DNA from: Alphaproteobacteria bacterium
GTDB lineage: Bacteria; Pseudomonadota; Alphaproteobacteria; Sphingomonadales; Sphingomonadaceae
NCBI GenBank assembly: GCA_030431435.1
Contig: JAUIJI010000004.1
Coordinates: 1 to 53,753, forward strand
DNA length: 53,753 nt
Direction of reading: 5' to 3'
In this document: one piece after another, positions 1-53,753 of the stretch
How the letters are laid out: each line of letters starts with the position of its first letter
How positions within the stretch are numbered: position 1 is the stretch's first letter
Notes under the pieces: generated by a model
The model's database searches: none
Seen by the model: only the letters and a program-made list of their open reading frames with translations
Told to the model about the DNA's origin: nothing
Made by a program: the position numbers and the translations under genes

Positions 1-1
1 T

Positions 2-466
2 GACCGGTCAGATTCGAAAATCTGGCTGGTGGCGCAAGCGCTGCGCGATCCCGGCAACCTCGGCACCATGCTGCGCACCGGCGATGCGGTGGGCGCGGGC
101 GGGCTGATCCTGATCGACGATTGCGCGGACCCCTTCAGCGTCGAAGCCGTGCGCGCCAGCATGGGCGCGGTGTTCACCCAGAAAGTGGCGCGCGCTTCAT
201 GGGACGAGTTCCTGCCATGGCTGCGAGGCGGAGAAGGCCAGCTTGTCGCCGCCTCCTTACGCGAAGCCGTCCCCTATCGCGGCGCACCCTATGCCGCCCC
301 CTGTTTCGTGATGGTGGGCAACGAATCCCAAGGCCTGCCGGAAAGCTACGAAATGGCCTGCGACCTGCGCGTAACCATGCCCATGCGCGGGCGGGCAGAC
401 AGCCTCAATGCGGCGGTGGCAGCGGCGGTGCTGGCTTATGAGGTGTTGGACGGGCTGGAGGGGTAG
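2..466 (+). CDS. TrmH/SpoU-family RNA 2'-O-methyltransferase, 3' part
   Basis: The reading frame is open to the left edge of the window, so the N-terminus lies outside and the GTG at 29 is internal. The visible 154 residues are the SPOUT catalytic domain, which transfers a methyl group from SAM to a ribose 2'-OH in tRNA or rRNA. Motif 1 is seen as DPGNLGTMLRT, motif 2 as MVGNESQGL, and motif 3 as MPMRGRADSLNAAVAAAVL, which form the trefoil knot SAM site. The usual N-terminal substrate-binding domain is missing only because of the window edge, so the target RNA cannot be assigned. The gene ends at TAG and is followed by a palindromic intergenic repeat. Confidence 0.9.
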   Translation, partial: DRSDSKIWLVAQALRDPGNLGTMLRTGDAVGAGGLILIDDCADPFSVEAVRASMGAVFTQKVARASWDEFLPWLRGGEGQLVAASLREAVPYRGAPYAAPCFVMVGNESQGLPESYEMACDLRVTMPMRGRADSLNAAVAAAVLAYEVLDGLEG

Positions 467-526
467 GCACCACCTCTCCTTAACCGTCGCCCGGGGAAGC
501 CAAGCTGTTTCGTAGAAACACCTGAT

Positions 527-577
527 CCGGGGTCCAGCTTTCTTCGGTAACTGCGCTCACAACAAGCTGGACCCCGG
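527..577. repeat. Intergenic palindrome (CCGGGGTCCAGCTT type)
   Basis: A perfect 14-bp inverted repeat has arms at 527-540 (CCGGGGTCCAGCTT) and 564-577 (AAGCTGGACCCCGG) with a 23-nt spacer. It lies between the convergent RNA methyltransferase and lipoprotein genes. It is of the dispersed intergenic palindrome type common in sphingomonads. It may also help end transcription from both sides, but there is no T run. Confidence 0.75.
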
Positions 578-619
578 CTCGGGGGCCGGGGTGACGAAGT
601 CGGCCAACCTGAAAACCGG

Positions 620-1384
620 TCAATCCCCCGCCAGCAGCGCCACGATGCGCCAGCGGCCGTTGCGGCTGGCGGCGAGCATGCGGTAGTCGACCACGCTGCG
701 CAGCTGGCTGGCGCGGATGAAGCCTTCGACCGGCTCCTCTCCGCGTGGTGGCAGGGTGCGCACGCCGTACCAGCTGTTTTCCGGGTCTTCGGGATTGCTC
801 CCTGTCAGCATGGTGCCATCTTCGCCGAAGCGCAACGACACCTCCTCCCAGTTCAGGATGGCAATGCGGGGTGATTCCTCGCGCGGTTCGCTGTGCAGCG
901 GACCGTCATCGGTGGTGACGATATAGGATTCGAATGCGTCGCCCTGCAGGTCCTGCGCGAAATACCACGGCATGGTGAGGCCGCCCGAGCTGTTGGGCGC
1001 GCAGCCCATTGCGACCACATCCTCGAGCGCCTGCCACAGCGTATCGTCGTCTCCGGTCAATGCTTCGTGCAGCACATCGGCACCATCATTGCCGCCGAAG
1101 CCGAGTTTCACGTCCTCTGCCGCCAGTGCAACGACCACTTCCGCATCGCGCAGGGCAATGGCCCCCTGCAGCATGGCCAGGAAATCCTCTGCGCCCTTGA
1201 GGTTGACGCAATCGTCACGCGGGGCAAGCGGGCCGAGCTCGGCCCCTTCACCGGGTTGCGGTGTTTCGAGAACGGAATCCACCAGCTCCTCTGCGGCCAG
1301 TCCCAGTTCCTCGGACGGCGCGTCGGACTGGCTGCACGCCGCCAGCAGCAGTGTTGCCGCGCAAACCGTGCCGATCATTCTCAT
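620..1384 (-). CDS. Putative lipoprotein with SH3-like C-terminal region
   Basis: This 254-residue exported protein has a short signal peptide ending in a lipobox (LLLAAC, Cys17), so it should be lipidated. A charged Glu/Asp-rich linker follows, then a helical region to about residue 130. The C-terminal part (about 165-254) has the look of a bacterial SH3-like fold, ending in a GFIRASQLRSVVDYRM stretch and a terminal RWRIVALLAGD. Such domains often bind cell-wall peptides, but no function can be assigned here. Its ATG overlaps the TGA of rmuC by four bases (ATGA), so the two are translationally coupled. Confidence 0.75.
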   Translation of the reverse strand: MRMIGTVCAATLLLAACSQSDAPSEELGLAAEELVDSVLETPQPGEGAELGPLAPRDDCVNLKGAEDFLAMLQGAIALRDAEVVVALAAEDVKLGFGGNDGADVLHEALTGDDDTLWQALEDVVAMGCAPNSSGGLTMPWYFAQDLQGDAFESYIVTTDDGPLHSEPREESPRIAILNWEEVSLRFGEDGTMLTGSNPEDPENSWYGVRTLPPRGEEPVEGFIRASQLRSVVDYRMLAASRNGRWRIVALLAGD

Positions 1385-2811
1385 TTTCCCGCTTCCTCCT
1401 TGCCCGCGCCTTCGCTTCCGGCCTTCTCAACAAGAGCCGGGCTTGCCGGTTCCTGAACATCGTCAGCCGTATAGCGCGGCGCGCCTTCCACCAGCGGCAC
1501 GTCGTCTATTTCGCGGGCAATTTCCAGCCCCTTGTCCGCCATGCGCCGCCCTGAGGTGAGGACATTGCGCTCAAAACTGCCGACGAACTTGTTGTAATTG
1601 GTGACCGCCGTCTCCAGCCCGCCGCCCATGCGCTTCAGGTGCTCGGCGGCAACGCGCAGCCGGTCATAGAGCTCTGCCCCCATGCGGCCGATTTCCTTCG
1701 CCTCGCTGGCCATCTTGTCCTGCCGCCAGACCTGCGCCACCGTGCGCGCAATGGCGACAAGGTTTGTGGGCGATGCCAGCAACACGCCATTCTTGAAGGC
1801 AAAGTCCCACAGCTCGGGATCAGCCTCCAGCGCCGCAGCGACGAAATGTTCGCCGGGAACGAACATCACTACGTAATCGGGCGCTTCGTCGAATTGGCTC
1901 TGATAGCTTTTCGCGCCCAGCTGCTGCACATGGTTGCGCATCGATCGGGCGTGCGCCTTCAACTGCTCGCGCCGGACCTCGTCATCATCCGCCTCGAACG
2001 CCGCCTGATAGGCATTGAGCGAGACCTTGGCATCGATCACCAGCTTCTTCTGCCCGGGAACATGGACGATGGCGTCAGGCCGCAAGCGCCCCTGATCGGT
2101 ATCCATCGATTGTTCGAGGTTGAAATCGGTGTGCTCTGACAGTCCGCATTGTTCGAGCACGTTCTGCAGCGCCCGCTCGCCCCAGCGCCCGCGCGCCTTG
2201 GGGGCGTTAGTCAGCGAATTGCCCAGCCGCTGCGCCTCGCGCCGCACTTCCTCCTGCCCCTCGCGCATGGAATTGAGCAAGCCGGTAAGCTGGCCAAAGG
2301 CATCGACGCGCTTCGCCTCCAGCTCCTTCACCTGCTCCTCATAGGTCTTGAGCCGCCTGTCGACCGGATCGAGCAGCGACTTCAGCTTCTCCTCGCTCGC
2401 CTTTTCCGAATGGCCGAGGCGTTCCTGCGCGCGCTTGAGGAAGGCCTCCTGCGCCTCGCCCAGCACCTTGGACCCGGTGTTCTGGAATTCCTTGAGCAGC
2501 GCCTCGCGGCTTTCGGTGAGGAGGCGCTTCTGCTCCTCGAAGCCGGCGGCCTGCGTTTTCAGCGTGGTCAGTTCCTCGCGCGCCTTGTCGAGCTGATCGG
2601 CCAGCGTATCCGCCCTTGCCGCGCGGTCACTCATCGTCGCCAGTTCGGGAGCCATGCGCGAGAGCTTTTCGGACAAATCCTTCGCTTGGGCATCGCTCTC
2701 GCCCGCGCGGGCCTTCCAGTCAGCCACGGCCTTGTGGCCCATGAACCAGCCCAGCACAGCGCCGCTCAGCAGCGCGACGACAACAAGCACGATAGCAAGA
2801 AACGGATCCAT
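1381..2811 (-). CDS. rmuC: RmuC-family DNA recombination protein
   Basis: This 476-residue protein has an N-terminal membrane anchor (residues 2-22, PFLAIVLVVVALLSG) and a long coiled coil (about 30-210, rich in Glu/Lys/Gln). The C-terminal part is the RmuC nuclease-like domain, with GRWGERALQNVLEQCGLSEH and the PD-(D/E)XK-like segment PDAIVHVPGQKKLVIDAKVSL. RmuC proteins limit rearrangements at inverted repeats. An upstream in-frame TTG is possible, but the ATG at 2811 is preferred because GGAG lies six bases upstream and the membrane segment follows at once. The gene is divergent from fhs. Confidence 0.92.
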   Translation of the reverse strand: MDPFLAIVLVVVALLSGAVLGWFMGHKAVADWKARAGESDAQAKDLSEKLSRMAPELATMSDRAARADTLADQLDKAREELTTLKTQAAGFEEQKRLLTESREALLKEFQNTGSKVLGEAQEAFLKRAQERLGHSEKASEEKLKSLLDPVDRRLKTYEEQVKELEAKRVDAFGQLTGLLNSMREGQEEVRREAQRLGNSLTNAPKARGRWGERALQNVLEQCGLSEHTDFNLEQSMDTDQGRLRPDAIVHVPGQKKLVIDAKVSLNAYQAAFEADDDEVRREQLKAHARSMRNHVQQLGAKSYQSQFDEAPDYVVMFVPGEHFVAAALEADPELWDFAFKNGVLLASPTNLVAIARTVAQVWRQDKMASEAKEIGRMGAELYDRLRVAAEHLKRMGGGLETAVTNYNKFVGSFERNVLTSGRRMADKGLEIAREIDDVPLVEGAPRYTADDVQEPASPALVEKAGSEGAGKEEAGK

Positions 2812-2949
2812 GGAACTCCACACGCAAAACAGGAACGAAACACGAACGTAAAGCATGGAGCGAAATCGCACAAGCGCGCCCGCGCAATCATCCACCGCGA
2901 ATCCAATGCCCCGAAGTGCAAAACTTGCTTGAGAAAACCCCCCGCAAAA

Positions 2950-3016
2950 TTGTAAGAGGTGCTTACAAATTCAGATTCGCGAAATTTTCGCGATGGTGAA
3001 ATTTCGCAGTTTCACC
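2950..3016. promoter_or_regulatory. Three consecutive inverted repeats upstream of fhs
   Basis: Between the divergent rmuC and fhs starts there are three perfect inverted repeats in 67 bp. The first is TTGTAAG-N5-CTTACAA (2950-2968). The second is TCGCGAAA-T-TTTCGCGA (2977-2993). The third is GGTGAAA-N8-TTTCACC (2995-3016). The first two look like dimeric regulator sites, and the third could be a site or a leader hairpin. The SD for fhs (AGAGGAAGAGGA) lies further downstream near 3066-3077. No regulator is recognised. Confidence 0.5.
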
Positions 3017-3083
3017 ACAACGCCGTTCCAAGGGTGCCGGGGAAATGCGATCCCGGACCTGACCAGAGAGGAAGAGGATCTCC

Positions 3084-4748
3084 ATGCCTACAGATATCGA
3101 GATTGCCCGCCAGGCCACACTTATCCCGATCACCGAAGTCGCCGCCAATGCCGGCGTGCCTGAGGAAGCGCTGATCCCCTATGGCAAGTACAAGGCCAAG
3201 GTGGACACCAATGCCCTGCCCAAGGACAGCAACGGCAAGCTGATCCTCGTCACCGCGATCAACCCGACGCCTGCCGGCGAAGGCAAGACCACAACCTCGG
3301 TCGGCCTGTCTGACGCGCTGCACCGCATCGGCAAGAAGACCATGCTGTGCCTGCGTGAGCCTTCGCTCGGCCCGTGCTTCGGCGTGAAGGGTGGCGGTGC
3401 TGGCGGCGGCAAGAGCCAGGTCATGCCGATGGACGAGATCAACCTGCACTTCACCGGTGACTTCCACGCCATCACCTCGGCGCACAACCTGCTCTCGGCC
3501 ATGATCGACAACTCGATCTACTGGGGCAACCCCAACGATATCGACCTGCGCCGCGTCACCTGGCGCCGTGTTCTGGACATGAACGATCGCGCGCTGCGCC
3601 AGATCGTCGGCCCGCTGGGCGGCGTTTCCAACGGCTTCCCGCGTGAAACCGGCTTCGACATCACCGTGGCTTCGGAAATCATGGCCATCCTGTGCCTCGC
3701 CACCGATCTCGACGACCTGCAGAAGCGCCTGGGCGATATCATCATCGGCTATCGCCGTGACCGTACCCCGGTGTTCTGCCGCGACATCAAGGCCGATCCG
3801 GCCATGACCGTGCTGCTGAAGGACGCCATCCTGCCCAATTTGGTGCAGACGCTGGAAAACCGCCCGGCCTTCCTGCACGGCGGCCCCTTCGCCAACATCG
3901 CTCACGGCTGTAACTCGGTGATCGCCACCAAGACCGCGCTGAAGATGGCAGACTATGTCGTCACCGAAGCCGGTTTCGGCGCTGACCTTGGTGCCGAGAA
4001 GTTCCTCGACATCAAGTGCCGCATGGCTGGCCTGAAGCCCGATGCCATCGTGCTGGTCGCCACCGTACGCTCGCTGAAGATGAACGGCGGCGTGCCGAAG
4101 GCGCAGCTGACCGAAGGCGAGAATGTCGACGCTGTCCGCAAGGGCGCCGTGAACCTCAAGCGCCACATCGAGAACCTCAAGAAGTTCGGCGTGACCCCGA
4201 CCATCGCCATCAACCACTTCTACCTCGATACCGACGCCGAAATCGCCGTGATCAAGGAAATGGCTGAAAGCTATGGCGCGGATGCCGTGATCTGCAAGCA
4301 CTGGGCCGAAGGCGGCGCAGGTGCGGAAGAACTGGCGCAGATCGTTTCGGCCAAGGCCGATGCCGGTGCTCCGGACTTCAACCAGCTTTATCCGGCAGAT
4401 ATGCCGCTGGCTGACAAGATCGAAACGATCGCCACCGAAATCTACCGCGCGGAAAGCGTGGCGATCCCGGCAGCGATCCGCAAGCAGCTGAAGCAGTGGG
4501 AAGAAATGGGCTATGGCTCGTTCCCGATCTGCGTCGCCAAGACGCAGTACAGCTTCTCCACCGATCCGACCCAGCTGGGCGCACCCGAAGGCCACGAAAT
4601 CGCCATCCGCGAAGTGCGCCTGTCGGCTGGCGCCGGCTTCGTTGTCGCCATCGCCGGTGACATCATGACGATGCCTGGCCTGCCCAAGGTTCCGTCTGCC
4701 GAGGCGATCCACCTCGACGAGAACGGCCAGATCGAAGGGCTGTTCTAA
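3084..4748 (+). CDS. fhs: Formate-tetrahydrofolate ligase
   Basis: This 554-residue cytoplasmic enzyme uses ATP to join formate to tetrahydrofolate, giving 10-formyl-THF for one-carbon metabolism. Length matches the family (about 555). The P-loop [15 protein letters not shown] is at residues 61-75, followed by [20 protein letters not shown] and the conserved [16 protein letters not shown]. The C-terminal [13 protein letters not shown] is also typical. It is transcribed alone, with three inverted repeats upstream and a terminator-like hairpin after the stop. Strong preference for C-ending codons suggests high expression. Fhs could link formate or methyl groups from aromatic demethylation to folate, but nothing in the window proves that. 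Confidence 0.97.
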
Positions 4749-4776
4749 GCCTTCCCGGTCTTGAACCGAGACAAGC

Positions 4777-4809
4777 GGGGCCGCTCCAGCGATGGGGCGA
4801 CCCTTTTTC
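4777..4809 (+). terminator. Probable terminator after fhs
   Basis: A GC-rich imperfect stem (GGGGCCGCTCC against GGGGCGACCC, one mismatch and one bulge) runs directly into TTTTTCTT about 30 bases after the fhs stop. The stem is imperfect, so the call is moderate. Confidence 0.5.
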
Positions 4810-4910
4810 TTGCGCTGTTCACGCATCGCTCACTGATGGACGGGCAACATGCGGCGCAGTATATCCCGATCATCGGTGCGCCCTCGCGCCTCACACAAAG
4901 GAAACACGCC

Positions 4911-5042
4911 ATGATCCGCAATGCGATGCTCGCCCTCGCGCTCGGTTGCTCTGCCATCGCCCTCACCGCCTGCAACACCGTGCGCGGCGTGGGTCAGGAC
5001 CTGGAATCGGTCGCCGATGCCGGTGAGGAAGCGATCAACTGA
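4911..5042 (+). CDS. Entericidin EcnA/B-family small lipoprotein
   Basis: This 43-residue peptide begins MIRNAMLALALGC and has a lipobox at SAIALTAC (Cys24). The mature tail is the family signature TVRGVGQDLESVADAGEEAI. Entericidins are tiny membrane lipoproteins linked to stress or stationary-phase lysis; here the role is unknown. The start is the ATG with AAAGGAAA eight or so bases upstream; in-frame codons further upstream encode no plausible leader. It sits alone between fhs and a flavin monooxygenase gene, with no obvious antidote partner. Confidence 0.85.
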   Translation: MIRNAMLALALGCSAIALTACNTVRGVGQDLESVADAGEEAIN

Positions 5043-5121
5043 TCAACCGCTCCGCCGGGCCGACATCCTTTTTTGCGAAATGTCCAAATTGATACTTGAT
5101 CGTTAGGCAATTCGCCGCCAA

Positions 5122-5148
5122 CCTCCCCCGAACAGAAAAATGGGGAGG
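5122..5148 (+). promoter_or_regulatory. Hairpin that could mask the ribosome-binding site of the monooxygenase gene
   Basis: CCTCCCC at 5122-5128 is the exact complement of GGGGAGG at 5142-5148, which is the Shine-Dalgarno sequence of the gene starting at 5157. The 13-nt A-rich loop would leave a hairpin that hides the SD. This is a sequence observation; regulation is inferred. Confidence 0.4.
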
Positions 5149-5156
5149 ATGAGAGA

Positions 5157-6767
5157 ATGCCGCAGACCGGCCAGCCGGAAGTCCTGATCGTTGGTGCAGG
5201 GCCATCAGGCCTTATCATGGCGCATGAACTGCTGCGCCGCCGCGTGCCTGTTCGGCTGATCGAGAAGCGCCAAGGCCCCTCGCACACCACCCGCGCGATG
5301 ACCGTTCATGCCCGCAGCATGGAGATGTTCGAACATATCGGCATGGCGCACCGGCTGGAGGAGGTCTGCCTCGAGTGCCCGGGCAACATCTACAACTTCC
5401 CCGGCCGCGCTTACGAAGACCAGCCGCGCGCCGATTATCGCGTGCTGCCCACCCGCTTCGCCTTCTACTACAAGATCAACCAGAACGATTTCGAACAGGT
5501 CCTGCGCGAACACCTGCTGGCGCAATATGACATGCGCCCCGAATACCGCACCGAATGCGTCGGGCTGGATGCGGGCGCAGACAGCGTGGAGGCACAGATC
5601 TGCTTGCCCGATGGCTCGGTGGAAACGCAGCACTTCGGCTGGGTGGTCGGCTGCGACGGCAAGAACAGCTTCGTGCGAGAGAGCGCTGGCATCGCCTTTA
5701 CCGGCGACATCGTGGCCGAGATGGCGATGATGGACGTGGTGCTCGAAAACGTGAATTTCGACGATCGCTGGATGAACTATTTCTTCAACCGCGACCTGTT
5801 CATGAACTGCACCAAGCTGCCGGGCAAGAACTGGCGCCTGTATATGAGCGAGCCGAACGGCGACTATATCCATGCCGAGGACAAGCGCGCATCTTTCCAG
5901 GAAGTGGCGGACAAGATCGGCATCGGGATACAGATAGGCGAGCCGGAATGGGCCACCGCATGGGAAATCCGCAACAATATCGCCGAGCGTTATCGCAATG
6001 GCCGCCTGCTGATCTGCGGCGATGCCAGCCACATCCACTCGCCATCAGGCGGGCAAGGCATGAACGGCTGCATGCAGGATGCCTTCAACCTCGGCTGGAA
6101 GCTCGCAGCCGTGGTGCGCGGCGAAGCCGGTGAAGCGATTCTCGACAGCTATGAGAAGGAGCGCAAGCCCATCGGTGAGCAGATCAGCGAAGGCGCCATG
6201 GCCACGCATCACATCGTGATGGGTTTCGGCGAAGAACCGGAAGAGCGCTATCACCTCACGCAGGCCGAAGGCTGGGAGGCACATACCATCCGCCTCGTTT
6301 CCGGCCTGTCGCACACCTATGCGGACAATGTCGTGGTGCCCGATGGCCTGTCACCCGTTGCCGGCCCGCGCGCTGGCGACCGTGCGCCCGATGCGCTGCT
6401 GACAAAGGAACCGCAAAAGCGCGTCTACGACCTCACCCGCCATCCCGATTTCACCGTGCTGGCGATCCCCGGCAAGGATGTGGCAGGCGATGAAGCGAAG
6501 GCGCGCGAGCTGCGTGACAAACTGGAAGCGGCTTACCCCGGCCGCGTGCGCGTGTTCCTCGTCACCGACAAGCTCGACGAAAGCGGCTTCGACTTCGACC
6601 ACCGCGTGCCTGACGAGACAGGCGAAGTGCGCGAGCGATACGAGGTTGGCGATGAAGGCCGCTTCGTGCTCATCCGGCCGGACCTTTACGTTGGCCTGCC
6701 GGTTCTGCCCGCAGAGGGCGAGGCCATGGTCGATTATCTCGGCCAATGGTTCGGCCGAGAGCCTTGA
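5157..6767 (+). CDS. FAD-dependent aromatic-ring monooxygenase (PheA/TfdB type)
   Basis: This 536-residue class A flavoprotein hydroxylase likely uses NAD(P)H and O2 to hydroxylate an aromatic or quinone-like substrate. The dinucleotide site VGAGPSG is at residues 12-18. The middle motif GWVVGCDGKNSFVRE lies near 161-175, and the second FAD motif GDASHIHSPSGGQGMN near 288-303. The region after about 400 resembles the thioredoxin-like C-terminal domain of phenol hydroxylases and MhpA. No ring-cleavage gene is adjacent, so the substrate is unknown. The gene appears monocistronic, with its SD inside a potential hairpin. Confidence 0.9.
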   Translation: MPQTGQPEVLIVGAGPSGLIMAHELLRRRVPVRLIEKRQGPSHTTRAMTVHARSMEMFEHIGMAHRLEEVCLECPGNIYNFPGRAYEDQPRADYRVLPTRFAFYYKINQNDFEQVLREHLLAQYDMRPEYRTECVGLDAGADSVEAQICLPDGSVETQHFGWVVGCDGKNSFVRESAGIAFTGDIVAEMAMMDVVLENVNFDDRWMNYFFNRDLFMNCTKLPGKNWRLYMSEPNGDYIHAEDKRASFQEVADKIGIGIQIGEPEWATAWEIRNNIAERYRNGRLLICGDASHIHSPSGGQGMNGCMQDAFNLGWKLAAVVRGEAGEAILDSYEKERKPIGEQISEGAMATHHIVMGFGEEPEERYHLTQAEGWEAHTIRLVSGLSHTYADNVVVPDGLSPVAGPRAGDRAPDALLTKEPQKRVYDLTRHPDFTVLAIPGKDVAGDEAKARELRDKLEAAYPGRVRVFLVTDKLDESGFDFDHRVPDETGEVRERYEVGDEGRFVLIRPDLYVGLPVLPAEGEAMVDYLGQWFGREP

Positions 6768-6992
6768 AGGCGAAAAAGCTCTACATCTCCGCCTTACTGT
6801 GGTAGGTGAACTCAGCTGACGTCGAAATTTGCGACGGACTTCGGCATTTGACTACTCGCCTTTCGGTCCGGCCTTGCGCCTGCGGCCACCGGTGCAGACC
6901 AGACGGCGACTTCCTTTCATCTGACGATTTGACGCACGATCCACGCGGCAATTCCGCCGCGCGGAACACTCGTTCTTTGAAAGGAACACATC
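6768..6992 (+). other. Long upstream region/leader of the cold-shock gene
   Basis: No gene is seen in these 225 bases. Cold-shock mRNAs often have long structured leaders, and an AAAGGAA SD precedes the ATG at 6993. I do not see a convincing sigma-70 promoter or a cold-box match. Confidence 0.35.
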
Positions 6993-7205
6993 ATGGCCAA
7001 GACTGGCACCGTAAAATTCTTCAACGCCGACAAGGGTTATGGCTTCATCCAGCCCGATGATGGTTCGGCTGACAGCTTCGTGCACATCACTGCCGTGCAG
7101 GCTGCCGGCATGCAGACGCTCGATCGCGAACAGCGCCTGAACTACGATGTCGAGCGCGGCAACAACGGCAAGGAATCTGCCGTCAACCTGTCGAACGCAG
7201 ACTGA
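6993..7205 (+). CDS. Cold-shock domain protein (CspA family)
   Basis: This 70-residue single cold-shock domain is an OB-fold that binds single-stranded RNA and DNA and melts mRNA structure. RNP1 is seen as KGYGFIQP (residues 14-21) and RNP2 as SFVHI (29-33), after the typical TGTVKFFNADKG opening. The N-terminal Lys and the closing basic/aromatic positions fit the family. The gene has its own leader and a strong rho-independent terminator just after the stop, so it is an independent and probably highly expressed unit. Confidence 0.96.
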   Translation: MAKTGTVKFFNADKGYGFIQPDDGSADSFVHITAVQAAGMQTLDREQRLNYDVERGNNGKESAVNLSNAD

Positions 7206-7212
7206 TCGAAAT

Positions 7213-7246
7213 CCCCCTTCCGCTCATCGCAGCGGGAGGGGGTTTT
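7213..7246 (+). terminator. Rho-independent terminator of the cold-shock gene
   Basis: A 12-bp stem CCCCCTTCCGCT / AGCGGGAGGGGG (one G-U pair) with loop CATCGC is followed by TTTT. It starts eight bases after the stop codon. Confidence 0.9.
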
Positions 7247-7281
7247 CGCTTCCACCTTTCCCCTTCACGGGAGCTTGCCCG

Positions 7282-7527
7282 ATGAGCCAGACTTTCGACT
7301 TCTATGACGCCCGCGCCCGCGAATCTGCTGCCGATGCCGAAGCAGCGACGCTGGACAACGTCCGCGACCGCGCCTTGCGGTCGGAAAAGACCTGGCGCGG
7401 CCTTGCCGACAAGGCGCTGAAGACCGAGCAGGATCGCGCCAAGGCGGATGCCGAACGCGCCGAACGCCGCGAGCGTGAACGCGAGGAAGCACGGCTTCTC
7501 CAGCAATCCGTCAGCACCGGGCAATAA
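7282..7527 (+). CDS. Small charged coiled-coil protein, unknown function
   Basis: This 81-residue protein has no signal peptide or membrane segment. Residues about 12-74 are almost entirely Ala, Glu, Arg, Asp and Lys and should form one long helix or coiled coil. The last third (AERAERREREREEARLL) is strongly charged. The start is the ATG after GGGAGCTTGCCCG, which lies beyond the cold-shock terminator. It may be expressed by read-through from that gene. I do not recognise a family. Confidence 0.65.
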   Translation: MSQTFDFYDARARESAADAEAATLDNVRDRALRSEKTWRGLADKALKTEQDRAKADAERAERREREREEARLLQQSVSTGQ

Positions 7528-7550
7528 TCGGCCCGCATGCCGCCGCGCAT

Positions 7551-8039
7551 TTAGCGGTGGATCGAGTCCCAGTGCTCCACGATCTTGCCATCTTCCACGC
7601 GGAAGGTGTCATACCACCACACCGGCACCAGCGTGTCGGGATCATCGCGGCTGGGCAGTTCGCGCCGGTGCATCAGTTGCACCAGGTCGCCTTCGGCCAG
7701 CACGAATTCGAATTCGGTCAGCGGATAGGTTCCCGGCTCCAGCGGCTCTGCCCCGGGGCGTGATGTCCTGAGATATTCAAGGAGGCCGTCCAGCCCGCTG
7801 GCGATGCCCGGCGAATGCTGGATGTAATCCTGCGCGATATAATCCCCCGCAGCATCGAAATTCTGCCCGTTCAGCACCGTGTGCCACATGTCGAGCACCA
7901 GTTGCTTGTTGGCTTCCAGCTGCGCCTGCCCATCAGCTGCCACGCTTGCGGTATCCTGCTGTTCGGTGCCGGCATCGGCACATCCTGCCAGCAGCAGCAT
8001 CGGCGCTGCAGCGAGCGCGATTGTATTGCGGATTGTCAT
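7551..8039 (-). CDS. SnoaL-like (NTF2-fold) lipoprotein
   Basis: This 162-residue protein has a signal peptide and lipobox (LLLAGC, Cys about 20) followed by an NTF2/SnoaL-like domain. Recognisable parts are NKQLVLDMWHTVLNG, an acidic DYIAQDYIQHSPGIASG segment with the usual Asp/His pair, and the closing DTFRVEDGKIVEHWD. Members of this fold include polyketide cyclases and many uncharacterised binding proteins, so the ligand is unknown. The ATG at 8039 has GGGAG seven bases upstream; the TTG at 8051 is less likely because it would include that SD. Confidence 0.85.
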   Translation of the reverse strand: MTIRNTIALAAAPMLLLAGCADAGTEQQDTASVAADGQAQLEANKQLVLDMWHTVLNGQNFDAAGDYIAQDYIQHSPGIASGLDGLLEYLRTSRPGAEPLEPGTYPLTEFEFVLAEGDLVQLMHRRELPSRDDPDTLVPVWWYDTFRVEDGKIVEHWDSIHR

Positions 8040-8110
8040 GTGGTCTCCCAAGATCTCTCGCCGTGAGGATAGCGCAAGTTCCGAGAATGTCGCGCCCCAA
8101 AAAGAACGTC

Positions 8111-8185
8111 ACCCCGGACTTGATCCGGGGTCAGGCTTCCTTGCGATCGAAAACGAACAAGCCCTGCCCCGTGTCAAGCACGGGG
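8111..8185. repeat. Two small palindromes between def and the SnoaL lipoprotein
   Basis: ACCCCGGA-CTTGA-TCCGGGGT is at 8111-8131 and CCCCGTG-TCAAG-CACGGGG at 8167-8185. Both are perfect hairpins with 5-nt loops. They are of the dispersed intergenic repeat type and lie downstream of def. Confidence 0.7.
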
Positions 8186-8195
8186 CGACGAGCCA

Positions 8196-8762
8196 TCACG
8201 CGGCCTTGCGCGCCTTTTCCAGCTTCTTGAGCGCCATGTTGCGCTTCAGGCGGCTGAGGTGGTCGATGAACAATATGCCGTTCAGATGGTCCATCTCGTG
8301 CTGGATGCAGGTGGCCATCAACCCGTCCAGCGCTTCCTCATGGGTGTTGCCTTCAAGGTCCTGCCAGCGCACGCGGCAAGTCTTCGGGCGGTCCACATCG
8401 GCATAGATATCGGGCACCGACAGGCAGCCTTCCTGATAGGTGCTCAGCTCTTCCGCCGGATCAAGGATCTCCGGGTTGATGAAGATGCGCGGCTCCTTCT
8501 TCGTCGGATAATGCACGTGATCGTGGCCGTCATGGTCGCACGGCTCGGGCTCGGCATCGGTGTCCTCGGGCTGCAGGTCGATCACCAGCACACGGCTCGG
8601 CACACCCACCTGGATGGCGGCAAGGCCGATGCCATTGGCGTCATACATCGTCTCGAACATGTCATCGACGAGGGTCTTCAGCTCCGCGTCGAAGGTCTCG
8701 ACGGGAACGGACACGGTCTTCAGCCGGGGATCCGGCGCTTCAAGGATTTCACGGATAGCCAT
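8196..8762 (-). CDS. def: Peptide deformylase
   Basis: This 188-residue metalloenzyme removes the formyl group from new N-terminal methionines. The three signature motifs are present: GIGLAAIQVG (44-53), EGCLSVP (111-117, metal ligand Cys113) and QHEMDHLNG (154-162, ligands His155 and His159, catalytic Glu156). Between beta strands at about 65-88 there is an extra acidic, His-rich loop (CDHDGHDHVHYPTKK) absent from most deformylases. The start at 8762 gives the canonical MAIREILEAPDPRL. It is separated from its functional partner fmt by recR and a repeat-rich gap. Confidence 0.96.
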   Translation of the reverse strand: MAIREILEAPDPRLKTVSVPVETFDAELKTLVDDMFETMYDANGIGLAAIQVGVPSRVLVIDLQPEDTDAEPEPCDHDGHDHVHYPTKKEPRIFINPEILDPAEELSTYQEGCLSVPDIYADVDRPKTCRVRWQDLEGNTHEEALDGLMATCIQHEMDHLNGILFIDHLSRLKRNMALKKLEKARKAA

Positions 8763-8822
8763 GGAGGGCCATATAGTGAGCGCCTGCGGGGGCGGCAAGT
8801 GACGGTGCGCTCGGGGGTTATC

Positions 8823-8942
8823 TCACACGAAGACACCAAGATGTCCTGCTGCGCCGCAGGCAATCCGATCATCCCACGCAATGCGCCAGTGATTGTGCGA
8901 TCTGGCTGCGCCGTGCGCTCCCCTCTTGGTGTCTTCGTGTGA
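8823..8942. repeat. 18-bp perfect inverted repeat flanking about 84 bp
   Basis: TCACACGAAGACACCAAG at 8823-8840 is the exact reverse complement of the sequence at 8925-8942. The 84-bp interior has no coding signal. Together with the next repeat this fills most of the 302-bp gap between def and recR. It looks like a non-autonomous palindromic element of the kind dispersed in sphingomonad genomes. Confidence 0.8.
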
Positions 8943-8950
8943 AGACTCTG

Positions 8951-9041
8951 TTTCTCGCAGAGACGCAGAGGAAGCAGAGGACGCGAAGATGTTGTGCCGC
9001 ATCTCTGCGTCTCCCCTTATTCTCTGCGTCTCTGCGAGAAA
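8951..9041. repeat. 20-bp perfect inverted repeat (CTCTGCGTCTCTGCGAGAAA type)
   Basis: The arms are at 8951-8970 and 9022-9041, perfectly complementary over 20 bp, and the spacer contains another partial copy (ATCTCTGCGTCTCC at 9001-9014). It starts eight bases after the previous inverted repeat, so the two form a compound element. No gene is present. Confidence 0.8.
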
Positions 9042-9064
9042 CTTGAAAAGCCTGCGGCGCAAAA

Positions 9065-9661
9065 TTATCCCACAGGCCGCCTTGCCCGCAGCGCCTGCGC
9101 CAGCGTGCCTTCGTCGAGGTAGTCGAGTTCCCCGCCCACCGGCAGGCCATGCGCCAGCTGGGTGATGCGCACGGGATAGGTTTCCAGCTTTTCGGCGATG
9201 TAGTGGCTGGTGGTCTGCCCTTCCAATGTGGCGTTCATGGCCAGCACCACCTCGTCCACCCCGCCTTCGGCCACGCGGCCGATCAGCGTGTCTATCGTCA
9301 GGTCTTCCGGGCGCACGCCGTCCAGTGCGGACAGCCTGCCGCCGAGCACGTGGTATGTGCCTGAAAACAGCTTCGCGCGGTCGAGCGCCCACAAATCCGC
9401 CACATCCTCCACCACGCAGATCTGTTTGGTGTCGCGGCGCGGATCGGCGCAGATCGAGCACGGATTGCGCGTGTCTACATTGCCGCAGACCTCGCATTCG
9501 GTCAGCTTGTCGCGCACGGAATTGAGCGCATCGAGCACCTGCACCAGCGCGGTTTCACGGCGCTTCACCAGCCACAGCACCGCCCTTCGTGCAGAGCGCG
9601 GGCCGAGGCCGGGCAGCTTGGCGAGTGCCGATGCGAGGTTTTCGATCTCTTGCGATGCCAT
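9065..9661 (-). CDS. recR: Recombination mediator RecR
   Basis: This 198-residue protein works with RecO (and RecF) to load RecA at gaps. The N-terminal helix-hairpin-helix is seen as [21 protein letters not shown] zinc finger with four cysteines (CEVCGN...NPCSICAD) follows at about 57-72. The Toprim domain has [15 protein letters not shown] and the closing [21 protein letters not shown]. The start at MASQEIENL fits family length. It is divergent from fmt, with about 48 bp between starts. dnaX and the small YbaB protein, often next to recR, are not in this window. Confidence 0.96.
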
Positions 9662-9709
9662 GTTGCGGGAGATAGGGCCGCTGGCGATGAAGGGAAAGGG
9701 CTTCGCGCA

Positions 9710-10615
9710 ATGCGCCTGATATTCATGGGAACGCCGGATTTCGCCGTGCCGACGCTGGATGCGCTGCATGATGCGGGGCATGAAATCTGCGCGGTCTATT
9801 CGCAGCCGCCCGCGCGCGCCGGACGCGGCAAGCAGTTGCGCCCTTCCCCCGTCCATGCCCGCGCCGAGGAACTGGGACTGGAAGTGCGCACGCCCGACAG
9901 CATGAGGGACGAGGCCGCGCAGGCCGATTTCCTTGCGCTGGAAGCCGATGCCGCCGTGGTGGTCGCCTATGGCCAGATATTGCCGCTGCCGATCATCAAC
10001 GGCCCGCGGCTTGGCTGCTTCAACGTCCACGGTTCGCTGCTGCCGCGCTGGCGCGGTGCCGCGCCGATCCAGCGCGCCATTGAAGCGGGCGATGCAGTGA
10101 CCGGCATCACCATCATGCAGATGGAAACCGGCCTCGATACCGGCCCGATGCTCCTGAAGGGCGAGACGCCGACAGCGGGCAAGACCGCAGGCGATTTGCA
10201 TGACGAGCTGATGGTGATGGGAGCTTCGCTGATGGTGGAAACGCTCGCCAGCCTCGATGCGATCACGCCTGAAACACAGGACGACGCGCTCGCCACCTAT
10301 GCCGCCAAGATCGACAAGGCCGAAGCGAAGATCGACTGGTCGAAGAGCGCCGAAGCGATCGAGAGGCAGGTGCGCGCTTTCTCGCCCTTCCCCGGCGCAT
10401 GGTTCGATCTTGCGGGCGAGCGGGTGAAGCTGCTGCGCGCCGAAATTGTCGCTGGCGATGGCGCGGCGGGCATTGTGCTTGATGACCGCTTCACCGTGGC
10501 GTGCGGCACCGGCGCGATCCGCCCGATCCAGCTGCAGCGCGCGGGCAAGCCTGCGATGGCGCTGGAGGATTACCTGCGCGGCAGGCCTGTAAAGGCTGGC
10601 GAGGCGCTCGCTTGA
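9710..10615 (+). CDS. fmt: Methionyl-tRNA formyltransferase
   Basis: This 301-residue enzyme transfers a formyl group from 10-formyl-THF to initiator Met-tRNA. The Rossmann start [19 protein letters not shown] is followed by the catalytic region [21 protein letters not shown] (about 105-125), with the conserved His, Arg and Ala-Pro-Ile-Gln. The downstream [17 protein letters not shown] also fits. The C-terminal OB-like domain starts near 210. The start overlaps no other gene. The TGA stop is shared with the TTG start of truA (TTGA), so translation is likely coupled. Confidence 0.96.
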
Positions 10616-11352
10616 CCCGCTTCGCCCTCACCCTCGAATTTGACGGCGCGCCGTTCTTCGGCCTGCAACGCCAGAGCCACGGCCCCAGCGTGCAGCAGGC
10701 GGTGGAAGAGGCGATCCATGCCTTCACAGGCGAGAATGTGCGGCTGCATTCGGCAGGCCGCACCGACAGCGGCGTGCACGCGCTGGGCATGGTCAGCCAT
10801 GTCGATGTGGAAAAGCCCTTCGAGGCCTTCCGCTTTGGCGAGGCGGTCAACGCGCATCTGCGCCCCCACCCCATCGCCGTGGTGCATTGCGAGGAAAAAC
10901 CGGAGGACTGGCACGCCCGCTTTTCCTGCATTGGCCGGTCTTACGAATACCGCATTGTCAACCGCCGCGCGCCGCTGACGCTGGACAAGGGCAAGGCCTG
11001 GCTCGTCACCCGCCCGCTTGACCATGAGGCGATGCACGAGGCCGCGCAGCACCTTGTCGGGCGGCATGATTTCACCACCTTCCGGTCTGTCCACTGCCAG
11101 GCGAACGATCCGGTGAAGACGCTGGACCAGCTCGATGTCTCGCGCGAGGGCGAGCACGTGATCGTGCGCGCCGCTGCCCGCAGTTTCCTGCACCACCAGG
11201 TCCGCAGCATGGTCGGCACGCTGTCGCTGGTCGGCCTTGGACAGTGGGAACCGCAGCAGGTGCGTGACGTATTGCAAGCAAAGGACCGCCAGCAGCTGGG
11301 CCTCAACGCCCCGCCCGACGGGCTCTATTTCATGCGGGCAATCTATCCCTGA
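10612..11352 (+). CDS. truA: tRNA pseudouridine(38-40) synthase
   Basis: This 246-residue enzyme makes pseudouridine at positions 38-40 of many tRNAs. The catalytic motif [11 protein letters not shown] (Asp about 50) is present, with [18 protein letters not shown] at the N-terminus and [13 protein letters not shown] near the C-terminus. TTG at 10612 is chosen as start because it gives the canonical N-terminus and overlaps the fmt stop; there is no ATG in a suitable position. It forms an operon with fmt. Confidence 0.94.
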
Positions 11353-11368
11353 TCAAGCGGAGACAGCG

Positions 11369-12475
11369 ATGACCACCACCGGCAAGCAGTTGCGATCCAC
11401 CCTGTCGGAAGATGGCACGCTGGTGCTGGAACTGGTCGAAACCGAATTTCCTGCACCCAGGGGCAGGCAGGTTCTGGTGCGGATGGAAGCCGCGCCGATC
11501 AATCCTTCGGACCTGTTCCTGCTGACGGCGGGTGTTGATCTTGAAAATGCGGAATACACGCCCGGCAAGGTGGTGGCGCACATGCCCGCTGCGCAAGCCG
11601 CAGCGCAGAAGGGACGCATCGGCCAGTCGCTGAAAGTGGGCAATGAAGGCGCCGGGACGGTGATCGCAACGGGCGACGATCCCATGGCCGAAGCACTGAT
11701 GGGCCAGCGCGTGGGCTGCGTGCCGCTGCATGCCTATGGCGAATATGCGCTCGTCGATGCAACGATGTGCCTGCCGCTGGGCGATCATTCGGCGGAACAA
11801 GGCGCTGGCTGTTTCGTCAACCCGATGACCGCGCTCGCCTTTACCGAGACCGCGCGGATGGAAGGGCACGATGCGATCATCCATGCCGCCGCTGCGTCCA
11901 ACCTGGGCCAGATGCTGGGCCGCATCTGCCAGGCAGACGGGATGCCGTTGGTCAATATCGTGCGGCGCGAGGAGCAATGCGAATTGCTGCGCTCGCAGGG
12001 TGCCAGCCACGTGGTCGATTCCTCGCGCGATGACTTTGCCGAAAGGCTGGCCGAAGCGATCGATGCGACGGGTGCCTTCCTCGGCTTCGACCCGATTGGC
12101 GGCGGGCGGATGACGGACAACTGCCTGCAGGCCATGGAGCGCGTCGCCGCGGCGCGGATGAGCGAATATTCGCGCTATGGATCCAACCAGCCCAAGAAGA
12201 TGTACATCTATGGCAGGCTGGCCACCGGGCCGACCATCCTGACACCGACCTATGGCTTCGGCTGGACCGTTTCCGGCTGGCTGCTGACACCGTTTCTGGA
12301 GCAGGCGGGAATGGAGGTGATGGCCCGCATGCGCCAGCGCGTCCAGGACGAGCTGACCACCACTTTTGCCAGCTCGTTCAAGGAGAAGGTCAGCCTTGAG
12401 GGCATGCTCACGCGCGATGCCATGCTGGACTATGCGCGCATGGCGACCGGCGAGAAATACCTGGTTACGCCCTAG
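11369..12475 (+). CDS. MDR-superfamily zinc-independent alcohol dehydrogenase/enoyl reductase-like protein
   Basis: This 368-residue oxidoreductase has the GroES-like N-terminal domain (RQVLVRMEAAPINPSDLFLL) and a Rossmann nucleotide-binding domain in the second half (AAAASNLGQMLGRICQADG). NEGAGTVIATGDDPM is the usual domain junction. The structural-zinc cysteine cluster of classical alcohol dehydrogenases is absent, which points to the quinone-reductase or 2-enoyl-thioester-reductase side of the family. The substrate is unknown. It lies 16 bp after truA and may be co-transcribed, and it meets the PBP gene tail to tail. Confidence 0.85.
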   Translation: MTTTGKQLRSTLSEDGTLVLELVETEFPAPRGRQVLVRMEAAPINPSDLFLLTAGVDLENAEYTPGKVVAHMPAAQAAAQKGRIGQSLKVGNEGAGTVIATGDDPMAEALMGQRVGCVPLHAYGEYALVDATMCLPLGDHSAEQGAGCFVNPMTALAFTETARMEGHDAIIHAAAASNLGQMLGRICQADGMPLVNIVRREEQCELLRSQGASHVVDSSRDDFAERLAEAIDATGAFLGFDPIGGGRMTDNCLQAMERVAAARMSEYSRYGSNQPKKMYIYGRLATGPTILTPTYGFGWTVSGWLLTPFLEQAGMEVMARMRQRVQDELTTTFASSFKEKVSLEGMLTRDAMLDYARMATGEKYLVTP

Positions 12476-12484
12476 GTCCTGACC

Positions 12485-14656
12485 CTAGTCCGGCGCATCC
12501 GACGGCTGGATCGAGAACTCGCCGTCTTCCCCCAGCCGGATATCGATGGGTACGCCCTCGATCTCGGTCGAGAGCGTGGCCGCATCCTCCTCGATCGAAA
12601 GCCGCGTGGTGCCATCCTCGGTGAGGGGGATATCGCGCAGGTCGTCCACGTCCAATGGCTGCACCGGCCCGCCCGGATCGGGCGAAGCAGTGGGGCGCGG
12701 TGCGGGACGCGTGGTCTCGCCCAGGGCCGAAGCCATGAAACTGCGCCAGATGCGCGCAGGCAGGCCGCCGCCGGTTACGCCGCTGAGGGGCGAATTGTCA
12801 TCATTGCCGATCCACACGCCGACAACCAGCATGTCCTCACCCTCGCCTGCATAGCCGACGAACAATGCGTCACGATTGTCCTGCGTGGTGCCGGTCTTGC
12901 CGAAATTGGGGCTGCGCAGCATCGCCGCACGGCCGGTGCCCTGGTTGATCGCGCCGCGCAGCAATTGCTCCATGTCCTGATGCACGCCCGACGGCAGCGA
13001 ATCCGGCCCGTTCCACAGCCAGTCCCACCAGCCCTGCTCCTCGCGGCGGAAGGCGTGCGGCTCTACCGGATAGGCGTTGCCGGCGATCCCCGCATAGGCG
13101 GCGGTCAGTTCGATCAGGCTCATGGTGGAAGTGCCCAGCGCGATGCTGGGGTCGCCCTCGTCCATCGGCGCGGTAATGCCCAGCTCGCGTGCCATGGCGA
13201 TCACCGCCGCATCGCCCACTTCCTGTTGCAGGCGCACGGCCGCCACATTGGAGCTTTGCGCGAAGGCTTCAGCCAGCGTGATCTCGTCCGAATAGCGGCC
13301 ATTGGCATTGCGCGGGCGGTAGGAGCCTTGGGTGATTTCTGTGTTGGGGATGGTGTCATCCGGCTCCCACCCCTGCCCCAGCGCGGCGAGATAGACGAAG
13401 GTCTTGAAGGTGGAGCCGACCTGCCGCTGCGCCTGAGTGGCGCGGTTGAAAGGGCTCTGCGCATAATCGGTCCCGCCGATCATGGCGACGACCTCGCCAT
13501 TGGGGCGCATGGCGACGAGCGCCACCTGCGCCCCGCCCAGCGAAACGCTGTTCACCGCTTGCCGCGCATAGTTCTGCAACCGCGAATCGAGCGTCGTGGT
13601 CAGCGTCTGGCTGACATAGCCCACCTCGCTGCGCTGTCTTGCTTCGGGCAGTGCCCAGTCAGCGAAATAAGTGCCGGTGGGCAAATCGTTGGTGGTGCGC
13701 ACGTCGAGCGAGGGGACCGGCATGGCCGCCGCCTCTTCCTCGGTCAGGTAACCGGCTGCAACCATGGAGATGCGAACCAGCCGCATGCGCTCTGCCGCAG
13801 CTTCGGGGTTGCGCGTGGGGGCAAGGCGGCTGGGGGCCTGCAGCAATCCGGCCAGCATCGCTGCCTGTTCGGGCCGAAGCTTTTCCGGATGTCGGTAGAA
13901 ATAGTGCAGGCTGGCGGCGCGAAGGCCATACATGTTGTCGCCAAAATAGGCGTTCGACAGGTAGCGTTCGAGGATCTCGTCCTTGGTCAGCCACGCTTCC
14001 AGCCACAGCGCGATCAGCGCCTCCTGCGCCTTGCGCGTCAGCGTGCGATCAGGCGTGAGGAAGGTGAACTTGGCGAGCTGCTGGGTGATGGTGGACCCGC
14101 CTCCCGTGCCGGTGAACAGCGCCCGGGCAATGCCGCGCGGGTCGATGCCCCAATGCGAATAGAAGCGCCGGTCCTCGATGGCGAGGAACGGCTGGATCAC
14201 GTGATCGGGCAGGTTTGCCACTTCGACAGGCTCATCCACCACCGCGCCATTGCGGGCAATCGGTGTGCCGTCGCTCGCCAGCAGGGTGATCTGCGGTGCG
14301 GCTATCGGCTCCAGTGACTTGGATAGCGGCGCGGTAATCGCCAGCCAGCCAACCAGCAGGATGAACACGAACAACACCGCTGCGGCACCACGGCTTGCCC
14401 ACCACCAGCGGGTGCGCTTTCGCTTCGCGGGCGGAGCGCCGCCGTCGCCACCTTCGGGAAATTCGCCATCAGGCAAGTCGATGGGGTAGCGTTCGGACGG
14501 GGCGAAATCGTCCTCGTCACCCCAATCCGCATCAGCTTCGTCGCGGTCACCACCTCGGAACGCGGGATGCCAGGGCGCATCCTCCAGCACCCGGCTCACT
14601 TCCCCCGGCTCCCAGCGCCCCTGCCTGTCTTTCCGTTTTGACCGCAACCACGACAT
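12485..14656 (-). CDS. Class A penicillin-binding protein (PBP1 family)
   Basis: This 723-residue bifunctional enzyme polymerises and cross-links peptidoglycan. A long acidic cytoplasmic tail (1-80) precedes one membrane span (88-108, AAAVLFVFILLVGWLAI). The GT51 glycosyltransferase domain has the catalytic Glu in EDRRFYSHWGIDPRG (Glu161) and GGSTITQQLAK. The transpeptidase domain has S415-T-F-K418, S468-S-N470 and K587-T-G589. The C-terminal 80 residues are Pro/Asp-rich and low-complexity. The 60-residue acidic tail before the span is longer than usual. It is divergent from the exported-protein operon at 14821, with 164 bp between. Confidence 0.94.
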   Translation of the reverse strand: MSWLRSKRKDRQGRWEPGEVSRVLEDAPWHPAFRGGDRDEADADWGDEDDFAPSERYPIDLPDGEFPEGGDGGAPPAKRKRTRWWWASRGAAAVLFVFILLVGWLAITAPLSKSLEPIAAPQITLLASDGTPIARNGAVVDEPVEVANLPDHVIQPFLAIEDRRFYSHWGIDPRGIARALFTGTGGGSTITQQLAKFTFLTPDRTLTRKAQEALIALWLEAWLTKDEILERYLSNAYFGDNMYGLRAASLHYFYRHPEKLRPEQAAMLAGLLQAPSRLAPTRNPEAAAERMRLVRISMVAAGYLTEEEAAAMPVPSLDVRTTNDLPTGTYFADWALPEARQRSEVGYVSQTLTTTLDSRLQNYARQAVNSVSLGGAQVALVAMRPNGEVVAMIGGTDYAQSPFNRATQAQRQVGSTFKTFVYLAALGQGWEPDDTIPNTEITQGSYRPRNANGRYSDEITLAEAFAQSSNVAAVRLQQEVGDAAVIAMARELGITAPMDEGDPSIALGTSTMSLIELTAAYAGIAGNAYPVEPHAFRREEQGWWDWLWNGPDSLPSGVHQDMEQLLRGAINQGTGRAAMLRSPNFGKTGTTQDNRDALFVGYAGEGEDMLVVGVWIGNDDNSPLSGVTGGGLPARIWRSFMASALGETTRPAPRPTASPDPGGPVQPLDVDDLRDIPLTEDGTTRLSIEEDAATLSTEIEGVPIDIRLGEDGEFSIQPSDAPD

Positions 14657-14820
14657 CGCCTTCGTGTATTACCTTAACAATACAGCAAAGGCGAGCGTTT
14701 TCCCGTCCCTTGCCCCGTTCCCCCCTGATTGGCCCGGCAAAAAGCCAAATCGGGTAATGACTAGCGCCCATATTGGTGCCATCATCCGGATTAACAGGGC
14801 CAAAAGGCTTGGAGAGGATT

Positions 14821-15195
14821 ATGAAGAAACTGCTCGCTCTGGCGGCAGTGGCAGGCATGGCGCTGGCAGCGCCGTCGGCCACCGCACACCATTCATTCGC
14901 CATGTTTGACCGTAGCCGCGAAGTCACCGTCAACGGTGTCGTGCGCGAATTCCAGTGGTCGAACCCGCACGCCTATATCCAGGTCATGGCCAAGGACAGC
15001 GATGGCCGTGATGTCGAATGGAGCATGGAGATGGGTTCGCCCATGTATCTCTATGCCCGTGACTGGCGCCCGCGCACGCTGCGCGCCGGGATGCAGGTCG
15101 AGGTGCGCATCAACCCGCTGCGCAACGGCTCGCCGGGCGGCGTTGTGCTGGACGTGCGTGACAAGGATGGCAATCTGATCGGGTCGAACGAATGA
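14821..15195 (+). CDS. DUF6152-like exported protein
   Basis: This 124-residue protein starts with a signal peptide (MKKLLALAAVAGMALAAPSATA). The mature N-terminus is HHSFAMFDRSREVTVNGVV, the His-His-Ser signature of the DUF6152 family, followed by EFQWSNPHAYIQV. The fold is probably a small beta-barrel, and the His pair could bind metal, but the function is not known. The SD GGAGAGGA sits just before the ATG. Its stop overlaps the next gene's start by four bases, and it is the first gene of a three-gene operon. Confidence 0.85.
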   Translation: MKKLLALAAVAGMALAAPSATAHHSFAMFDRSREVTVNGVVREFQWSNPHAYIQVMAKDSDGRDVEWSMEMGSPMYLYARDWRPRTLRAGMQVEVRINPLRNGSPGGVVLDVRDKDGNLIGSNE

Positions 15196-15983
15196 GGATG
15201 CTGCTTGCCGCCGGCCTCGCGCTGGCCCTGGGAACTGCTCCTGCCGCAGCGCAGGAAACCGCCGAAGTCGAAACACGGGTGGAGAAGTTTGCAGAGCTTC
15301 CCTACTGGCCCGGATACTGGGTGTCCGAGTATCAGGCCGGCACCACCATTACCGGCCTTGCCCCGGCTTTCAACGGTATTGCCGAGCGGACGGAGGACGA
15401 TTTCGCCGAAGTCATGGCTTTGCGCGGTGAACGTGCGCCGTGGAACGAGGAAGGCCGCCGCCGCCAGGATGCGGCCCGTGCTTCCGCCGGCGCCCGCAAG
15501 GCGCTGGGCTGGGGTTATCCGATGATGATGAACTCGGCGACGCCGCTCGCCTTTGTCATCACGCCCGAACTCACCATCATCATCAACGCCTATAACGAAA
15601 CGCGCTATATCTACACCGACGGGCGCGACATGCCGGACGAGTATGACATGTGGCCCACCACCTGGGGCACGTCTGTCGGCCACTGGGAAGGCGATACGCT
15701 GGTGATCACCACCGCGATGGTGAAGAACCCGTCGGACTTCTTTCACGGCTCGCCCGCGCTCAGCGAGGAAGCGATCTATGTCGAGCGCATCCACCTTGAA
15801 GGGGACCGGCTGGTATCGGACATGACCATCACCGATCCCGTGACCCTGTCCGAACCCTGGAACGTCACCGTCAGCTGGGTTCGCGACGAAGGCTTCGACC
15901 GCATGATCCAGGTGGACTGGGACAACGACCGTACCGGCAATGATGGCGAGTTCAACACGATCGAACTGGAGAAGGTGGAATGA
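15192..15983 (+). CDS. Exported protein of unknown function
   Basis: This 263-residue protein begins with a signal peptide ending near APAAAQ. The motif TRYIYTDGRDMPDEYDMWP and then SVGHWEGDTLVITT is seen widely in uncharacterised exported proteins found beside DUF6152 genes, and suggests a beta-rich ligand-binding domain. The C-terminus is rich in Asp, Trp and Val (VSWVRDEGFDRMIQVDW). The start and stop overlap both neighbours by four bases (ATGA), so all three proteins are made together. Confidence 0.8.
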   Translation: MRMLLAAGLALALGTAPAAAQETAEVETRVEKFAELPYWPGYWVSEYQAGTTITGLAPAFNGIAERTEDDFAEVMALRGERAPWNEEGRRRQDAARASAGARKALGWGYPMMMNSATPLAFVITPELTIIINAYNETRYIYTDGRDMPDEYDMWPTTWGTSVGHWEGDTLVITTAMVKNPSDFFHGSPALSEEAIYVERIHLEGDRLVSDMTITDPVTLSEPWNVTVSWVRDEGFDRMIQVDWDNDRTGNDGEFNTIELEKVE

Positions 15984-16978
15984 CGAAACTGGTCTTGCTT
16001 CCGATTGTCGCATTTGCAGCGGCTTGCGCCATTTCCGCACCTTCCTTCGCGCAGGCGCTCGAACCGGGCGAAATGGCCGTGGACATTCCCGCCATTGCCG
16101 GCGTGATCGCTGGCGATGCGGAATGGGAAACCGTGTGGACCGGCCCGATGACGGCAGACGGCATGTCCACCGCGCCTGACGGCAATGTGATCTTCGCCCA
16201 GGAACAGAGCAACGCCATCTGGAAGCTGTGGCCTGACGGGCAGAGCTTCGTCGTCCTGCCCTATGTTACCGGCGCGGGGGCAACCTCTGTCGATGCGGAC
16301 GGCAATATCTATGCCGTGGAACGCGGCTGTACCGATCCCGGCCTGATGGAACTTACCTGTGATCGCGCTACCCGCGTGATGCAGCTGACGCCCGAACGCC
16401 GCGTTGTGGCAGACAGCATGGCCGATGGTTCTTCACTCGGCCGTCTCAATGATCTGCAGGTCGATGGCGAAGGCGGCGCATGGTTCACGCAAGGCGCGCT
16501 CTACCACACCGATGCACAAGGCAATGTCAGCACGGTTTACGAGCCCGAGGTCTTCACCAATGGCGTGGTCACCAGCCCCGATGGCGACATGCTCTATGTG
16601 ACAGACCGGACCAATGTGATCGGCATCATGCTGAACACTGGCGAACGCGGCGCGACTTCGGGCATTTTTGCAACGCTGGACGAGGATACGCAGGGCTTTG
16701 GCGGGGACGGCATGGCAGTCGATGCCGATGGCCGCCTTTATGTGACGGGCAATGCCGGGGTCTACGTCTTTGCCGCCAATGGTGAAAAGCTGGGCGTGAT
16801 CCCCGCCCCGCGCCGCACCATCACGGTCACGCTGGCCGGGCCGGAGCGCAACATGCTCTATGTCGGTGCAATGGGCGCCTCCACTCCCGAAGGTGTGGCC
16901 TGGGAAACGCCCGAAGGCATCCGCAATGTGGCGATGACGATCTACCGCGTGCCATTGCTGGTGCACGGCGCGCAATAG
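15980..16978 (+). CDS. SMP-30/gluconolactonase-like beta-propeller, exported
   Basis: This 332-residue protein has a signal peptide (KLVLLPIVAFAAACAISAPSFAQA) and a six-bladed propeller pattern of repeated 'DG.G.vwft' strands: MSTAPDGNVIFAQE, SVDADGNIYAVE, LQVDGEGGAWFTQGALY, TSPDGDMLYVTDR and MAVDADGRLYVTGN. SMP-30 and gluconolactonase enzymes use a metal ion to open lactone rings. Here a periplasmic lactonase is plausible but the substrate is unknown. It ends the operon started at 14821 and meets the PilZ gene tail to tail, only 11 bp away. Confidence 0.88.
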   Translation: MTKLVLLPIVAFAAACAISAPSFAQALEPGEMAVDIPAIAGVIAGDAEWETVWTGPMTADGMSTAPDGNVIFAQEQSNAIWKLWPDGQSFVVLPYVTGAGATSVDADGNIYAVERGCTDPGLMELTCDRATRVMQLTPERRVVADSMADGSSLGRLNDLQVDGEGGAWFTQGALYHTDAQGNVSTVYEPEVFTNGVVTSPDGDMLYVTDRTNVIGIMLNTGERGATSGIFATLDEDTQGFGGDGMAVDADGRLYVTGNAGVYVFAANGEKLGVIPAPRRTITVTLAGPERNMLYVGAMGASTPEGVAWETPEGIRNVAMTIYRVPLLVHGAQ

Positions 16979-16989
16979 GGCTGCCTTCC

Positions 16990-17292
16990 TCAGGCGGCGC
17001 TGGGCACCGAAAGGCGCTGCCAGAGGTTGTCCAGGACCGCTTCGTGCAGCGGGCTTTCGAAGGCAAGGCCCGCGAGTCCATCCTCGATCCACACGATGGT
17101 GACAGGCTGGAACGACAGTCCCGGCAGCCTGACCAGCGCGCGCTGGCCTTCGTCAACCGCCCAGCGCTTGGCATCGACCATGCAGCCGCCGGGCGAGATA
17201 TCGAGCACGTCCAGTTCGACATTCTGTCCGGACTTGCTGCGGCATTTCACCGTCAGCTTCTGCACGAGATCGGAAATCCGCCGAGCGGGCAT
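16990..17292 (-). CDS. PilZ-domain protein
   Basis: This 100-residue single-domain protein has the PilZ features DISPGGCMVD (D/N-x-S-x-x-G) near residues 31-40 and an IEDGLAGLAF strand near 68-77. The canonical RxxxR is reduced to the basic start ARRISDL and the KCRSKSGQ segment, so c-di-GMP binding is not certain. PilZ proteins act as effectors for c-di-GMP; a GGDEF protein is encoded at 39487. The next 153 bp upstream hold no gene. Confidence 0.8.
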   Translation of the reverse strand: MPARRISDLVQKLTVKCRSKSGQNVELDVLDISPGGCMVDAKRWAVDEGQRALVRLPGLSFQPVTIVWIEDGLAGLAFESPLHEAVLDNLWQRLSVPSAA

Positions 17293-17445
17293 ATGGTGTT
17301 CCCCTGGGAAAGAACGGACGCCATGATGCGCGACCGCCGGTGATGCTCCACCGCCACCGCCTTCACCCGAAATTAGGCAACATCCCTTTGCCGAAAACGG
17401 TAAACGGTGTGGAAGGGCTGATGCCCTTCCCCGTCTTGCGCCGGA

Positions 17446-19050
17446 TCATTCGCCGCCGAAGTTCTCGCCGAAGAAATCGCCCTCGTTCCACGCAGGCCGC
17501 TCGGCCATGTTGGCGATGTTGCGGGCGATCGCGTAATTCACTCCGGTAAAGCGTTCCAGCGCCTCGAAATCTACCAGTTCGACATGGTCCGAAGCCTGGT
17601 GATAATGGGTGCCGAGGAATTCATTCTGCGCTTCCTCGCCGCCATTTCCCCAGCCGATGTCGAGATAGACCGCAGGCACGCCGTTGCGGACATAGGAATA
17701 CTGGTCAGATCGGGTGAAGAAGCCTTGTTCGGGCTGCGGATCGGGGCTCAACGTCAAGCCGTATTCTGCCGTGGCAGCCTGCACCTGCGGGTAGAGGTTG
17801 GAGCGCGGCGCGCCGAAGGCCACCACGTCGCTGAAGGCATAGCTGACGATCGGCATGTCGAGATTGACGTTCGCCACCAGCGCCGCGCCTTCGGGAAGGT
17901 CGGGGTTGGCGGCGTGATAGGATGATCCGACCAGCCCCTTCTCTTCCGCAGTCAGCGCCACGAACAGCACCGGGCGGCGCGGCGGGTGGTCTTTCAGCAG
18001 CCGCGCGACCTCGATCATGCTGGCGATGCCCACGGCATTGTCCATCGCGCCGTTGTAGATCTCGTCATCGCCTTCCTCCTCGGTCGGCTGGATGCCGACA
18101 TGGTCGAGATGGCCGGTGAGCACGACATATTCATCTGCCAGTTCGGGATCGCTGCCAGGAAGCAGCGCCACCACATTGGGTGTGTCGAGCCGTTCGAAAT
18201 TGCTGTTGAATTCGATCTTCGCGGTGCGGCCGGTGGCAAAGCTGGGGAAGCGCTTGGCATCGGTCTGCTCGGCAGCGACAAGATCGTCGTAGTCGAACTC
18301 CAGCCCTTCGAGGATTGCCCGCGATGTCGCTTCGTTCAGTGTGCCGGTAGCTCGGATATTCGGCGAAGTGGAATGCGGTGTGCCATCCTTGCCGATCCAC
18401 GTCATCGAGCTGTTGTGGCGTGCCGATTCCACCAGGTCGTCCCACTCATAGAGCTCACCGAGACCGGGGGTGTAGAGCAACAGCGAGCCAATCGCTCCGT
18501 GTTCGGAAGCACGGGCAGAAAGCGTTGACCGGTAATGCGCCGCTTCTTCCGTATCGATGCCTTCCGGACCGCCATAGACGCGCAGCACGATCTTGCCTTC
18601 AAGGTCCAGCCCTTCGAAGTCATCGCGGCCTTCGATATCGAGGCCATAGCCGATGAACACCAGCTCACCCTCGATCGTGCCGCTTTGCTGCTGAGATCCG
18701 GTGTAGATGTAGTAATCGTCCCACATGGCAAGGCCGTCCATGCCTTCGATGGAGAGCGAGTTGCCGGTTTCGGCGCGCTCGTATTTCAGCATGGGCACGG
18801 CCTGGAAATAGGTTCCGTCATCGCCAGCAGGCTCCAGCCCCACGGCAGCAAAACGCCCGGCGACATATCCTGCAGCCCGGGCATGGCCGCGGGTTCCGGC
18901 CTCGCGCCCTTCCATGTTGTCGGCGGACAGGATCCTGACGTCGCGTTCCAGCGTGGCACGGTCGACATCGGCCTCATGCGCAAGCGCAGGCGCGGCAAGG
19001 ACAAGCGAGAGAGCGGTGCCGAAAGCGGCAACACAAAGGCGGTTGGTCAA
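17446..19050 (-). CDS. M28-family zinc aminopeptidase, exported
   Basis: This protein of about 534 residues should act in the periplasm or outside. A signal peptide (NRLCVAAFGTALSLVLAAPALAH) precedes a PA domain insertion and the di-zinc M28 core: TGHLDHVGIQP, GAMDNAVGIASMIEVARLL, ALTAEEKGLVGSSYH, NLDMPIV and HYHQASDHVE. These give the His, bridging Asp, Glu-Glu, Asp and His ligands, so the enzyme looks complete. No ATG start fits. The TTG at 19050 gives the best signal peptide and has GGGGA upstream; TTG at 19068 or 19107 are alternatives. Confidence 0.9.
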   Translation of the reverse strand: MTNRLCVAAFGTALSLVLAAPALAHEADVDRATLERDVRILSADNMEGREAGTRGHARAAGYVAGRFAAVGLEPAGDDGTYFQAVPMLKYERAETGNSLSIEGMDGLAMWDDYYIYTGSQQQSGTIEGELVFIGYGLDIEGRDDFEGLDLEGKIVLRVYGGPEGIDTEEAAHYRSTLSARASEHGAIGSLLLYTPGLGELYEWDDLVESARHNSSMTWIGKDGTPHSTSPNIRATGTLNEATSRAILEGLEFDYDDLVAAEQTDAKRFPSFATGRTAKIEFNSNFERLDTPNVVALLPGSDPELADEYVVLTGHLDHVGIQPTEEEGDDEIYNGAMDNAVGIASMIEVARLLKDHPPRRPVLFVALTAEEKGLVGSSYHAANPDLPEGAALVANVNLDMPIVSYAFSDVVAFGAPRSNLYPQVQAATAEYGLTLSPDPQPEQGFFTRSDQYSYVRNGVPAVYLDIGWGNGGEEAQNEFLGTHYHQASDHVELVDFEALERFTGVNYAIARNIANMAERPAWNEGDFFGENFGGE

Positions 19051-19161
19051 GGTCAGTCCCCGTTTCAAATGAAAGTATCCTGCTAGCCGCTTGGACGGCA
19101 GACGCAAGCCTTCACTCGACGAAGGGGTGACTCGGAGGGGTTAGTGGCGTGGGTGGCGCGC

Positions 19162-20025
19162 TCACCAGCCGTATCGAGCAGTCACAATGTTGGGAATGAC
19201 GATGAATGTATCCAGACCCACCCGCGAATTCCAAGTGAAGCTTGCGCGCTTTTCCTTGCGATCTGCGCTTCCTACGACGAATAGCATTCCCAGCAGCGGA
19301 AGCATGTTGGATTCGCCATCGCCATAGCGGAAGCGATTGGAACCCTGCGCATAGAAACCGCCGCTCCTCAAGCTGTCAAAATTCCGACGGTTCCCACGCT
19401 GGTAGACGCGGAAATTAAGGGTGATCCGGCGGCTGCCAATATTGCCCAGACTGATCTGCGCGTAGTCACGAGTTGGATTAATCGGCTCAGCCAACAATTC
19501 CTCGTAAGCCAGCTTCGACACCGTGCCGAGATCGAGGATTTCATCACCCTCCCCCAATGCGAGGGCATGATCGAGGTAACCGTCATGGTCTGTGTCCTCC
19601 AAACATGTCTGGCCATCGCGCAGGCTGTTGAACAGCGGGCCACCCATCATGCCAAGGAAGCCGGAGCTTTCCAGCGATTCTGCCACGCGGCTCCGGGTGC
19701 AAAAGATCATCCGCTCCCTCTGCAGTTGGTCACCTTCCTTCAACACTACACGCGGCAAGAGTTCACCTTGTCCAAGGACGATTTCCTCGCCCTCGGCACT
19801 GATCACAACATCTTCAACAAGCCGGGTTGAAAGTGCCCATCGCAGAGGGAAGGTGACCAGCGGATCACCTTGCACAAAGTCGCCTTCGCCAGCCTCGGCC
19901 TCACCTGGCAGAAAGATGATCGGCGATTGCCGCCATTCTACCGCGTCCTGCGCCTTGGCTGAGGCGACAATTCCAAGCGCAGCCGACATCATTGCCGCTG
20001 CCGCGAAAAAACGGCTTGATTTCAC
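19162..20025 (-). CDS. Exported protein of unknown function
   Basis: This 287-residue protein starts at GTG with AGGA eight bases upstream. A signal peptide (VKSSRFFAAAAMMSAALGIVASAKA) is followed by a soluble domain I do not recognise. Near residue 140 there is CLEDTDHDGYLDHAL, a short Ca-binding-like Asp-rich loop (DxDxDGxxD). The last 90 residues are beta-like and rich in Arg, Gly and aromatic residues. It lies 61 bp downstream of cobS on the same strand, where cobT would be expected, but it shows no similarity to CobT. Confidence 0.7.
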   Translation of the reverse strand: MKSSRFFAAAAMMSAALGIVASAKAQDAVEWRQSPIIFLPGEAEAGEGDFVQGDPLVTFPLRWALSTRLVEDVVISAEGEEIVLGQGELLPRVVLKEGDQLQRERMIFCTRSRVAESLESSGFLGMMGGPLFNSLRDGQTCLEDTDHDGYLDHALALGEGDEILDLGTVSKLAYEELLAEPINPTRDYAQISLGNIGSRRITLNFRVYQRGNRRNFDSLRSGGFYAQGSNRFRYGDGESNMLPLLGMLFVVGSADRKEKRASFTWNSRVGLDTFIVIPNIVTARYGW

Positions 20026-20086
20026 GGATATGTCCTGACCCTTCCCAAGATTTCTGGATGGATCATGCGCACGAGCCTCCCGGCAA

Positions 20087-21070
20087 TCAAGCCTTGCTGA
20101 CAACGCTTTCAGGCAATTCCTCGCCAAACACGCGCTGGTAGTATTCGGCCACCAGCATGCGTTCCGCCTCGTCACACTTGTTGAGGAAGGTGAGGCGGAA
20201 GGCGAAGCCGGGGTCGCCGAAGATCTTGGTGTTTTCGGACCAGCTGATCACCGTGCGCGGGCTCATCACCGTGGAGATATCGCCGTTGATGAAGCCCTGG
20301 CGCGTCAAATCCGCCACGCGGATCATGTCAGCCACCAGCTTGGGATCGAGGTCGGTCTTGGCACCAACGATCTCGCGTTCGGTTTCTTCGGGCAGGTAGT
20401 TAAGCGTGGAGACGATGTTCCACCGGTCCATCTGGCCCTGGTTGATCGCCTGCGTGCCGTGATAGAGCCCGCTGGTATCGCCAAGGCCCACCGTGTTCGC
20501 GGTGGCGAAGAGGCGGAAGTTGGGATCGGGGCGGATCACGCGGTTCTGGTCCAGCAGGGTCAGCTTGCCCGCCTGTTCCAGCACGCGCTGGATCACGAAC
20601 ATCACGTCCGGGCGGCCAGCGTCATATTCGTCGAACACCAGCGCCACAGGGTGCTGCAGCGCCCAGGGCAGCAAGCCTTCGCGGAATTCGGTGACCTGCA
20701 AACCGTCACGCAGCACGATGGCGTCGCGGCCGACAAGGTCGATACGGCTGATATGCGCATCGAGGTTGATGCGGATGCACGGCCAGTTGAGGCGCGCTGC
20801 TACCTGCTCGATATGGGTGGACTTGCCGGTGCCGTGATAGCCCTGGATCATCACCCGGCGGTTGTGGGCAAAGCCCGCAAGGATCGCCAGCGTGGTGTCC
20901 GGATCGAACACATAGCTCTCGTCCAGATCGGGCACGCGCTCGTCAGCCTTGGAGAAGGCGGGCACTTTCATGTCGATATCGATGCCGAATGTCTCGCGCA
21001 CATCCACTTCGATATCGGGCGCGGCCATCAGCGTGCCGCCATGTTCGGAATTGTCTGTCATGTCATTCAT
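20087..21070 (-). CDS. cobS: CobS-like AAA+ ATPase (aerobic cobaltochelatase subunit)
   Basis: This 327-residue AAA+ protein has Walker [10 protein letters not shown], Walker [11 protein letters not shown] and sensor 1 [13 protein letters not shown]. It matches CobS closely in length and ends. CobS works with CobT and CobN to insert cobalt into hydrogenobyrinic acid a,c-diamide. Neither cobT nor cobN is in this window; in many alphaproteobacteria cobT follows directly. The ATG at 21070 is taken; an ATG nine bases further in is possible. It is divergent from a GST gene with 67 bp between. Confidence 0.93.
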
Positions 21071-21137
21071 CTCGAGGCGTTGCCTAGACGGGGGCGGCAA
21101 TGGCTGCAACATTCAAGTCCACCAAGGAGAGATTGCC

Positions 21138-21791
21138 ATGCAGATTTTCGGATTTCCCACCAGCCCCTACGTCCGAAAGGTGCTGTTGATCGCGGCGGAA
21201 AAGGGGGTGGAGGTCGATCTGGTGGAGGCTACGCCGCACAAGCCGACGCCCGAATTCCTTGCCGCCAGCCCGTTCCGCATGATGCCGGCGATGGCGGAAG
21301 GGGATTTCACCCTGCCCGATTCGACCGCGATCTTCATCTATCTCGATGCGAAATATCCCGATCCGCCGTTGCTGCCCGCTGATCCGCAGCAACGCGGGCA
21401 AGCGATGTGGTTTGACGAATTTGCCGACACCATCCTTGCCAATTCCGCACGCGGGGTGGCCTTCAACCGCTATATCGGCCCCGCCCTGCTAGGCCTGCCG
21501 GTGAACGAGGAAGCGGCTGGCGAGGCCGAAGCCAAGGCGCTGCCCGCGCTCGACTGGCTAGAGGAGCAGGTGCCTGACGACGGCTGGCTGCTTTCGACAT
21601 ATTCGCTGGCGGATATTGCCGTGGCCTGCTGCCTTCGCACGCTGGCTTATGGGCTGGACGTGAAATCACGCCCGAAAACCGCTGCCTGGCTTGGCCGGGT
21701 GGAAGCGCGTCCGGCGTGGATTGCGGTGGCGGAACAGGAAGCCGCGATGATCGAAGCCGCCAAGGAAAGCGGGCACCACAAGGCGGGCTGA
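21138..21791 (+). CDS. Glutathione S-transferase family protein
   Basis: This 217-residue protein has an N-terminal thioredoxin-fold domain (MQIFGFPTSPYVRKVLLIA) with the glutathione-binding PAMAEGDFTLPDSTAI segment, the cis-Pro and the Asp-Ser pair. The alpha-helical C-terminal domain carries the N-capping-box-like YSLADIAVACC. Such enzymes conjugate glutathione to electrophiles or reduce disulphides; the substrate is unknown. AAGGAGA is seven bases before the ATG. It is the first of three GST-like genes that, with a DUF1428 gene, run in the same direction up to 23657. Confidence 0.92.
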   Translation: MQIFGFPTSPYVRKVLLIAAEKGVEVDLVEATPHKPTPEFLAASPFRMMPAMAEGDFTLPDSTAIFIYLDAKYPDPPLLPADPQQRGQAMWFDEFADTILANSARGVAFNRYIGPALLGLPVNEEAAGEAEAKALPALDWLEEQVPDDGWLLSTYSLADIAVACCLRTLAYGLDVKSRPKTAAWLGRVEARPAWIAVAEQEAAMIEAAKESGHHKAG

Positions 21792-21877
21792 CGCCTACTA
21801 CGCAATTCGCCTGCACCCATCCGCCGTAATCCGGTTATGCTGCCCGTCGGGACGACTCGGAGGAAGGACACAGCGCC

Positions 21878-22546
21878 ATGGGCGATCTTGCCAGCGCCAA
21901 TATCACCATCAGCGCCTTTGAATGGGTGCCCGAATTCGCGCGCGGCCAGGTGCGCGACCTGACCGTGCGCTGGGCGCTTGAGGAAGCGGGCGTTCCATAC
22001 CGTACGCTCCTTCTGCACGCGGGCTCCGCGCGGCCGGAAAGCTATTTGTCGTGGCAACCCTTCGACCAGGTCCCCGCTTACCGCGACGATACCGGCGAAA
22101 TGTTCGAAAGCGGGGCGATCCTGCTCCACCTCGGGCGGCAGGAGGAGCGATTGCTGCCCGCTGATCCCGCCACGCGCATGCAGGCGGAAAGCTGGCTTTT
22201 TGCGGCGATCAGTTCCGTTGAACCGGTATTGCGCCCGATCACGCTGATGCCGCTGTTCAGCGGTGACAAGGAATGGTGCGCACCTGCTGTCGCCTCAATG
22301 CTGCCGACGGCAGAAAAGCGCCTGTCGCGCGTTGCCGAGGCGCTGGGAGACAAGGACTGGTTCGCAGGCGAGTTTTCAGTCGCCGACATCATGATGGCCT
22401 TCGTGCTGCGCAGCTTCGGCGGACAGCTGATCAATGATCACGCCAACCTGCTGGCCTTTAGAGAGCGCGCGCTGGACCGCCCGGCCTTCGCCCGCGCGCT
22501 GCAAGCCCAGCTTGACGACCTGACCGGCGAACCGCCGCACGCATAA
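21878..22546 (+). CDS. Divergent glutathione S-transferase family protein
   Basis: This 222-residue GST-fold protein has an N-terminal thioredoxin-like domain that starts unusually (SAFEWVPEFARGQVRDLTVRW) and keeps PFDQVPAYRDD and the FESGAILLHL segment (Glu-Ser for glutathione). The C-terminal domain has FSVADIMMAFVLRSF. There is no obvious catalytic Tyr, Ser or Cys in the usual first-helix place, so activity is uncertain. It lies 12 bp before the DUF1428 gene and is likely co-transcribed with it. Confidence 0.88.
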   Translation: MGDLASANITISAFEWVPEFARGQVRDLTVRWALEEAGVPYRTLLLHAGSARPESYLSWQPFDQVPAYRDDTGEMFESGAILLHLGRQEERLLPADPATRMQAESWLFAAISSVEPVLRPITLMPLFSGDKEWCAPAVASMLPTAEKRLSRVAEALGDKDWFAGEFSVADIMMAFVLRSFGGQLINDHANLLAFRERALDRPAFARALQAQLDDLTGEPPHA

Positions 22547-22558
22547 GGGGAGAGAGAC

Positions 22559-22918
22559 ATGTATATCCAGGGGTTCCTGCTCGCCGTTCCGGAGGACAAG
22601 AAAGAGGAATACCGCGCCATGGCTGATGCCGCATGGGGCTTGTTCAAGAACTTTGGCGCAATCGAAACGGTCGAAGGTTGGGAAGACAGTGTGGAAGACG
22701 GCAAGGTTACCGATTTCCGCATGGCCACCAAGGCAAAGCCCGGCGAGAAGATCGTCTTTTCCTGGATCGTCTGGCCCGACAAGGCGACCTATGAAGACGC
22801 TGCCGCGAGAATGATGAGCGGCGAAGGGATGGAGGACATGCCCACCGAAATGCCGTTCGATGGGATGCGCATGATGTGGGGCGGGTTCGAGCCATTGTTT
22901 GTGGCAGGTCGCGCATAG
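22559..22918 (+). CDS. DUF1428 family protein
   Basis: This 119-residue protein has the family start MYIQGFLLAVPEDKKEEYRA, the Trp-rich middle (KIVFSWIVWPDKATYEDA) and the C-terminal MPFDGMRMMWGGFEPLF. DUF1428 proteins have a ferredoxin-like dimeric alpha/beta-barrel fold seen in monooxygenase-like and antibiotic-monooxygenase proteins. No substrate is known. The SD GGGGAGAGAG precedes the ATG. It is sandwiched between GST genes, which suggests a role in handling reactive small molecules. Confidence 0.9.
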   Translation: MYIQGFLLAVPEDKKEEYRAMADAAWGLFKNFGAIETVEGWEDSVEDGKVTDFRMATKAKPGEKIVFSWIVWPDKATYEDAAARMMSGEGMEDMPTEMPFDGMRMMWGGFEPLFVAGRA

Positions 22919-22939
22919 ACGCTTGCGCCCTGCGCTGCC

Positions 22940-22967
22940 TTGTCGCGCAGAAAATTTGTCGCGCAGA
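22940..22967. repeat. Tandem direct repeat TTGTCGCGCAGA
   Basis: Two identical 12-mers are at 22940-22951 and 22956-22967, with a 16-bp period. They lie in the gap before the GST gene at 23049 and could be paired regulator sites. Confidence 0.5.
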
Positions 22968-23048
22968 TAGCAAGCCACAAGCCCATGCTTGCAAACAGGT
23001 GCCTGTTCCCTATCCGCTTGTGCAGCACATTTCTGCAGGAGCGCGCAC

Positions 23049-23657
23049 ATGGCCAGTTATACATTCTTCTTCAACCCGATGAGCCGTGCTCTGATCGCGC
23101 AATGGGCCTTTGCGGAAGCTGGTGTGGAGCCCGGGATCGCCCTGGTCGAATGGGACAACAAGCCCGTTGCACTGCTGGATGCAAACCCCATGGGCAAGCT
23201 TCCCACCATCATCCACCACGCCGCTTTCGGAGACAGGGTGGTGAGCGAGTGCCCCGCCATCTGCCACTATCTGGCCGAGATGGAGGCGCCCGAACTCTTG
23301 CCCCGGCCGGAAGAGAAAGCGGACTATTTCCGCTGGCTGCTCTTTGCCGCTGGTCCGGTGGAAGCGGCGGTGACCAACAGGGCCATGGGATGGGAACCGA
23401 AAGACGCGAAACAGGAAATGACTACCGGTTTCGGCAGTTTCGACCGCACGATCGATACGCTGGCCCGCCATTTCGCAGACCACGATCATGTGTGCGGTGA
23501 CAGGTTCACCATGGCCGATGTCTATGTCGGCAGCCAGGTCGACTGGGGTTTGCGGTTCGGATCAATGCCGGCTCTGGACAGCCTGAAGGCATACCAGGCC
23601 CGCATCCAGCAAAGGCCGGCCTACAAGGCCAGTCTGGGCGCGATACCCGAAAGCTGA
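23049..23657 (+). CDS. Glutathione S-transferase family protein
   Basis: This 202-residue protein starts MASYTFFFNPMSRALIAQW and has the thioredoxin-fold glutathione site NPMGKLPTIIHH with VVSECPAICHYLAEM. The C-terminal helical domain carries FTMADVYVGSQVDW, an N-capping-box match. Cysteines at the first helix are absent, so it is probably a Ser or Asn type. It is preceded by a 12-bp tandem repeat and meets the J-domain gene tail to tail 9 bp away. Confidence 0.92.
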   Translation: MASYTFFFNPMSRALIAQWAFAEAGVEPGIALVEWDNKPVALLDANPMGKLPTIIHHAAFGDRVVSECPAICHYLAEMEAPELLPRPEEKADYFRWLLFAAGPVEAAVTNRAMGWEPKDAKQEMTTGFGSFDRTIDTLARHFADHDHVCGDRFTMADVYVGSQVDWGLRFGSMPALDSLKAYQARIQQRPAYKASLGAIPES

Positions 23658-23666
23658 TCCGGCACG

Positions 23667-24257
23667 CTAGCCGAAGCCGTCTGCGCGGCGCAGCAGCTGG
23701 TAGGCTTCGACCACCTTCTGCAACCTGCCTTCGTGCCGCCGGTCCCCGCCGTTGCGATCGGGATGGTAGCGGCGCACGAGTTCGGAATAGCGGCGGCGCA
23801 GGCGGGCGCGGTCGTCCTTTGGGGTAAGGCCCATCACGTTCAGCGCCTCGCGCTCCATCGGGGTAAAGCGGCTGAACTGTTCGGATTGGCGGCCTTGCGC
23901 CTTGCGCTTGATATCCCCGGCACGCGCGCCGATGGCATCGAGCGGATCGTCGAAATCGGCCCAGCGCGGCATGCCGTCGATGCCGGCGGTGGGCTTGAAG
24001 GCGCGGCTTTCGGTCTGCCAGCCTGAGAGGGGCGACTGTGCGGTGAGGATCTCGTCCGCGCTCATCCCTTCGAAGAAATCATAGCCCGCGTTGAATTCTC
24101 GCACATGGTCAAGGCAGAACCAGCGCCATTCGCCCGGCCCGTCAAATCCGTGGCCACGGCCTCCCGGCGCGCGGAACTCGCCTGCCTCGGGGCAGCCCGG
24201 CGCTTCGCATTGACGGCCCTCGTCCTCAAATCGTCCATGAAATTTGGCTGATCGCAT
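23667..24257 (-). CDS. J-domain protein
   Basis: This 196-residue cytoplasmic protein has its J domain at the C-terminus (about 135-192) with the HPD motif in ELVRRYHPDRNGGD and the helix VVEAYQLLRR. The N-terminal part has conserved cysteines (CEAPGCPEAG and WFCLDH) that could bind zinc. It stimulates DnaK-type chaperones. The family is typical of alphaproteobacteria and is normally found next to bolA and cobS/cobT, as here. It is divergent from bolA with 67 bp between. Confidence 0.93.
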   Translation of the reverse strand: MRSAKFHGRFEDEGRQCEAPGCPEAGEFRAPGGRGHGFDGPGEWRWFCLDHVREFNAGYDFFEGMSADEILTAQSPLSGWQTESRAFKPTAGIDGMPRWADFDDPLDAIGARAGDIKRKAQGRQSEQFSRFTPMEREALNVMGLTPKDDRARLRRRYSELVRRYHPDRNGGDRRHEGRLQKVVEAYQLLRRADGFG

Positions 24258-24324
24258 TCGCTTGAAACTGGGGTATGCAGGCCCAGATTAAAACCCCCAA
24301 AAAGCGCGGAGCAGGAGCAAATTC

Positions 24325-24603
24325 GTGGCCGGACCGATCCAGCAGGAAATGGAAACCCTTCTGACCGAGGCTTTTGCCCCCACTCGGCTGGAAGTCATCA
24401 ATGACAGCGCGATGCATCGCGGCCATTCGGGCGATGACGGCAGCGGGGAATCGCATTTCACCGTGGTGATCGAGGCCGAGGCCTTCACCGGCGTGAACCG
24501 CGTGATGCGCCAGCGCATGGTCAACAAGGCGCTGGGCGATATTCCGGGTGAGCGGGTCCATGCCCTCGCCATCAAGGCATCGGCACCGGGTGAAACTGCA
24601 TGA
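24325..24603 (+). CDS. BolA family protein
   Basis: This 92-residue protein has the class II KH-like BolA fold. It carries GESHFTVVIEAEAFTGVNRVMRQRMVN with the conserved His of the FDxxR/HFxV region and the MVNKAL helix. BolA proteins work with monothiol glutaredoxins in iron-sulphur sensing and delivery. The stop overlaps the next GST gene by four bases (ATGA), so a BolA-GST pair is translated together. Confidence 0.94.
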   Translation: MAGPIQQEMETLLTEAFAPTRLEVINDSAMHRGHSGDDGSGESHFTVVIEAEAFTGVNRVMRQRMVNKALGDIPGERVHALAIKASAPGETA

Positions 24604-25307
24604 CCACGCAGCTGTGGTACTGGCCCGATTTTCCCGGGCGCGGCGAGTTCGTGCGGCTCTATTTGGAAGCCGCCGAGATCGAATATGAGGACATGGCGCG
24701 TCTGGAAGGCGCAGACGCGCTCGTGGAGGACATGCACGCGCGGCAAGGCATCCGCCCCTTCGCCCCGCCCTACCTTGTCGATGGCGAGGTCTGCGTGGCG
24801 CAGACGCCGCTGATCCTCACCTATCTGCAAGACCGCGAGGGGCTCGGCTCGGGCGAGCTGGAAACCGATCTCCAACTGGTCCAGCTGCAAATGGATATTG
24901 CCGACCTGGTCGAGGAGGTGTTCCGCACCCACCACCCCGTTGCGCCCGGCCTTCATTATGCGGACCAGATGGATGCCGCTTACGAGATGGCGCATGATTT
25001 CCGGGAGAACCGCCTGCCCAAATATCTCATCCATTTCGAGAATGCGGTGGCGGCCAGCGGCGGCCCCTTCGTGCTGGGCCAGCAGTGGAGCCATGTCGAC
25101 ACCAGCCTGTTCCAGCTGATGGAAGGGCTCGACCACGCTTTCCCCCGCCTGATGGAGCATCTGCAGGGGCATTTCCCCTACCTTGAGGGGGTGCAGGCGA
25201 CTGTCCCCGATATCGAGGGCGTCGCGACCTATCTCGCATCGGAGCGCCGCATCGATTTCAACGAGGATGGCATTTTCCGCCATTACGAGGAACTGGACCA
25301 GCAATAG
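24600..25307 (+). CDS. Glutathione S-transferase, sigma/S-crystallin-like
   Basis: This 235-residue protein starts MTTQLWYWPDFPGRGEFVRL, with Tyr7 in the place of the catalytic Tyr of sigma/alpha/mu GSTs. PPYLVDGEVCVAQTPLILTYL is the glutathione-binding stretch. The C-terminal domain has FVLGQQWSHVDTSLFQLM, where the usual AD-type capping box is replaced by HVDT. It overlaps bolA by four bases, so it shares its translation. The link to BolA suggests glutathione-dependent redox or iron-sulphur functions, which is inference. Confidence 0.9.
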   Translation: MTTQLWYWPDFPGRGEFVRLYLEAAEIEYEDMARLEGADALVEDMHARQGIRPFAPPYLVDGEVCVAQTPLILTYLQDREGLGSGELETDLQLVQLQMDIADLVEEVFRTHHPVAPGLHYADQMDAAYEMAHDFRENRLPKYLIHFENAVAASGGPFVLGQQWSHVDTSLFQLMEGLDHAFPRLMEHLQGHFPYLEGVQATVPDIEGVATYLASERRIDFNEDGIFRHYEELDQQ

Positions 25308-25342
25308 GCACGTTCCCCCTGCGGCCAACAGGAGCACCCGCG

Positions 25343-26227
25343 ATGAGCATTACCCAGACCGTTACCCCCGTCACCCACGATCTGGGGGGCTTTCAGGTCC
25401 GCCGCGCGGTTCCCAGCCCCGAATGCCGAATGGTCGGCCCCTTCGTCTTTATCGACCAGTTTGGCCCCGCCCGGCTGGAAACGGGCGAAGGCATGGACGT
25501 GCGCCCCCACCCGCATATCAACCTTGCAACCGTCACCTGGTTGTTCGAAGGCGCGATCGACCATCGTGACAGCCTCGGCACCTTTTCCACCATCCATCCC
25601 GGCACGGTGAACTTGATGACCGCGGGCAAGGGCATCGTCCATTCCGAACGCTCCCCGCAATCCGAGCGCGCATCAGGCCCGGCGATGTACGGCATGCAGA
25701 CCTGGCTCGCCCTGCCAGAAGCGCTGGAGGAGATAGACCCCGCCTTCGAAGCGATCAGCGACCTGCCCGTTGTCGAGGATTCGGGTGCCAGTGCCACGGT
25801 GATCATGGGCCAATTGTGGGGCGCGCGCGCGGCCACCACCACCCATGCCGAAACCATCTATGCCGAGATCAATCTGCAGGCAGGCGGCACGATCCCCATC
25901 GATGCCGAGGCAGACGAGCGCGCGGTGATGCTGGTGGGCGGCGATGCCACGCTGGGCGGCGACAGGCTGGAACTCTATACGCTCTACCTGATCCGTCCTG
26001 GCGATGCGATGGCGCTGGCATCCGACAAGGGCGGCAAGGTGATGCTGATGGGCGGCGAGGCTTTCCCCGAACGGCGCCACGTGTGGTGGAACTTCGTCAG
26101 CTCGCGCCGTGACAGGATCAACCAGGCCAAGGAAGACTGGCGCGAGGGGCGCTTTGCCAAGGTGCCGGGTGACGAGGAGGAGTTCATCCCCCTCCCCGAC
26201 AAGCCCAAGACCGTAAGCTATCCCTGA
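25343..26227 (+). CDS. Pirin family protein
   Basis: This 294-residue bicupin has the pirin signature RPHPHINLATVTWLFEGAIDHRDSLG with metal-binding His residues (about 54-61), then MTAGKGIVHSERS with His and Glu ligands. The second cupin (about 170-290) carries no full metal site, as usual. Bacterial pirins include quercetinase-like enzymes and redox regulators; the substrate is unknown. GGAG lies ten bases before the ATG. It follows the GST gene by 35 bp and may be in the same transcript. Confidence 0.93.
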   Translation: MSITQTVTPVTHDLGGFQVRRAVPSPECRMVGPFVFIDQFGPARLETGEGMDVRPHPHINLATVTWLFEGAIDHRDSLGTFSTIHPGTVNLMTAGKGIVHSERSPQSERASGPAMYGMQTWLALPEALEEIDPAFEAISDLPVVEDSGASATVIMGQLWGARAATTTHAETIYAEINLQAGGTIPIDAEADERAVMLVGGDATLGGDRLELYTLYLIRPGDAMALASDKGGKVMLMGGEAFPERRHVWWNFVSSRRDRINQAKEDWREGRFAKVPGDEEEFIPLPDKPKTVSYP

Positions 26228-26248
26228 AGAACCAGCGATAGCCCGCTG

Positions 26249-26854
26249 TTATTGCTGCACGAATGTGAGCGAGAAGGTGACCGGCACCTGGCCGGTGATC
26301 GAATCCAGATTGGCCACTTCGCGCAAGGCTTCCATGCCCTCGCCAAGGCCGTAGCTGTCCGCCGAGATGATGATCGGGGCGATGGTGGCAACACGCACCT
26401 TATCCGCACCCACGCGGGTGACGGTAAGGTCCGATGCCACTTCGCCATTGGTGCCGTTGAGGTCCAGCGTCGCCGTGACCGGCTGTACCATGGTCTCGCC
26501 AACGGTCAGCGCGCCGAAGGCTGAAGGATCGAATGAAGTCGTCACCGTGGCGCTGGGGAATTCGGCCACGTTGAACAGCATGTCGCGCATCCGTTCATTG
26601 CGCACATCGATCAGCGTGTCGACGCTGGCAAGATCGATGGACAGCGATGCCTCACCGCTATCGCTCACCGAACCTGACAGGCCGGGGAAGCTGTGCGCTT
26701 CCGCCACCTGCCCCGCCTTCACCGACACGAAGGCGAGGTGCGATTCTTCCGCGTCGAGCGTCCAGCTGCCCGACAGCGGCTGTTCTGCTGGCGGGGTTGA
26801 GCAGGCCGCAAGGCCAAGGGCTGCGAAAGTGGCGGCGGTGGCAAAAATGCGCAT
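26249..26854 (-). CDS. YceI-family lipoprotein
   Basis: This 201-residue protein has a signal peptide and lipobox (ALGLAAC, about Cys17) and a YceI lipocalin-like barrel: SGSWTLDAEESHLAFVSVKAG, VDVRNERMRDMLFNVAEFP and a C-terminal VTFSLTFV. YceI proteins bind isoprenoid lipids such as quinone precursors. GAGGA is placed before the ATG at 26854; a longer GTG or ATG start would add residues before the signal peptide. It is divergent from the FKBP gene. Confidence 0.92.
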   Translation of the reverse strand: MRIFATAATFAALGLAACSTPPAEQPLSGSWTLDAEESHLAFVSVKAGQVAEAHSFPGLSGSVSDSGEASLSIDLASVDTLIDVRNERMRDMLFNVAEFPSATVTTSFDPSAFGALTVGETMVQPVTATLDLNGTNGEVASDLTVTRVGADKVRVATIAPIIISADSYGLGEGMEALREVANLDSITGQVPVTFSLTFVQQ

Positions 26855-26972
26855 CGGGTGTGATCCTCTTCCCAAGAAAACTGGCGCGATTGCTTAACCG
26901 ATCTCGCCGGTTTTTCCAGCACTCCGTTTTTGCACGTGACGCGAGGTGCAGCGGCAATTACACAGCCGCGCC

Positions 26973-27467
26973 ATGAAACAGATCATCGTGCTTGCCGCCG
27001 CTTCGCTCGCCCTTTCAACCCCTGCTTTTGCGCAGGACGAGGCCGAACAGCCATTCGACGTCACCCAGTCCGCTGCGTGGTTCAACCTGCAGCAGGCCGC
27101 GCTCGCCAGCGCCCAGCCTGCTGATGGCTGGTATATCCTCGATGGCGGCGTGCGTTTCCGCCGGATCGCAGGCGACGGCACCGGCCCTGCGCCCACCGTG
27201 CGCGATATCGTGCAGGTGCATTACACCGGCAAGCTGACCAATGGCGAAGTGTTCGATAGCAGCGAGGATGGCGATCCAGTCACCTTCCCGCTCTCCCGCC
27301 TGATCCGCGCATGGCAGGTGGCGATCCCCTATATGGGCGTTGGCGACCGCATCGAGATCATCGTGCCCGCCGACATGGGGTACGGCCCGCGCGGCGCAGG
27401 GCCAATTCCGCCAGCCGCCACGCTGTTCTTCGAGATCGAGCTGATCGACATCATGATCGCTCCATGA
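26973..27467 (+). CDS. FKBP-type peptidyl-prolyl isomerase, exported
   Basis: This 164-residue protein has a signal peptide (MKQIIVLAAASLALSTPAFAQ) and a C-terminal FKBP domain: VQVHYTGKLTNGEVFDSS, LIRAWQVAIPYMGVGDRIEI, PADMGYGPRGAG and IPPAATLFFEIELIDI. It should help folding in the periplasm. The usual GTLxDG is relaxed to GKLTNGEVFDSS, a family-typical variant. Its stop is followed within four bases by copy A of the structured repeat. Confidence 0.94.
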   Translation: MKQIIVLAAASLALSTPAFAQDEAEQPFDVTQSAAWFNLQQAALASAQPADGWYILDGGVRFRRIAGDGTGPAPTVRDIVQVHYTGKLTNGEVFDSSEDGDPVTFPLSRLIRAWQVAIPYMGVGDRIEIIVPADMGYGPRGAGPIPPAATLFFEIELIDIMIAP

Positions 27468-27470
27468 TGT

Positions 27471-27586
27471 GATTACGCAACCGCATCCGCGGTTGCATCC
27501 TCGCTGCTATTCCCTCCCCCGTACAAATCCGGGTCCGGGGCAGCTGCGGGCGGGCGGTCGCCCTATGGTTCGGCACTTGCCGAACG
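27471..27586 (+). repeat. Structured intergenic element, copy A (after FKBP gene)
   Basis: The element starts four bases after the FKBP stop and ends just before the convergent DUF2332 stop. Stem 1 is GCAACCGC / GCGGTTGC (27477-27496) with loop ATCC, followed by the constant ATCCTC. A second pairing joins the CCCTCC and GGGG blocks. Stem 3 is GGGC-GGTC-GCCC (27552-27563). Stem 4 is GTTCGGCA-CT-TGCCGAAC (27568-27585). Two more copies occur at 41835-41944 (-) and 47511-47615 (+); their stems differ in sequence but stay paired. Confidence 0.75.
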
Positions 27587-27595
27587 GCATTCTGT

Positions 27596-28639
27596 TCACG
27601 CCAGCCACTGCACCCACGCGCCATGCGGGTGCGCCTCGGCGAGTTGCACCACCTCTTCACCATTGGGCCAGTATTTCACCGTCAATTCGTGGCGGAAGGT
27701 TGTGCGGTTGGTTTCCAGCCTGATCCACGCCAGCGGTTTTTCTGCCGTGGCCGCCTCACCCGCGTCGTTCATCATGTCCGTTATCGCATCGCGCGAGGCT
27801 TGCGGTAGGTACTGCCACATGATCGTGTGGAACAGCACGCGGGTGACGCCGTCTTCCTGTGACCGCGCGAGCCGTTCGCGCACGAAGTCCACCGCGTCCA
27901 TCCGCGCCAGGTCAGGCGGCATCTTCTTCGCCAGCGCAATCGCCGCATCCATGCGCGCCATGCGCTGCTGCGCGTCGGCCCAGACATAGGCCTTCAGCCG
28001 CTGCGCCTGCCGCTCGTCAGTCAGATCGACCGGCGCAATGTCGCATCCGGCAATGTCGGTGATCCGCACCTCTGCCTTCGGCGGGGCATCGCCGCGCCAT
28101 TCTGGCCTGATCTGCATGCTCGACAGGCTCGGCCCTGCCCTGGTGCCGCCAAGGTCATAGTGATAGCGCGCCATCATCGTGTTGATGCCCGCGCTCGCAC
28201 CGATCTCGGTCAGCTCGAACTTCGGCCCCAGCCGCGTCGAAAGCCACAGCAGCGCGCCCATCACGCTGGCCGAGCGGCCCGCCTCGTTCGTTTGCGGCGG
28301 GCTGTCGAACCACTTCAGCAGCATGTGATCGCAGGTCTCGACCGCTTCCAGCACAAGGGTATCCACCTGCCCCTGATCACTCACCAGCCCGGTAAAGACA
28401 GGCTCCAGCCGCGCGTCCTCGCCATTCAGATACAGGGAATGGATACCTGCCGTGATCCGCAGCGCCAGCGCATCCTCGATCGCCTGACCCTGCCATTCCT
28501 TCAACCGGCGGCCGGTAGCGGTATCGCTTTCCATCACCGGCAGCAGGGCGCGGATCACCCGCGCGGTGATCGGCGCGTCTGATCGTTCGCAATGCGCCGC
28601 ATGCCATTCCAGCGCCTCGGCAATCGTGGGAATTTCCAT
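27596..28639 (-). CDS. DUF2332 family protein
   Basis: This 347-residue protein belongs to DUF2332, as shown by the segments ASVMGALLWLSTRLGPKFEL then TEIGASAGINTMMARYHYDLGG. The middle part resembles a methyltransferase-like glycine-rich loop (EIGASAG), and RVLFHTIMWQYLP and WPNGEEVVQLAEAHPHGAWV follow. The function is not known. The ATG at 28639 (MEIPTIAEAL) is chosen; a TTG at 28669 would add ten residues. It is divergent from hisG with 71 bp between. Confidence 0.88.
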   Translation of the reverse strand: MEIPTIAEALEWHAAHCERSDAPITARVIRALLPVMESDTATGRRLKEWQGQAIEDALALRITAGIHSLYLNGEDARLEPVFTGLVSDQGQVDTLVLEAVETCDHMLLKWFDSPPQTNEAGRSASVMGALLWLSTRLGPKFELTEIGASAGINTMMARYHYDLGGTRAGPSLSSMQIRPEWRGDAPPKAEVRITDIAGCDIAPVDLTDERQAQRLKAYVWADAQQRMARMDAAIALAKKMPPDLARMDAVDFVRERLARSQEDGVTRVLFHTIMWQYLPQASRDAITDMMNDAGEAATAEKPLAWIRLETNRTTFRHELTVKYWPNGEEVVQLAEAHPHGAWVQWLA

Positions 28640-28710
28640 CGCTGGGACCGGATCATCTTTCGCCGCCAATGTGATTGCCCTTTCCGCACTTGCAAACTAC
28701 ATGCCCGCCC

Positions 28711-29379
28711 ATGAGCCAGACTGCACCCCGACCACTGACCTTCGCCGTGCCCAAGGGCCGGATCCTGGAAGAGGCGCTGCCGGTGATGGCGCGCGCGGGC
28801 GTCGTGCCTGTTTCGGCCTTCCATGACAAGGCCGACCGTTCGCTGAGCTTCGCCTGCGAGGCAGACGACATGCGCATCATCCGCGTGCGCGCTTTCGACG
28901 TGGCGACCTTCGTCGCTTTCGGCGCAGCGCAGGTGGGCATCGTGGGCTCCGACGTGATCGAGGAATTCAGCTATTCGGAGCTTTACGCACCGGTCGACCT
29001 CGATATCGGCCACTGCCGCCTGTCGGTGGCAGAACCGGTGGAAGGCAGCGAGGCCGCAGTGGGCCATGCAAGCCACCTGCGCATCGCCACCAAGTATCCC
29101 AACATCACCAGCCGCCACTTTGAACAAAAGGGCGTGCAGGCCGAATGCGTGAAGCTGAACGGCGCGATGGAACTCGCGCCTTCGCTGGGCCTTGCGGGGC
29201 GGATCGTGGACCTCGTCTCCACCGGGCGCACACTGAAGCAGAACGGTCTGGTCGAGAAGGACCGCATCATGGACATCAGCGCCCGGCTGATCGTCAACCG
29301 TGCCGCCTTGAAGACCGATGGCCGCGTGGCCGCGCTGGTCGAACGCTTTCGCGCCAATGCGGCAGAGGATGCCGCCTGA
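28711..29379 (+). CDS. hisG: ATP phosphoribosyltransferase, short form
   Basis: This 222-residue enzyme joins PRPP and ATP in the first step of histidine synthesis. It carries [30 protein letters not shown] and the PRPP loop region [19 protein letters not shown]. It lacks the C-terminal regulatory domain of the long form, so it needs the HisZ regulatory subunit. HisZ is not encoded in this window. Its TGA shares one base with the ATG of hisD, so it is the first gene of hisG-hisD-nusB-thiL. Confidence 0.96.
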
Positions 29380-30668
29380 TGCAGCGCCTCAAGACAACCG
29401 ACCCCGATTTCGAGCGGCGCTTTGCCGCGATCGTGAATGACCGGCGCGAGAGCGACAATGACGTCAGCCGCGTGGTCAGCGATATCCTTGCGCGGGTGAA
29501 GACCGGCGGTGATGCAGCCCTGCGCCAGCTGACCGAGCGGTATGACCACCACGACCTTGGCAGTGATGGATGGTCTATCCCGGCAGCTGCCTGCAAGGCG
29601 GCTTACGAAGCGCTGGAGCCGAAACTGCGCGAGGCGCTGGACCTCGCCGCATCGCGCATCCGCGCCTATCACGAAGCGCAACTGCCCGAGGACCGCGACT
29701 ATACCGATGCTGCCGGTGTCCGCCTCGGCGCGCGCTGGTATCCGGTGGACGCGGCGGGGCTTTACGTTCCCGGTGGACGCGCCGCTTACCCTTCCAGCCT
29801 GCTGATGAACGCGATCCCCGCCAAGGTGGCAGGGGTGGAGCGGCTGGTCGTCGCCACCCCAACCCCGCATGGCAAGGTGAACGAGCTGGTGCTCGCTGCT
29901 GCGCATGTTGCCGGAGTGGACGAAATCTGGCGCGTCGGCGGGGCACAGGCCGTGGCCGCCCTCGCCTATGGCACAGAGACGATCCAGCCGGTCGATGTCA
30001 TCACCGGCCCGGGCAATGCCTTCGTCGCCGAAGCCAAGCGCCAGCTTTACGGCGTGGTCGGCATCGACATGGTGGCAGGGCCCAGCGAAATCCTCGTGAT
30101 CGCAGACAACAAGTCCGATCCGGACTGGATCGCCGCTGACTTGCTCAGCCAGGCCGAGCATGACCCCACTTCGCAAAGCATCCTCATCACCGACGACGCA
30201 ATCTTCGCCGAACAGGTCGAGGACGCGGTGGACGTGACCTGCGCCCAGCTCGCCACGCACGACACCGCGCGCGCCAGCTGGGACGATTACGGCGTCCTGC
30301 TGGTGGTGGAAGACCTGCTCGAGGAGGGCACCGCCCTCGCCAACCGCCTCGCCGCCGAACACGTCGAGCTGTCGGTCGATGATCCGCAAGGCTTTTTCGA
30401 CAAGCTGCGCCACGCGGGCAGCGTGTTCCTCGGCCGCCACACGCCCGAAGCCGTTGGCGATTACGTTGCCGGCCCCAACCACGTACTGCCCACCGGCCGC
30501 CGCGCCCGCTTTTCCAGCGGCCTTTCCGTGCTCGACTTCATGAAGCGCACCAGTTTTCTGGGGCTGGACGAAGCGTCGCTCGGGAAAATCGGCCCCGCTG
30601 CCGTGGCGCTGGCCGAGATGGAGGGGCTTCCCGCTCACGCAAGATCCGTCGAGGTGCGCCTCAAATGA
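29379..30668 (+). CDS. hisD: Histidinol dehydrogenase
   Basis: This 429-residue zinc enzyme oxidises L-histidinol to histidine in two NAD-dependent steps. Signature regions are GLYVPGGRAAYPSSLLMNAIPA, ITGPGNAFVAEAKRQLYG, DMVAGPSEILVIAD, LLSQAEHDP (zinc ligand region Gln/His) and GPNHVLPTGRRARFSSGLSV. Glu and His catalytic residues appear intact (for example AEHVELS). It overlaps hisG by one base and nusB by four. Confidence 0.97.
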   Translation: MQRLKTTDPDFERRFAAIVNDRRESDNDVSRVVSDILARVKTGGDAALRQLTERYDHHDLGSDGWSIPAAACKAAYEALEPKLREALDLAASRIRAYHEAQLPEDRDYTDAAGVRLGARWYPVDAAGLYVPGGRAAYPSSLLMNAIPAKVAGVERLVVATPTPHGKVNELVLAAAHVAGVDEIWRVGGAQAVAALAYGTETIQPVDVITGPGNAFVAEAKRQLYGVVGIDMVAGPSEILVIADNKSDPDWIAADLLSQAEHDPTSQSILITDDAIFAEQVEDAVDVTCAQLATHDTARASWDDYGVLLVVEDLLEEGTALANRLAAEHVELSVDDPQGFFDKLRHAGSVFLGRHTPEAVGDYVAGPNHVLPTGRRARFSSGLSVLDFMKRTSFLGLDEASLGKIGPAAVALAEMEGLPAHARSVEVRLK

Positions 30669-31114
30669 CCAAGTCCGCCCGATCCACCGCGCGCTCTGCC
30701 GCGCGCCTCGCCGCCGTGCAGGCGCTTTACCAGCGCCATATGGAAGCCACGCCCACCGCCAAGCTGCTCGACGAATTCCACCAGCACCGGCTAGGCAAGG
30801 AGATCGAGGACGAGCAATATGCCGATGCCGAAGTCGAATTCTTCGATGACGTGGTGAGCGGCGTGATCGCCCGCGACGAGGAAATCGACGCGCTCGTCAC
30901 CGCCAAGCTCGCCGAGGGCTGGACGCTGGCGCGGCTCGACAAGACGATGGTCCAGATCCTGCGCTGCGGCACCTACGAACTGCTCGCCCGCGCCGATGTG
31001 CCCAAGGCCACAGCGATCAGCGAATATGTCGACGTCGCCCACGCCTTTTTCGACGAGCGCGAGGCAAAATTCGTCAACGGCGTGCTCGATGCGATTGGCA
31101 AAGAGGTTCGGTGA
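30665..31114 (+). CDS. nusB: Transcription antitermination factor NusB
   Basis: This 149-residue all-helical protein acts with NusE (S10) on boxA during rRNA transcription. SAARLAAVQALYQRHM is the N-terminal helix that holds the Arg-rich RNA contacts, and LDKTMVQILRCGTYEL with KATAISEYVDVAHAFFDE is the typical C-terminal half. It overlaps hisD (ATGA) and thiL (GTGA). Confidence 0.96.
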   Translation: MTKSARSTARSAARLAAVQALYQRHMEATPTAKLLDEFHQHRLGKEIEDEQYADAEVEFFDDVVSGVIARDEEIDALVTAKLAEGWTLARLDKTMVQILRCGTYELLARADVPKATAISEYVDVAHAFFDEREAKFVNGVLDAIGKEVR

Positions 31115-31983
31115 GCCGCGAGGCTGACTTTATCCATTCCCTGCGGGCAATAGCCACGCATCCCGCTGCGCGCGGCCTGGCCGACGATTGTGCGGTGCTG
31201 GAACTGGGCAGCGAAACGCTGGTCCTCACGCATGACATGATGGTCGAGGGCACGCATTACCTCGCCGGGTCGGACATGGCCGATGTGGCGTTCAAGCTGG
31301 TGGCAGTGAACCTTTCGGACCTTGCGGCGAAGGGCGCAGAGCCTGTGGGCGTGCTGCTCGGCCATATGCTGGGTGAAGGTGACCATCGCTTTGCTGAAGG
31401 TCTAGCGGAAGTTCTCGCCGCTTACGACGTGCCGTTGCTGGGTGGAGACACCGTGTCCGGTGCTGGCCCCAAATCACACGGCATCACTGCGATAGGCCGC
31501 GCAACGCACACGCCCGTGCCCTCCCGCTCAGGCGCGCAGGTGGGCGATGCCCTCTACGTCACCGGCACGCTGGGCGCGGCTATGCTCGGGTTCGAGGCCT
31601 TGCGCGATGGGACCGGGGGCGATCATACGGCATATTCCCGCCCGATACCCCTCATTGCAGAAGGCAAGGCCCTCGCCCCGCATGTCACCGCGATGATGGA
31701 TGTCTCGGACGGATTGCTGCTCGATACCTTCCGCATGGCCGAGGCAAGCGAAGTCTCCATCGCGATCAACAGCACCGCCGTGCCCGTAGCCGATCCCGCG
31801 CGCGCGCTCGACTGCATGCGCTGGGGCGATGATTACCAGCTGCTCTTCGCCCTGCCCGCAGGCGTGGAATCGCCCGTGCCCGCAACCCGCATCGGCAGCG
31901 TGGAACCGCGCGGATTTGCCCCGCTGTTCCTCGACAGGGAACCGCTGCTGAACCCCGAAGGCCTCGGCTACACCCACAAATAA
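31111..31983 (+). CDS. thiL: Thiamine-monophosphate kinase
   Basis: This 290-residue ATP-dependent kinase makes thiamine diphosphate from thiamine monophosphate. The start is a GTG that overlaps the nusB stop. Conserved parts are DDCAVLELG, TLVLTHDMMVEGTHYL, AVNLSDLAAKGAEPVGVL, LLGGDTVSG and the metal-binding MMDVSDGLLLD. The nusB-thiL order is conserved in many proteobacteria. Confidence 0.96.
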   Translation: MSREADFIHSLRAIATHPAARGLADDCAVLELGSETLVLTHDMMVEGTHYLAGSDMADVAFKLVAVNLSDLAAKGAEPVGVLLGHMLGEGDHRFAEGLAEVLAAYDVPLLGGDTVSGAGPKSHGITAIGRATHTPVPSRSGAQVGDALYVTGTLGAAMLGFEALRDGTGGDHTAYSRPIPLIAEGKALAPHVTAMMDVSDGLLLDTFRMAEASEVSIAINSTAVPVADPARALDCMRWGDDYQLLFALPAGVESPVPATRIGSVEPRGFAPLFLDREPLLNPEGLGYTHK

Positions 31984-32109
31984 GGTGCCATTGCGGGGAT
32001 AACCGCCCTTTCCGCTTGCAATTGCGCCCATGGCAATTAGCCCTGTTGTCCTCAACACGGACCCGGGCAAACCGGGCCGTTTCCATTTTGGAGAGGGGGA
32101 TTACGGGTC

Positions 32110-34224
32110 ATGGACCTCGTTTTACTATCAATCATACTGGGCGGGCTGGCCGTCGTGTACGGCATTTTTACCAGCCGCCAGGTTCTCGGTGCTGACGCCG
32201 GGAACGAAAGAATGCAGGAAATTTCCGGAGCCGTTCAGGAAGGCGCACAAGCCTATCTGAACCGGCAGTACACCACGAGCGGCATGGTCGGCGTGGTTGT
32301 TGCCGTGCTGGTCGGCGTGTTCCTGGGTGTCATCCCGGCAGTTGGCTTCCTGATCGGTGCCGTGCTTTCGGGTGTGGCCGGTTATATCGGCATGAACATC
32401 TCGGTTCGCTCCAACGTGCGCACCGCAGCGGCTGCGGCCAAGGGCCTGCAACAGGGCCTGACCATCGCTTTCCGCGCTGGCGCGATCACCGGCATGCTGG
32501 TGGCAGGTCTCGCCCTGCTAGCCATCGCCGTGTTCTTCTATGTGCTGACCACCAGCATGGGCCTTGAAGCCAATAGCCGCACCGTGATTGACGGGCTTGT
32601 CGGCCTCGCCTTCGGTGCCTCGCTGATCTCGATCTTCGCGCGTCTCGGCGGTGGTATCTTCACCAAGGCTGCCGACGTGGGCGCTGACCTTGTCGGAAAG
32701 GTCGAAGCCGGTATCCCGGAAGACGATCCCCGCAACCCCGCCACCATCGCTGACAACGTGGGCGACAATGTGGGCGACTGCGCGGGCATGGCGGCTGACC
32801 TGTTCGAAACCTATGTCGTGACCGTGGGTGCCACCATGGTGCTCACCGCGCTGCTGCTGACCCAGCTGGGCGATTTGCTGATGCCGCTGATGGCTCTGCC
32901 GCTGCTGATTGGCGGTGCCTGCATCGTCACCAGCATCATCGGCACCTATTTCGTGCGCCTCGGCAATGGCACCAATGTGATGGGGGCCATGTACAAGGGC
33001 TTCATCGTCACCGCCGTGCTGGCCATTCCGCTGATCTGGTTTGCGGTCTCCTATGCCCTTGGCGGCGTGGGAACGGACATGAACACCGTCCTCAACCCGG
33101 GCACGGGCATGGTCGAATTCACCGGCCGTGACCTGTTCTACTGCTCGCTGATCGGCCTCGTGCTGACCGGCGTGATCATCTGGATCACCGAATACTACAC
33201 CGGCACCAATTTCCGCCCGGTGAAGTCCATCGCCAAGGCATCGGAAACGGGCCACGGCACCAATGTGATCCAGGGTCTCGCCATCAGCCTGGAATCGACT
33301 GCCCTGCCGACCATCGTGATTATCGCGGCGATCATCGGGGCATACCAGCTGGCTGGCCTGATCGGCCTGGCATATGGCGCAACCGCGATGCTGGCGCTGG
33401 CCGGCATGGTCGTGGCGCTCGATGCTTATGGTCCGGTGACCGATAACGCCGGCGGCATCGCCGAAATGGCCGGTCTGGACGAAAGCGTCCGCGAAAAGAC
33501 CGACCTGCTCGATGCCGTGGGCAACACCACCAAGGCCGTGACCAAGGGCTATGCCATCGGTTCGGCAGGGCTCGCAGCACTCGTGCTGTTTGCCGCTTAC
33601 ACCGCTGACCTCAGGGAATACTTCCCGACTGCTGACGTGAACTTCAGTCTCGAGAATCCCTATGTCATCGTCGGCCTGCTGCTCGGCGCGCTGCTCCCGT
33701 ACCTGTTCGGTGCGATGGGCATGACCGCCGTGGGCCGCGCTGCGGGTGACGTGGTGAAGGACGTTCGCGAACAGTTCGCCGCCGATCCCGGCATCATGGC
33801 AGGCACCAGCCGCCCGAACTATGCCCGCACGGTGGACCTCGTGACCAAGGCAGCGATCAAGGAAATGATCATCCCCTCGCTGCTGCCGGTGCTCGCGCCG
33901 ATCGTGGTGTATTTCGTGATCAACGGCCTTGCCGGTCAGGACAACGCCTTCGCCGCGCTGGGTGCGCTGCTGCTGGGCGTGATCGTGGGCGGCCTGTTCG
34001 TGGCGCTTTCCATGACTGCCGGTGGCGGTGCATGGGACAACGCCAAGAAATACATCGAGGACGGCAATCACGGCGGCAAGGGCTCCGAAGCCCACAAGGC
34101 CGCGGTGACCGGCGATACCGTTGGCGATCCCTACAAGGACACCGCGGGGCCTGCCGTGAACCCGATGATCAAGATCACCAATATTGTCGCATTGCTGCTG
34201 CTGGCAGCGCTGGCCGGGCACTAA
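32110..34224 (+). CDS. hppA: Membrane-bound proton-translocating pyrophosphatase
   Basis: This 704-residue integral membrane protein (about 16 spans) hydrolyses pyrophosphate to pump protons. The substrate-site motifs are present: [20 protein letters not shown] then [30 protein letters not shown] and [15 protein letters not shown]. The potassium-selectivity position reads [10 protein letters not shown] with Lys475 and Thr478, which is the K+-independent type. The leader contains a hairpin (near 32063-32086) and a GGAGAGGGGG SD 12 bases before ATG. A perfect terminator follows. Confidence 0.97.
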
Positions 34225-34255
34225 GCCTTTAACCAGCCGACAGTTTTGGCGAAAG

Positions 34256-34292
34256 AACCCTGCCCGGACAATGCGTCCGGGCAGGGTTTTCT
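34256..34292 (+). terminator. Rho-independent terminator of hppA
   Basis: A perfect 14-bp stem AACCCTGCCCGGAC / GTCCGGGCAGGGTT (34256-34269 and 34275-34288) with loop AATGC runs into TTCTTT. Confidence 0.93.
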
Positions 34293-34382
34293 TTACCCTT
34301 TGCCTTAATCCTTCCTTGGGCCGCCCGCCCTTAGAAAATCCCTTCGGCAGCTTGGGGCTCGCCGCGGAAGGGTTAAGAAATC

Positions 34383-35567
34383 TTGGGCCAAAGTGTAAAC
34401 GCACTGCCGCCGCGTGATGATGTTCGCGCGGCAGGCACCGCCAGCGGGGCGCAGTACCGCCCGCTCGGCAGCGTGCGCGCCATGGCATGGCAGGACATGC
34501 GCAGCCCGCAACAGATCGGCCGCTGGCAAGCCCTCGCCCGTTGCAGTGTGCAGCCCAATCCGTTCTGCGAGCACTGGTTCCTCCTGCCTTCGCTCGAGGC
34601 GCTGGACCCGCGCGGCACAGTGAAGCTGCTCTGCCTCGAGGTGGACGGGCAACTGGCCGGCCTCATGCCGCTATGCCGCCAGACGTCCTATTACGGCCAT
34701 CCCCTGCCGCACATGCGCAACTGGCTGCATGCCAACGCCTTTTCCGGCCAGCCGCTGGTGGCCGCTGGCATGGAGGCGCTGTTCTGGCGCGAGGTGCTGG
34801 CCTGGTGTGACAGCCATGCTGGCACCAGCCTGTTCCTCCACCTCCAGCAACTGCCCGGAGACGGCGTGCAGCACGAAGCGCTCAAGCTGCTGGTGGCAAG
34901 CGAGGAACGCCCTGCCGCCACGGTGCTGGATGAAGCGCGGGCCATGCTCGCCACCAGCCTCGATGCCGAAACCTACCTTGGCCAGTCGCTGACCCAGAAG
35001 AAGCGCAAGGAACTGCGCCGCCAGCAGCGTCGGCTGGGTGAAGAGGGCGAGCTCGAAACCCGCCGCAGCCGCGATGCTCGCGGCGTGGACGAGTGGATCG
35101 AGGAATTTCTCGCTCTCGAAACCGCCGGCTGGAAGGGCCGCGCGGGTTCGGCACTTGCATCAGGCGATGCCACCGCAACCATGTTCCGCCAGACCATGCG
35201 GGCCGCTGCCGAACTGGGCAGGCTGGAGCGGCTCTCGCTCATGCTTGATGGCAAGCCTGTCGCCATGCTGGCAACCTTGCTGGCCGCGCCCGGTGCCTAT
35301 TCCTTCAAGACCGCCTTTGACGAGGACTATGCCCGCTTTTCGCCCGGCGTACTCTTGCAGCTCGAGAACCTCGCGATCATCGGGGACCCGGAGATCGCCT
35401 GGGTCGATAGCTGCGCGGTCGAGGACCACAAGATGATCGATCACCTGTGGCGCGAGAAGCGCCGCATGGCGTCCCATTCGATTGGCATCGGCGGAGGCGT
35501 GCGGCGCAGCATCTTTGGCCAGCTCGCCCGCCATGAAACCGGGAAACAGCCACGGGGGATCACGTGA
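34383..35567 (+). CDS. CelD/FemAB-like GNAT N-acyltransferase
   Basis: This 394-residue cytoplasmic protein has the double GNAT layout of CelD/BcsL proteins. LCLEVDGQLAGLMPLC is the first half, and LSLMLDGKPVAMLATLL with YSFKTAFDEDYARFSPGVLL is the C-terminal acyl-CoA-binding domain. A basic patch (TQKKRKELRRQQRRLGEEGE) lies near 205-224. Start is TTG with GGAAGGG upstream; the first ATG is 33 codons in (34482). Its stop overlaps the next gene by four bases (GTGA), so it is coupled to a JmjC-like oxygenase. The acceptor is unknown. Confidence 0.86.
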   Translation: MGQSVNALPPRDDVRAAGTASGAQYRPLGSVRAMAWQDMRSPQQIGRWQALARCSVQPNPFCEHWFLLPSLEALDPRGTVKLLCLEVDGQLAGLMPLCRQTSYYGHPLPHMRNWLHANAFSGQPLVAAGMEALFWREVLAWCDSHAGTSLFLHLQQLPGDGVQHEALKLLVASEERPAATVLDEARAMLATSLDAETYLGQSLTQKKRKELRRQQRRLGEEGELETRRSRDARGVDEWIEEFLALETAGWKGRAGSALASGDATATMFRQTMRAAAELGRLERLSLMLDGKPVAMLATLLAAPGAYSFKTAFDEDYARFSPGVLLQLENLAIIGDPEIAWVDSCAVEDHKMIDHLWREKRRMASHSIGIGGGVRRSIFGQLARHETGKQPRGIT

Positions 35568-36448
35568 CCATACAAGACAAGAGGGCGCTTCGCCCTGCTC
35601 CCGGAGGGACGCGGATGTTTCCTACCAATTCCAAAGCCGATTTCGCTGCTTCCTATCCCGAAGGTGCGCACAAGCTGAAGCACGGGCTGGACCAGCATCC
35701 GCTGATGGACCTGGAAATGCTTGCCCAGCTGGGCGAACTGCTTCCCGAAAGCAGCATCGAGTATAATCGTGGTGACTTGCCCGTTGGCGTCGAAGGCAAG
35801 CCGGGTGCGACCGGCCTCACCATCGGCGAGACGATCCGCAATATTGCCAAGGCCAACAGCTGGGCGGTGCTCAAGAACATCGAACAGGAAGCCAGCTATC
35901 GTCGGCTGCTGGAGGAACTGCTCGACGAACTGCGCCCGCTGATAGAGCCGCGCACGGGCAGGATGATGAAGCTTCAGGGGTTCATCTTTATCTCGAGCCC
36001 CCATGCCGTGACCCCGTATCACTTCGATCCCGAGCATAACATCCTGCTGCAGCTGCGCGGTTCCAAGACGATGACGATCTTCCCGGCAGGGTCCTCGCGC
36101 TATGCCGCTGATACGGTGCATGAGCAGTACCACCTTGGCGGCGCGCGCGAGCTCAAGTGGCAGGAGGAATTCGCCGAGGAAGGCATGCCGTTCTCCATCG
36201 CTCCGGGTGAAGCGCTATACGTGCCTGTCATGTCTCCGCATCATGTGAAGAACGGGCCGGAGCCGTCCATCTCCTTTTCCATCACATGGCGCAGCGAGTG
36301 GAGCTTTGCCGAGGCAGATGCCCGTGCTCTCAATGGTTTGCTGCGGAAATGGGGCTTTGATCCCAAGCCGCCAAAGCGATGGCCGGGGCGCAACACCGCA
36401 AAGGCAATCGCCTGGCGTGTCCTGCGCCGGCTGCCGGGCGTGGATTGA
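35564..36448 (+). CDS. JmjC/cupin-like Fe(II)/2-oxoglutarate oxygenase
   Basis: This 294-residue protein starts at GTG. The metal triad of JmjC-type oxygenases is visible as YHFDPEHN (His153, Asp155) and the distal SPHHVKNG (His226 or His227); LLQLRGSKTMTIFP supplies Lys168 for 2-oxoglutarate. Such enzymes hydroxylate proteins or small molecules. There is no signal peptide. It is translationally coupled to the GNAT gene before it and lies 32 bp before tesB. The C-terminal tail is basic (KPPKRWPGRNTAKAIAWRVLRR) and might touch membrane or nucleic acid. Confidence 0.85.
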   Translation: MTIQDKRALRPAPGGTRMFPTNSKADFAASYPEGAHKLKHGLDQHPLMDLEMLAQLGELLPESSIEYNRGDLPVGVEGKPGATGLTIGETIRNIAKANSWAVLKNIEQEASYRRLLEELLDELRPLIEPRTGRMMKLQGFIFISSPHAVTPYHFDPEHNILLQLRGSKTMTIFPAGSSRYAADTVHEQYHLGGARELKWQEEFAEEGMPFSIAPGEALYVPVMSPHHVKNGPEPSISFSITWRSEWSFAEADARALNGLLRKWGFDPKPPKRWPGRNTAKAIAWRVLRRLPGVD

Positions 36449-36480
36449 CGAAAGCGCTCTCGCCGCCCATGGGCGGGACA

Positions 36481-37386
36481 ATGGATAGTAATACCAAAAC
36501 GACTCCGACGCCCGAGCAGCTGGTGGCTGACCTGATGGTCCTGCTCGACCTGCAGCCCAAGGGCGGTGATGCCTTTGTCGGCCCGAAGCATCCGGATGGC
36601 AGCGGCCGTGTCTTCGGCGGCCAGGCGATCGCACAGGCCCTTGGCGCGGCGCGGCGCACGGTGCCCGAAGATCGCTTCACCCATTCGCTGCATGCCTATT
36701 TCCTGCGGCCGGGAAGCGACGATCACCCGATCGAATTCCGCGTGAAGCGCGATCTTGACGGGCGCAGCTTTTCCAACCGCAGGGTGGTGGCAAGCCAGCA
36801 AGGCGAAGCGATCCTCAACCTTACCGCCAGTTTCCAGGCACCGCAGGAGGGCCTCTACCACCAGCATGCCGAGATGCCGGATGTCCCGCCGCCCGAAGAG
36901 CTGCGGTCCGATGCCGACATCCGCCGCGAAATGGCCGAGCACCTGCCCGATGGTCCGATCAAGCAGCTGGCCTTGCGCCCTCGCCCGATCGATTTCCGCT
37001 CGGTCGAACCGCGGGACTGGCTCGATCCGCAGGAACGCCCGCCGCGCGCGCATTGCTGGTTCCGCACCGTTGCCAGCCTGCCCGATTACCGGCCGATCCA
37101 CCGCTCGGTGCTCACCTATGCGAGTGATTTCCAGCTGCTTTCCACCGCCATGCAGCCGCACGGCCTGTCGATGATCAAGGGCGAGATCAAGGCCGCCAGC
37201 CTCGATCATGCGCTGTGGTTCCATGACGATTTCCGCGTCGACGACTGGTTGCTCTACGTCACCGACAGCCCCTGGTCCGGCCTTGCACGCGGTTTCGGAC
37301 GCGGGCAGATCTTTACCCGCGATGGCCGCCTTGTCGCCAGCGTGACGCAGGAAGGCATGATGCGCCCGGTCAAGGGCAAGGGCTGA
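36481..37386 (+). CDS. tesB: Acyl-CoA thioesterase II (TesB-like)
   Basis: This 301-residue double-hotdog enzyme hydrolyses acyl-CoAs to free acids. FGGQAIAQALGAARRTVP and HSLHAYFLRPGSDDHPIEF form the first hotdog. SVLTYASDFQLL, AASLDHALWFHDDFRVDDW and LARGFGRGQIFTRDGRLVASVTQEG give the catalytic Asp, Ser/Thr and Gln region in the second. The ATG at 36481 gives the expected N-terminus; an upstream ATG at 36469 is possible. It ends the GNAT-JmjC-TesB run and meets uvrC tail to tail, 6 bp apart. Confidence 0.95.
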   Translation: MDSNTKTTPTPEQLVADLMVLLDLQPKGGDAFVGPKHPDGSGRVFGGQAIAQALGAARRTVPEDRFTHSLHAYFLRPGSDDHPIEFRVKRDLDGRSFSNRRVVASQQGEAILNLTASFQAPQEGLYHQHAEMPDVPPPEELRSDADIRREMAEHLPDGPIKQLALRPRPIDFRSVEPRDWLDPQERPPRAHCWFRTVASLPDYRPIHRSVLTYASDFQLLSTAMQPHGLSMIKGEIKAASLDHALWFHDDFRVDDWLLYVTDSPWSGLARGFGRGQIFTRDGRLVASVTQEGMMRPVKGKG

Positions 37387-37392
37387 GCCGGC

Positions 37393-39348
37393 TCAATCCC
37401 CACTGCCTGCGTGGTAGAAATCATAGATCGCCTGCGCCACGCTTTCTGACACACCGGGCGCGCGCTTGAGATCATCGAGTGCCGCTGCGCGCACCTTGCT
37501 TGCGGTGCCGAAATGCAGCAGCAGCGCGCGCTTCCTGGCAGGGCCGATGCCGGGAATCTCGTCCAGCGGCGATGCCGTGATCGCGCGGCTGCGCTTGGCC
37601 CGGTGCGCGCCGATGACATAGCGGTGCACTTCGTCGCGCAGGCGCTGGAGGTAGAACAATACGGGCGAATTGGTGGGCAGCATTTTCTCGCGCCCGTCAG
37701 GGAAGTGGAACACCTCGCGCCCCTCGCGCCCGTGATGCGGCCCCTTGGCGATGGCGATGAGCGGAACGTCCTCGATGCCGAGTTCCTCCAGCGTATCGCG
37801 CACCGCGCTCATCTGCCCCTTGCCGCCATCGATCAGCACCAGATCGGGCCACACGCCCTGCTTCTCGCGGTCCGGGTCCTCCTGCATCGCGCGACTGAAA
37901 CGCCGCTGCATTACCTCGCGCATCATGCCGAAATCATCGTTCGACTGCGCGGTCTTGATGTTGAACTTGCGATACTGGTTCTTGATGAAGCCTTCCGGCC
38001 CCGCCACCACCATTGCACCCACCGCCTTCGCGCCCTGGATATGGCTGTTGTCATAAACTTCGATCCGCGCGGGCACTTCTGCCAGCTCGAGGAAGTCGGT
38101 CATCTCGCGCATGATCTTTGCCTGCGTGCCGCTTTCGGCCAGCCTGCGATCGAGCGCTTCAACGGCATTGCGGCTGGCCTGTTGCATCAGCTTGCGCCGC
38201 TCGCCGCGCTGGGGGATCGATATCTCGACCTTGCGCCCCGCCAGTTCGCCGAACGCCTGCTCCAGCAATTCCTGCTCGGGCAATTCGCGATCAACAAGGA
38301 TGGTGCGCGGCGGCGGCACTTCTTCATAGAATTGCGCCAGCACGCGGGCGAGCACTTCGGCTTCCTCCACCTCCTTCGTATGTGTGGGAAAGAAGGCGCG
38401 ATGTCCCCAGTTCTGCCCGCCGCGTACGAAGAAGCCCTGGATGCCGACCTGCCCGCCCTTGGCAGCGAGTGCGAAAACGTCCGCATCGCCCACGCCTTCT
38501 GCATTCACCGCTTGCGAACCCTGGATGAAGGTCGCGGCGCGCAGCCGGTCACGCAGCATCGCGGCAGTCTCGAAATCGAGGTCCTCCGCAGCCTTCTGCA
38601 TCTGCGCTTCGATGGTCTTCTGCACCGTGTCGGACTTGCCAGAGAGGAACTGTTTCGCCTGCTTCAGCAGCTCGTCATATCCGTCCTTGTCGATGCGGCC
38701 CACGCAAGGCGCAGAACAGCGCTTGATCTGGTAGAGCAGGCACGGCCGGTCTCGCCGTTCAAAAAAGCTGTCTGTACAGGATCTTAGAAGGAAGAGTTTC
38801 TGCAGCGCGTTAATTGTCGTGTTGACCGATCCGGCGCTTGCGAAGGGGCCGTAATAGTTACCCTTGGCCTTCCTTGCCCCGCGATGTTTCATGATCCGCG
38901 GATAGTCATGCCCTTCGCGCAGCAGGATGAAAGGAAAGCTCTTATCATCGCGCAATAACACGTTGTAAGGCGGGCGAAATCTCTTGATGAACTGCGCTTC
39001 CAGAAGGAGCGCCTCGGCCTCGCTATTGGTCGTGACGATTTCCATCGCGCGGGTCTGCGACACCATGCGCTGCAGGCGGTTCGTCAGGTTCGCCACCTGC
39101 GTGTAATTGCTGACGCGGTTCTTCAACGCGCGCGCCTTGCCCACGTAAAGCACATCACCCCGCGCATCGAGCATGCGGTAAACGCCCGGGCTGGGCTTCA
39201 GCGTCTTCACCACATTGCGAATGGCTTCCACGCCAGCCTGCAGGTCCGGCTGGCTGCTGCCACCGCGCACGGTATAGGTGGCGCGCTCCTCGTTGAAGCG
39301 CTCCTCCCCTCGCGGGTCATGCGGTGATCCTGCCGGTGTGCGGGCCAT
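37393..39348 (-). CDS. uvrC: Excinuclease ABC subunit C
   Basis: This 651-residue nuclease makes both cuts in nucleotide-excision repair. The GIY-YIG domain is seen as SPGVYRMLDARGDVLYVGKARALKNRV (near 50-80), the UVR domain as QKTIEAQMQKAAEDLDFETAAMLRDRL, the RNase H-like 5' nuclease as YDNSHIQGAKAVGAMVV and LVLIDGGKGQMSAV, and the C-terminal helix-hairpin-helix as IPGIGPARKRALLLHFG. ATG at 39348 is used, although no clear SD is seen; a TTG at 39384 would add 12 residues. The ATG gives a slightly long N-terminal tail. Confidence 0.96.
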   Translation of the reverse strand: MARTPAGSPHDPRGEERFNEERATYTVRGGSSQPDLQAGVEAIRNVVKTLKPSPGVYRMLDARGDVLYVGKARALKNRVSNYTQVANLTNRLQRMVSQTRAMEIVTTNSEAEALLLEAQFIKRFRPPYNVLLRDDKSFPFILLREGHDYPRIMKHRGARKAKGNYYGPFASAGSVNTTINALQKLFLLRSCTDSFFERRDRPCLLYQIKRCSAPCVGRIDKDGYDELLKQAKQFLSGKSDTVQKTIEAQMQKAAEDLDFETAAMLRDRLRAATFIQGSQAVNAEGVGDADVFALAAKGGQVGIQGFFVRGGQNWGHRAFFPTHTKEVEEAEVLARVLAQFYEEVPPPRTILVDRELPEQELLEQAFGELAGRKVEISIPQRGERRKLMQQASRNAVEALDRRLAESGTQAKIMREMTDFLELAEVPARIEVYDNSHIQGAKAVGAMVVAGPEGFIKNQYRKFNIKTAQSNDDFGMMREVMQRRFSRAMQEDPDREKQGVWPDLVLIDGGKGQMSAVRDTLEELGIEDVPLIAIAKGPHHGREGREVFHFPDGREKMLPTNSPVLFYLQRLRDEVHRYVIGAHRAKRSRAITASPLDEIPGIGPARKRALLLHFGTASKVRAAALDDLKRAPGVSESVAQAIYDFYHAGSGD

Positions 39349-39486
39349 GGCATGGGAGATAGGATGCAACGGGGCGATACTCAATCGCGCCCGCGCCTCA
39401 ATCCCCGCCGACAGAACGAGGCGTAAACCGCCCGCTAGGGGCTTTCACGGCCTGTAATCCGATCTGCACCGTCCGTCCTTGAAGCC

Positions 39487-40596
39487 ATGATGAAGCAGGA
39501 ACTTGAACATACGCAGACCACAGGCGGGGGCTTCCTCGGCTGGCTGGGCTTTGGTCGCCATGACGATAGTGCCGTAGCGGCGCAGGAATATGGCAAGGAC
39601 ATGGTGAAGCAAGCGCGGACCGCCCTGATGCAGCGCATATCGGCCTTCCTCCTCGACAACGGGCTGGAGGTCACTGCGCAGAACCTGACCACAGCGCACA
39701 GCGTCTTTACCGGGCTCAACCCCGGCCTCAAGCGGCGCATCGATCGCCTGGCCGAGGAAGGCCAGCCGGTCACCCAGGCATGGCTCGATCTTGCCACAGC
39801 ATCCGATGGCGAGCGGGACGACAAGGCGGTGGACAAGCTGGTCGACCGGCTCGAACAGGGTATCGCCGACTTCTCGCGCACCACCGCCGATGCGCGCAAC
39901 GCGACAAGCGAATATGGCGAGGCGCTGGAGCAGCATGTCGACCATCTCCAGGCTGTGCCCGATGCGGGTCACCTCCTCACCGACCTTGCCGAATATGCCA
40001 GCGCCATGCTCGAACGTTCGCGCAAGGCCGAGGAGCAGCTGCGCCAGAGCGAGGAAGAGGCTGCATCCTTGCGCCGCAACCTTGACCGGGCGCGCCGCGA
40101 TGCCGAGATCGACTTCCTCACCGGCCTGCCCAACCGCCGCGCCTTCGAAGCCTATCTCGAAAAGCAATATCGCGAGGCGAAGTCCGCCGTCGAACCGCTG
40201 AGCGTGGCCTTTTGCGATATCGACCACTTCAAGCTGGTCAACGACACGCACGGCCACGAGGCGGGCGACCGGATCATCTGCATTGTCGCCAAGACGCTCG
40301 CGCAGATCTCCGACGACAAGTGTCACATCGCCCGCCACGGCGGAGAAGAATTCGTGATGTTGTTCCGCGGTGCGACTGTCGATGATGCCTGCGCCAAGCT
40401 GGACGAAGCGCGCGAAATGCTCGCCAAGCGCAAGCTGGTGAACCGCCGTACGCAGCAACCCTTCGGCCAGGTCACCTTCTCTGGCGGCGTTGCCAATGTC
40501 TTCGGCTATGACACGCCCGGAGAGGCGCTCGCGGCGGCCGATGCGGCGCTTTACGAGGCCAAGGAAGGCGGCAGGAACCGCATCTGCAAGGCGTGA
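39487..40596 (+). CDS. Diguanylate cyclase (GGDEF domain)
   Basis: This 369-residue cytoplasmic protein has an N-terminal helical region (1-200, with a coiled coil near 165-205) and a C-terminal GGDEF domain: FLTGLPNRRAFEAYL, AFCDIDHFKLVND and ARHGGEEFVML. The active-site GGEEF is intact, so it should make c-di-GMP. The product-inhibition RxxD before GGEEF is absent (DDKC), so feedback is probably weak. No sensory domain is recognised in the N-terminal half. It starts 138 bp after the divergent uvrC start. A PilZ protein is encoded at 16990. Confidence 0.93.
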   Translation: MMKQELEHTQTTGGGFLGWLGFGRHDDSAVAAQEYGKDMVKQARTALMQRISAFLLDNGLEVTAQNLTTAHSVFTGLNPGLKRRIDRLAEEGQPVTQAWLDLATASDGERDDKAVDKLVDRLEQGIADFSRTTADARNATSEYGEALEQHVDHLQAVPDAGHLLTDLAEYASAMLERSRKAEEQLRQSEEEAASLRRNLDRARRDAEIDFLTGLPNRRAFEAYLEKQYREAKSAVEPLSVAFCDIDHFKLVNDTHGHEAGDRIICIVAKTLAQISDDKCHIARHGGEEFVMLFRGATVDDACAKLDEAREMLAKRKLVNRRTQQPFGQVTFSGGVANVFGYDTPGEALAAADAALYEAKEGGRNRICKA

Positions 40597-40638
40597 TCGC
40601 GGTTGGCACCGCGCGCGTTCACCCCTAACGCGGGAGCC

Positions 40639-41790
40639 ATGAGCGACAGCTTCGATGCAATCATTCTCGGCGGCGGGGCGGCAGGCCTGTTCTGCGCGGC
40701 CCAGGCGGGCCAACGCGGGCGCAATGTGCTGGTGCTGGAGCGCGCCGAGAAGGTCGGCAAGAAGATCCTGATTTCGGGCGGCGGACCGGGCAACTACCTC
40801 TCGGCCAACCCGCATTTCTGCAAGTCCGCACTGAGCCGCTATCGCCCGCGCGATTTCCTCGCACTGATGGAAAAGCACGACATCGCCTGGCACGAAAAGA
40901 CGCTGGGCCAGCTGTTCTGCGATGGAAGCGCGCGGCAGGTCGTGGATATGCTGCTGGAAGAATGCGCGGCAGGCCCCGGCAAGGTCACCATCCGCTGCAA
41001 TGAAGAGGTGAGCGAGGTCGCCCGTGACGGGGCGCAGTTTACCGTGACCACCCAATATGGCCAGTTCACTGCACCGAAGCTGGTGATCGCCACCGGCGGC
41101 CCCTCGATCCCCAAGATGGGCGCGAGCGATTTTGCTTACCGGCTGGCGCGGCAATTCGGCCTCAAGGTGGTCGAACCGCGCCCCGCTCTCGTCCCGCTGA
41201 CGCTGGGCGGCGAGGAGGTGCTGTTTCGCGAGCTGTCTGGTGTGGCAGCGCCAGTGGAAGCCAAGGCTGGCAAGACGACGTTCCGCGAGGCGGCCCTGTT
41301 CACCCATAAGGGCCTGTCAGGCCCGGCAATCCTGCAGATATCGAGCTACTGGAAGCCGGGCGAGCCCGTGCTGATCGATTTCACCCCGGGTGAAACGCCA
41401 GACTGGCTTGTGGATGCCAAGCGGGCGCGGCCATCTGCTACCCTGCGTTCGATCCTGCGCGAGCAACTGCCCGCAAGGCTCGCCGATGTGCTGGGCGAGC
41501 AGCTCGGCGTGGAAGGCGACCTCGGCAATATCCCCGACAAGGCGCTGCGCGCGGCGGGACAGCGGCTGAAGCGCTGGGAATTCCACCCCAACGGAACCGA
41601 GGGCTTCGCCAAGGCCGAAGTCACTGCAGGCGGCATCTCGACCGCCGAACTGTCATCGCAAACGATGGAAGCAAAGAAGCTCCCCGGCCTCTACGCCATC
41701 GGCGAGGCAGTGGACGTCACCGGCTGGCTGGGCGGGTACAACTTCCAATGGGCCTGGGCGAGTGGCTATGCGGCGGGGCAAGAACTTTAG
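40639..41790 (+). CDS. HI0933/YhiN-family flavoprotein with short FAD-loop
   Basis: This 383-residue protein has the dinucleotide site AIILGGGAAGLFCAAQAG (8-25), VVEPRPALVPLTL and the C-terminal GLYAIGEAVDVTGWLGGYNFQWAWASG. Family members bind FAD and are likely NAD(P)H-dependent oxidoreductases of unknown role. In the usual sequence ISGGG is followed by RCNFTN and about five more residues before the LSANPHF segment. Here it reads ISGGGPGNYLSANPHF, so about ten residues seem to be missing in frame at 40777-40806. The rest is intact. Start ATG has GGGAG just before it. Confidence 0.88.
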   Translation: MSDSFDAIILGGGAAGLFCAAQAGQRGRNVLVLERAEKVGKKILISGGGPGNYLSANPHFCKSALSRYRPRDFLALMEKHDIAWHEKTLGQLFCDGSARQVVDMLLEECAAGPGKVTIRCNEEVSEVARDGAQFTVTTQYGQFTAPKLVIATGGPSIPKMGASDFAYRLARQFGLKVVEPRPALVPLTLGGEEVLFRELSGVAAPVEAKAGKTTFREAALFTHKGLSGPAILQISSYWKPGEPVLIDFTPGETPDWLVDAKRARPSATLRSILREQLPARLADVLGEQLGVEGDLGNIPDKALRAAGQRLKRWEFHPNGTEGFAKAEVTAGGISTAELSSQTMEAKKLPGLYAIGEAVDVTGWLGGYNFQWAWASGYAAGQEL

Positions 41791-41834
41791 CCGAACAGAC
41801 CCATCTGGCGCTGCGACCCGAGTCTAACCTATCG

Positions 41835-41944
41835 TGACGCGAACCGGTCGCGTCAGCGACCGCAAGGCCGACCGGCCGCCCGCAGGTGCCCCGCAGCGCA
41901 GCGGAGGGAGACGCACCGAGGATGCCCGCCCGGATGGGCGGGCG
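41835..41944 (-). repeat. Structured intergenic element, copy C (after TonB receptor)
   Basis: On the minus strand this starts four bases after the receptor stop. Stem 1 is GCCCGCCC / GGGCGGGC (41924-41943) with loop ATCC, then ATCCTC. CTCCCTCC and GCGGGGCACCTGCGGG are the conserved middle blocks. Stem 3 is GGCC-GGTC-GGCC (41866-41877). Stem 4 is CGGTCGC / GCGACCG (41845-41862), with an alternative pairing TGACGCG / CGCGTCA (41835-41855). Copies A and B share the fixed blocks but have different stem sequences. Confidence 0.75.
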
Positions 41945-41948
41945 AAAC

Positions 41949-44900
41949 TCAAAAGAGCTTACGGAACTCGATCTCGAAGCTGCGGCCTTCTGGATCGATC
42001 AGGAACGGCTGGTAGCGGATCGGCACGGTGCCGGTGCTGTCCGTCACGCGCTGGCGCGCATCGAAGATGTTGTCGACAGAGAAGGCGATACGCGTCCCGT
42101 CGAGGAAGGGCACCGCTTCCACCAGACCACCGCGCTGGTCGAGATCGGCAAACACGCGGATATCGAAGGTGACATAATCGCCAAAGTTCAGGTCCGTGCT
42201 GCCTGCAAGCCCCGTGCCCGCGAGGGTGGAGGAGCCCGTGTAGCGCCCGCTCACGAACATGCCGAAGCCGTTATAGAAAGTACCCAGCCGCATGTTGGCA
42301 GAGTGCTTGGGCTGGTTGCTGTCTCCGTTGAGCAAGTCGAGCACGGGAACGCCCGGCGCGATCAGCGCGGTGTTTTCCAGCTCCAGCGTATATTGCAGGT
42401 TGAGGAACCAGCGCCCGCCGGAACCGCCACCGCCGCGTCCGCCCATGAACGGCAGGCGCATGCCCGGACCGCCGCCGCCACCGGCAGCCGGAGGACCACC
42501 CGCGCCGGGGCCTTCCCCGCTACAGAAACGTTCCTTCAGCTGGGCCACGCGTTCGGCATCGATGGTGCCATCTTCATTGGTCAGCCGCTCGAGCATCTGC
42601 GGCGGCACCTGCAATGCGTCCTCGCCCGGTTCCTCGCCGCGAGCGCGGGCATCGGCCAGCAGCGTCAGGCGGCGCACCAGCTCCGCATTATCGAGCGTGC
42701 AGAAGCTCTCGCGCATCTGCTGGAACATGGCCGGATTGCCTCCGCCACCACCAAAACCCTGACCGGCTGCGGGAGGACCTTCGGCATTACAGATGCGATC
42801 GCGCATGGCAGTGAATTCCGCCTCGTCGATCACGCCGTCATCGCCGGCAATCGCGCGCAGCATCTGCGGCGGGATGTTCATCGGCTGGCCGTCTGCGCCA
42901 ATCGGCGGCGGACCGCCGGTTTCGGCGGCCTGCAGGACCTGGTTGAACTGGCGCCGCAGCGTGGCCTGGTCTGCCCCGCAGAATGAGGCCTGCATCTGGG
43001 CGAAGCGTTCGGGATCGCCGCCACCGGCGGGCGGGCCGGACTGCTGGCCAGCGCCCATCGCACCGCCCGCGAACTGGGCCGGACCACCGCCGCCGCCATT
43101 GCCTCCGCGCGAACCGCCGCGTTCTTCTTCGGCATCATTCCCGCCGATCTGGCCGTTGAAGTTGAGGCCGAACTGCAGCCGCTCCTGTTTCGTCGAAGCA
43201 TAGGTGATCGGGCGCTGGTCCAGCTGTACCAGCTGGCCGGTGGCATCGCGCGTCACCCGGTCCGGGAAAGCCGCTTCGATCGCCGGGGTCAGCGCCGGGA
43301 AGCCGGTGGCGACATCGCTGGAGGAATTGCGGAAATAGTCGACCGACACGCGGCCGCGATCCATGAACGGCAGTTCCCACTGCACGCCGAATTTCCAGTC
43401 GCTCTGGTTCTGCTTGGGCAGGAACGGATTGCCGCCCGAAATGACCGTGGCGAGCACCGTCTCGTTATTGGTGAGATCGAACACCGGCACGTTGAAGGTC
43501 GCGACTTCAGGGTTGCCCAGCTGGCTGAGCGAGGGAGCAGCATCGCGGTTGAGATAGGTGACGTTGAAGGTCAGCGCGTCGGTCAGCCCCCAGGTTACGC
43601 CCGTGTTCCACTCATACAGCGTGCCGAAATCGGAAAGGTGATCCACGCCGCCGCTGAAGTTGAGGCTGATATCGCCCACCGCGCCGCCAAACGCCGCATC
43701 GCGACTGGTCAGTGGTATGCCAAGGTTCATTCCGCCGCTCACCCTTCCACGGGTAAGCTGGGTCTGCAGACCGGGGTTGCGCGTGTCCTCGCTCTCGATG
43801 CGGTTCCAGCGATAGCCGCTCGACAGGGTCAGCGTGACATCGCCGGCAGGCAGGTAAAGCGGCATGGTGTTGCCGGTAACCAGCGCATTGGCGGTGTAAG
43901 TCTTGGTGAATGCCTGTTCGAAACCGGCATCGGCAAAGGGGCCAAGGTCAGCATCCAGCGCCAGGTCGCCCGCCAGCGCGGCATCTTCCAGCGCCGTGGT
44001 GTCGAGCCTGATCTGCGAGAAACTGCGGGACTTGCTGATGGTGCCGTCCACTGTTCCCGTAACGTCCCAGTCACCCAGGGCGAGGCTGAGCGTGGAAGCG
44101 CTGGACCAGTCCTGGCTGCGGCTGTCGAAAGTGAGCGGATCGCCTTCGTTGAATGTGCGCAGCGCGGTGTTGCCCGCCGGATCGGTGAGGAAGACCGTGT
44201 CGAGCCCCTGCAGGCTGAAGCTGTCGCTGCGCTCGTAAGTGCCGTTGACCGACAGCGAATTGCCCGGGCCAAGCGTGGTGGTCCAGTTGACCGTGCCTTC
44301 CAGCCCGGCGGTGTCGCTGCGCAAGCTGCGGAAAGCCGCCGGATCGGGGTCAGTCGGATAGGTCGGCACGGTGGATTGCACCACGCCGCGCTCCGCCTCT
44401 GTCAGCAGGCTGGAGTTGTCCCACTCGACATTGATGTTGAGGCGCGACGGGCCATCGATGCGCAGGTACGTGCCCTCCACTTCCTGCGAGGAGAAGCCGC
44501 CCCTGAAGGGCTGGCCATATTCCATCTCGATCTCGCGGCTGGAATAATTGTCCTTGAGGATGATGTTGACCACGCGCTGGTCCGGCGAATAGCCATATTG
44601 CAGCGCCACTTCCTCCGGGAAGACCTCGAATTTCTCGATCGCTTCGGGCGGGTAGCTGCGCAATTCGCGCGGGGAGGATATCCGCACGCCATTGACCAGC
44701 AGGATCGGGAAGCCGCCACCGCCGCGGCCACGCGCGCTCGAGACCTGCGGCCCCAGCTGTTCGAGCAGTTCTGCGATCGAGCCCGCGCCATAGGCAGCGA
44801 TATCCTCGGAATCGAGCTCGAGTATGGGGGGCTGCGGAGCATCGACCTGGCCGGCCAGCCGCGCGCCAAGGACAAGGATCGTATCCTCGTCATACGTATC

Positions 44901-45062
44901 GGCATCTTCGGGTGGCTGCGGCTGCGGAGGGGCGTCTGCTTGCGCGCTCAGGTCAGCAGAGGCAGGGGCTTGCTGAGCCAGCGCCGCGGAGGCGGGAGCA
45001 AATGCAAGGCCGATGGCGAGGGCTGAAAGGCTCGCAGAGCTGAACAATCGCAAATACTTCAC
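41949..45062 (-). CDS. TonB-dependent outer-membrane receptor with repeated insertion modules
   Basis: This 1037-residue protein has a signal peptide (ending about SAALAQ), a plug domain (ILELDSEDIAAYGAGSIAEL, PILLVNGVRISS, QRVVNIILKDN) and a long beta-barrel with a C-terminal Phe (EIEFRKLF). Between barrel parts, at residues about 638-882 (nt 42415-43150), there is a glycine-rich insertion that contains two similar modules of about 75 residues. Each has Cys at both ends (695 and 758; 788 and 847), a PPQMLRAI/PPQMLERL helix and an EF-hand-like loop (DDGVIDEAEF, EDGTIDAERV). Start codon is GTG. The ligand is unknown. Confidence 0.92.
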   Translation of the reverse strand: MKYLRLFSSASLSALAIGLAFAPASAALAQQAPASADLSAQADAPPQPQPPEDADTYDEDTILVLGARLAGQVDAPQPPILELDSEDIAAYGAGSIAELLEQLGPQVSSARGRGGGGFPILLVNGVRISSPRELRSYPPEAIEKFEVFPEEVALQYGYSPDQRVVNIILKDNYSSREIEMEYGQPFRGGFSSQEVEGTYLRIDGPSRLNINVEWDNSSLLTEAERGVVQSTVPTYPTDPDPAAFRSLRSDTAGLEGTVNWTTTLGPGNSLSVNGTYERSDSFSLQGLDTVFLTDPAGNTALRTFNEGDPLTFDSRSQDWSSASTLSLALGDWDVTGTVDGTISKSRSFSQIRLDTTALEDAALAGDLALDADLGPFADAGFEQAFTKTYTANALVTGNTMPLYLPAGDVTLTLSSGYRWNRIESEDTRNPGLQTQLTRGRVSGGMNLGIPLTSRDAAFGGAVGDISLNFSGGVDHLSDFGTLYEWNTGVTWGLTDALTFNVTYLNRDAAPSLSQLGNPEVATFNVPVFDLTNNETVLATVISGGNPFLPKQNQSDWKFGVQWELPFMDRGRVSVDYFRNSSSDVATGFPALTPAIEAAFPDRVTRDATGQLVQLDQRPITYASTKQERLQFGLNFNGQIGGNDAEEERGGSRGGNGGGGGPAQFAGGAMGAGQQSGPPAGGGDPERFAQMQASFCGADQATLRRQFNQVLQAAETGGPPPIGADGQPMNIPPQMLRAIAGDDGVIDEAEFTAMRDRICNAEGPPAAGQGFGGGGGNPAMFQQMRESFCTLDNAELVRRLTLLADARARGEEPGEDALQVPPQMLERLTNEDGTIDAERVAQLKERFCSGEGPGAGGPPAAGGGGGPGMRLPFMGGRGGGGSGGRWFLNLQYTLELENTALIAPGVPVLDLLNGDSNQPKHSANMRLGTFYNGFGMFVSGRYTGSSTLAGTGLAGSTDLNFGDYVTFDIRVFADLDQRGGLVEAVPFLDGTRIAFSVDNIFDARQRVTDSTGTVPIRYQPFLIDPEGRSFEIEFRKLF

Positions 45063-45283
45063 TCCAGTTGAAAGTCACGCTTGCCCCTCTGGCGGCCATA
45101 TGTGTCGCAGTGCACAATCGAACAAGCCACATAGGGTAATAAAATGTCGCAAATGTATCGCGCATGTCCGGAAACTGCTGCATCGGCCCCGGATTGCCAG
45201 AATCGCGCCGAGTCTTCCCTTTTGCGCCGCCCGGGGCTATGGCGCGCGGCAATGAACAAAACTGAAAACGGAATGCATGTTTA

Positions 45284-45532
45284 ATGGCTAAAGAAGAACT
45301 CCTCGAAATGCGCGGCAAGGTGGTGGAACTGCTGCCGAACGCGATGTTCCGGGTTGAGCTTGAAAATGGTCATGAAGTCCTCGGCCATACGGCAGGGCGC
45401 ATGCGCAAGAACCGCATCCGCGTGCTGGTGGGGGACGAGGTGCTGTGCGAACTCACCCCCTATGACCTGACGAAGGCGCGCATCACCTATCGCTTCATGC
45501 CGGGCCGCGGCGGCCCCGGTCCGCAATCCTGA
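45284..45532 (+). CDS. infA: Translation initiation factor IF-1
   Basis: This 82-residue OB-fold protein binds the ribosomal A site during initiation. The sequence [19 protein letters not shown] and [20 protein letters not shown] are strongly typical. A short Gly/Pro-rich tail follows the usual 72 residues. It is the first gene of infA-maf-rng-yacG-tRNA-Phe, a conserved order. The 221-bp upstream gap separates it from the divergent TonB receptor and holds no gene. Confidence 0.97.
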
Positions 45533-45546
45533 GTGATAGTGCGGGC

Positions 45547-46122
45547 ATGGCCCCGCCCCAACTCATCCTCGCATCAGCCAGCCCCCGACGGCGTGAACTG
45601 CTGGAACGGCTGGGCATTGCTGCGGATGCAGTGGCTCCTGCCGATATCGACGAGACCCCGCAAAAGGGCGAGCTTCCCCGTGACTATGCATTGCGCATGG
45701 CGCGCGAGAAGGCGCAGGCGGCTGCTTCCGCCGATGGACATGTGCTGGCTGGGGACACGGTCGTCGCTTGCGGGCGGCGCATCCTGCCCAAGGCAGAGGA
45801 CGAGGCGACCGCGAAGTCATGCCTCGAACTGTTGTCCGGCCGTCGCCACCGCGTGTTTTCGGCCATCGCGCTGCTGTCACCCGACGGCACCATGCGCGAA
45901 AGGCTGAGCGAAACCTCGGTGCGCTTCAAGCGCCTCTCTGCAGAAGAGATCACCGATTACCTCGCCAGCGGCGAATGGGACGGCAAGGCCGGTGGCTATG
46001 CCATCCAGGGCCGCGCCGAGGGCCTGATCGCGTGGATCGAAGGCAGCCATTCTGCCGTCGTCGGCCTGCCGCTGTTCGAAACCCGCGCGCTGCTGAAAGC
46101 TGCGGGGTTCTCTCTTGGCTGA
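45547..46122 (+). CDS. maf: Maf-family nucleoside triphosphate pyrophosphatase
   Basis: This 191-residue enzyme hydrolyses non-standard or pyrimidine NTPs. The signature LILASASPRRRELLERLGI is at the N-terminus, with LAGDTVVACGRRILPKAED containing the catalytic Asp, and EWDGKAGGYAIQGRAEGLI near the C-terminus. It lies 14 bp after infA and is followed by an 87-bp gap with a small palindrome before the RNase gene. Confidence 0.95.
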   Translation: MAPPQLILASASPRRRELLERLGIAADAVAPADIDETPQKGELPRDYALRMAREKAQAAASADGHVLAGDTVVACGRRILPKAEDEATAKSCLELLSGRRHRVFSAIALLSPDGTMRERLSETSVRFKRLSAEEITDYLASGEWDGKAGGYAIQGRAEGLIAWIEGSHSAVVGLPLFETRALLKAAGFSLG

Positions 46123-46137
46123 TCTGCCCACCCCCAA

Positions 46138-46159
46138 CCCCTCCCGCAAGCGGGAGGGG
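46138..46159. repeat. Small GC palindrome after maf
   Basis: CCCCTCCCGC-AA-GCGGGAGGGG is a perfect 10-bp hairpin of the kind repeated in intergenic regions of this group. There is no T run, so it may not terminate transcription. Confidence 0.7.
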
Positions 46160-46209
46160 AGCGAGACTTGCCGAACCGCAGGTGAGGCTAGTCGCAGCGG
46201 GGTGGGGCT

Positions 46210-47166
46210 GTGACCTGGTTGGTCGAGCAAGGCATCGGCGAGGAGCGCGCGCTGCTTGTCGAAAACGGCCGTGCGATTGCCGCGAAGGTGCAATGGCCCG
46301 ATGAACTGGTCGCCGGTGCGGTTCTCGAAGGCATCCTCGTCGCGCGGGCAAGGAACTCGCCGCGCGGGCGCGCCCTTTTTGCAGGCGGGGAGGAAGCGCT
46401 GGTCGACAAGCTGCCGCGCGATGCCAGCGAAGGCGCACAAATGCGCTTCGAGATCACCCGCGGCGCGGTGGGAGAGGCTGCACGGCGCAAGCTGGCACAG
46501 GCCCGCCCCACCGATGCGCCCGAACGCCCTGCCATGCCGCTGGCGGGAAAGCTGGGCGCCCGCGTGGTCCGCCGCTTTCCCGACAACCTGTGGGAGGAAG
46601 TGCTCGACGAATGCTGGAGCGGGATCGTCGATTTTTCCGGCGGATCGCTGCATTTCAGCCCGACGCCGGCGATGGTGGTGGTCGATATCGACGGCACAAT
46701 GCGCCCGCGTGACCTGGCGCTGGCCGCCGTCCCTGCCCTCGCCCGCGCGATCGCCCTGTTCGACCTTGGCGGCGTGATCGGCGTGGATTTCCCCACCTTG
46801 CAGGCGAAGGATGACCGCAAGGCGGTGGATGCCGCGCTGGGCGTGGCACTGGCCGATTGGGACCATGAGCGCACCGCGATGAACGGTTTCGGCTTCGTGC
46901 AGCTGGTGGCGCGGATGGAAGGGCCTTCGCTGCTTCATCGCACCCGCTTCCAGCGCGCTGCGGCTGCTGCGCGGCTGCTCCTGCGCAGGGCAGAAGACGT
47001 TCCCGGTGCGGGCGCAGTGTTGCTTACCGCCCATCCGGCCGTGATTGCCTGCCTTGCCGAGGACTGGTTGGCGGAACTCAAACGCCGCCTTGGCCGCGAT
47101 GTGTTGGTCAAGGCCGATGCTGCCCTTGCACTCGAATCGGGTTTCGCGCAGGCAGTGCCAGCATGA
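46210..47166 (+). CDS. Short ribonuclease E/G family protein
   Basis: This 318-residue protein (GTG start) matches the catalytic DNase I-like part of RNase E/G. PAMVVVDIDGTMRPR then ALARAIALFDLGGVIGVDFPTL aligns with IDVN...LGGIIIIDFIDM, keeping the two metal-binding Asp positions (Asp159 or 161 and Asp193). The S1 domain region is much reduced and the zinc-link and small domain are not seen; RNase G is normally about 490 residues. It may be a trimmed, specialised RNase or a weakened one. Its TGA overlaps yacG by four bases. Confidence 0.82.
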   Translation: MTWLVEQGIGEERALLVENGRAIAAKVQWPDELVAGAVLEGILVARARNSPRGRALFAGGEEALVDKLPRDASEGAQMRFEITRGAVGEAARRKLAQARPTDAPERPAMPLAGKLGARVVRRFPDNLWEEVLDECWSGIVDFSGGSLHFSPTPAMVVVDIDGTMRPRDLALAAVPALARAIALFDLGGVIGVDFPTLQAKDDRKAVDAALGVALADWDHERTAMNGFGFVQLVARMEGPSLLHRTRFQRAAAAARLLLRRAEDVPGAGAVLLTAHPAVIACLAEDWLAELKRRLGRDVLVKADAALALESGFAQAVPA

Positions 47167-47330
47167 GCCAGACGAAGAAATGCCCCATCTGCAGGAAGCC
47201 GCGCACAGAGGAATTTGCGCCCTTCTGTTCCAGCCGCTGCAAGGATCGTGACCTCGCCCGCTGGTTCAATGACGACTACGCCGTCCCCGGCGATCCGGTG
47301 AATCCTGAAGATATTGCGCAAGAGGATTAG
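47163..47330 (+). CDS. yacG: DNA gyrase inhibitor YacG
   Basis: This 55-residue zinc protein has the four-cysteine motif KCPICRK...FCSSRCKDRDLARW and the acidic C-terminal tail that inhibits gyrase. It is translated from the ATG that overlaps the RNase stop (ATGA). It is short but full-length for the family. Confidence 0.95.
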   Translation: MSQTKKCPICRKPRTEEFAPFCSSRCKDRDLARWFNDDYAVPGDPVNPEDIAQED

Positions 47331-47420
47331 AAAACCCCCTTGCCAAGCGGTTCATGCTTCGCCATAGCGCCGCTTCCAACCGCTCGCCGGTCCCGTCAAA
47401 AGGATCGTCGCCGAAGCGAA

Positions 47421-47495
47421 GCCCGGGTAGCTCAGTGGTAGAGCAGGCGATTGAAAATCGCCGTGTCGGTGGTTCGACTCCGCCCCTGGGCACCA
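47421..47495 (+). tRNA. tRNA-Phe (GAA)
   Basis: A 75-nt cloverleaf is present. The acceptor stem is GCCCGGG / CCTGGGC (one G-U), the D arm is GCTC...GAGC, the anticodon stem GGCGA / TCGCC encloses TTGAAAA with anticodon GAA (47453-47455), and the T arm is GGTGG-TTCGACT-CCGCC. The CCA is encoded. It follows yacG, as is common in alphaproteobacteria. Copy B of the structured element begins 15 bases after the tRNA. Confidence 0.98.
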
Positions 47496-47510
47496 CTTTT
47501 GTTATTGGTG

Positions 47511-47615
47511 GTTACGCAGCCCCATCCGGGGCTGCATCCTCAGTGCTGTTCCCTCCGTCCTTCGGACTGCGGGGCACTTGCGGGGCGGCCGGTCGGCCTT
47601 TGACTGCCGTGACCA
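47511..47615 (+). repeat. Structured intergenic element, copy B (after tRNA-Phe)
   Basis: Stem 1 is GCAGCCCC / GGGGCTGC (47516-47535) with loop ATCC, then ATCCTC. GTTCCCTCC, a GTCC-TTC-GGAC hairpin and GCGGGGCACTTGCGGG follow. Stem 3 is GGCC-GGTC-GGCC (47587-47598). A fourth stem is weak in this copy. It matches copies A and C in layout. The stretch from here to 47675 has no gene. Confidence 0.75.
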
Positions 47616-47675
47616 GGAACAGTGGCGCGACCTGATTGGCCAGCAATGGTCGCTAAGCCGAAGGCTGAAAGGAGA

Positions 47676-47867
47676 TTACTCCCCTTCAGCTGGCTGTCCG
47701 GGAACTTCGCCGTTGGGATCGTTCGCCACCAGCTGGGCGACCTGTTCGTAAACTTCCGCGTTCTGTTCCATCTGTTCCTTCACGCCGGGGTTCTGCGAGC
47801 CCACGTCACGGAAGAAGCTGGCTGCATCGGCGAGAAGCTTGGCGCCCAGTTCGGAATTGGTCGGCAT
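47676..47867 (-). CDS. Small acidic protein, unknown function
   Basis: This 63-residue protein has no signal or membrane segment. It is helical and acidic: SELGAKLLADAASFFRDVG, then VYEQVAQLVANDPNGEVPG. GGAG lies ten bases before the ATG, which supports a real gene. I do not recognise a family. It stands alone between copy B of the structured element and the symporter gene. Confidence 0.72.
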   Translation of the reverse strand: MPTNSELGAKLLADAASFFRDVGSQNPGVKEQMEQNAEVYEQVAQLVANDPNGEVPGQPAEGE

Positions 47868-48030
47868 GGTGGTTATCTCCGTTCAAGAGGTGCGCGCGAG
47901 CATGACCCGGCCCTGCGAAAATGCAGGGCGGATCGGCCGTATTGCCGTTTGGGTCCTAAGGCTTGCGCAATGGGTGATGCCATCAACCTAGTGGCAAAGA
48001 CCCGTCCCGCAACCGCCAATCCTGCAATTT

Positions 48031-49803
48031 TTAGTGCATGTGCGGGGTTTCCGCCCCTTTCGGCACGCGAATGCTGGCCACCAGGCGGCGGACATCGGGC
48101 GGCGTGGGCGCGGTCATCTTCGCGACGGTGATGGCCACGGCGAAATTGATCACCATGCCGATCACGCCGATCCCTTCCGGAGAAATGCCCAACAGCCAGT
48201 TCGCCTCGACATTGCTTTCGGGCGCCCACAGCTTGAACCAGCCGATGTAGAGAAAGGTGAAAGCCAGCCCGCTCACCATGCCCGCGATCGCGCCTTCGCG
48301 GTTCATCCACTTGGTGAAGATGCCGAGGAAGATTGCCGGGAACAGGCTCGCCGCAGCAAGCCCGAAGGCGAAGGCCACCACCTGCGCCACCCAGCCGGGC
48401 GGATAAACGCCGAGGTATCCTGCCACAAGGATCGCCGCCGATGCCGCCACGCGCGCCGCCAGCAACTCTCCCTTCTCGCTGATATTCGGGCGGAAGGTCT
48501 TCTTCAGCAGATCGTGGCTGACCCCGGCGGAGATCACCAGCAGCAAGCCCGCCGCTGTCGATAACGCCGCTGCCAGCCCGCCTGCGGCCACCAGCGCGAT
48601 CACCCATCCCGGCAATTGCGCAATTTCCGGATTGGCGAGCACCATGATGTCGCGGTCGACATAGACCTCGTTCTCGCCCGGCGGCGTGGCGTTCTCTGTC
48701 AGCCGTTCTCCCGACGGGCCGCGTTCCTCGGTATAAACCGGCGCGCCGACTATTGCATCGCCGCTGCGATACTGCATCACCCCGTCGCCATTCCTGTCGC
48801 GGAAGGCGATCAGGCCGTTGTCCTCCCAGTTGGTGAACCATTCGGGTGCTTGCGAATAAGGCGTCTCGTTCACCGTCTCGACGAAATTCAAGCGGGCGAA
48901 GGCCCCCACGGCAGGCGCGGTGGTATAGAGCAGCGCGATAAACACCAGCGCCCAGCCCGCGCTGCGCCGCGCGTCCGATGCCTTGGGCACGGTGAAGAAG
49001 CGCACGATCACGTGCGGCAGGCCCGCCGTGCCGATCATCAGCGCAGCGGTAATGCAGAACACGTCGATGGTCGACTTGCTGCCATCGGTATAGGCGGCAA
49101 AGCCCATGTCCTGCAGCACCAGGTCGAGCTTTTGCAGCACATACATGCCGCTGCCATCGTTCACCTCGCTGCCCAGCCCCAGCGCGGGGATCGGGTTGCC
49201 GGTGATCATGAAGCTGATGAAGAACGCGGGCACGAGGTAGGCGAAAATCAGCACGCAATATTGCGCCACCTGCGTATAGGTGATGCCCTTCATGCCGCCG
49301 AGAACGGCGTAAACGAAGACGATCGCCATGCCGATGATCACGCCCAGCGTCACGTCCACGTCAAGGAAGCGCGAGAAGACGATGCCCACCCCGCGCATCT
49401 GGCCCGCGATATAGGTGAAGCTGATGAAGATCAGGCACACCACCGCCACCACGCGCGCGGCCTTGCTGTAATAGCGCGCACCGATAAAATCAGGCACGGT
49501 GAACTCGCCGAATTTCCTGAGGTAAGGTGCCAGTAGAAGCGCCAGCATCACATAGCCGCCGGTCCAGCCCATCAAATAGACGCTGCCGTCATAGCCCGAA
49601 AAGGCGATGATCCCGGCCATCGAGATGAAGCTCGCCGCGCTCATCCAGTCGGCTGCTGTGGCCATGCCGTTGACCACCGGGTTCACCCCGCCGCCCGCGA
49701 CATAGAAATCGGACGTGGACGCCGCGCGGCTCCAGATCGCAATGCCGATATACAGGGCGAAGCTCAGCCCGACGAAGATGTAGATGAGGGTTTGCGTGTC
49801 CAT
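48031..49803 (-). CDS. Sodium:solute symporter (SSS family, large subunit)
   Basis: This 590-residue inner-membrane protein has about 13 spans and the SSS signature regions DFYVAGGGVNPVVNGMATAA then DWMSAASFISMAGIIAF, IAGQMRGVGIVFSRF and GGLAAALSTAAGLLL. It matches the two-component group whose large subunit pairs with a DUF4212 small subunit, related to acetate/organic-acid permeases. A soluble extracellular loop (about 312-400) holds DRNGDGVMQYRSGD, an EF-hand-like stretch. The DUF4212 gene is upstream, separated by a palindromic repeat. Confidence 0.93.
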   Translation of the reverse strand: MDTQTLIYIFVGLSFALYIGIAIWSRAASTSDFYVAGGGVNPVVNGMATAADWMSAASFISMAGIIAFSGYDGSVYLMGWTGGYVMLALLLAPYLRKFGEFTVPDFIGARYYSKAARVVAVVCLIFISFTYIAGQMRGVGIVFSRFLDVDVTLGVIIGMAIVFVYAVLGGMKGITYTQVAQYCVLIFAYLVPAFFISFMITGNPIPALGLGSEVNDGSGMYVLQKLDLVLQDMGFAAYTDGSKSTIDVFCITAALMIGTAGLPHVIVRFFTVPKASDARRSAGWALVFIALLYTTAPAVGAFARLNFVETVNETPYSQAPEWFTNWEDNGLIAFRDRNGDGVMQYRSGDAIVGAPVYTEERGPSGERLTENATPPGENEVYVDRDIMVLANPEIAQLPGWVIALVAAGGLAAALSTAAGLLLVISAGVSHDLLKKTFRPNISEKGELLAARVAASAAILVAGYLGVYPPGWVAQVVAFAFGLAAASLFPAIFLGIFTKWMNREGAIAGMVSGLAFTFLYIGWFKLWAPESNVEANWLLGISPEGIGVIGMVINFAVAITVAKMTAPTPPDVRRLVASIRVPKGAETPHMH

Positions 49804-49820
49804 CAGGCCAAACCCCTACC

Positions 49821-49898
49821 GTCATTCCCGCGAAGGCGGGAATCCAGTTGCAGACATGGACCAAGTGGCTTCTGGATCCCCGCCTTCGCGGGGATGAC
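49821..49898. repeat. 27-bp imperfect inverted repeat
   Basis: Arms at 49821-49847 and 49872-49898 are complementary at 25 of 27 positions. Each arm also contains its own short CCCGCGAAGGCGGG hairpin. It belongs to the common dispersed palindrome type and separates the small and large symporter subunit genes. Confidence 0.85.
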
Positions 49899-49917
49899 GG
49901 GCTGATGGACAAGGCGC

Positions 49918-50208
49918 TCAGTCATCATCGCTCAGCCCGTACTTCCGCTCGAGGCGGCGCATGGCGAAGGTGTAGACGAAGATCAGCGCGATGAAGACGT
50001 AGATCGAGCCTTGCTGCGCGAACCAGAAGCCCAGAGGATATCCGCCGATCATGAACTGATCGAGCCAGTCGCGAAACAGGACCCCGGCGCCGAAGCTGAC
50101 CGCGAACCAGATCGCGAAAAGCACGGTCAGCAGCTTCAGATTGGCTTTCCAGTAGGCGTTGCTGTGTGCGGATTCGCCGGTTTCGGCGTCGTTCTCGGTT
50201 TCGTTCAT
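49918..50208 (-). CDS. DUF4212 symporter small subunit
   Basis: This 96-residue membrane protein has two spans: LKLLTVLFAIWFAVSFGAGVLF and WFAQQGSIYVFIALIFVYTFAM, with FMIGGYPLGFW between. This is the small subunit of a two-part sodium/solute symporter. The acidic N- and C-terminal tails are cytoplasmic or exposed. It is first in the pair with the large subunit gene at 48031. Confidence 0.94.
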   Translation of the reverse strand: MNETENDAETGESAHSNAYWKANLKLLTVLFAIWFAVSFGAGVLFRDWLDQFMIGGYPLGFWFAQQGSIYVFIALIFVYTFAMRRLERKYGLSDDD

Positions 50209-50365
50209 TCGCTAAACAGATGGTCGCTTGAACAAGCTGATCGCGCTCACCACAATTGTGGTTACCGACCAGGGCCCAAGCTTCCCATCCCCTCCCATTG
50301 TGTTCTACTGCGGGAGTGTAACGAAGCCGACCGGCCCGACAAGACGCAAAACAGGATACCCACAC

Positions 50366-50968
50366 ATGGCCCGCATTCTCGTCCTTTACTACTCCTCCTA
50401 TGGTCACAACTCGCAGATGGCGGAAGCCGTCGCTGCTGGCGTTCGCGAAGCAGGCCACGAGGCCGATATCCGCCGCGTGCCCGAAACCGCGCCGGAGGAA
50501 ATCGTCAAGAACTTCGGCTTCCAGCACAATGAGAACCACCCCGTGATCGAAAGCCCGGATGCCGTGGCTGAATATGATGGCGTGGTGCTGGGCGCGCCGA
50601 CGCGCTTTGGCCGCATTCCCAGCCAGATGGCGAGCTTCCTTGATACCTGCGGCGGGCTGTGGGCATCGGGCGCGATGATCGGCAAGGTCGGCGCGGCCTT
50701 CTCTTCCAGCAATTCGCAGCATGGCGGCAGCGTGCCCACGCTGTTCGACCTCATCACCAACATGCTGCACTTCGGCATGACCATCGTCGGCCTCGACTAT
50801 GGCTTCGAAGGGCAGAACGGCGCTGACGAGGCTAAGGGCGGCAGCCCCTATGGCGCAACCACCATCGCCGGGCCGGACGGCAGCCGCCAACCGCATGCGG
50901 ACGAGATCGCAGGTGCGAAATATCTTGGCGCGCGTGTAGCGAATACCGCTGCCAAGCTGGCCGCCTGA
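50366..50968 (+). CDS. wrbA: NAD(P)H:quinone oxidoreductase (WrbA)
   Basis: This 200-residue flavodoxin-like protein binds FMN and reduces quinones with two electrons. The FMN phosphate loop is YYSSYGHNSQMAEAVAAG (residues 8-25), followed by LGAPTRFGRIPSQMASFLD, SSNSQHGGSVPTLFDL and GGSPYGATTIAGPDGSR. The ATG at 50366 is chosen because MARILVLYYSSYG is the canonical start. It lies 42 bp before the FkbM gene. Confidence 0.95.
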   Translation: MARILVLYYSSYGHNSQMAEAVAAGVREAGHEADIRRVPETAPEEIVKNFGFQHNENHPVIESPDAVAEYDGVVLGAPTRFGRIPSQMASFLDTCGGLWASGAMIGKVGAAFSSSNSQHGGSVPTLFDLITNMLHFGMTIVGLDYGFEGQNGADEAKGGSPYGATTIAGPDGSRQPHADEIAGAKYLGARVANTAAKLAA

Positions 50969-51009
50969 TCAGATCGCACCAGCTGCGCACCTCGCCGGAG
51001 ACCTGACAG

Positions 51010-51711
51010 ATGAGCCTGTTCGACAGATTGCCATCCCGTCTTCGGCGGCCCGCGCAACTGGAATGGCGCAAATTCCGTTCCGGCGGCTATTTCGCGCTCA
51101 ATGATCTTGATCGCAAGCTGGAGAAATATTGCGATTGGCGCGACGGGTTCTTCGTCGAACTGGGCGCGAATGACGGGCAGACCCAGTCCAACACGCTGCA
51201 TTTCGAACTGGCGAAAGGCTGGCGCGGCGTTCTGATAGAGCCGATCCCGCACCGCTTCGTGGAATGCCTGCGGCTGCGCGGCGAGAGGAGTGCGGTGTTC
51301 TGCGCGGCCTGCGTTCCCTTCGATCATGACGGGCAATGGGTGCCGATGCGCTATGCGGACCTGATGACCACGTCCGACACGCTCACCACCCTGCGCGACC
51401 AGGACCAGCATTTGCAGAAGGCAGAAGGCCATTTCGACAGCGCCGAAAGCTATGAATTTGCAGCAAAGGCGCGCACCATCACCTCCATCCTCGACGAGGC
51501 GGAAGCGCCGGAATCGATCGATCTCCTCTCGCTCGACGTCGAAGGTGCCGAACTGTCCGTGCTGCGCGGACTTGATACGGGCAAGTACAGCTTCCGCTAC
51601 ATGCTGATCGAAACCGCAGAGATTGCTGCGGTGGAGGCCGAGCTGACCGGCTATCACGTGATCGACCAGTTCAGCGCGCACGATTACCTGCTGGCGCCCA
51701 AAGAGGGCTGA
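51010..51711 (+). CDS. FkbM-family methyltransferase
   Basis: This 233-residue SAM-dependent methyltransferase has FFVELGANDGQTQSNTLHFE as the SAM motif and LIEPIPHRFVECLRL, then SIDLLSLDVEGAELSVLRGL as the later FkbM motif. FkbM proteins methylate hydroxyl groups in sugars or polyketides. The target is unknown; no glycosyltransferase is nearby. GGAG lies about ten bases before the ATG. It may be co-transcribed with wrbA. Confidence 0.93.
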   Translation: MSLFDRLPSRLRRPAQLEWRKFRSGGYFALNDLDRKLEKYCDWRDGFFVELGANDGQTQSNTLHFELAKGWRGVLIEPIPHRFVECLRLRGERSAVFCAACVPFDHDGQWVPMRYADLMTTSDTLTTLRDQDQHLQKAEGHFDSAESYEFAAKARTITSILDEAEAPESIDLLSLDVEGAELSVLRGLDTGKYSFRYMLIETAEIAAVEAELTGYHVIDQFSAHDYLLAPKEG

Positions 51712-51807
51712 GTATCCGGCTTGGCAGGCGAAAAAGGCACGGCTGTGGCCGCTGCGTGTCACCGTGCAAGATAGCTGCCGCAGTTCGGACGCAAGACCGC
51801 AATCAAT

Positions 51808-51825
51808 CGGTCATTGTGTCGCCAT
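51808..51825 (+). promoter_or_regulatory. Weak Pho-box-like site upstream of phoX-like gene
   Basis: CGGTCAT-TGTG-TCGCCAT matches the Pho-box pattern (CTGTCAT-N4-CTGTCAT) at 10 of 14 positions, 77 bp before the PhoX-like gene. This is weak and could be chance. Confidence 0.25.
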
Positions 51826-51901
51826 TCGGTCCCCAAACCATCGCCAGAGAGTCACCATAGGCGATTATCTGCCTGACCTCCTTTCCAATCCTGGGGGTCA
51901 T

Positions 51902-53753
51902 ATGGCTAACATTTCTTTCGGTTACTCCGACGGTGACGTCGATACCAACGAATCGGGCAATCGCTCGCTCAATTCCATCGTCGATGAACGTTATTCGCGC
52001 CGCCGTGCGCTGGTCAGCGGCCTTCGCGCCAGCGGCTTCGCGCTGTTTGGCGGCGCCATGCTGTCGGCCTGCGACTGGGACGGCAATGATGCCAACAACG
52101 GCTCGGGCCTCACGGTCAATGCCGGTGCCGATGCCAGCACCACTGCCGGCAATTTCGTGACCTTGCAGGGCACCGTCGTCGGCGGGACCGGCGGCAACAG
52201 CTGGCAGCAGACCGGCGGCGCTGTGGTGGAGCTTGTCTCCCTCTCGCCCACCAGCGCCGGCTTCATTGCCCCCGCGGTGGCAGCAGCCGCACCGCTGACT
52301 TTCCGCTTCTCCGCAGAAAACGGCCAGGCGACAGACGATACCATCGTCACCGTCAACCCGGCGCAGCTGGGCTTTGCCGCGGTGCCGAAGAACGACGACG
52401 ACGTGGTGACTGTTCCTGCCGGTTACAGCGTCAGCGTATTGACCGCACTGGGTGATCCCATCTCGCCGGGCACGCCCGCCTTCGCCAATGACGGCACGGA
52501 CACCGGCTATGCCCAGCGCATCGGCGACCATGGCGACGCGCTGTACTATTTCGGCCTCGATGCCGCCGGTAACCGCGATGACAACTCGTCCACCCGCGGC
52601 GTGCTGGTGCAGAACCACGAGAACCTCAACGTGCAGTATCTGCACCCCAACGGCCCGACCGAGAGCAACGGCGCTCGTCCGGCATCCGAGGCGATCAAGG
52701 AAATCGAAGCCCACGGCCTCAGCTTCGTGGAAGTGCAGGATTCAGGGGACCGCAACTGGACCTATGTCCAGAACAGCGCGCTCAACCGCCGCGTCACGCC
52801 GAACACGCCAGCGACCTTCCATGGCCCGGTCACCGGCACGGACTTCATCAAGACCAAGTATTCGCCCGATGGCCTTGCCGGGCGCGGCACGATCAACAAT
52901 TGCGCCAACGGCCACGCCGCATGGGGTACGATCCTGACTTGCGAGGAAAACTGGGCGTTCTATTTCCGCCGCGACGATTCCGGAGCCGGAACCGACAATG
53001 CCCTGCGCTCCGAGCGCGAGCTCACCGCCCTGCGCCGCTATGGCGTTCGCAGCAATGTCGGCAATTACAGCTGGTCCTCCGCCCAGCCGACGCAGGAAAT
53101 CTTCACCCGCTGGGATGCCCGCGTCAAAGGCGCCAATGCGACCGAGGATTTCCGCAACGAACCCAACCAGTTCGGCTGGGTGGTCGAGATCGATCCCTAC
53201 AATCCCGCCTCCGCGCCGCGCAAGCGCACCGCACTGGGCCGCTTCGCCCACGAAGGCGCGTGGCTGGGCAAGCTGACACCGGGCCAGAAGGTCGTCGTCT
53301 ACATGGGCGACGATTCCCGCCGTGAGTACATGTACAAGTTCGTCTCCAGCGCGAACTGGGATGCTGCTGACGCGCAATCGTCGAACCGGCTCGGTATCGG
53401 TGACAAGTATCTCGACAACGGCACGCTCTATGTCGCGCGCTTCGATGCCAATGGCACGGGCACATGGCTGCCGCTGGTATTCGGCCAGGTCCCCAACCGC
53501 CCCGCGGTCGGTTCTGCACCCGAATATGTCTTCGCCAGCCAGGCGGATATCCTGGTCAACACCCGCCTTGCTGCAGACGCAGTGGGCGCGACCCCGATGG
53601 ACCGTCCGGAATGGACCGCCACCAACCCGGTTACCGGCGAGATCTACCTGACGCTGACCAACAACAACGCCAGCAACCGCCCGATCGACGGCACCGATGC
53701 GGCCAACCCGCGCCACTATGTCGAACCGCGCGGCACCGGCACCACCAACGGCA
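51902..53753 (+). CDS. phoX: PhoX-type alkaline phosphatase, Tat lipoprotein, partial
   Basis: The frame is open to the window end (617 codons seen). The N-terminus has YSRRRALVSGL (twin Arg 33-35) and a lipobox MLSAC (Cys57), so it should be Tat-exported and lipidated. Residues about 70-155 form a beta-rich Ig/PKD-like domain (GLTVNAGADASTTAG). After that comes the PhoX (DUF839) propeller: VLVQNHENLN, GTINNCANGHAAWGTILTCEEN, FGWVVEIDPY and MDRPEWTATNPVTGEIYLTLTN. PhoX enzymes use Ca and Fe to release phosphate from esters. The ATG has GGGGG five bases upstream. Confidence 0.92.
   Translation, partial: MANISFGYSDGDVDTNESGNRSLNSIVDERYSRRRALVSGLRASGFALFGGAMLSACDWDGNDANNGSGLTVNAGADASTTAGNFVTLQGTVVGGTGGNSWQQTGGAVVELVSLSPTSAGFIAPAVAAAAPLTFRFSAENGQATDDTIVTVNPAQLGFAAVPKNDDDVVTVPAGYSVSVLTALGDPISPGTPAFANDGTDTGYAQRIGDHGDALYYFGLDAAGNRDDNSSTRGVLVQNHENLNVQYLHPNGPTESNGARPASEAIKEIEAHGLSFVEVQDSGDRNWTYVQNSALNRRVTPNTPATFHGPVTGTDFIKTKYSPDGLAGRGTINNCANGHAAWGTILTCEENWAFYFRRDDSGAGTDNALRSERELTALRRYGVRSNVGNYSWSSAQPTQEIFTRWDARVKGANATEDFRNEPNQFGWVVEIDPYNPASAPRKRTALGRFAHEGAWLGKLTPGQKVVVYMGDDSRREYMYKFVSSANWDAADAQSSNRLGIGDKYLDNGTLYVARFDANGTGTWLPLVFGQVPNRPAVGSAPEYVFASQADILVNTRLAADAVGATPMDRPEWTATNPVTGEIYLTLTNNNASNRPIDGTDAANPRHYVEPRGTGTTNG

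Follow-up and report, generated by a model that had tools for sequence, protein, structure and literature searches.

A family of dispersed hairpin repeats at gene ends in the Erythrobacter group, with stem covariation probably owed in large measure to DNA-level events

The window, a stretch of 53,753 nucleotides from an alphaproteobacterial genome, contains three copies (A, B, and C) of a structured repeat located between genes. Copy A lies inside a 128-bp gap with convergent genes on either side (stops at 27467 and 27596). Copy B is flanked by a plus-strand gene (stop 41790) on one side and a minus-strand gene (stop 41949) on the other, and copy C begins 14 nt after a tRNA-Phe gene (47421-47495). 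The basic unit, here called the head, is about 110 nt long and consists of four hairpins and a T-rich (TTTG-like) 5' end. The following features were assigned:

27471..27585, plus strand: copy A, type I head with stems 1-4 (covariance-model match 27471-27564, E 4.3e-13)
27477..27496, plus strand: copy A stem 1, GCAACCGC-ATCC-GCGGTTGC
27497..27551, plus strand: copy A stem 2 arm, with covarying GCTGC (27503-27507)/GCAGC (27540-27544) and CCC/GGG
27552..27563, plus strand: copy A stem 3, GGGC-GGTC-GCCC
27568..27585, plus strand: copy A stem 4, GTTCGGCA/TGCCGAAC
41845..41949, minus strand: copy B, type I head (covariance-model match 41865-41949, E 7.5e-13)
41924-41943, 41866-41877, and 41845-41862, minus strand: copy B stems 1, 3, and 4, respectively
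47510..47599, plus strand: copy C, type I head (covariance-model match, E 1.0e-12)
47516-47535 and 47587-47598, plus strand: copy C stems 1 and 3, respectively
47600..47669, plus strand: possible tail of copy C, resembling by eye the centre of two-headed units of the source genome, AATGGTCGCTnAGCCGAAGGC

An initial annotation of this DNA had described a structured repeat of no recognised type next to gene ends, which was borne out. All three window copies were confirmed, and the fold matched that description except for a misassigned stem 4; the ends given for the copies (27471-27586, 41835-41944, and 47511-47615) had to be shifted to those listed above. The fixed blocks (loop ATCC, linker ATCCTC, TCCCTCC, GGGGCA..TGCGGG, and loop GGTC) were present in the copies, and stems 1 and 3 were perfectly paired with sequences that differed among A, B, and C. 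The “nn” in GGGGCAnnTGCGGG, regarded as free positions, is really the 3' arm of an extra covarying stem, NNNGC/GCNNN, whose 5' arm directly follows ATCCTC and had been overlooked. Stem 4 had been called perfect in A and C; this holds for A and also for B, but copy C has no such hairpin directly past stem 3. In copy A, the stem 2 arm also has a variable hairpin on its inside, and its outer pairs have weak support. Copy C and its tail may represent a truncated two-headed unit; past the tail, the resemblance to the unit centre stops. That each copy shares the orientation of its upstream gene carries no information here, because all three gaps are convergent (for copy C, with a downstream gene that is a weak call of the gene finder) and either orientation would follow some gene. 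The corresponding gaps in the relative G007 are short and headless, with lengths of 3 bp (A), 5 bp (B), and 19 bp (C).

Searching the source genome with a sequence pattern gave 20 matches, compared to none for the reversed control. By eye, 15 of these were kept as true copies and 5 dropped, and 14 of the 15 were aligned, excluding L005 with its insertion. In this alignment 95.8% of the cells were paired and 49 cells showed double-sided change vs. 15.7 in shuffles, neither value being reached in any of 500 shuffles; the covariation sought by the initial annotation in a larger alignment is formally strong. Among 204 heads, 83 different stem-1 arms were present. The first pair of stem 1 was G-C in 201 of 210 heads, the second C-G in 100 and A-T in 81, and the linker after stem 1 reads RTCCTC, with A or G as first base. 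When the window was scanned against Rfam, tRNA alone reached a curated threshold and nothing matched over copy A at E ≤ 1. Weak Rfam matches in locus L023 coincided with its tRNA, with the opposite strand of that tRNA, or with a GC palindrome (993-1088) lying apart from the head.

A covariance model built from 14 heads of the source genome, which misses decayed or unlike heads, recovered 20 copies in that genome at E ≤ 0.001 and, as the initial annotation had anticipated, further copies in related genomes. Copies were found in 24 of 25 same-genus genomes (G017 being the one without a match) and in 0 of 16 genomes of other families. Order-wide and class-wide samples yielded copies in 75 of 297 and 4 of 289 genomes, respectively; these two counts, obtained at E ≤ 1e-4 with 14-15 candidates scored per genome, are not directly comparable with the others because of the different cut-off and the few candidates. 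Every matching genome of both samples belongs to GTDB family f1, with record names of the Erythrobacter group. The heads thus form a dispersed, non-coding and lineage-specific hairpin repeat family, seen only in f1 in the samples searched. A partial literature search found no published description of it.

Heads directly border stop codons or the ends of tRNAs, and most of the gaps that contain them are convergent or same-direction, according to our own crude gene finder, which missed some short genes (rpmH-like ends were seen by eye). The distance after the gene end had a sharp peak at 4 nt (35/142), which hints at targeting or function and is left unexplained by neutral tolerance. Heads occurred at two or more loci in 27 clusters of homologous gene ends. 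Orthologous gaps were mostly headless, 2 of 30 and 6 of 30 loci having an R1 head-model match there. Copy presence varied between relatives and copies were common to close relatives, the direction of change being unrooted.

Close head pairs were convergent, tail-to-tail, in 52 of 54 cases. Of 210 heads, 104 belonged to I-I pairs, 42 were followed by a type II signature, and 64 showed neither. About two thirds (146/210) therefore lie in I-I or I-II units resembling the inverted dimers of BIMEs, a share that is an upper bound, given 7 matches of the control pattern and some visibly false calls among the 42 I-II cases (e.g., L026, which is window copy B). Inspected by eye, L177 has a small gene, not a transposase, enclosed by two convergent heads. 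Plasmid or phage carriage of the two-headed unit L023 of the source genome (G000) was also considered and gave no match.

The family is similar to BIME/REP (GTAG) elements in its dispersed palindromic hairpins and inverted dimers, and REP repeats, like heads, are not known to have a target duplication. However, a REP is one 20-40 bp palindrome with a GTAG tag, while heads have four hairpins in about 110 nt, the TTTG-like end and the RTCCTC linker; moreover, the stem sequences of heads are not conserved and no linked RAYT was found for them. Integron attC sites similarly keep their structure while the stem sequence varies. PMC3733652 places REP repeats, as we observe for heads, after gene 3' ends where the neighbouring genes are convergent or run in the same direction. 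The same paper describes CGTC-tagged palindromic repeats as common in alphaproteobacteria, as forming dimers with no dedicated transposase found, and as having many convergent copies less than 20 bp away from the 3' end of each of the two genes. Heads share the host class, the transposase not found, the dimers and the closeness to convergent gene ends, but in CGTC repeats, as portrayed there, the CGTC tag is present, stems begin with A-T pairs and a CCA tail mostly follows, whereas heads start with G-C (201/210), carry RTCCTC and four hairpins, and do not qualify as CGTC repeats.

The initial annotation had taken compensatory change as a sign of selection on RNA or single-stranded DNA folding. 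Wobble pairs were compared with those of known RNAs. In five helices of 182 heads (28 of 210 heads with an unaligned stem 2 were dropped, and the outer pairs of stem 2, being poorly supported, were excluded), 3869 Watson-Crick, 21 G-U, 58 A-C, and 39 other pairs were counted. For RNase P RNA from this genus, restricted to column pairs at least 85% standard, the counts were 3294, 234, 7, and 33, respectively. The share of G-U was 0.5% in heads vs. 6.6% in RNase P RNA, about 12 times rarer; and while a structural RNA should show G-U clearly more often than A-C on the coding strand, the five helices had 21 vs. 58. In tRNA, 46 of 703 pairs were wobbles, a control that cannot show A-C because all program-given tRNA pairs are standard. 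The outer pairs of stem 2 contained 173 G-U and 56 A-C, 169 of the G-U coming from one T-G column pair present in 169 of 209 heads; including these outer pairs, all 27 pairs gave 198 G-U in 5524 cells. We take this T-G as sequence conservation, since the T stays with any partner; if the pair is real, it is a G-U pair. The reading as RNA from covariation alone passes formally, but was weakened by the rarity of G-U and by joint changes of stem 1 in one sister pair (described below), so that the step from compensation to RNA selection is a weak one. Selection acting on folded single-stranded DNA is still compatible with the data.

The sister genomes G011 and G013 have 10 of 11 G011 head sites in common. 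In 8 of 13 shared heads no double change of stem 1 was observed (3 single changes occurred, in other stems), while the remaining 5 had 3-5 double changes of stem 1 at once and no single change. A stem allele recurring in a different head of either genome was involved in 4 of the 5 changed heads, and also in 4 of the 8 unchanged heads; as donor evidence, shared alleles are weak. In more distant genomes, 19 overlapping same-site pairs showed 77 Watson-Crick double vs. 14 single changes. In 7 of these 19, no more than 1 or 2 base pairs of stem 1 had changed on both sides, a pattern closer to correction of single pairs than to exchange of a whole stem.

The best explanation, to which we assign a probability of about 0.6, is a REP/BIME-like repeat with hairpins exchanged between copies at the DNA level. 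Hairpins would act as cassettes in which several stem pairs change together, as seen in the one sister pair, while linkers and loops stay. Other copies would be the partners, and the mechanism would probably be conversion of very short tracts or strand exchange, the donor, enzyme and strand step being presumed. Because of such exchange, stems could stay paired without stepwise RNA compensation, and much of the covariation would probably be a product of recombination. Two heads, I-I or I-II, are often joined tail-to-tail into a BIME-like unit, copies would be tolerated in convergent or same-direction gaps at gene 3' ends, and the original spread would probably have followed a single-stranded, REP-like route driven by some enzyme. 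Against exchange, the tracts, at about 20-30 nt, are shorter than suits conversion of the RecA type, and the transposase and neighbour-protein searches found no exchange or spreading enzyme. It is quite unlikely that a putative single-strand recombinase swaps whole hairpins by recognising their fixed loops (ATCC/CTCC, GGTC) and linkers, thereby diversifying paired stems, and perhaps also places heads exactly at gene ends; an exchange with its own enzyme would, if true, be a new mode of repeat evolution.

Template switching within the hairpin (quasipalindrome correction), in which one arm is copied from the other without selection or donor, is unlikely to be the main cause. Its expected mark, according to PMC8794818, is double substitution at the DNA level without wobble intermediates, and both the 77 vs. 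14 changes and the 7 pairs with 1-2 stem-1 doubles agree with this. Unlike the template-switch hairpins of that paper, however, heads of the sister pair changed 3-5 stem-1 pairs together or none, often to the allele of another copy, the 3 single changes in other stems stayed uncorrected, and the shared alleles are not explained by template switching itself. Whether through exchange between copies or intra-hairpin correction, much of the covariation of heads is probably the result of events at the DNA level. Compensatory base change is a standard proof of conserved RNA structure, and here a dispersed repeat shows near-ideal covariation; bacterial covariation screens could mistake such repeats for functional RNAs. 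Counting G-U vs. A-C pairs and the stem pairs changing jointly at orthologous sites would help to tell the two apart.

A functional RNA element at mRNA or tRNA 3' ends (a stabiliser, a processing signal or an unusual terminator), with the fold selected on the transcript, is improbable. The position directly after stop codons and tRNA ends, the formal covariation, the 27 clusters and the conserved T-G column pair would suit it, but G-U pairs are rare and not in excess over A-C, most orthologous gaps have no head, and several stem pairs change jointly. The terminator option of the initial annotation did not hold for the usual intrinsic type, since by eye the T-rich stretch is found on the 5' side of stem 1, which is followed by RTCCTC, and no T run is located 3' of a hairpin.

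Among the options of that annotation, a mobile palindromic element targeting gene ends fits best, the targeting remaining putative. That a RAYT or another Y1 (HUH) transposase is currently moving heads as REP-type miniature elements is distinctly improbable. Hairpin ends, inverted dimers and the lack of target-site duplication (34 units with both ends set gave 2 three-base matches vs. 0.76 expected) agree with this, as does one PF01797 protein each in the source genome and G009. However, the other 14 of 16 same-genus genomes lacked PF01797 despite 5-49 copies each, no R1 head-model match at E ≤ 1 was observed in the 8 of 10 Y1 loci scanned (only two from the genus), and the head sites common to G011 and G013 indicate that movement is not frequent. 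The T-rich inverted ends of two-headed units could suggest a DDE-transposase MITE bounded by terminal inverted repeats, which is very improbable, as there was no target-site duplication and the 25 commonest of the 142 families found for 148 neighbouring proteins (of 156 listed, taken from the first head of each locus) included no transposase. Within this set of 148, 3 proteins matched a phage capsid family.

Inspection of the sequence located the three structured elements of the initial annotation, together with the sequence blocks named for them. Each is a head, a four-hairpin DNA repeat unit of about 110 nt (stems 1–4), and all three lie in gaps between convergent genes:

27471-27585, forward strand: copy A
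41845-41949, reverse strand: copy B
47510-47599, forward strand: copy C, near a tRNA-Phe

The tRNA-Phe was named by our own tRNA identification; the names FKBP isomerase and TonB receptor in the window were taken from the annotation, while FAD oxidoreductase, DUF2332 and ribonuclease G/E are names that we presume. An alignment of 14 copies from this genome contained five helices, with standard pairs in 95.8% of 378 cells and changes on both sides in 49 cells vs a mean of 15.7 in shuffles. It revealed a stem missing from the annotated list, NNNGC/GCNNN, which closes the TCCCTCC...GGGG part; stem 4, described as perfect in A and C, is perfect in A and also in B, but does not directly follow stem 3 in C. 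A head runs from a T-rich 5' start (TTTG-TTTYNCG-like) through stem 1, RTCCTC, a long stem 2 with an inner hairpin and stem 3 (usual loop GGTC) to, usually, stem 4. Stem 1 has 8 bp; among 204 parsed heads its loop reads ATCC 142 times and CTCC 38 times. The inner hairpins of some heads are short GC palindromes such as CCCCGGATCAAGTCCGGGG. By eye, a separate inverted repeat (GGTCCAGC...GCTGGACC) was seen at 520-600, 3' of the window's first gene.

R1, a covariance model built from 14 heads of this genome, detected 20 copies here at E ≤ 0.001. The search for further copies in relatives that had been proposed yielded matches in 24 of 25 same-genus genomes, with 5 to 49 copies each, and in none of 16 genomes of other families. 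The sole same-genus genome without a match (G017) lacks one although it is complete, and could serve as a comparison for tracing what maintains the repeat. Larger samples, in which few candidates were scored for each genome, gave matches in 68/298 genomes of the family, 75/297 of the order and 4/289 of the class, all of them within the window's own GTDB family. The exact core pattern occurred in 14 stretches from records titled Altererythrobacter, Erythrobacter, Aurantiacibacter, Alteraurantiacibacter, "Sphingomonadales bacterium" and "Alphaproteobacteria bacterium".

The 232 model matches in 167 extracted loci were reduced to 210 non-redundant heads. Among 54 pairs less than 400 bp apart, 52 were arranged tail-to-tail, 41 of these with a spacing of 60-86 nt. 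A second head type (type II: CTCAAGCGCCGG, a hairpin with a cATCCg loop, CTTGGCTT) gave a signal on the opposite strand downstream of 42 further heads, a few of them visibly false, while a reversed control pattern matched 7. From these pairs and signals, about two thirds of the heads belong to two-headed units, most of which span 220-345 bp; the 34 units with settable ends showed no target-site duplication. Six heads of this genome (L030-L035) have in common a stem 1 GCACGCCC/GGGCGCGC with the identical A-C mismatch, and most lie in units of the window-copy type and type II with a similar centre, which suggests recent amplification. At L177:2475-3140 a small intact gene, whose product resembles a ribosome hibernation factor, lies between two convergent heads; head pairs may thus bracket genes.

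Using a simple gene finder of our own, 202 of the 210 heads were classed (8 lay at locus edges): 85 in convergent, 105 in same-direction and 12 in divergent gaps. Same-direction gaps showed little orientation bias, with 57 heads along the genes and 48 against. In 142 heads the upstream gene shares the head's direction; there, the model starts exactly 4 nt past the gene end in 35 (32 stop codons, 3 tRNAs) and directly behind the stop codon in 12. The upstream gene is a tRNA in 19 of 202 heads.

Orthologous sites differ in occupancy. The stop-to-stop distance at site A is 3 bp in G007 vs 128 bp in the window, and the gap at site B 5 bp vs 158 bp; the genes adjoining both have their closest match in G007 (87% each). 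For the gene near C, G007 is not the closest (66% vs 76% in G008 and G009), and 19 bp separate its tRNA-Phe from the next gene. Within the loci examined (30 of 40 matching genomes at A, 30 of 39 at B), R1 matched at E < 1 in 2/30 at A, where G008 also carries a head, and in 6/30 at B, two of them weakly (E 0.10 and 0.22); L221 had one more match off the site. Across 30 tRNA-Phe loci, only the window has a strong head 3' of the tRNA. L277 has a weak one (E 0.088), L278 a match on the other side pointing towards the tRNA, and L298 a match elsewhere; type II heads were seen by eye 3' of the tRNA in L278, L285 and L287. Among 107 heads examined, 27 clusters of homologous gene ends carried heads in at least two loci, and 10 of 11 head sites of G011 were common to its sister genome G013 at 87-93% DNA identity (14/14 and 16/18 match loci covered). 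Turnover of copies is therefore slow.

How the stems change was followed in 19 overlapping same-site head pairs, hand-picked from these clusters. Double changes in these pairs were Watson-Crick in 77 cases and of other kinds in 2; single changes comprised 3 with G-U and 11 mismatches. For stem 1, double changes numbered between 0 and 5 per pair, seven pairs having 1-2. Of 13 orthologous heads in G011 and G013, 8 lacked double changes in stem 1 and together held 3 single changes, all uncorrected; the other 5 carried 3, 3, 4, 4 and 5 double changes and were free of single ones, the remainder of the head being much alike in most cases. We read this pattern as whole hairpins that would be exchanged between copies, with the constant linkers bounding them. 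By eye, the inner hairpin of stem 2 was exchanged likewise in L337/L336 and L344/L341. One stem allele recurs in another head of these genomes in 4 of the 5 changed heads (for L344/L341 only in the other genome), while the fifth, L335/L358, is more diverged and has one imperfect stem; as evidence of a donor copy this is weak, because the unchanged heads show such recurrence too, in 4 of 8. Template switching within a single hairpin, from which double changes without intermediates are expected according to passages of PMC8794818, fits single-pair double changes better than exchange does, and may act alongside it.

That compensatory change reflects selection on RNA, as initially proposed, is doubtful, even though covariation in the formal sense is present. 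Such selection should leave G-U steps in place and let G-U pairs greatly outnumber A-C. In 30 genomes of the genus, RNase P RNA had 3294 Watson-Crick, 234 G-U, 7 A-C and 33 other cells. Unlike in this control, G-U was scarce and A-C not rarer in 182 heads with aligned stem 2, which had 3869 Watson-Crick, 21 G-U, 58 A-C and 39 other cells in stem 1, the inner parts of stem 2 (outer pairs left out) and stem 3; in the full head set, 24 A-C cells come from a single column pair of stem 1, largely in one subfamily. Between sequences, one-sided changes through G-U stood to Watson-Crick double changes as 2652 : 4794 in RNase P and as 2891 : 86285 in heads, where single mismatches were also few (11824). 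A T-G column pair in outer stem 2 (169/209 heads) would favour RNA, but we regard the putative outer helix as unproven, since the T is retained with any partner and the adjoining column pair is A-C in 46/208 heads.

Published palindromic repeats offer a comparison. The passages of PMC3733652 on GTAG and CGTC repeats describe the latter as prevailing in alphaproteobacteria, without a dedicated transposase, forming dimers and lying beside the 3' ends of convergent genes. Our heads behave alike, but lack the tag, stem and tail features that define these repeats there. G-T pairs in stems are taken in the same passages to support an RNA role; applied to heads, this reasoning therefore points the opposite way. 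Erythrobacter cryptus appears in a table of palindrome counts in PMC12306157, whose passages do not describe the head element, and our literature search found no description of the family. Palindromes of the form GTCATTGCGAG...GCAAT, which by eye look like the published CGTC repeats, share gaps with the head units of relatives or lie within these units (L135, L139, L140, L241 and L250).
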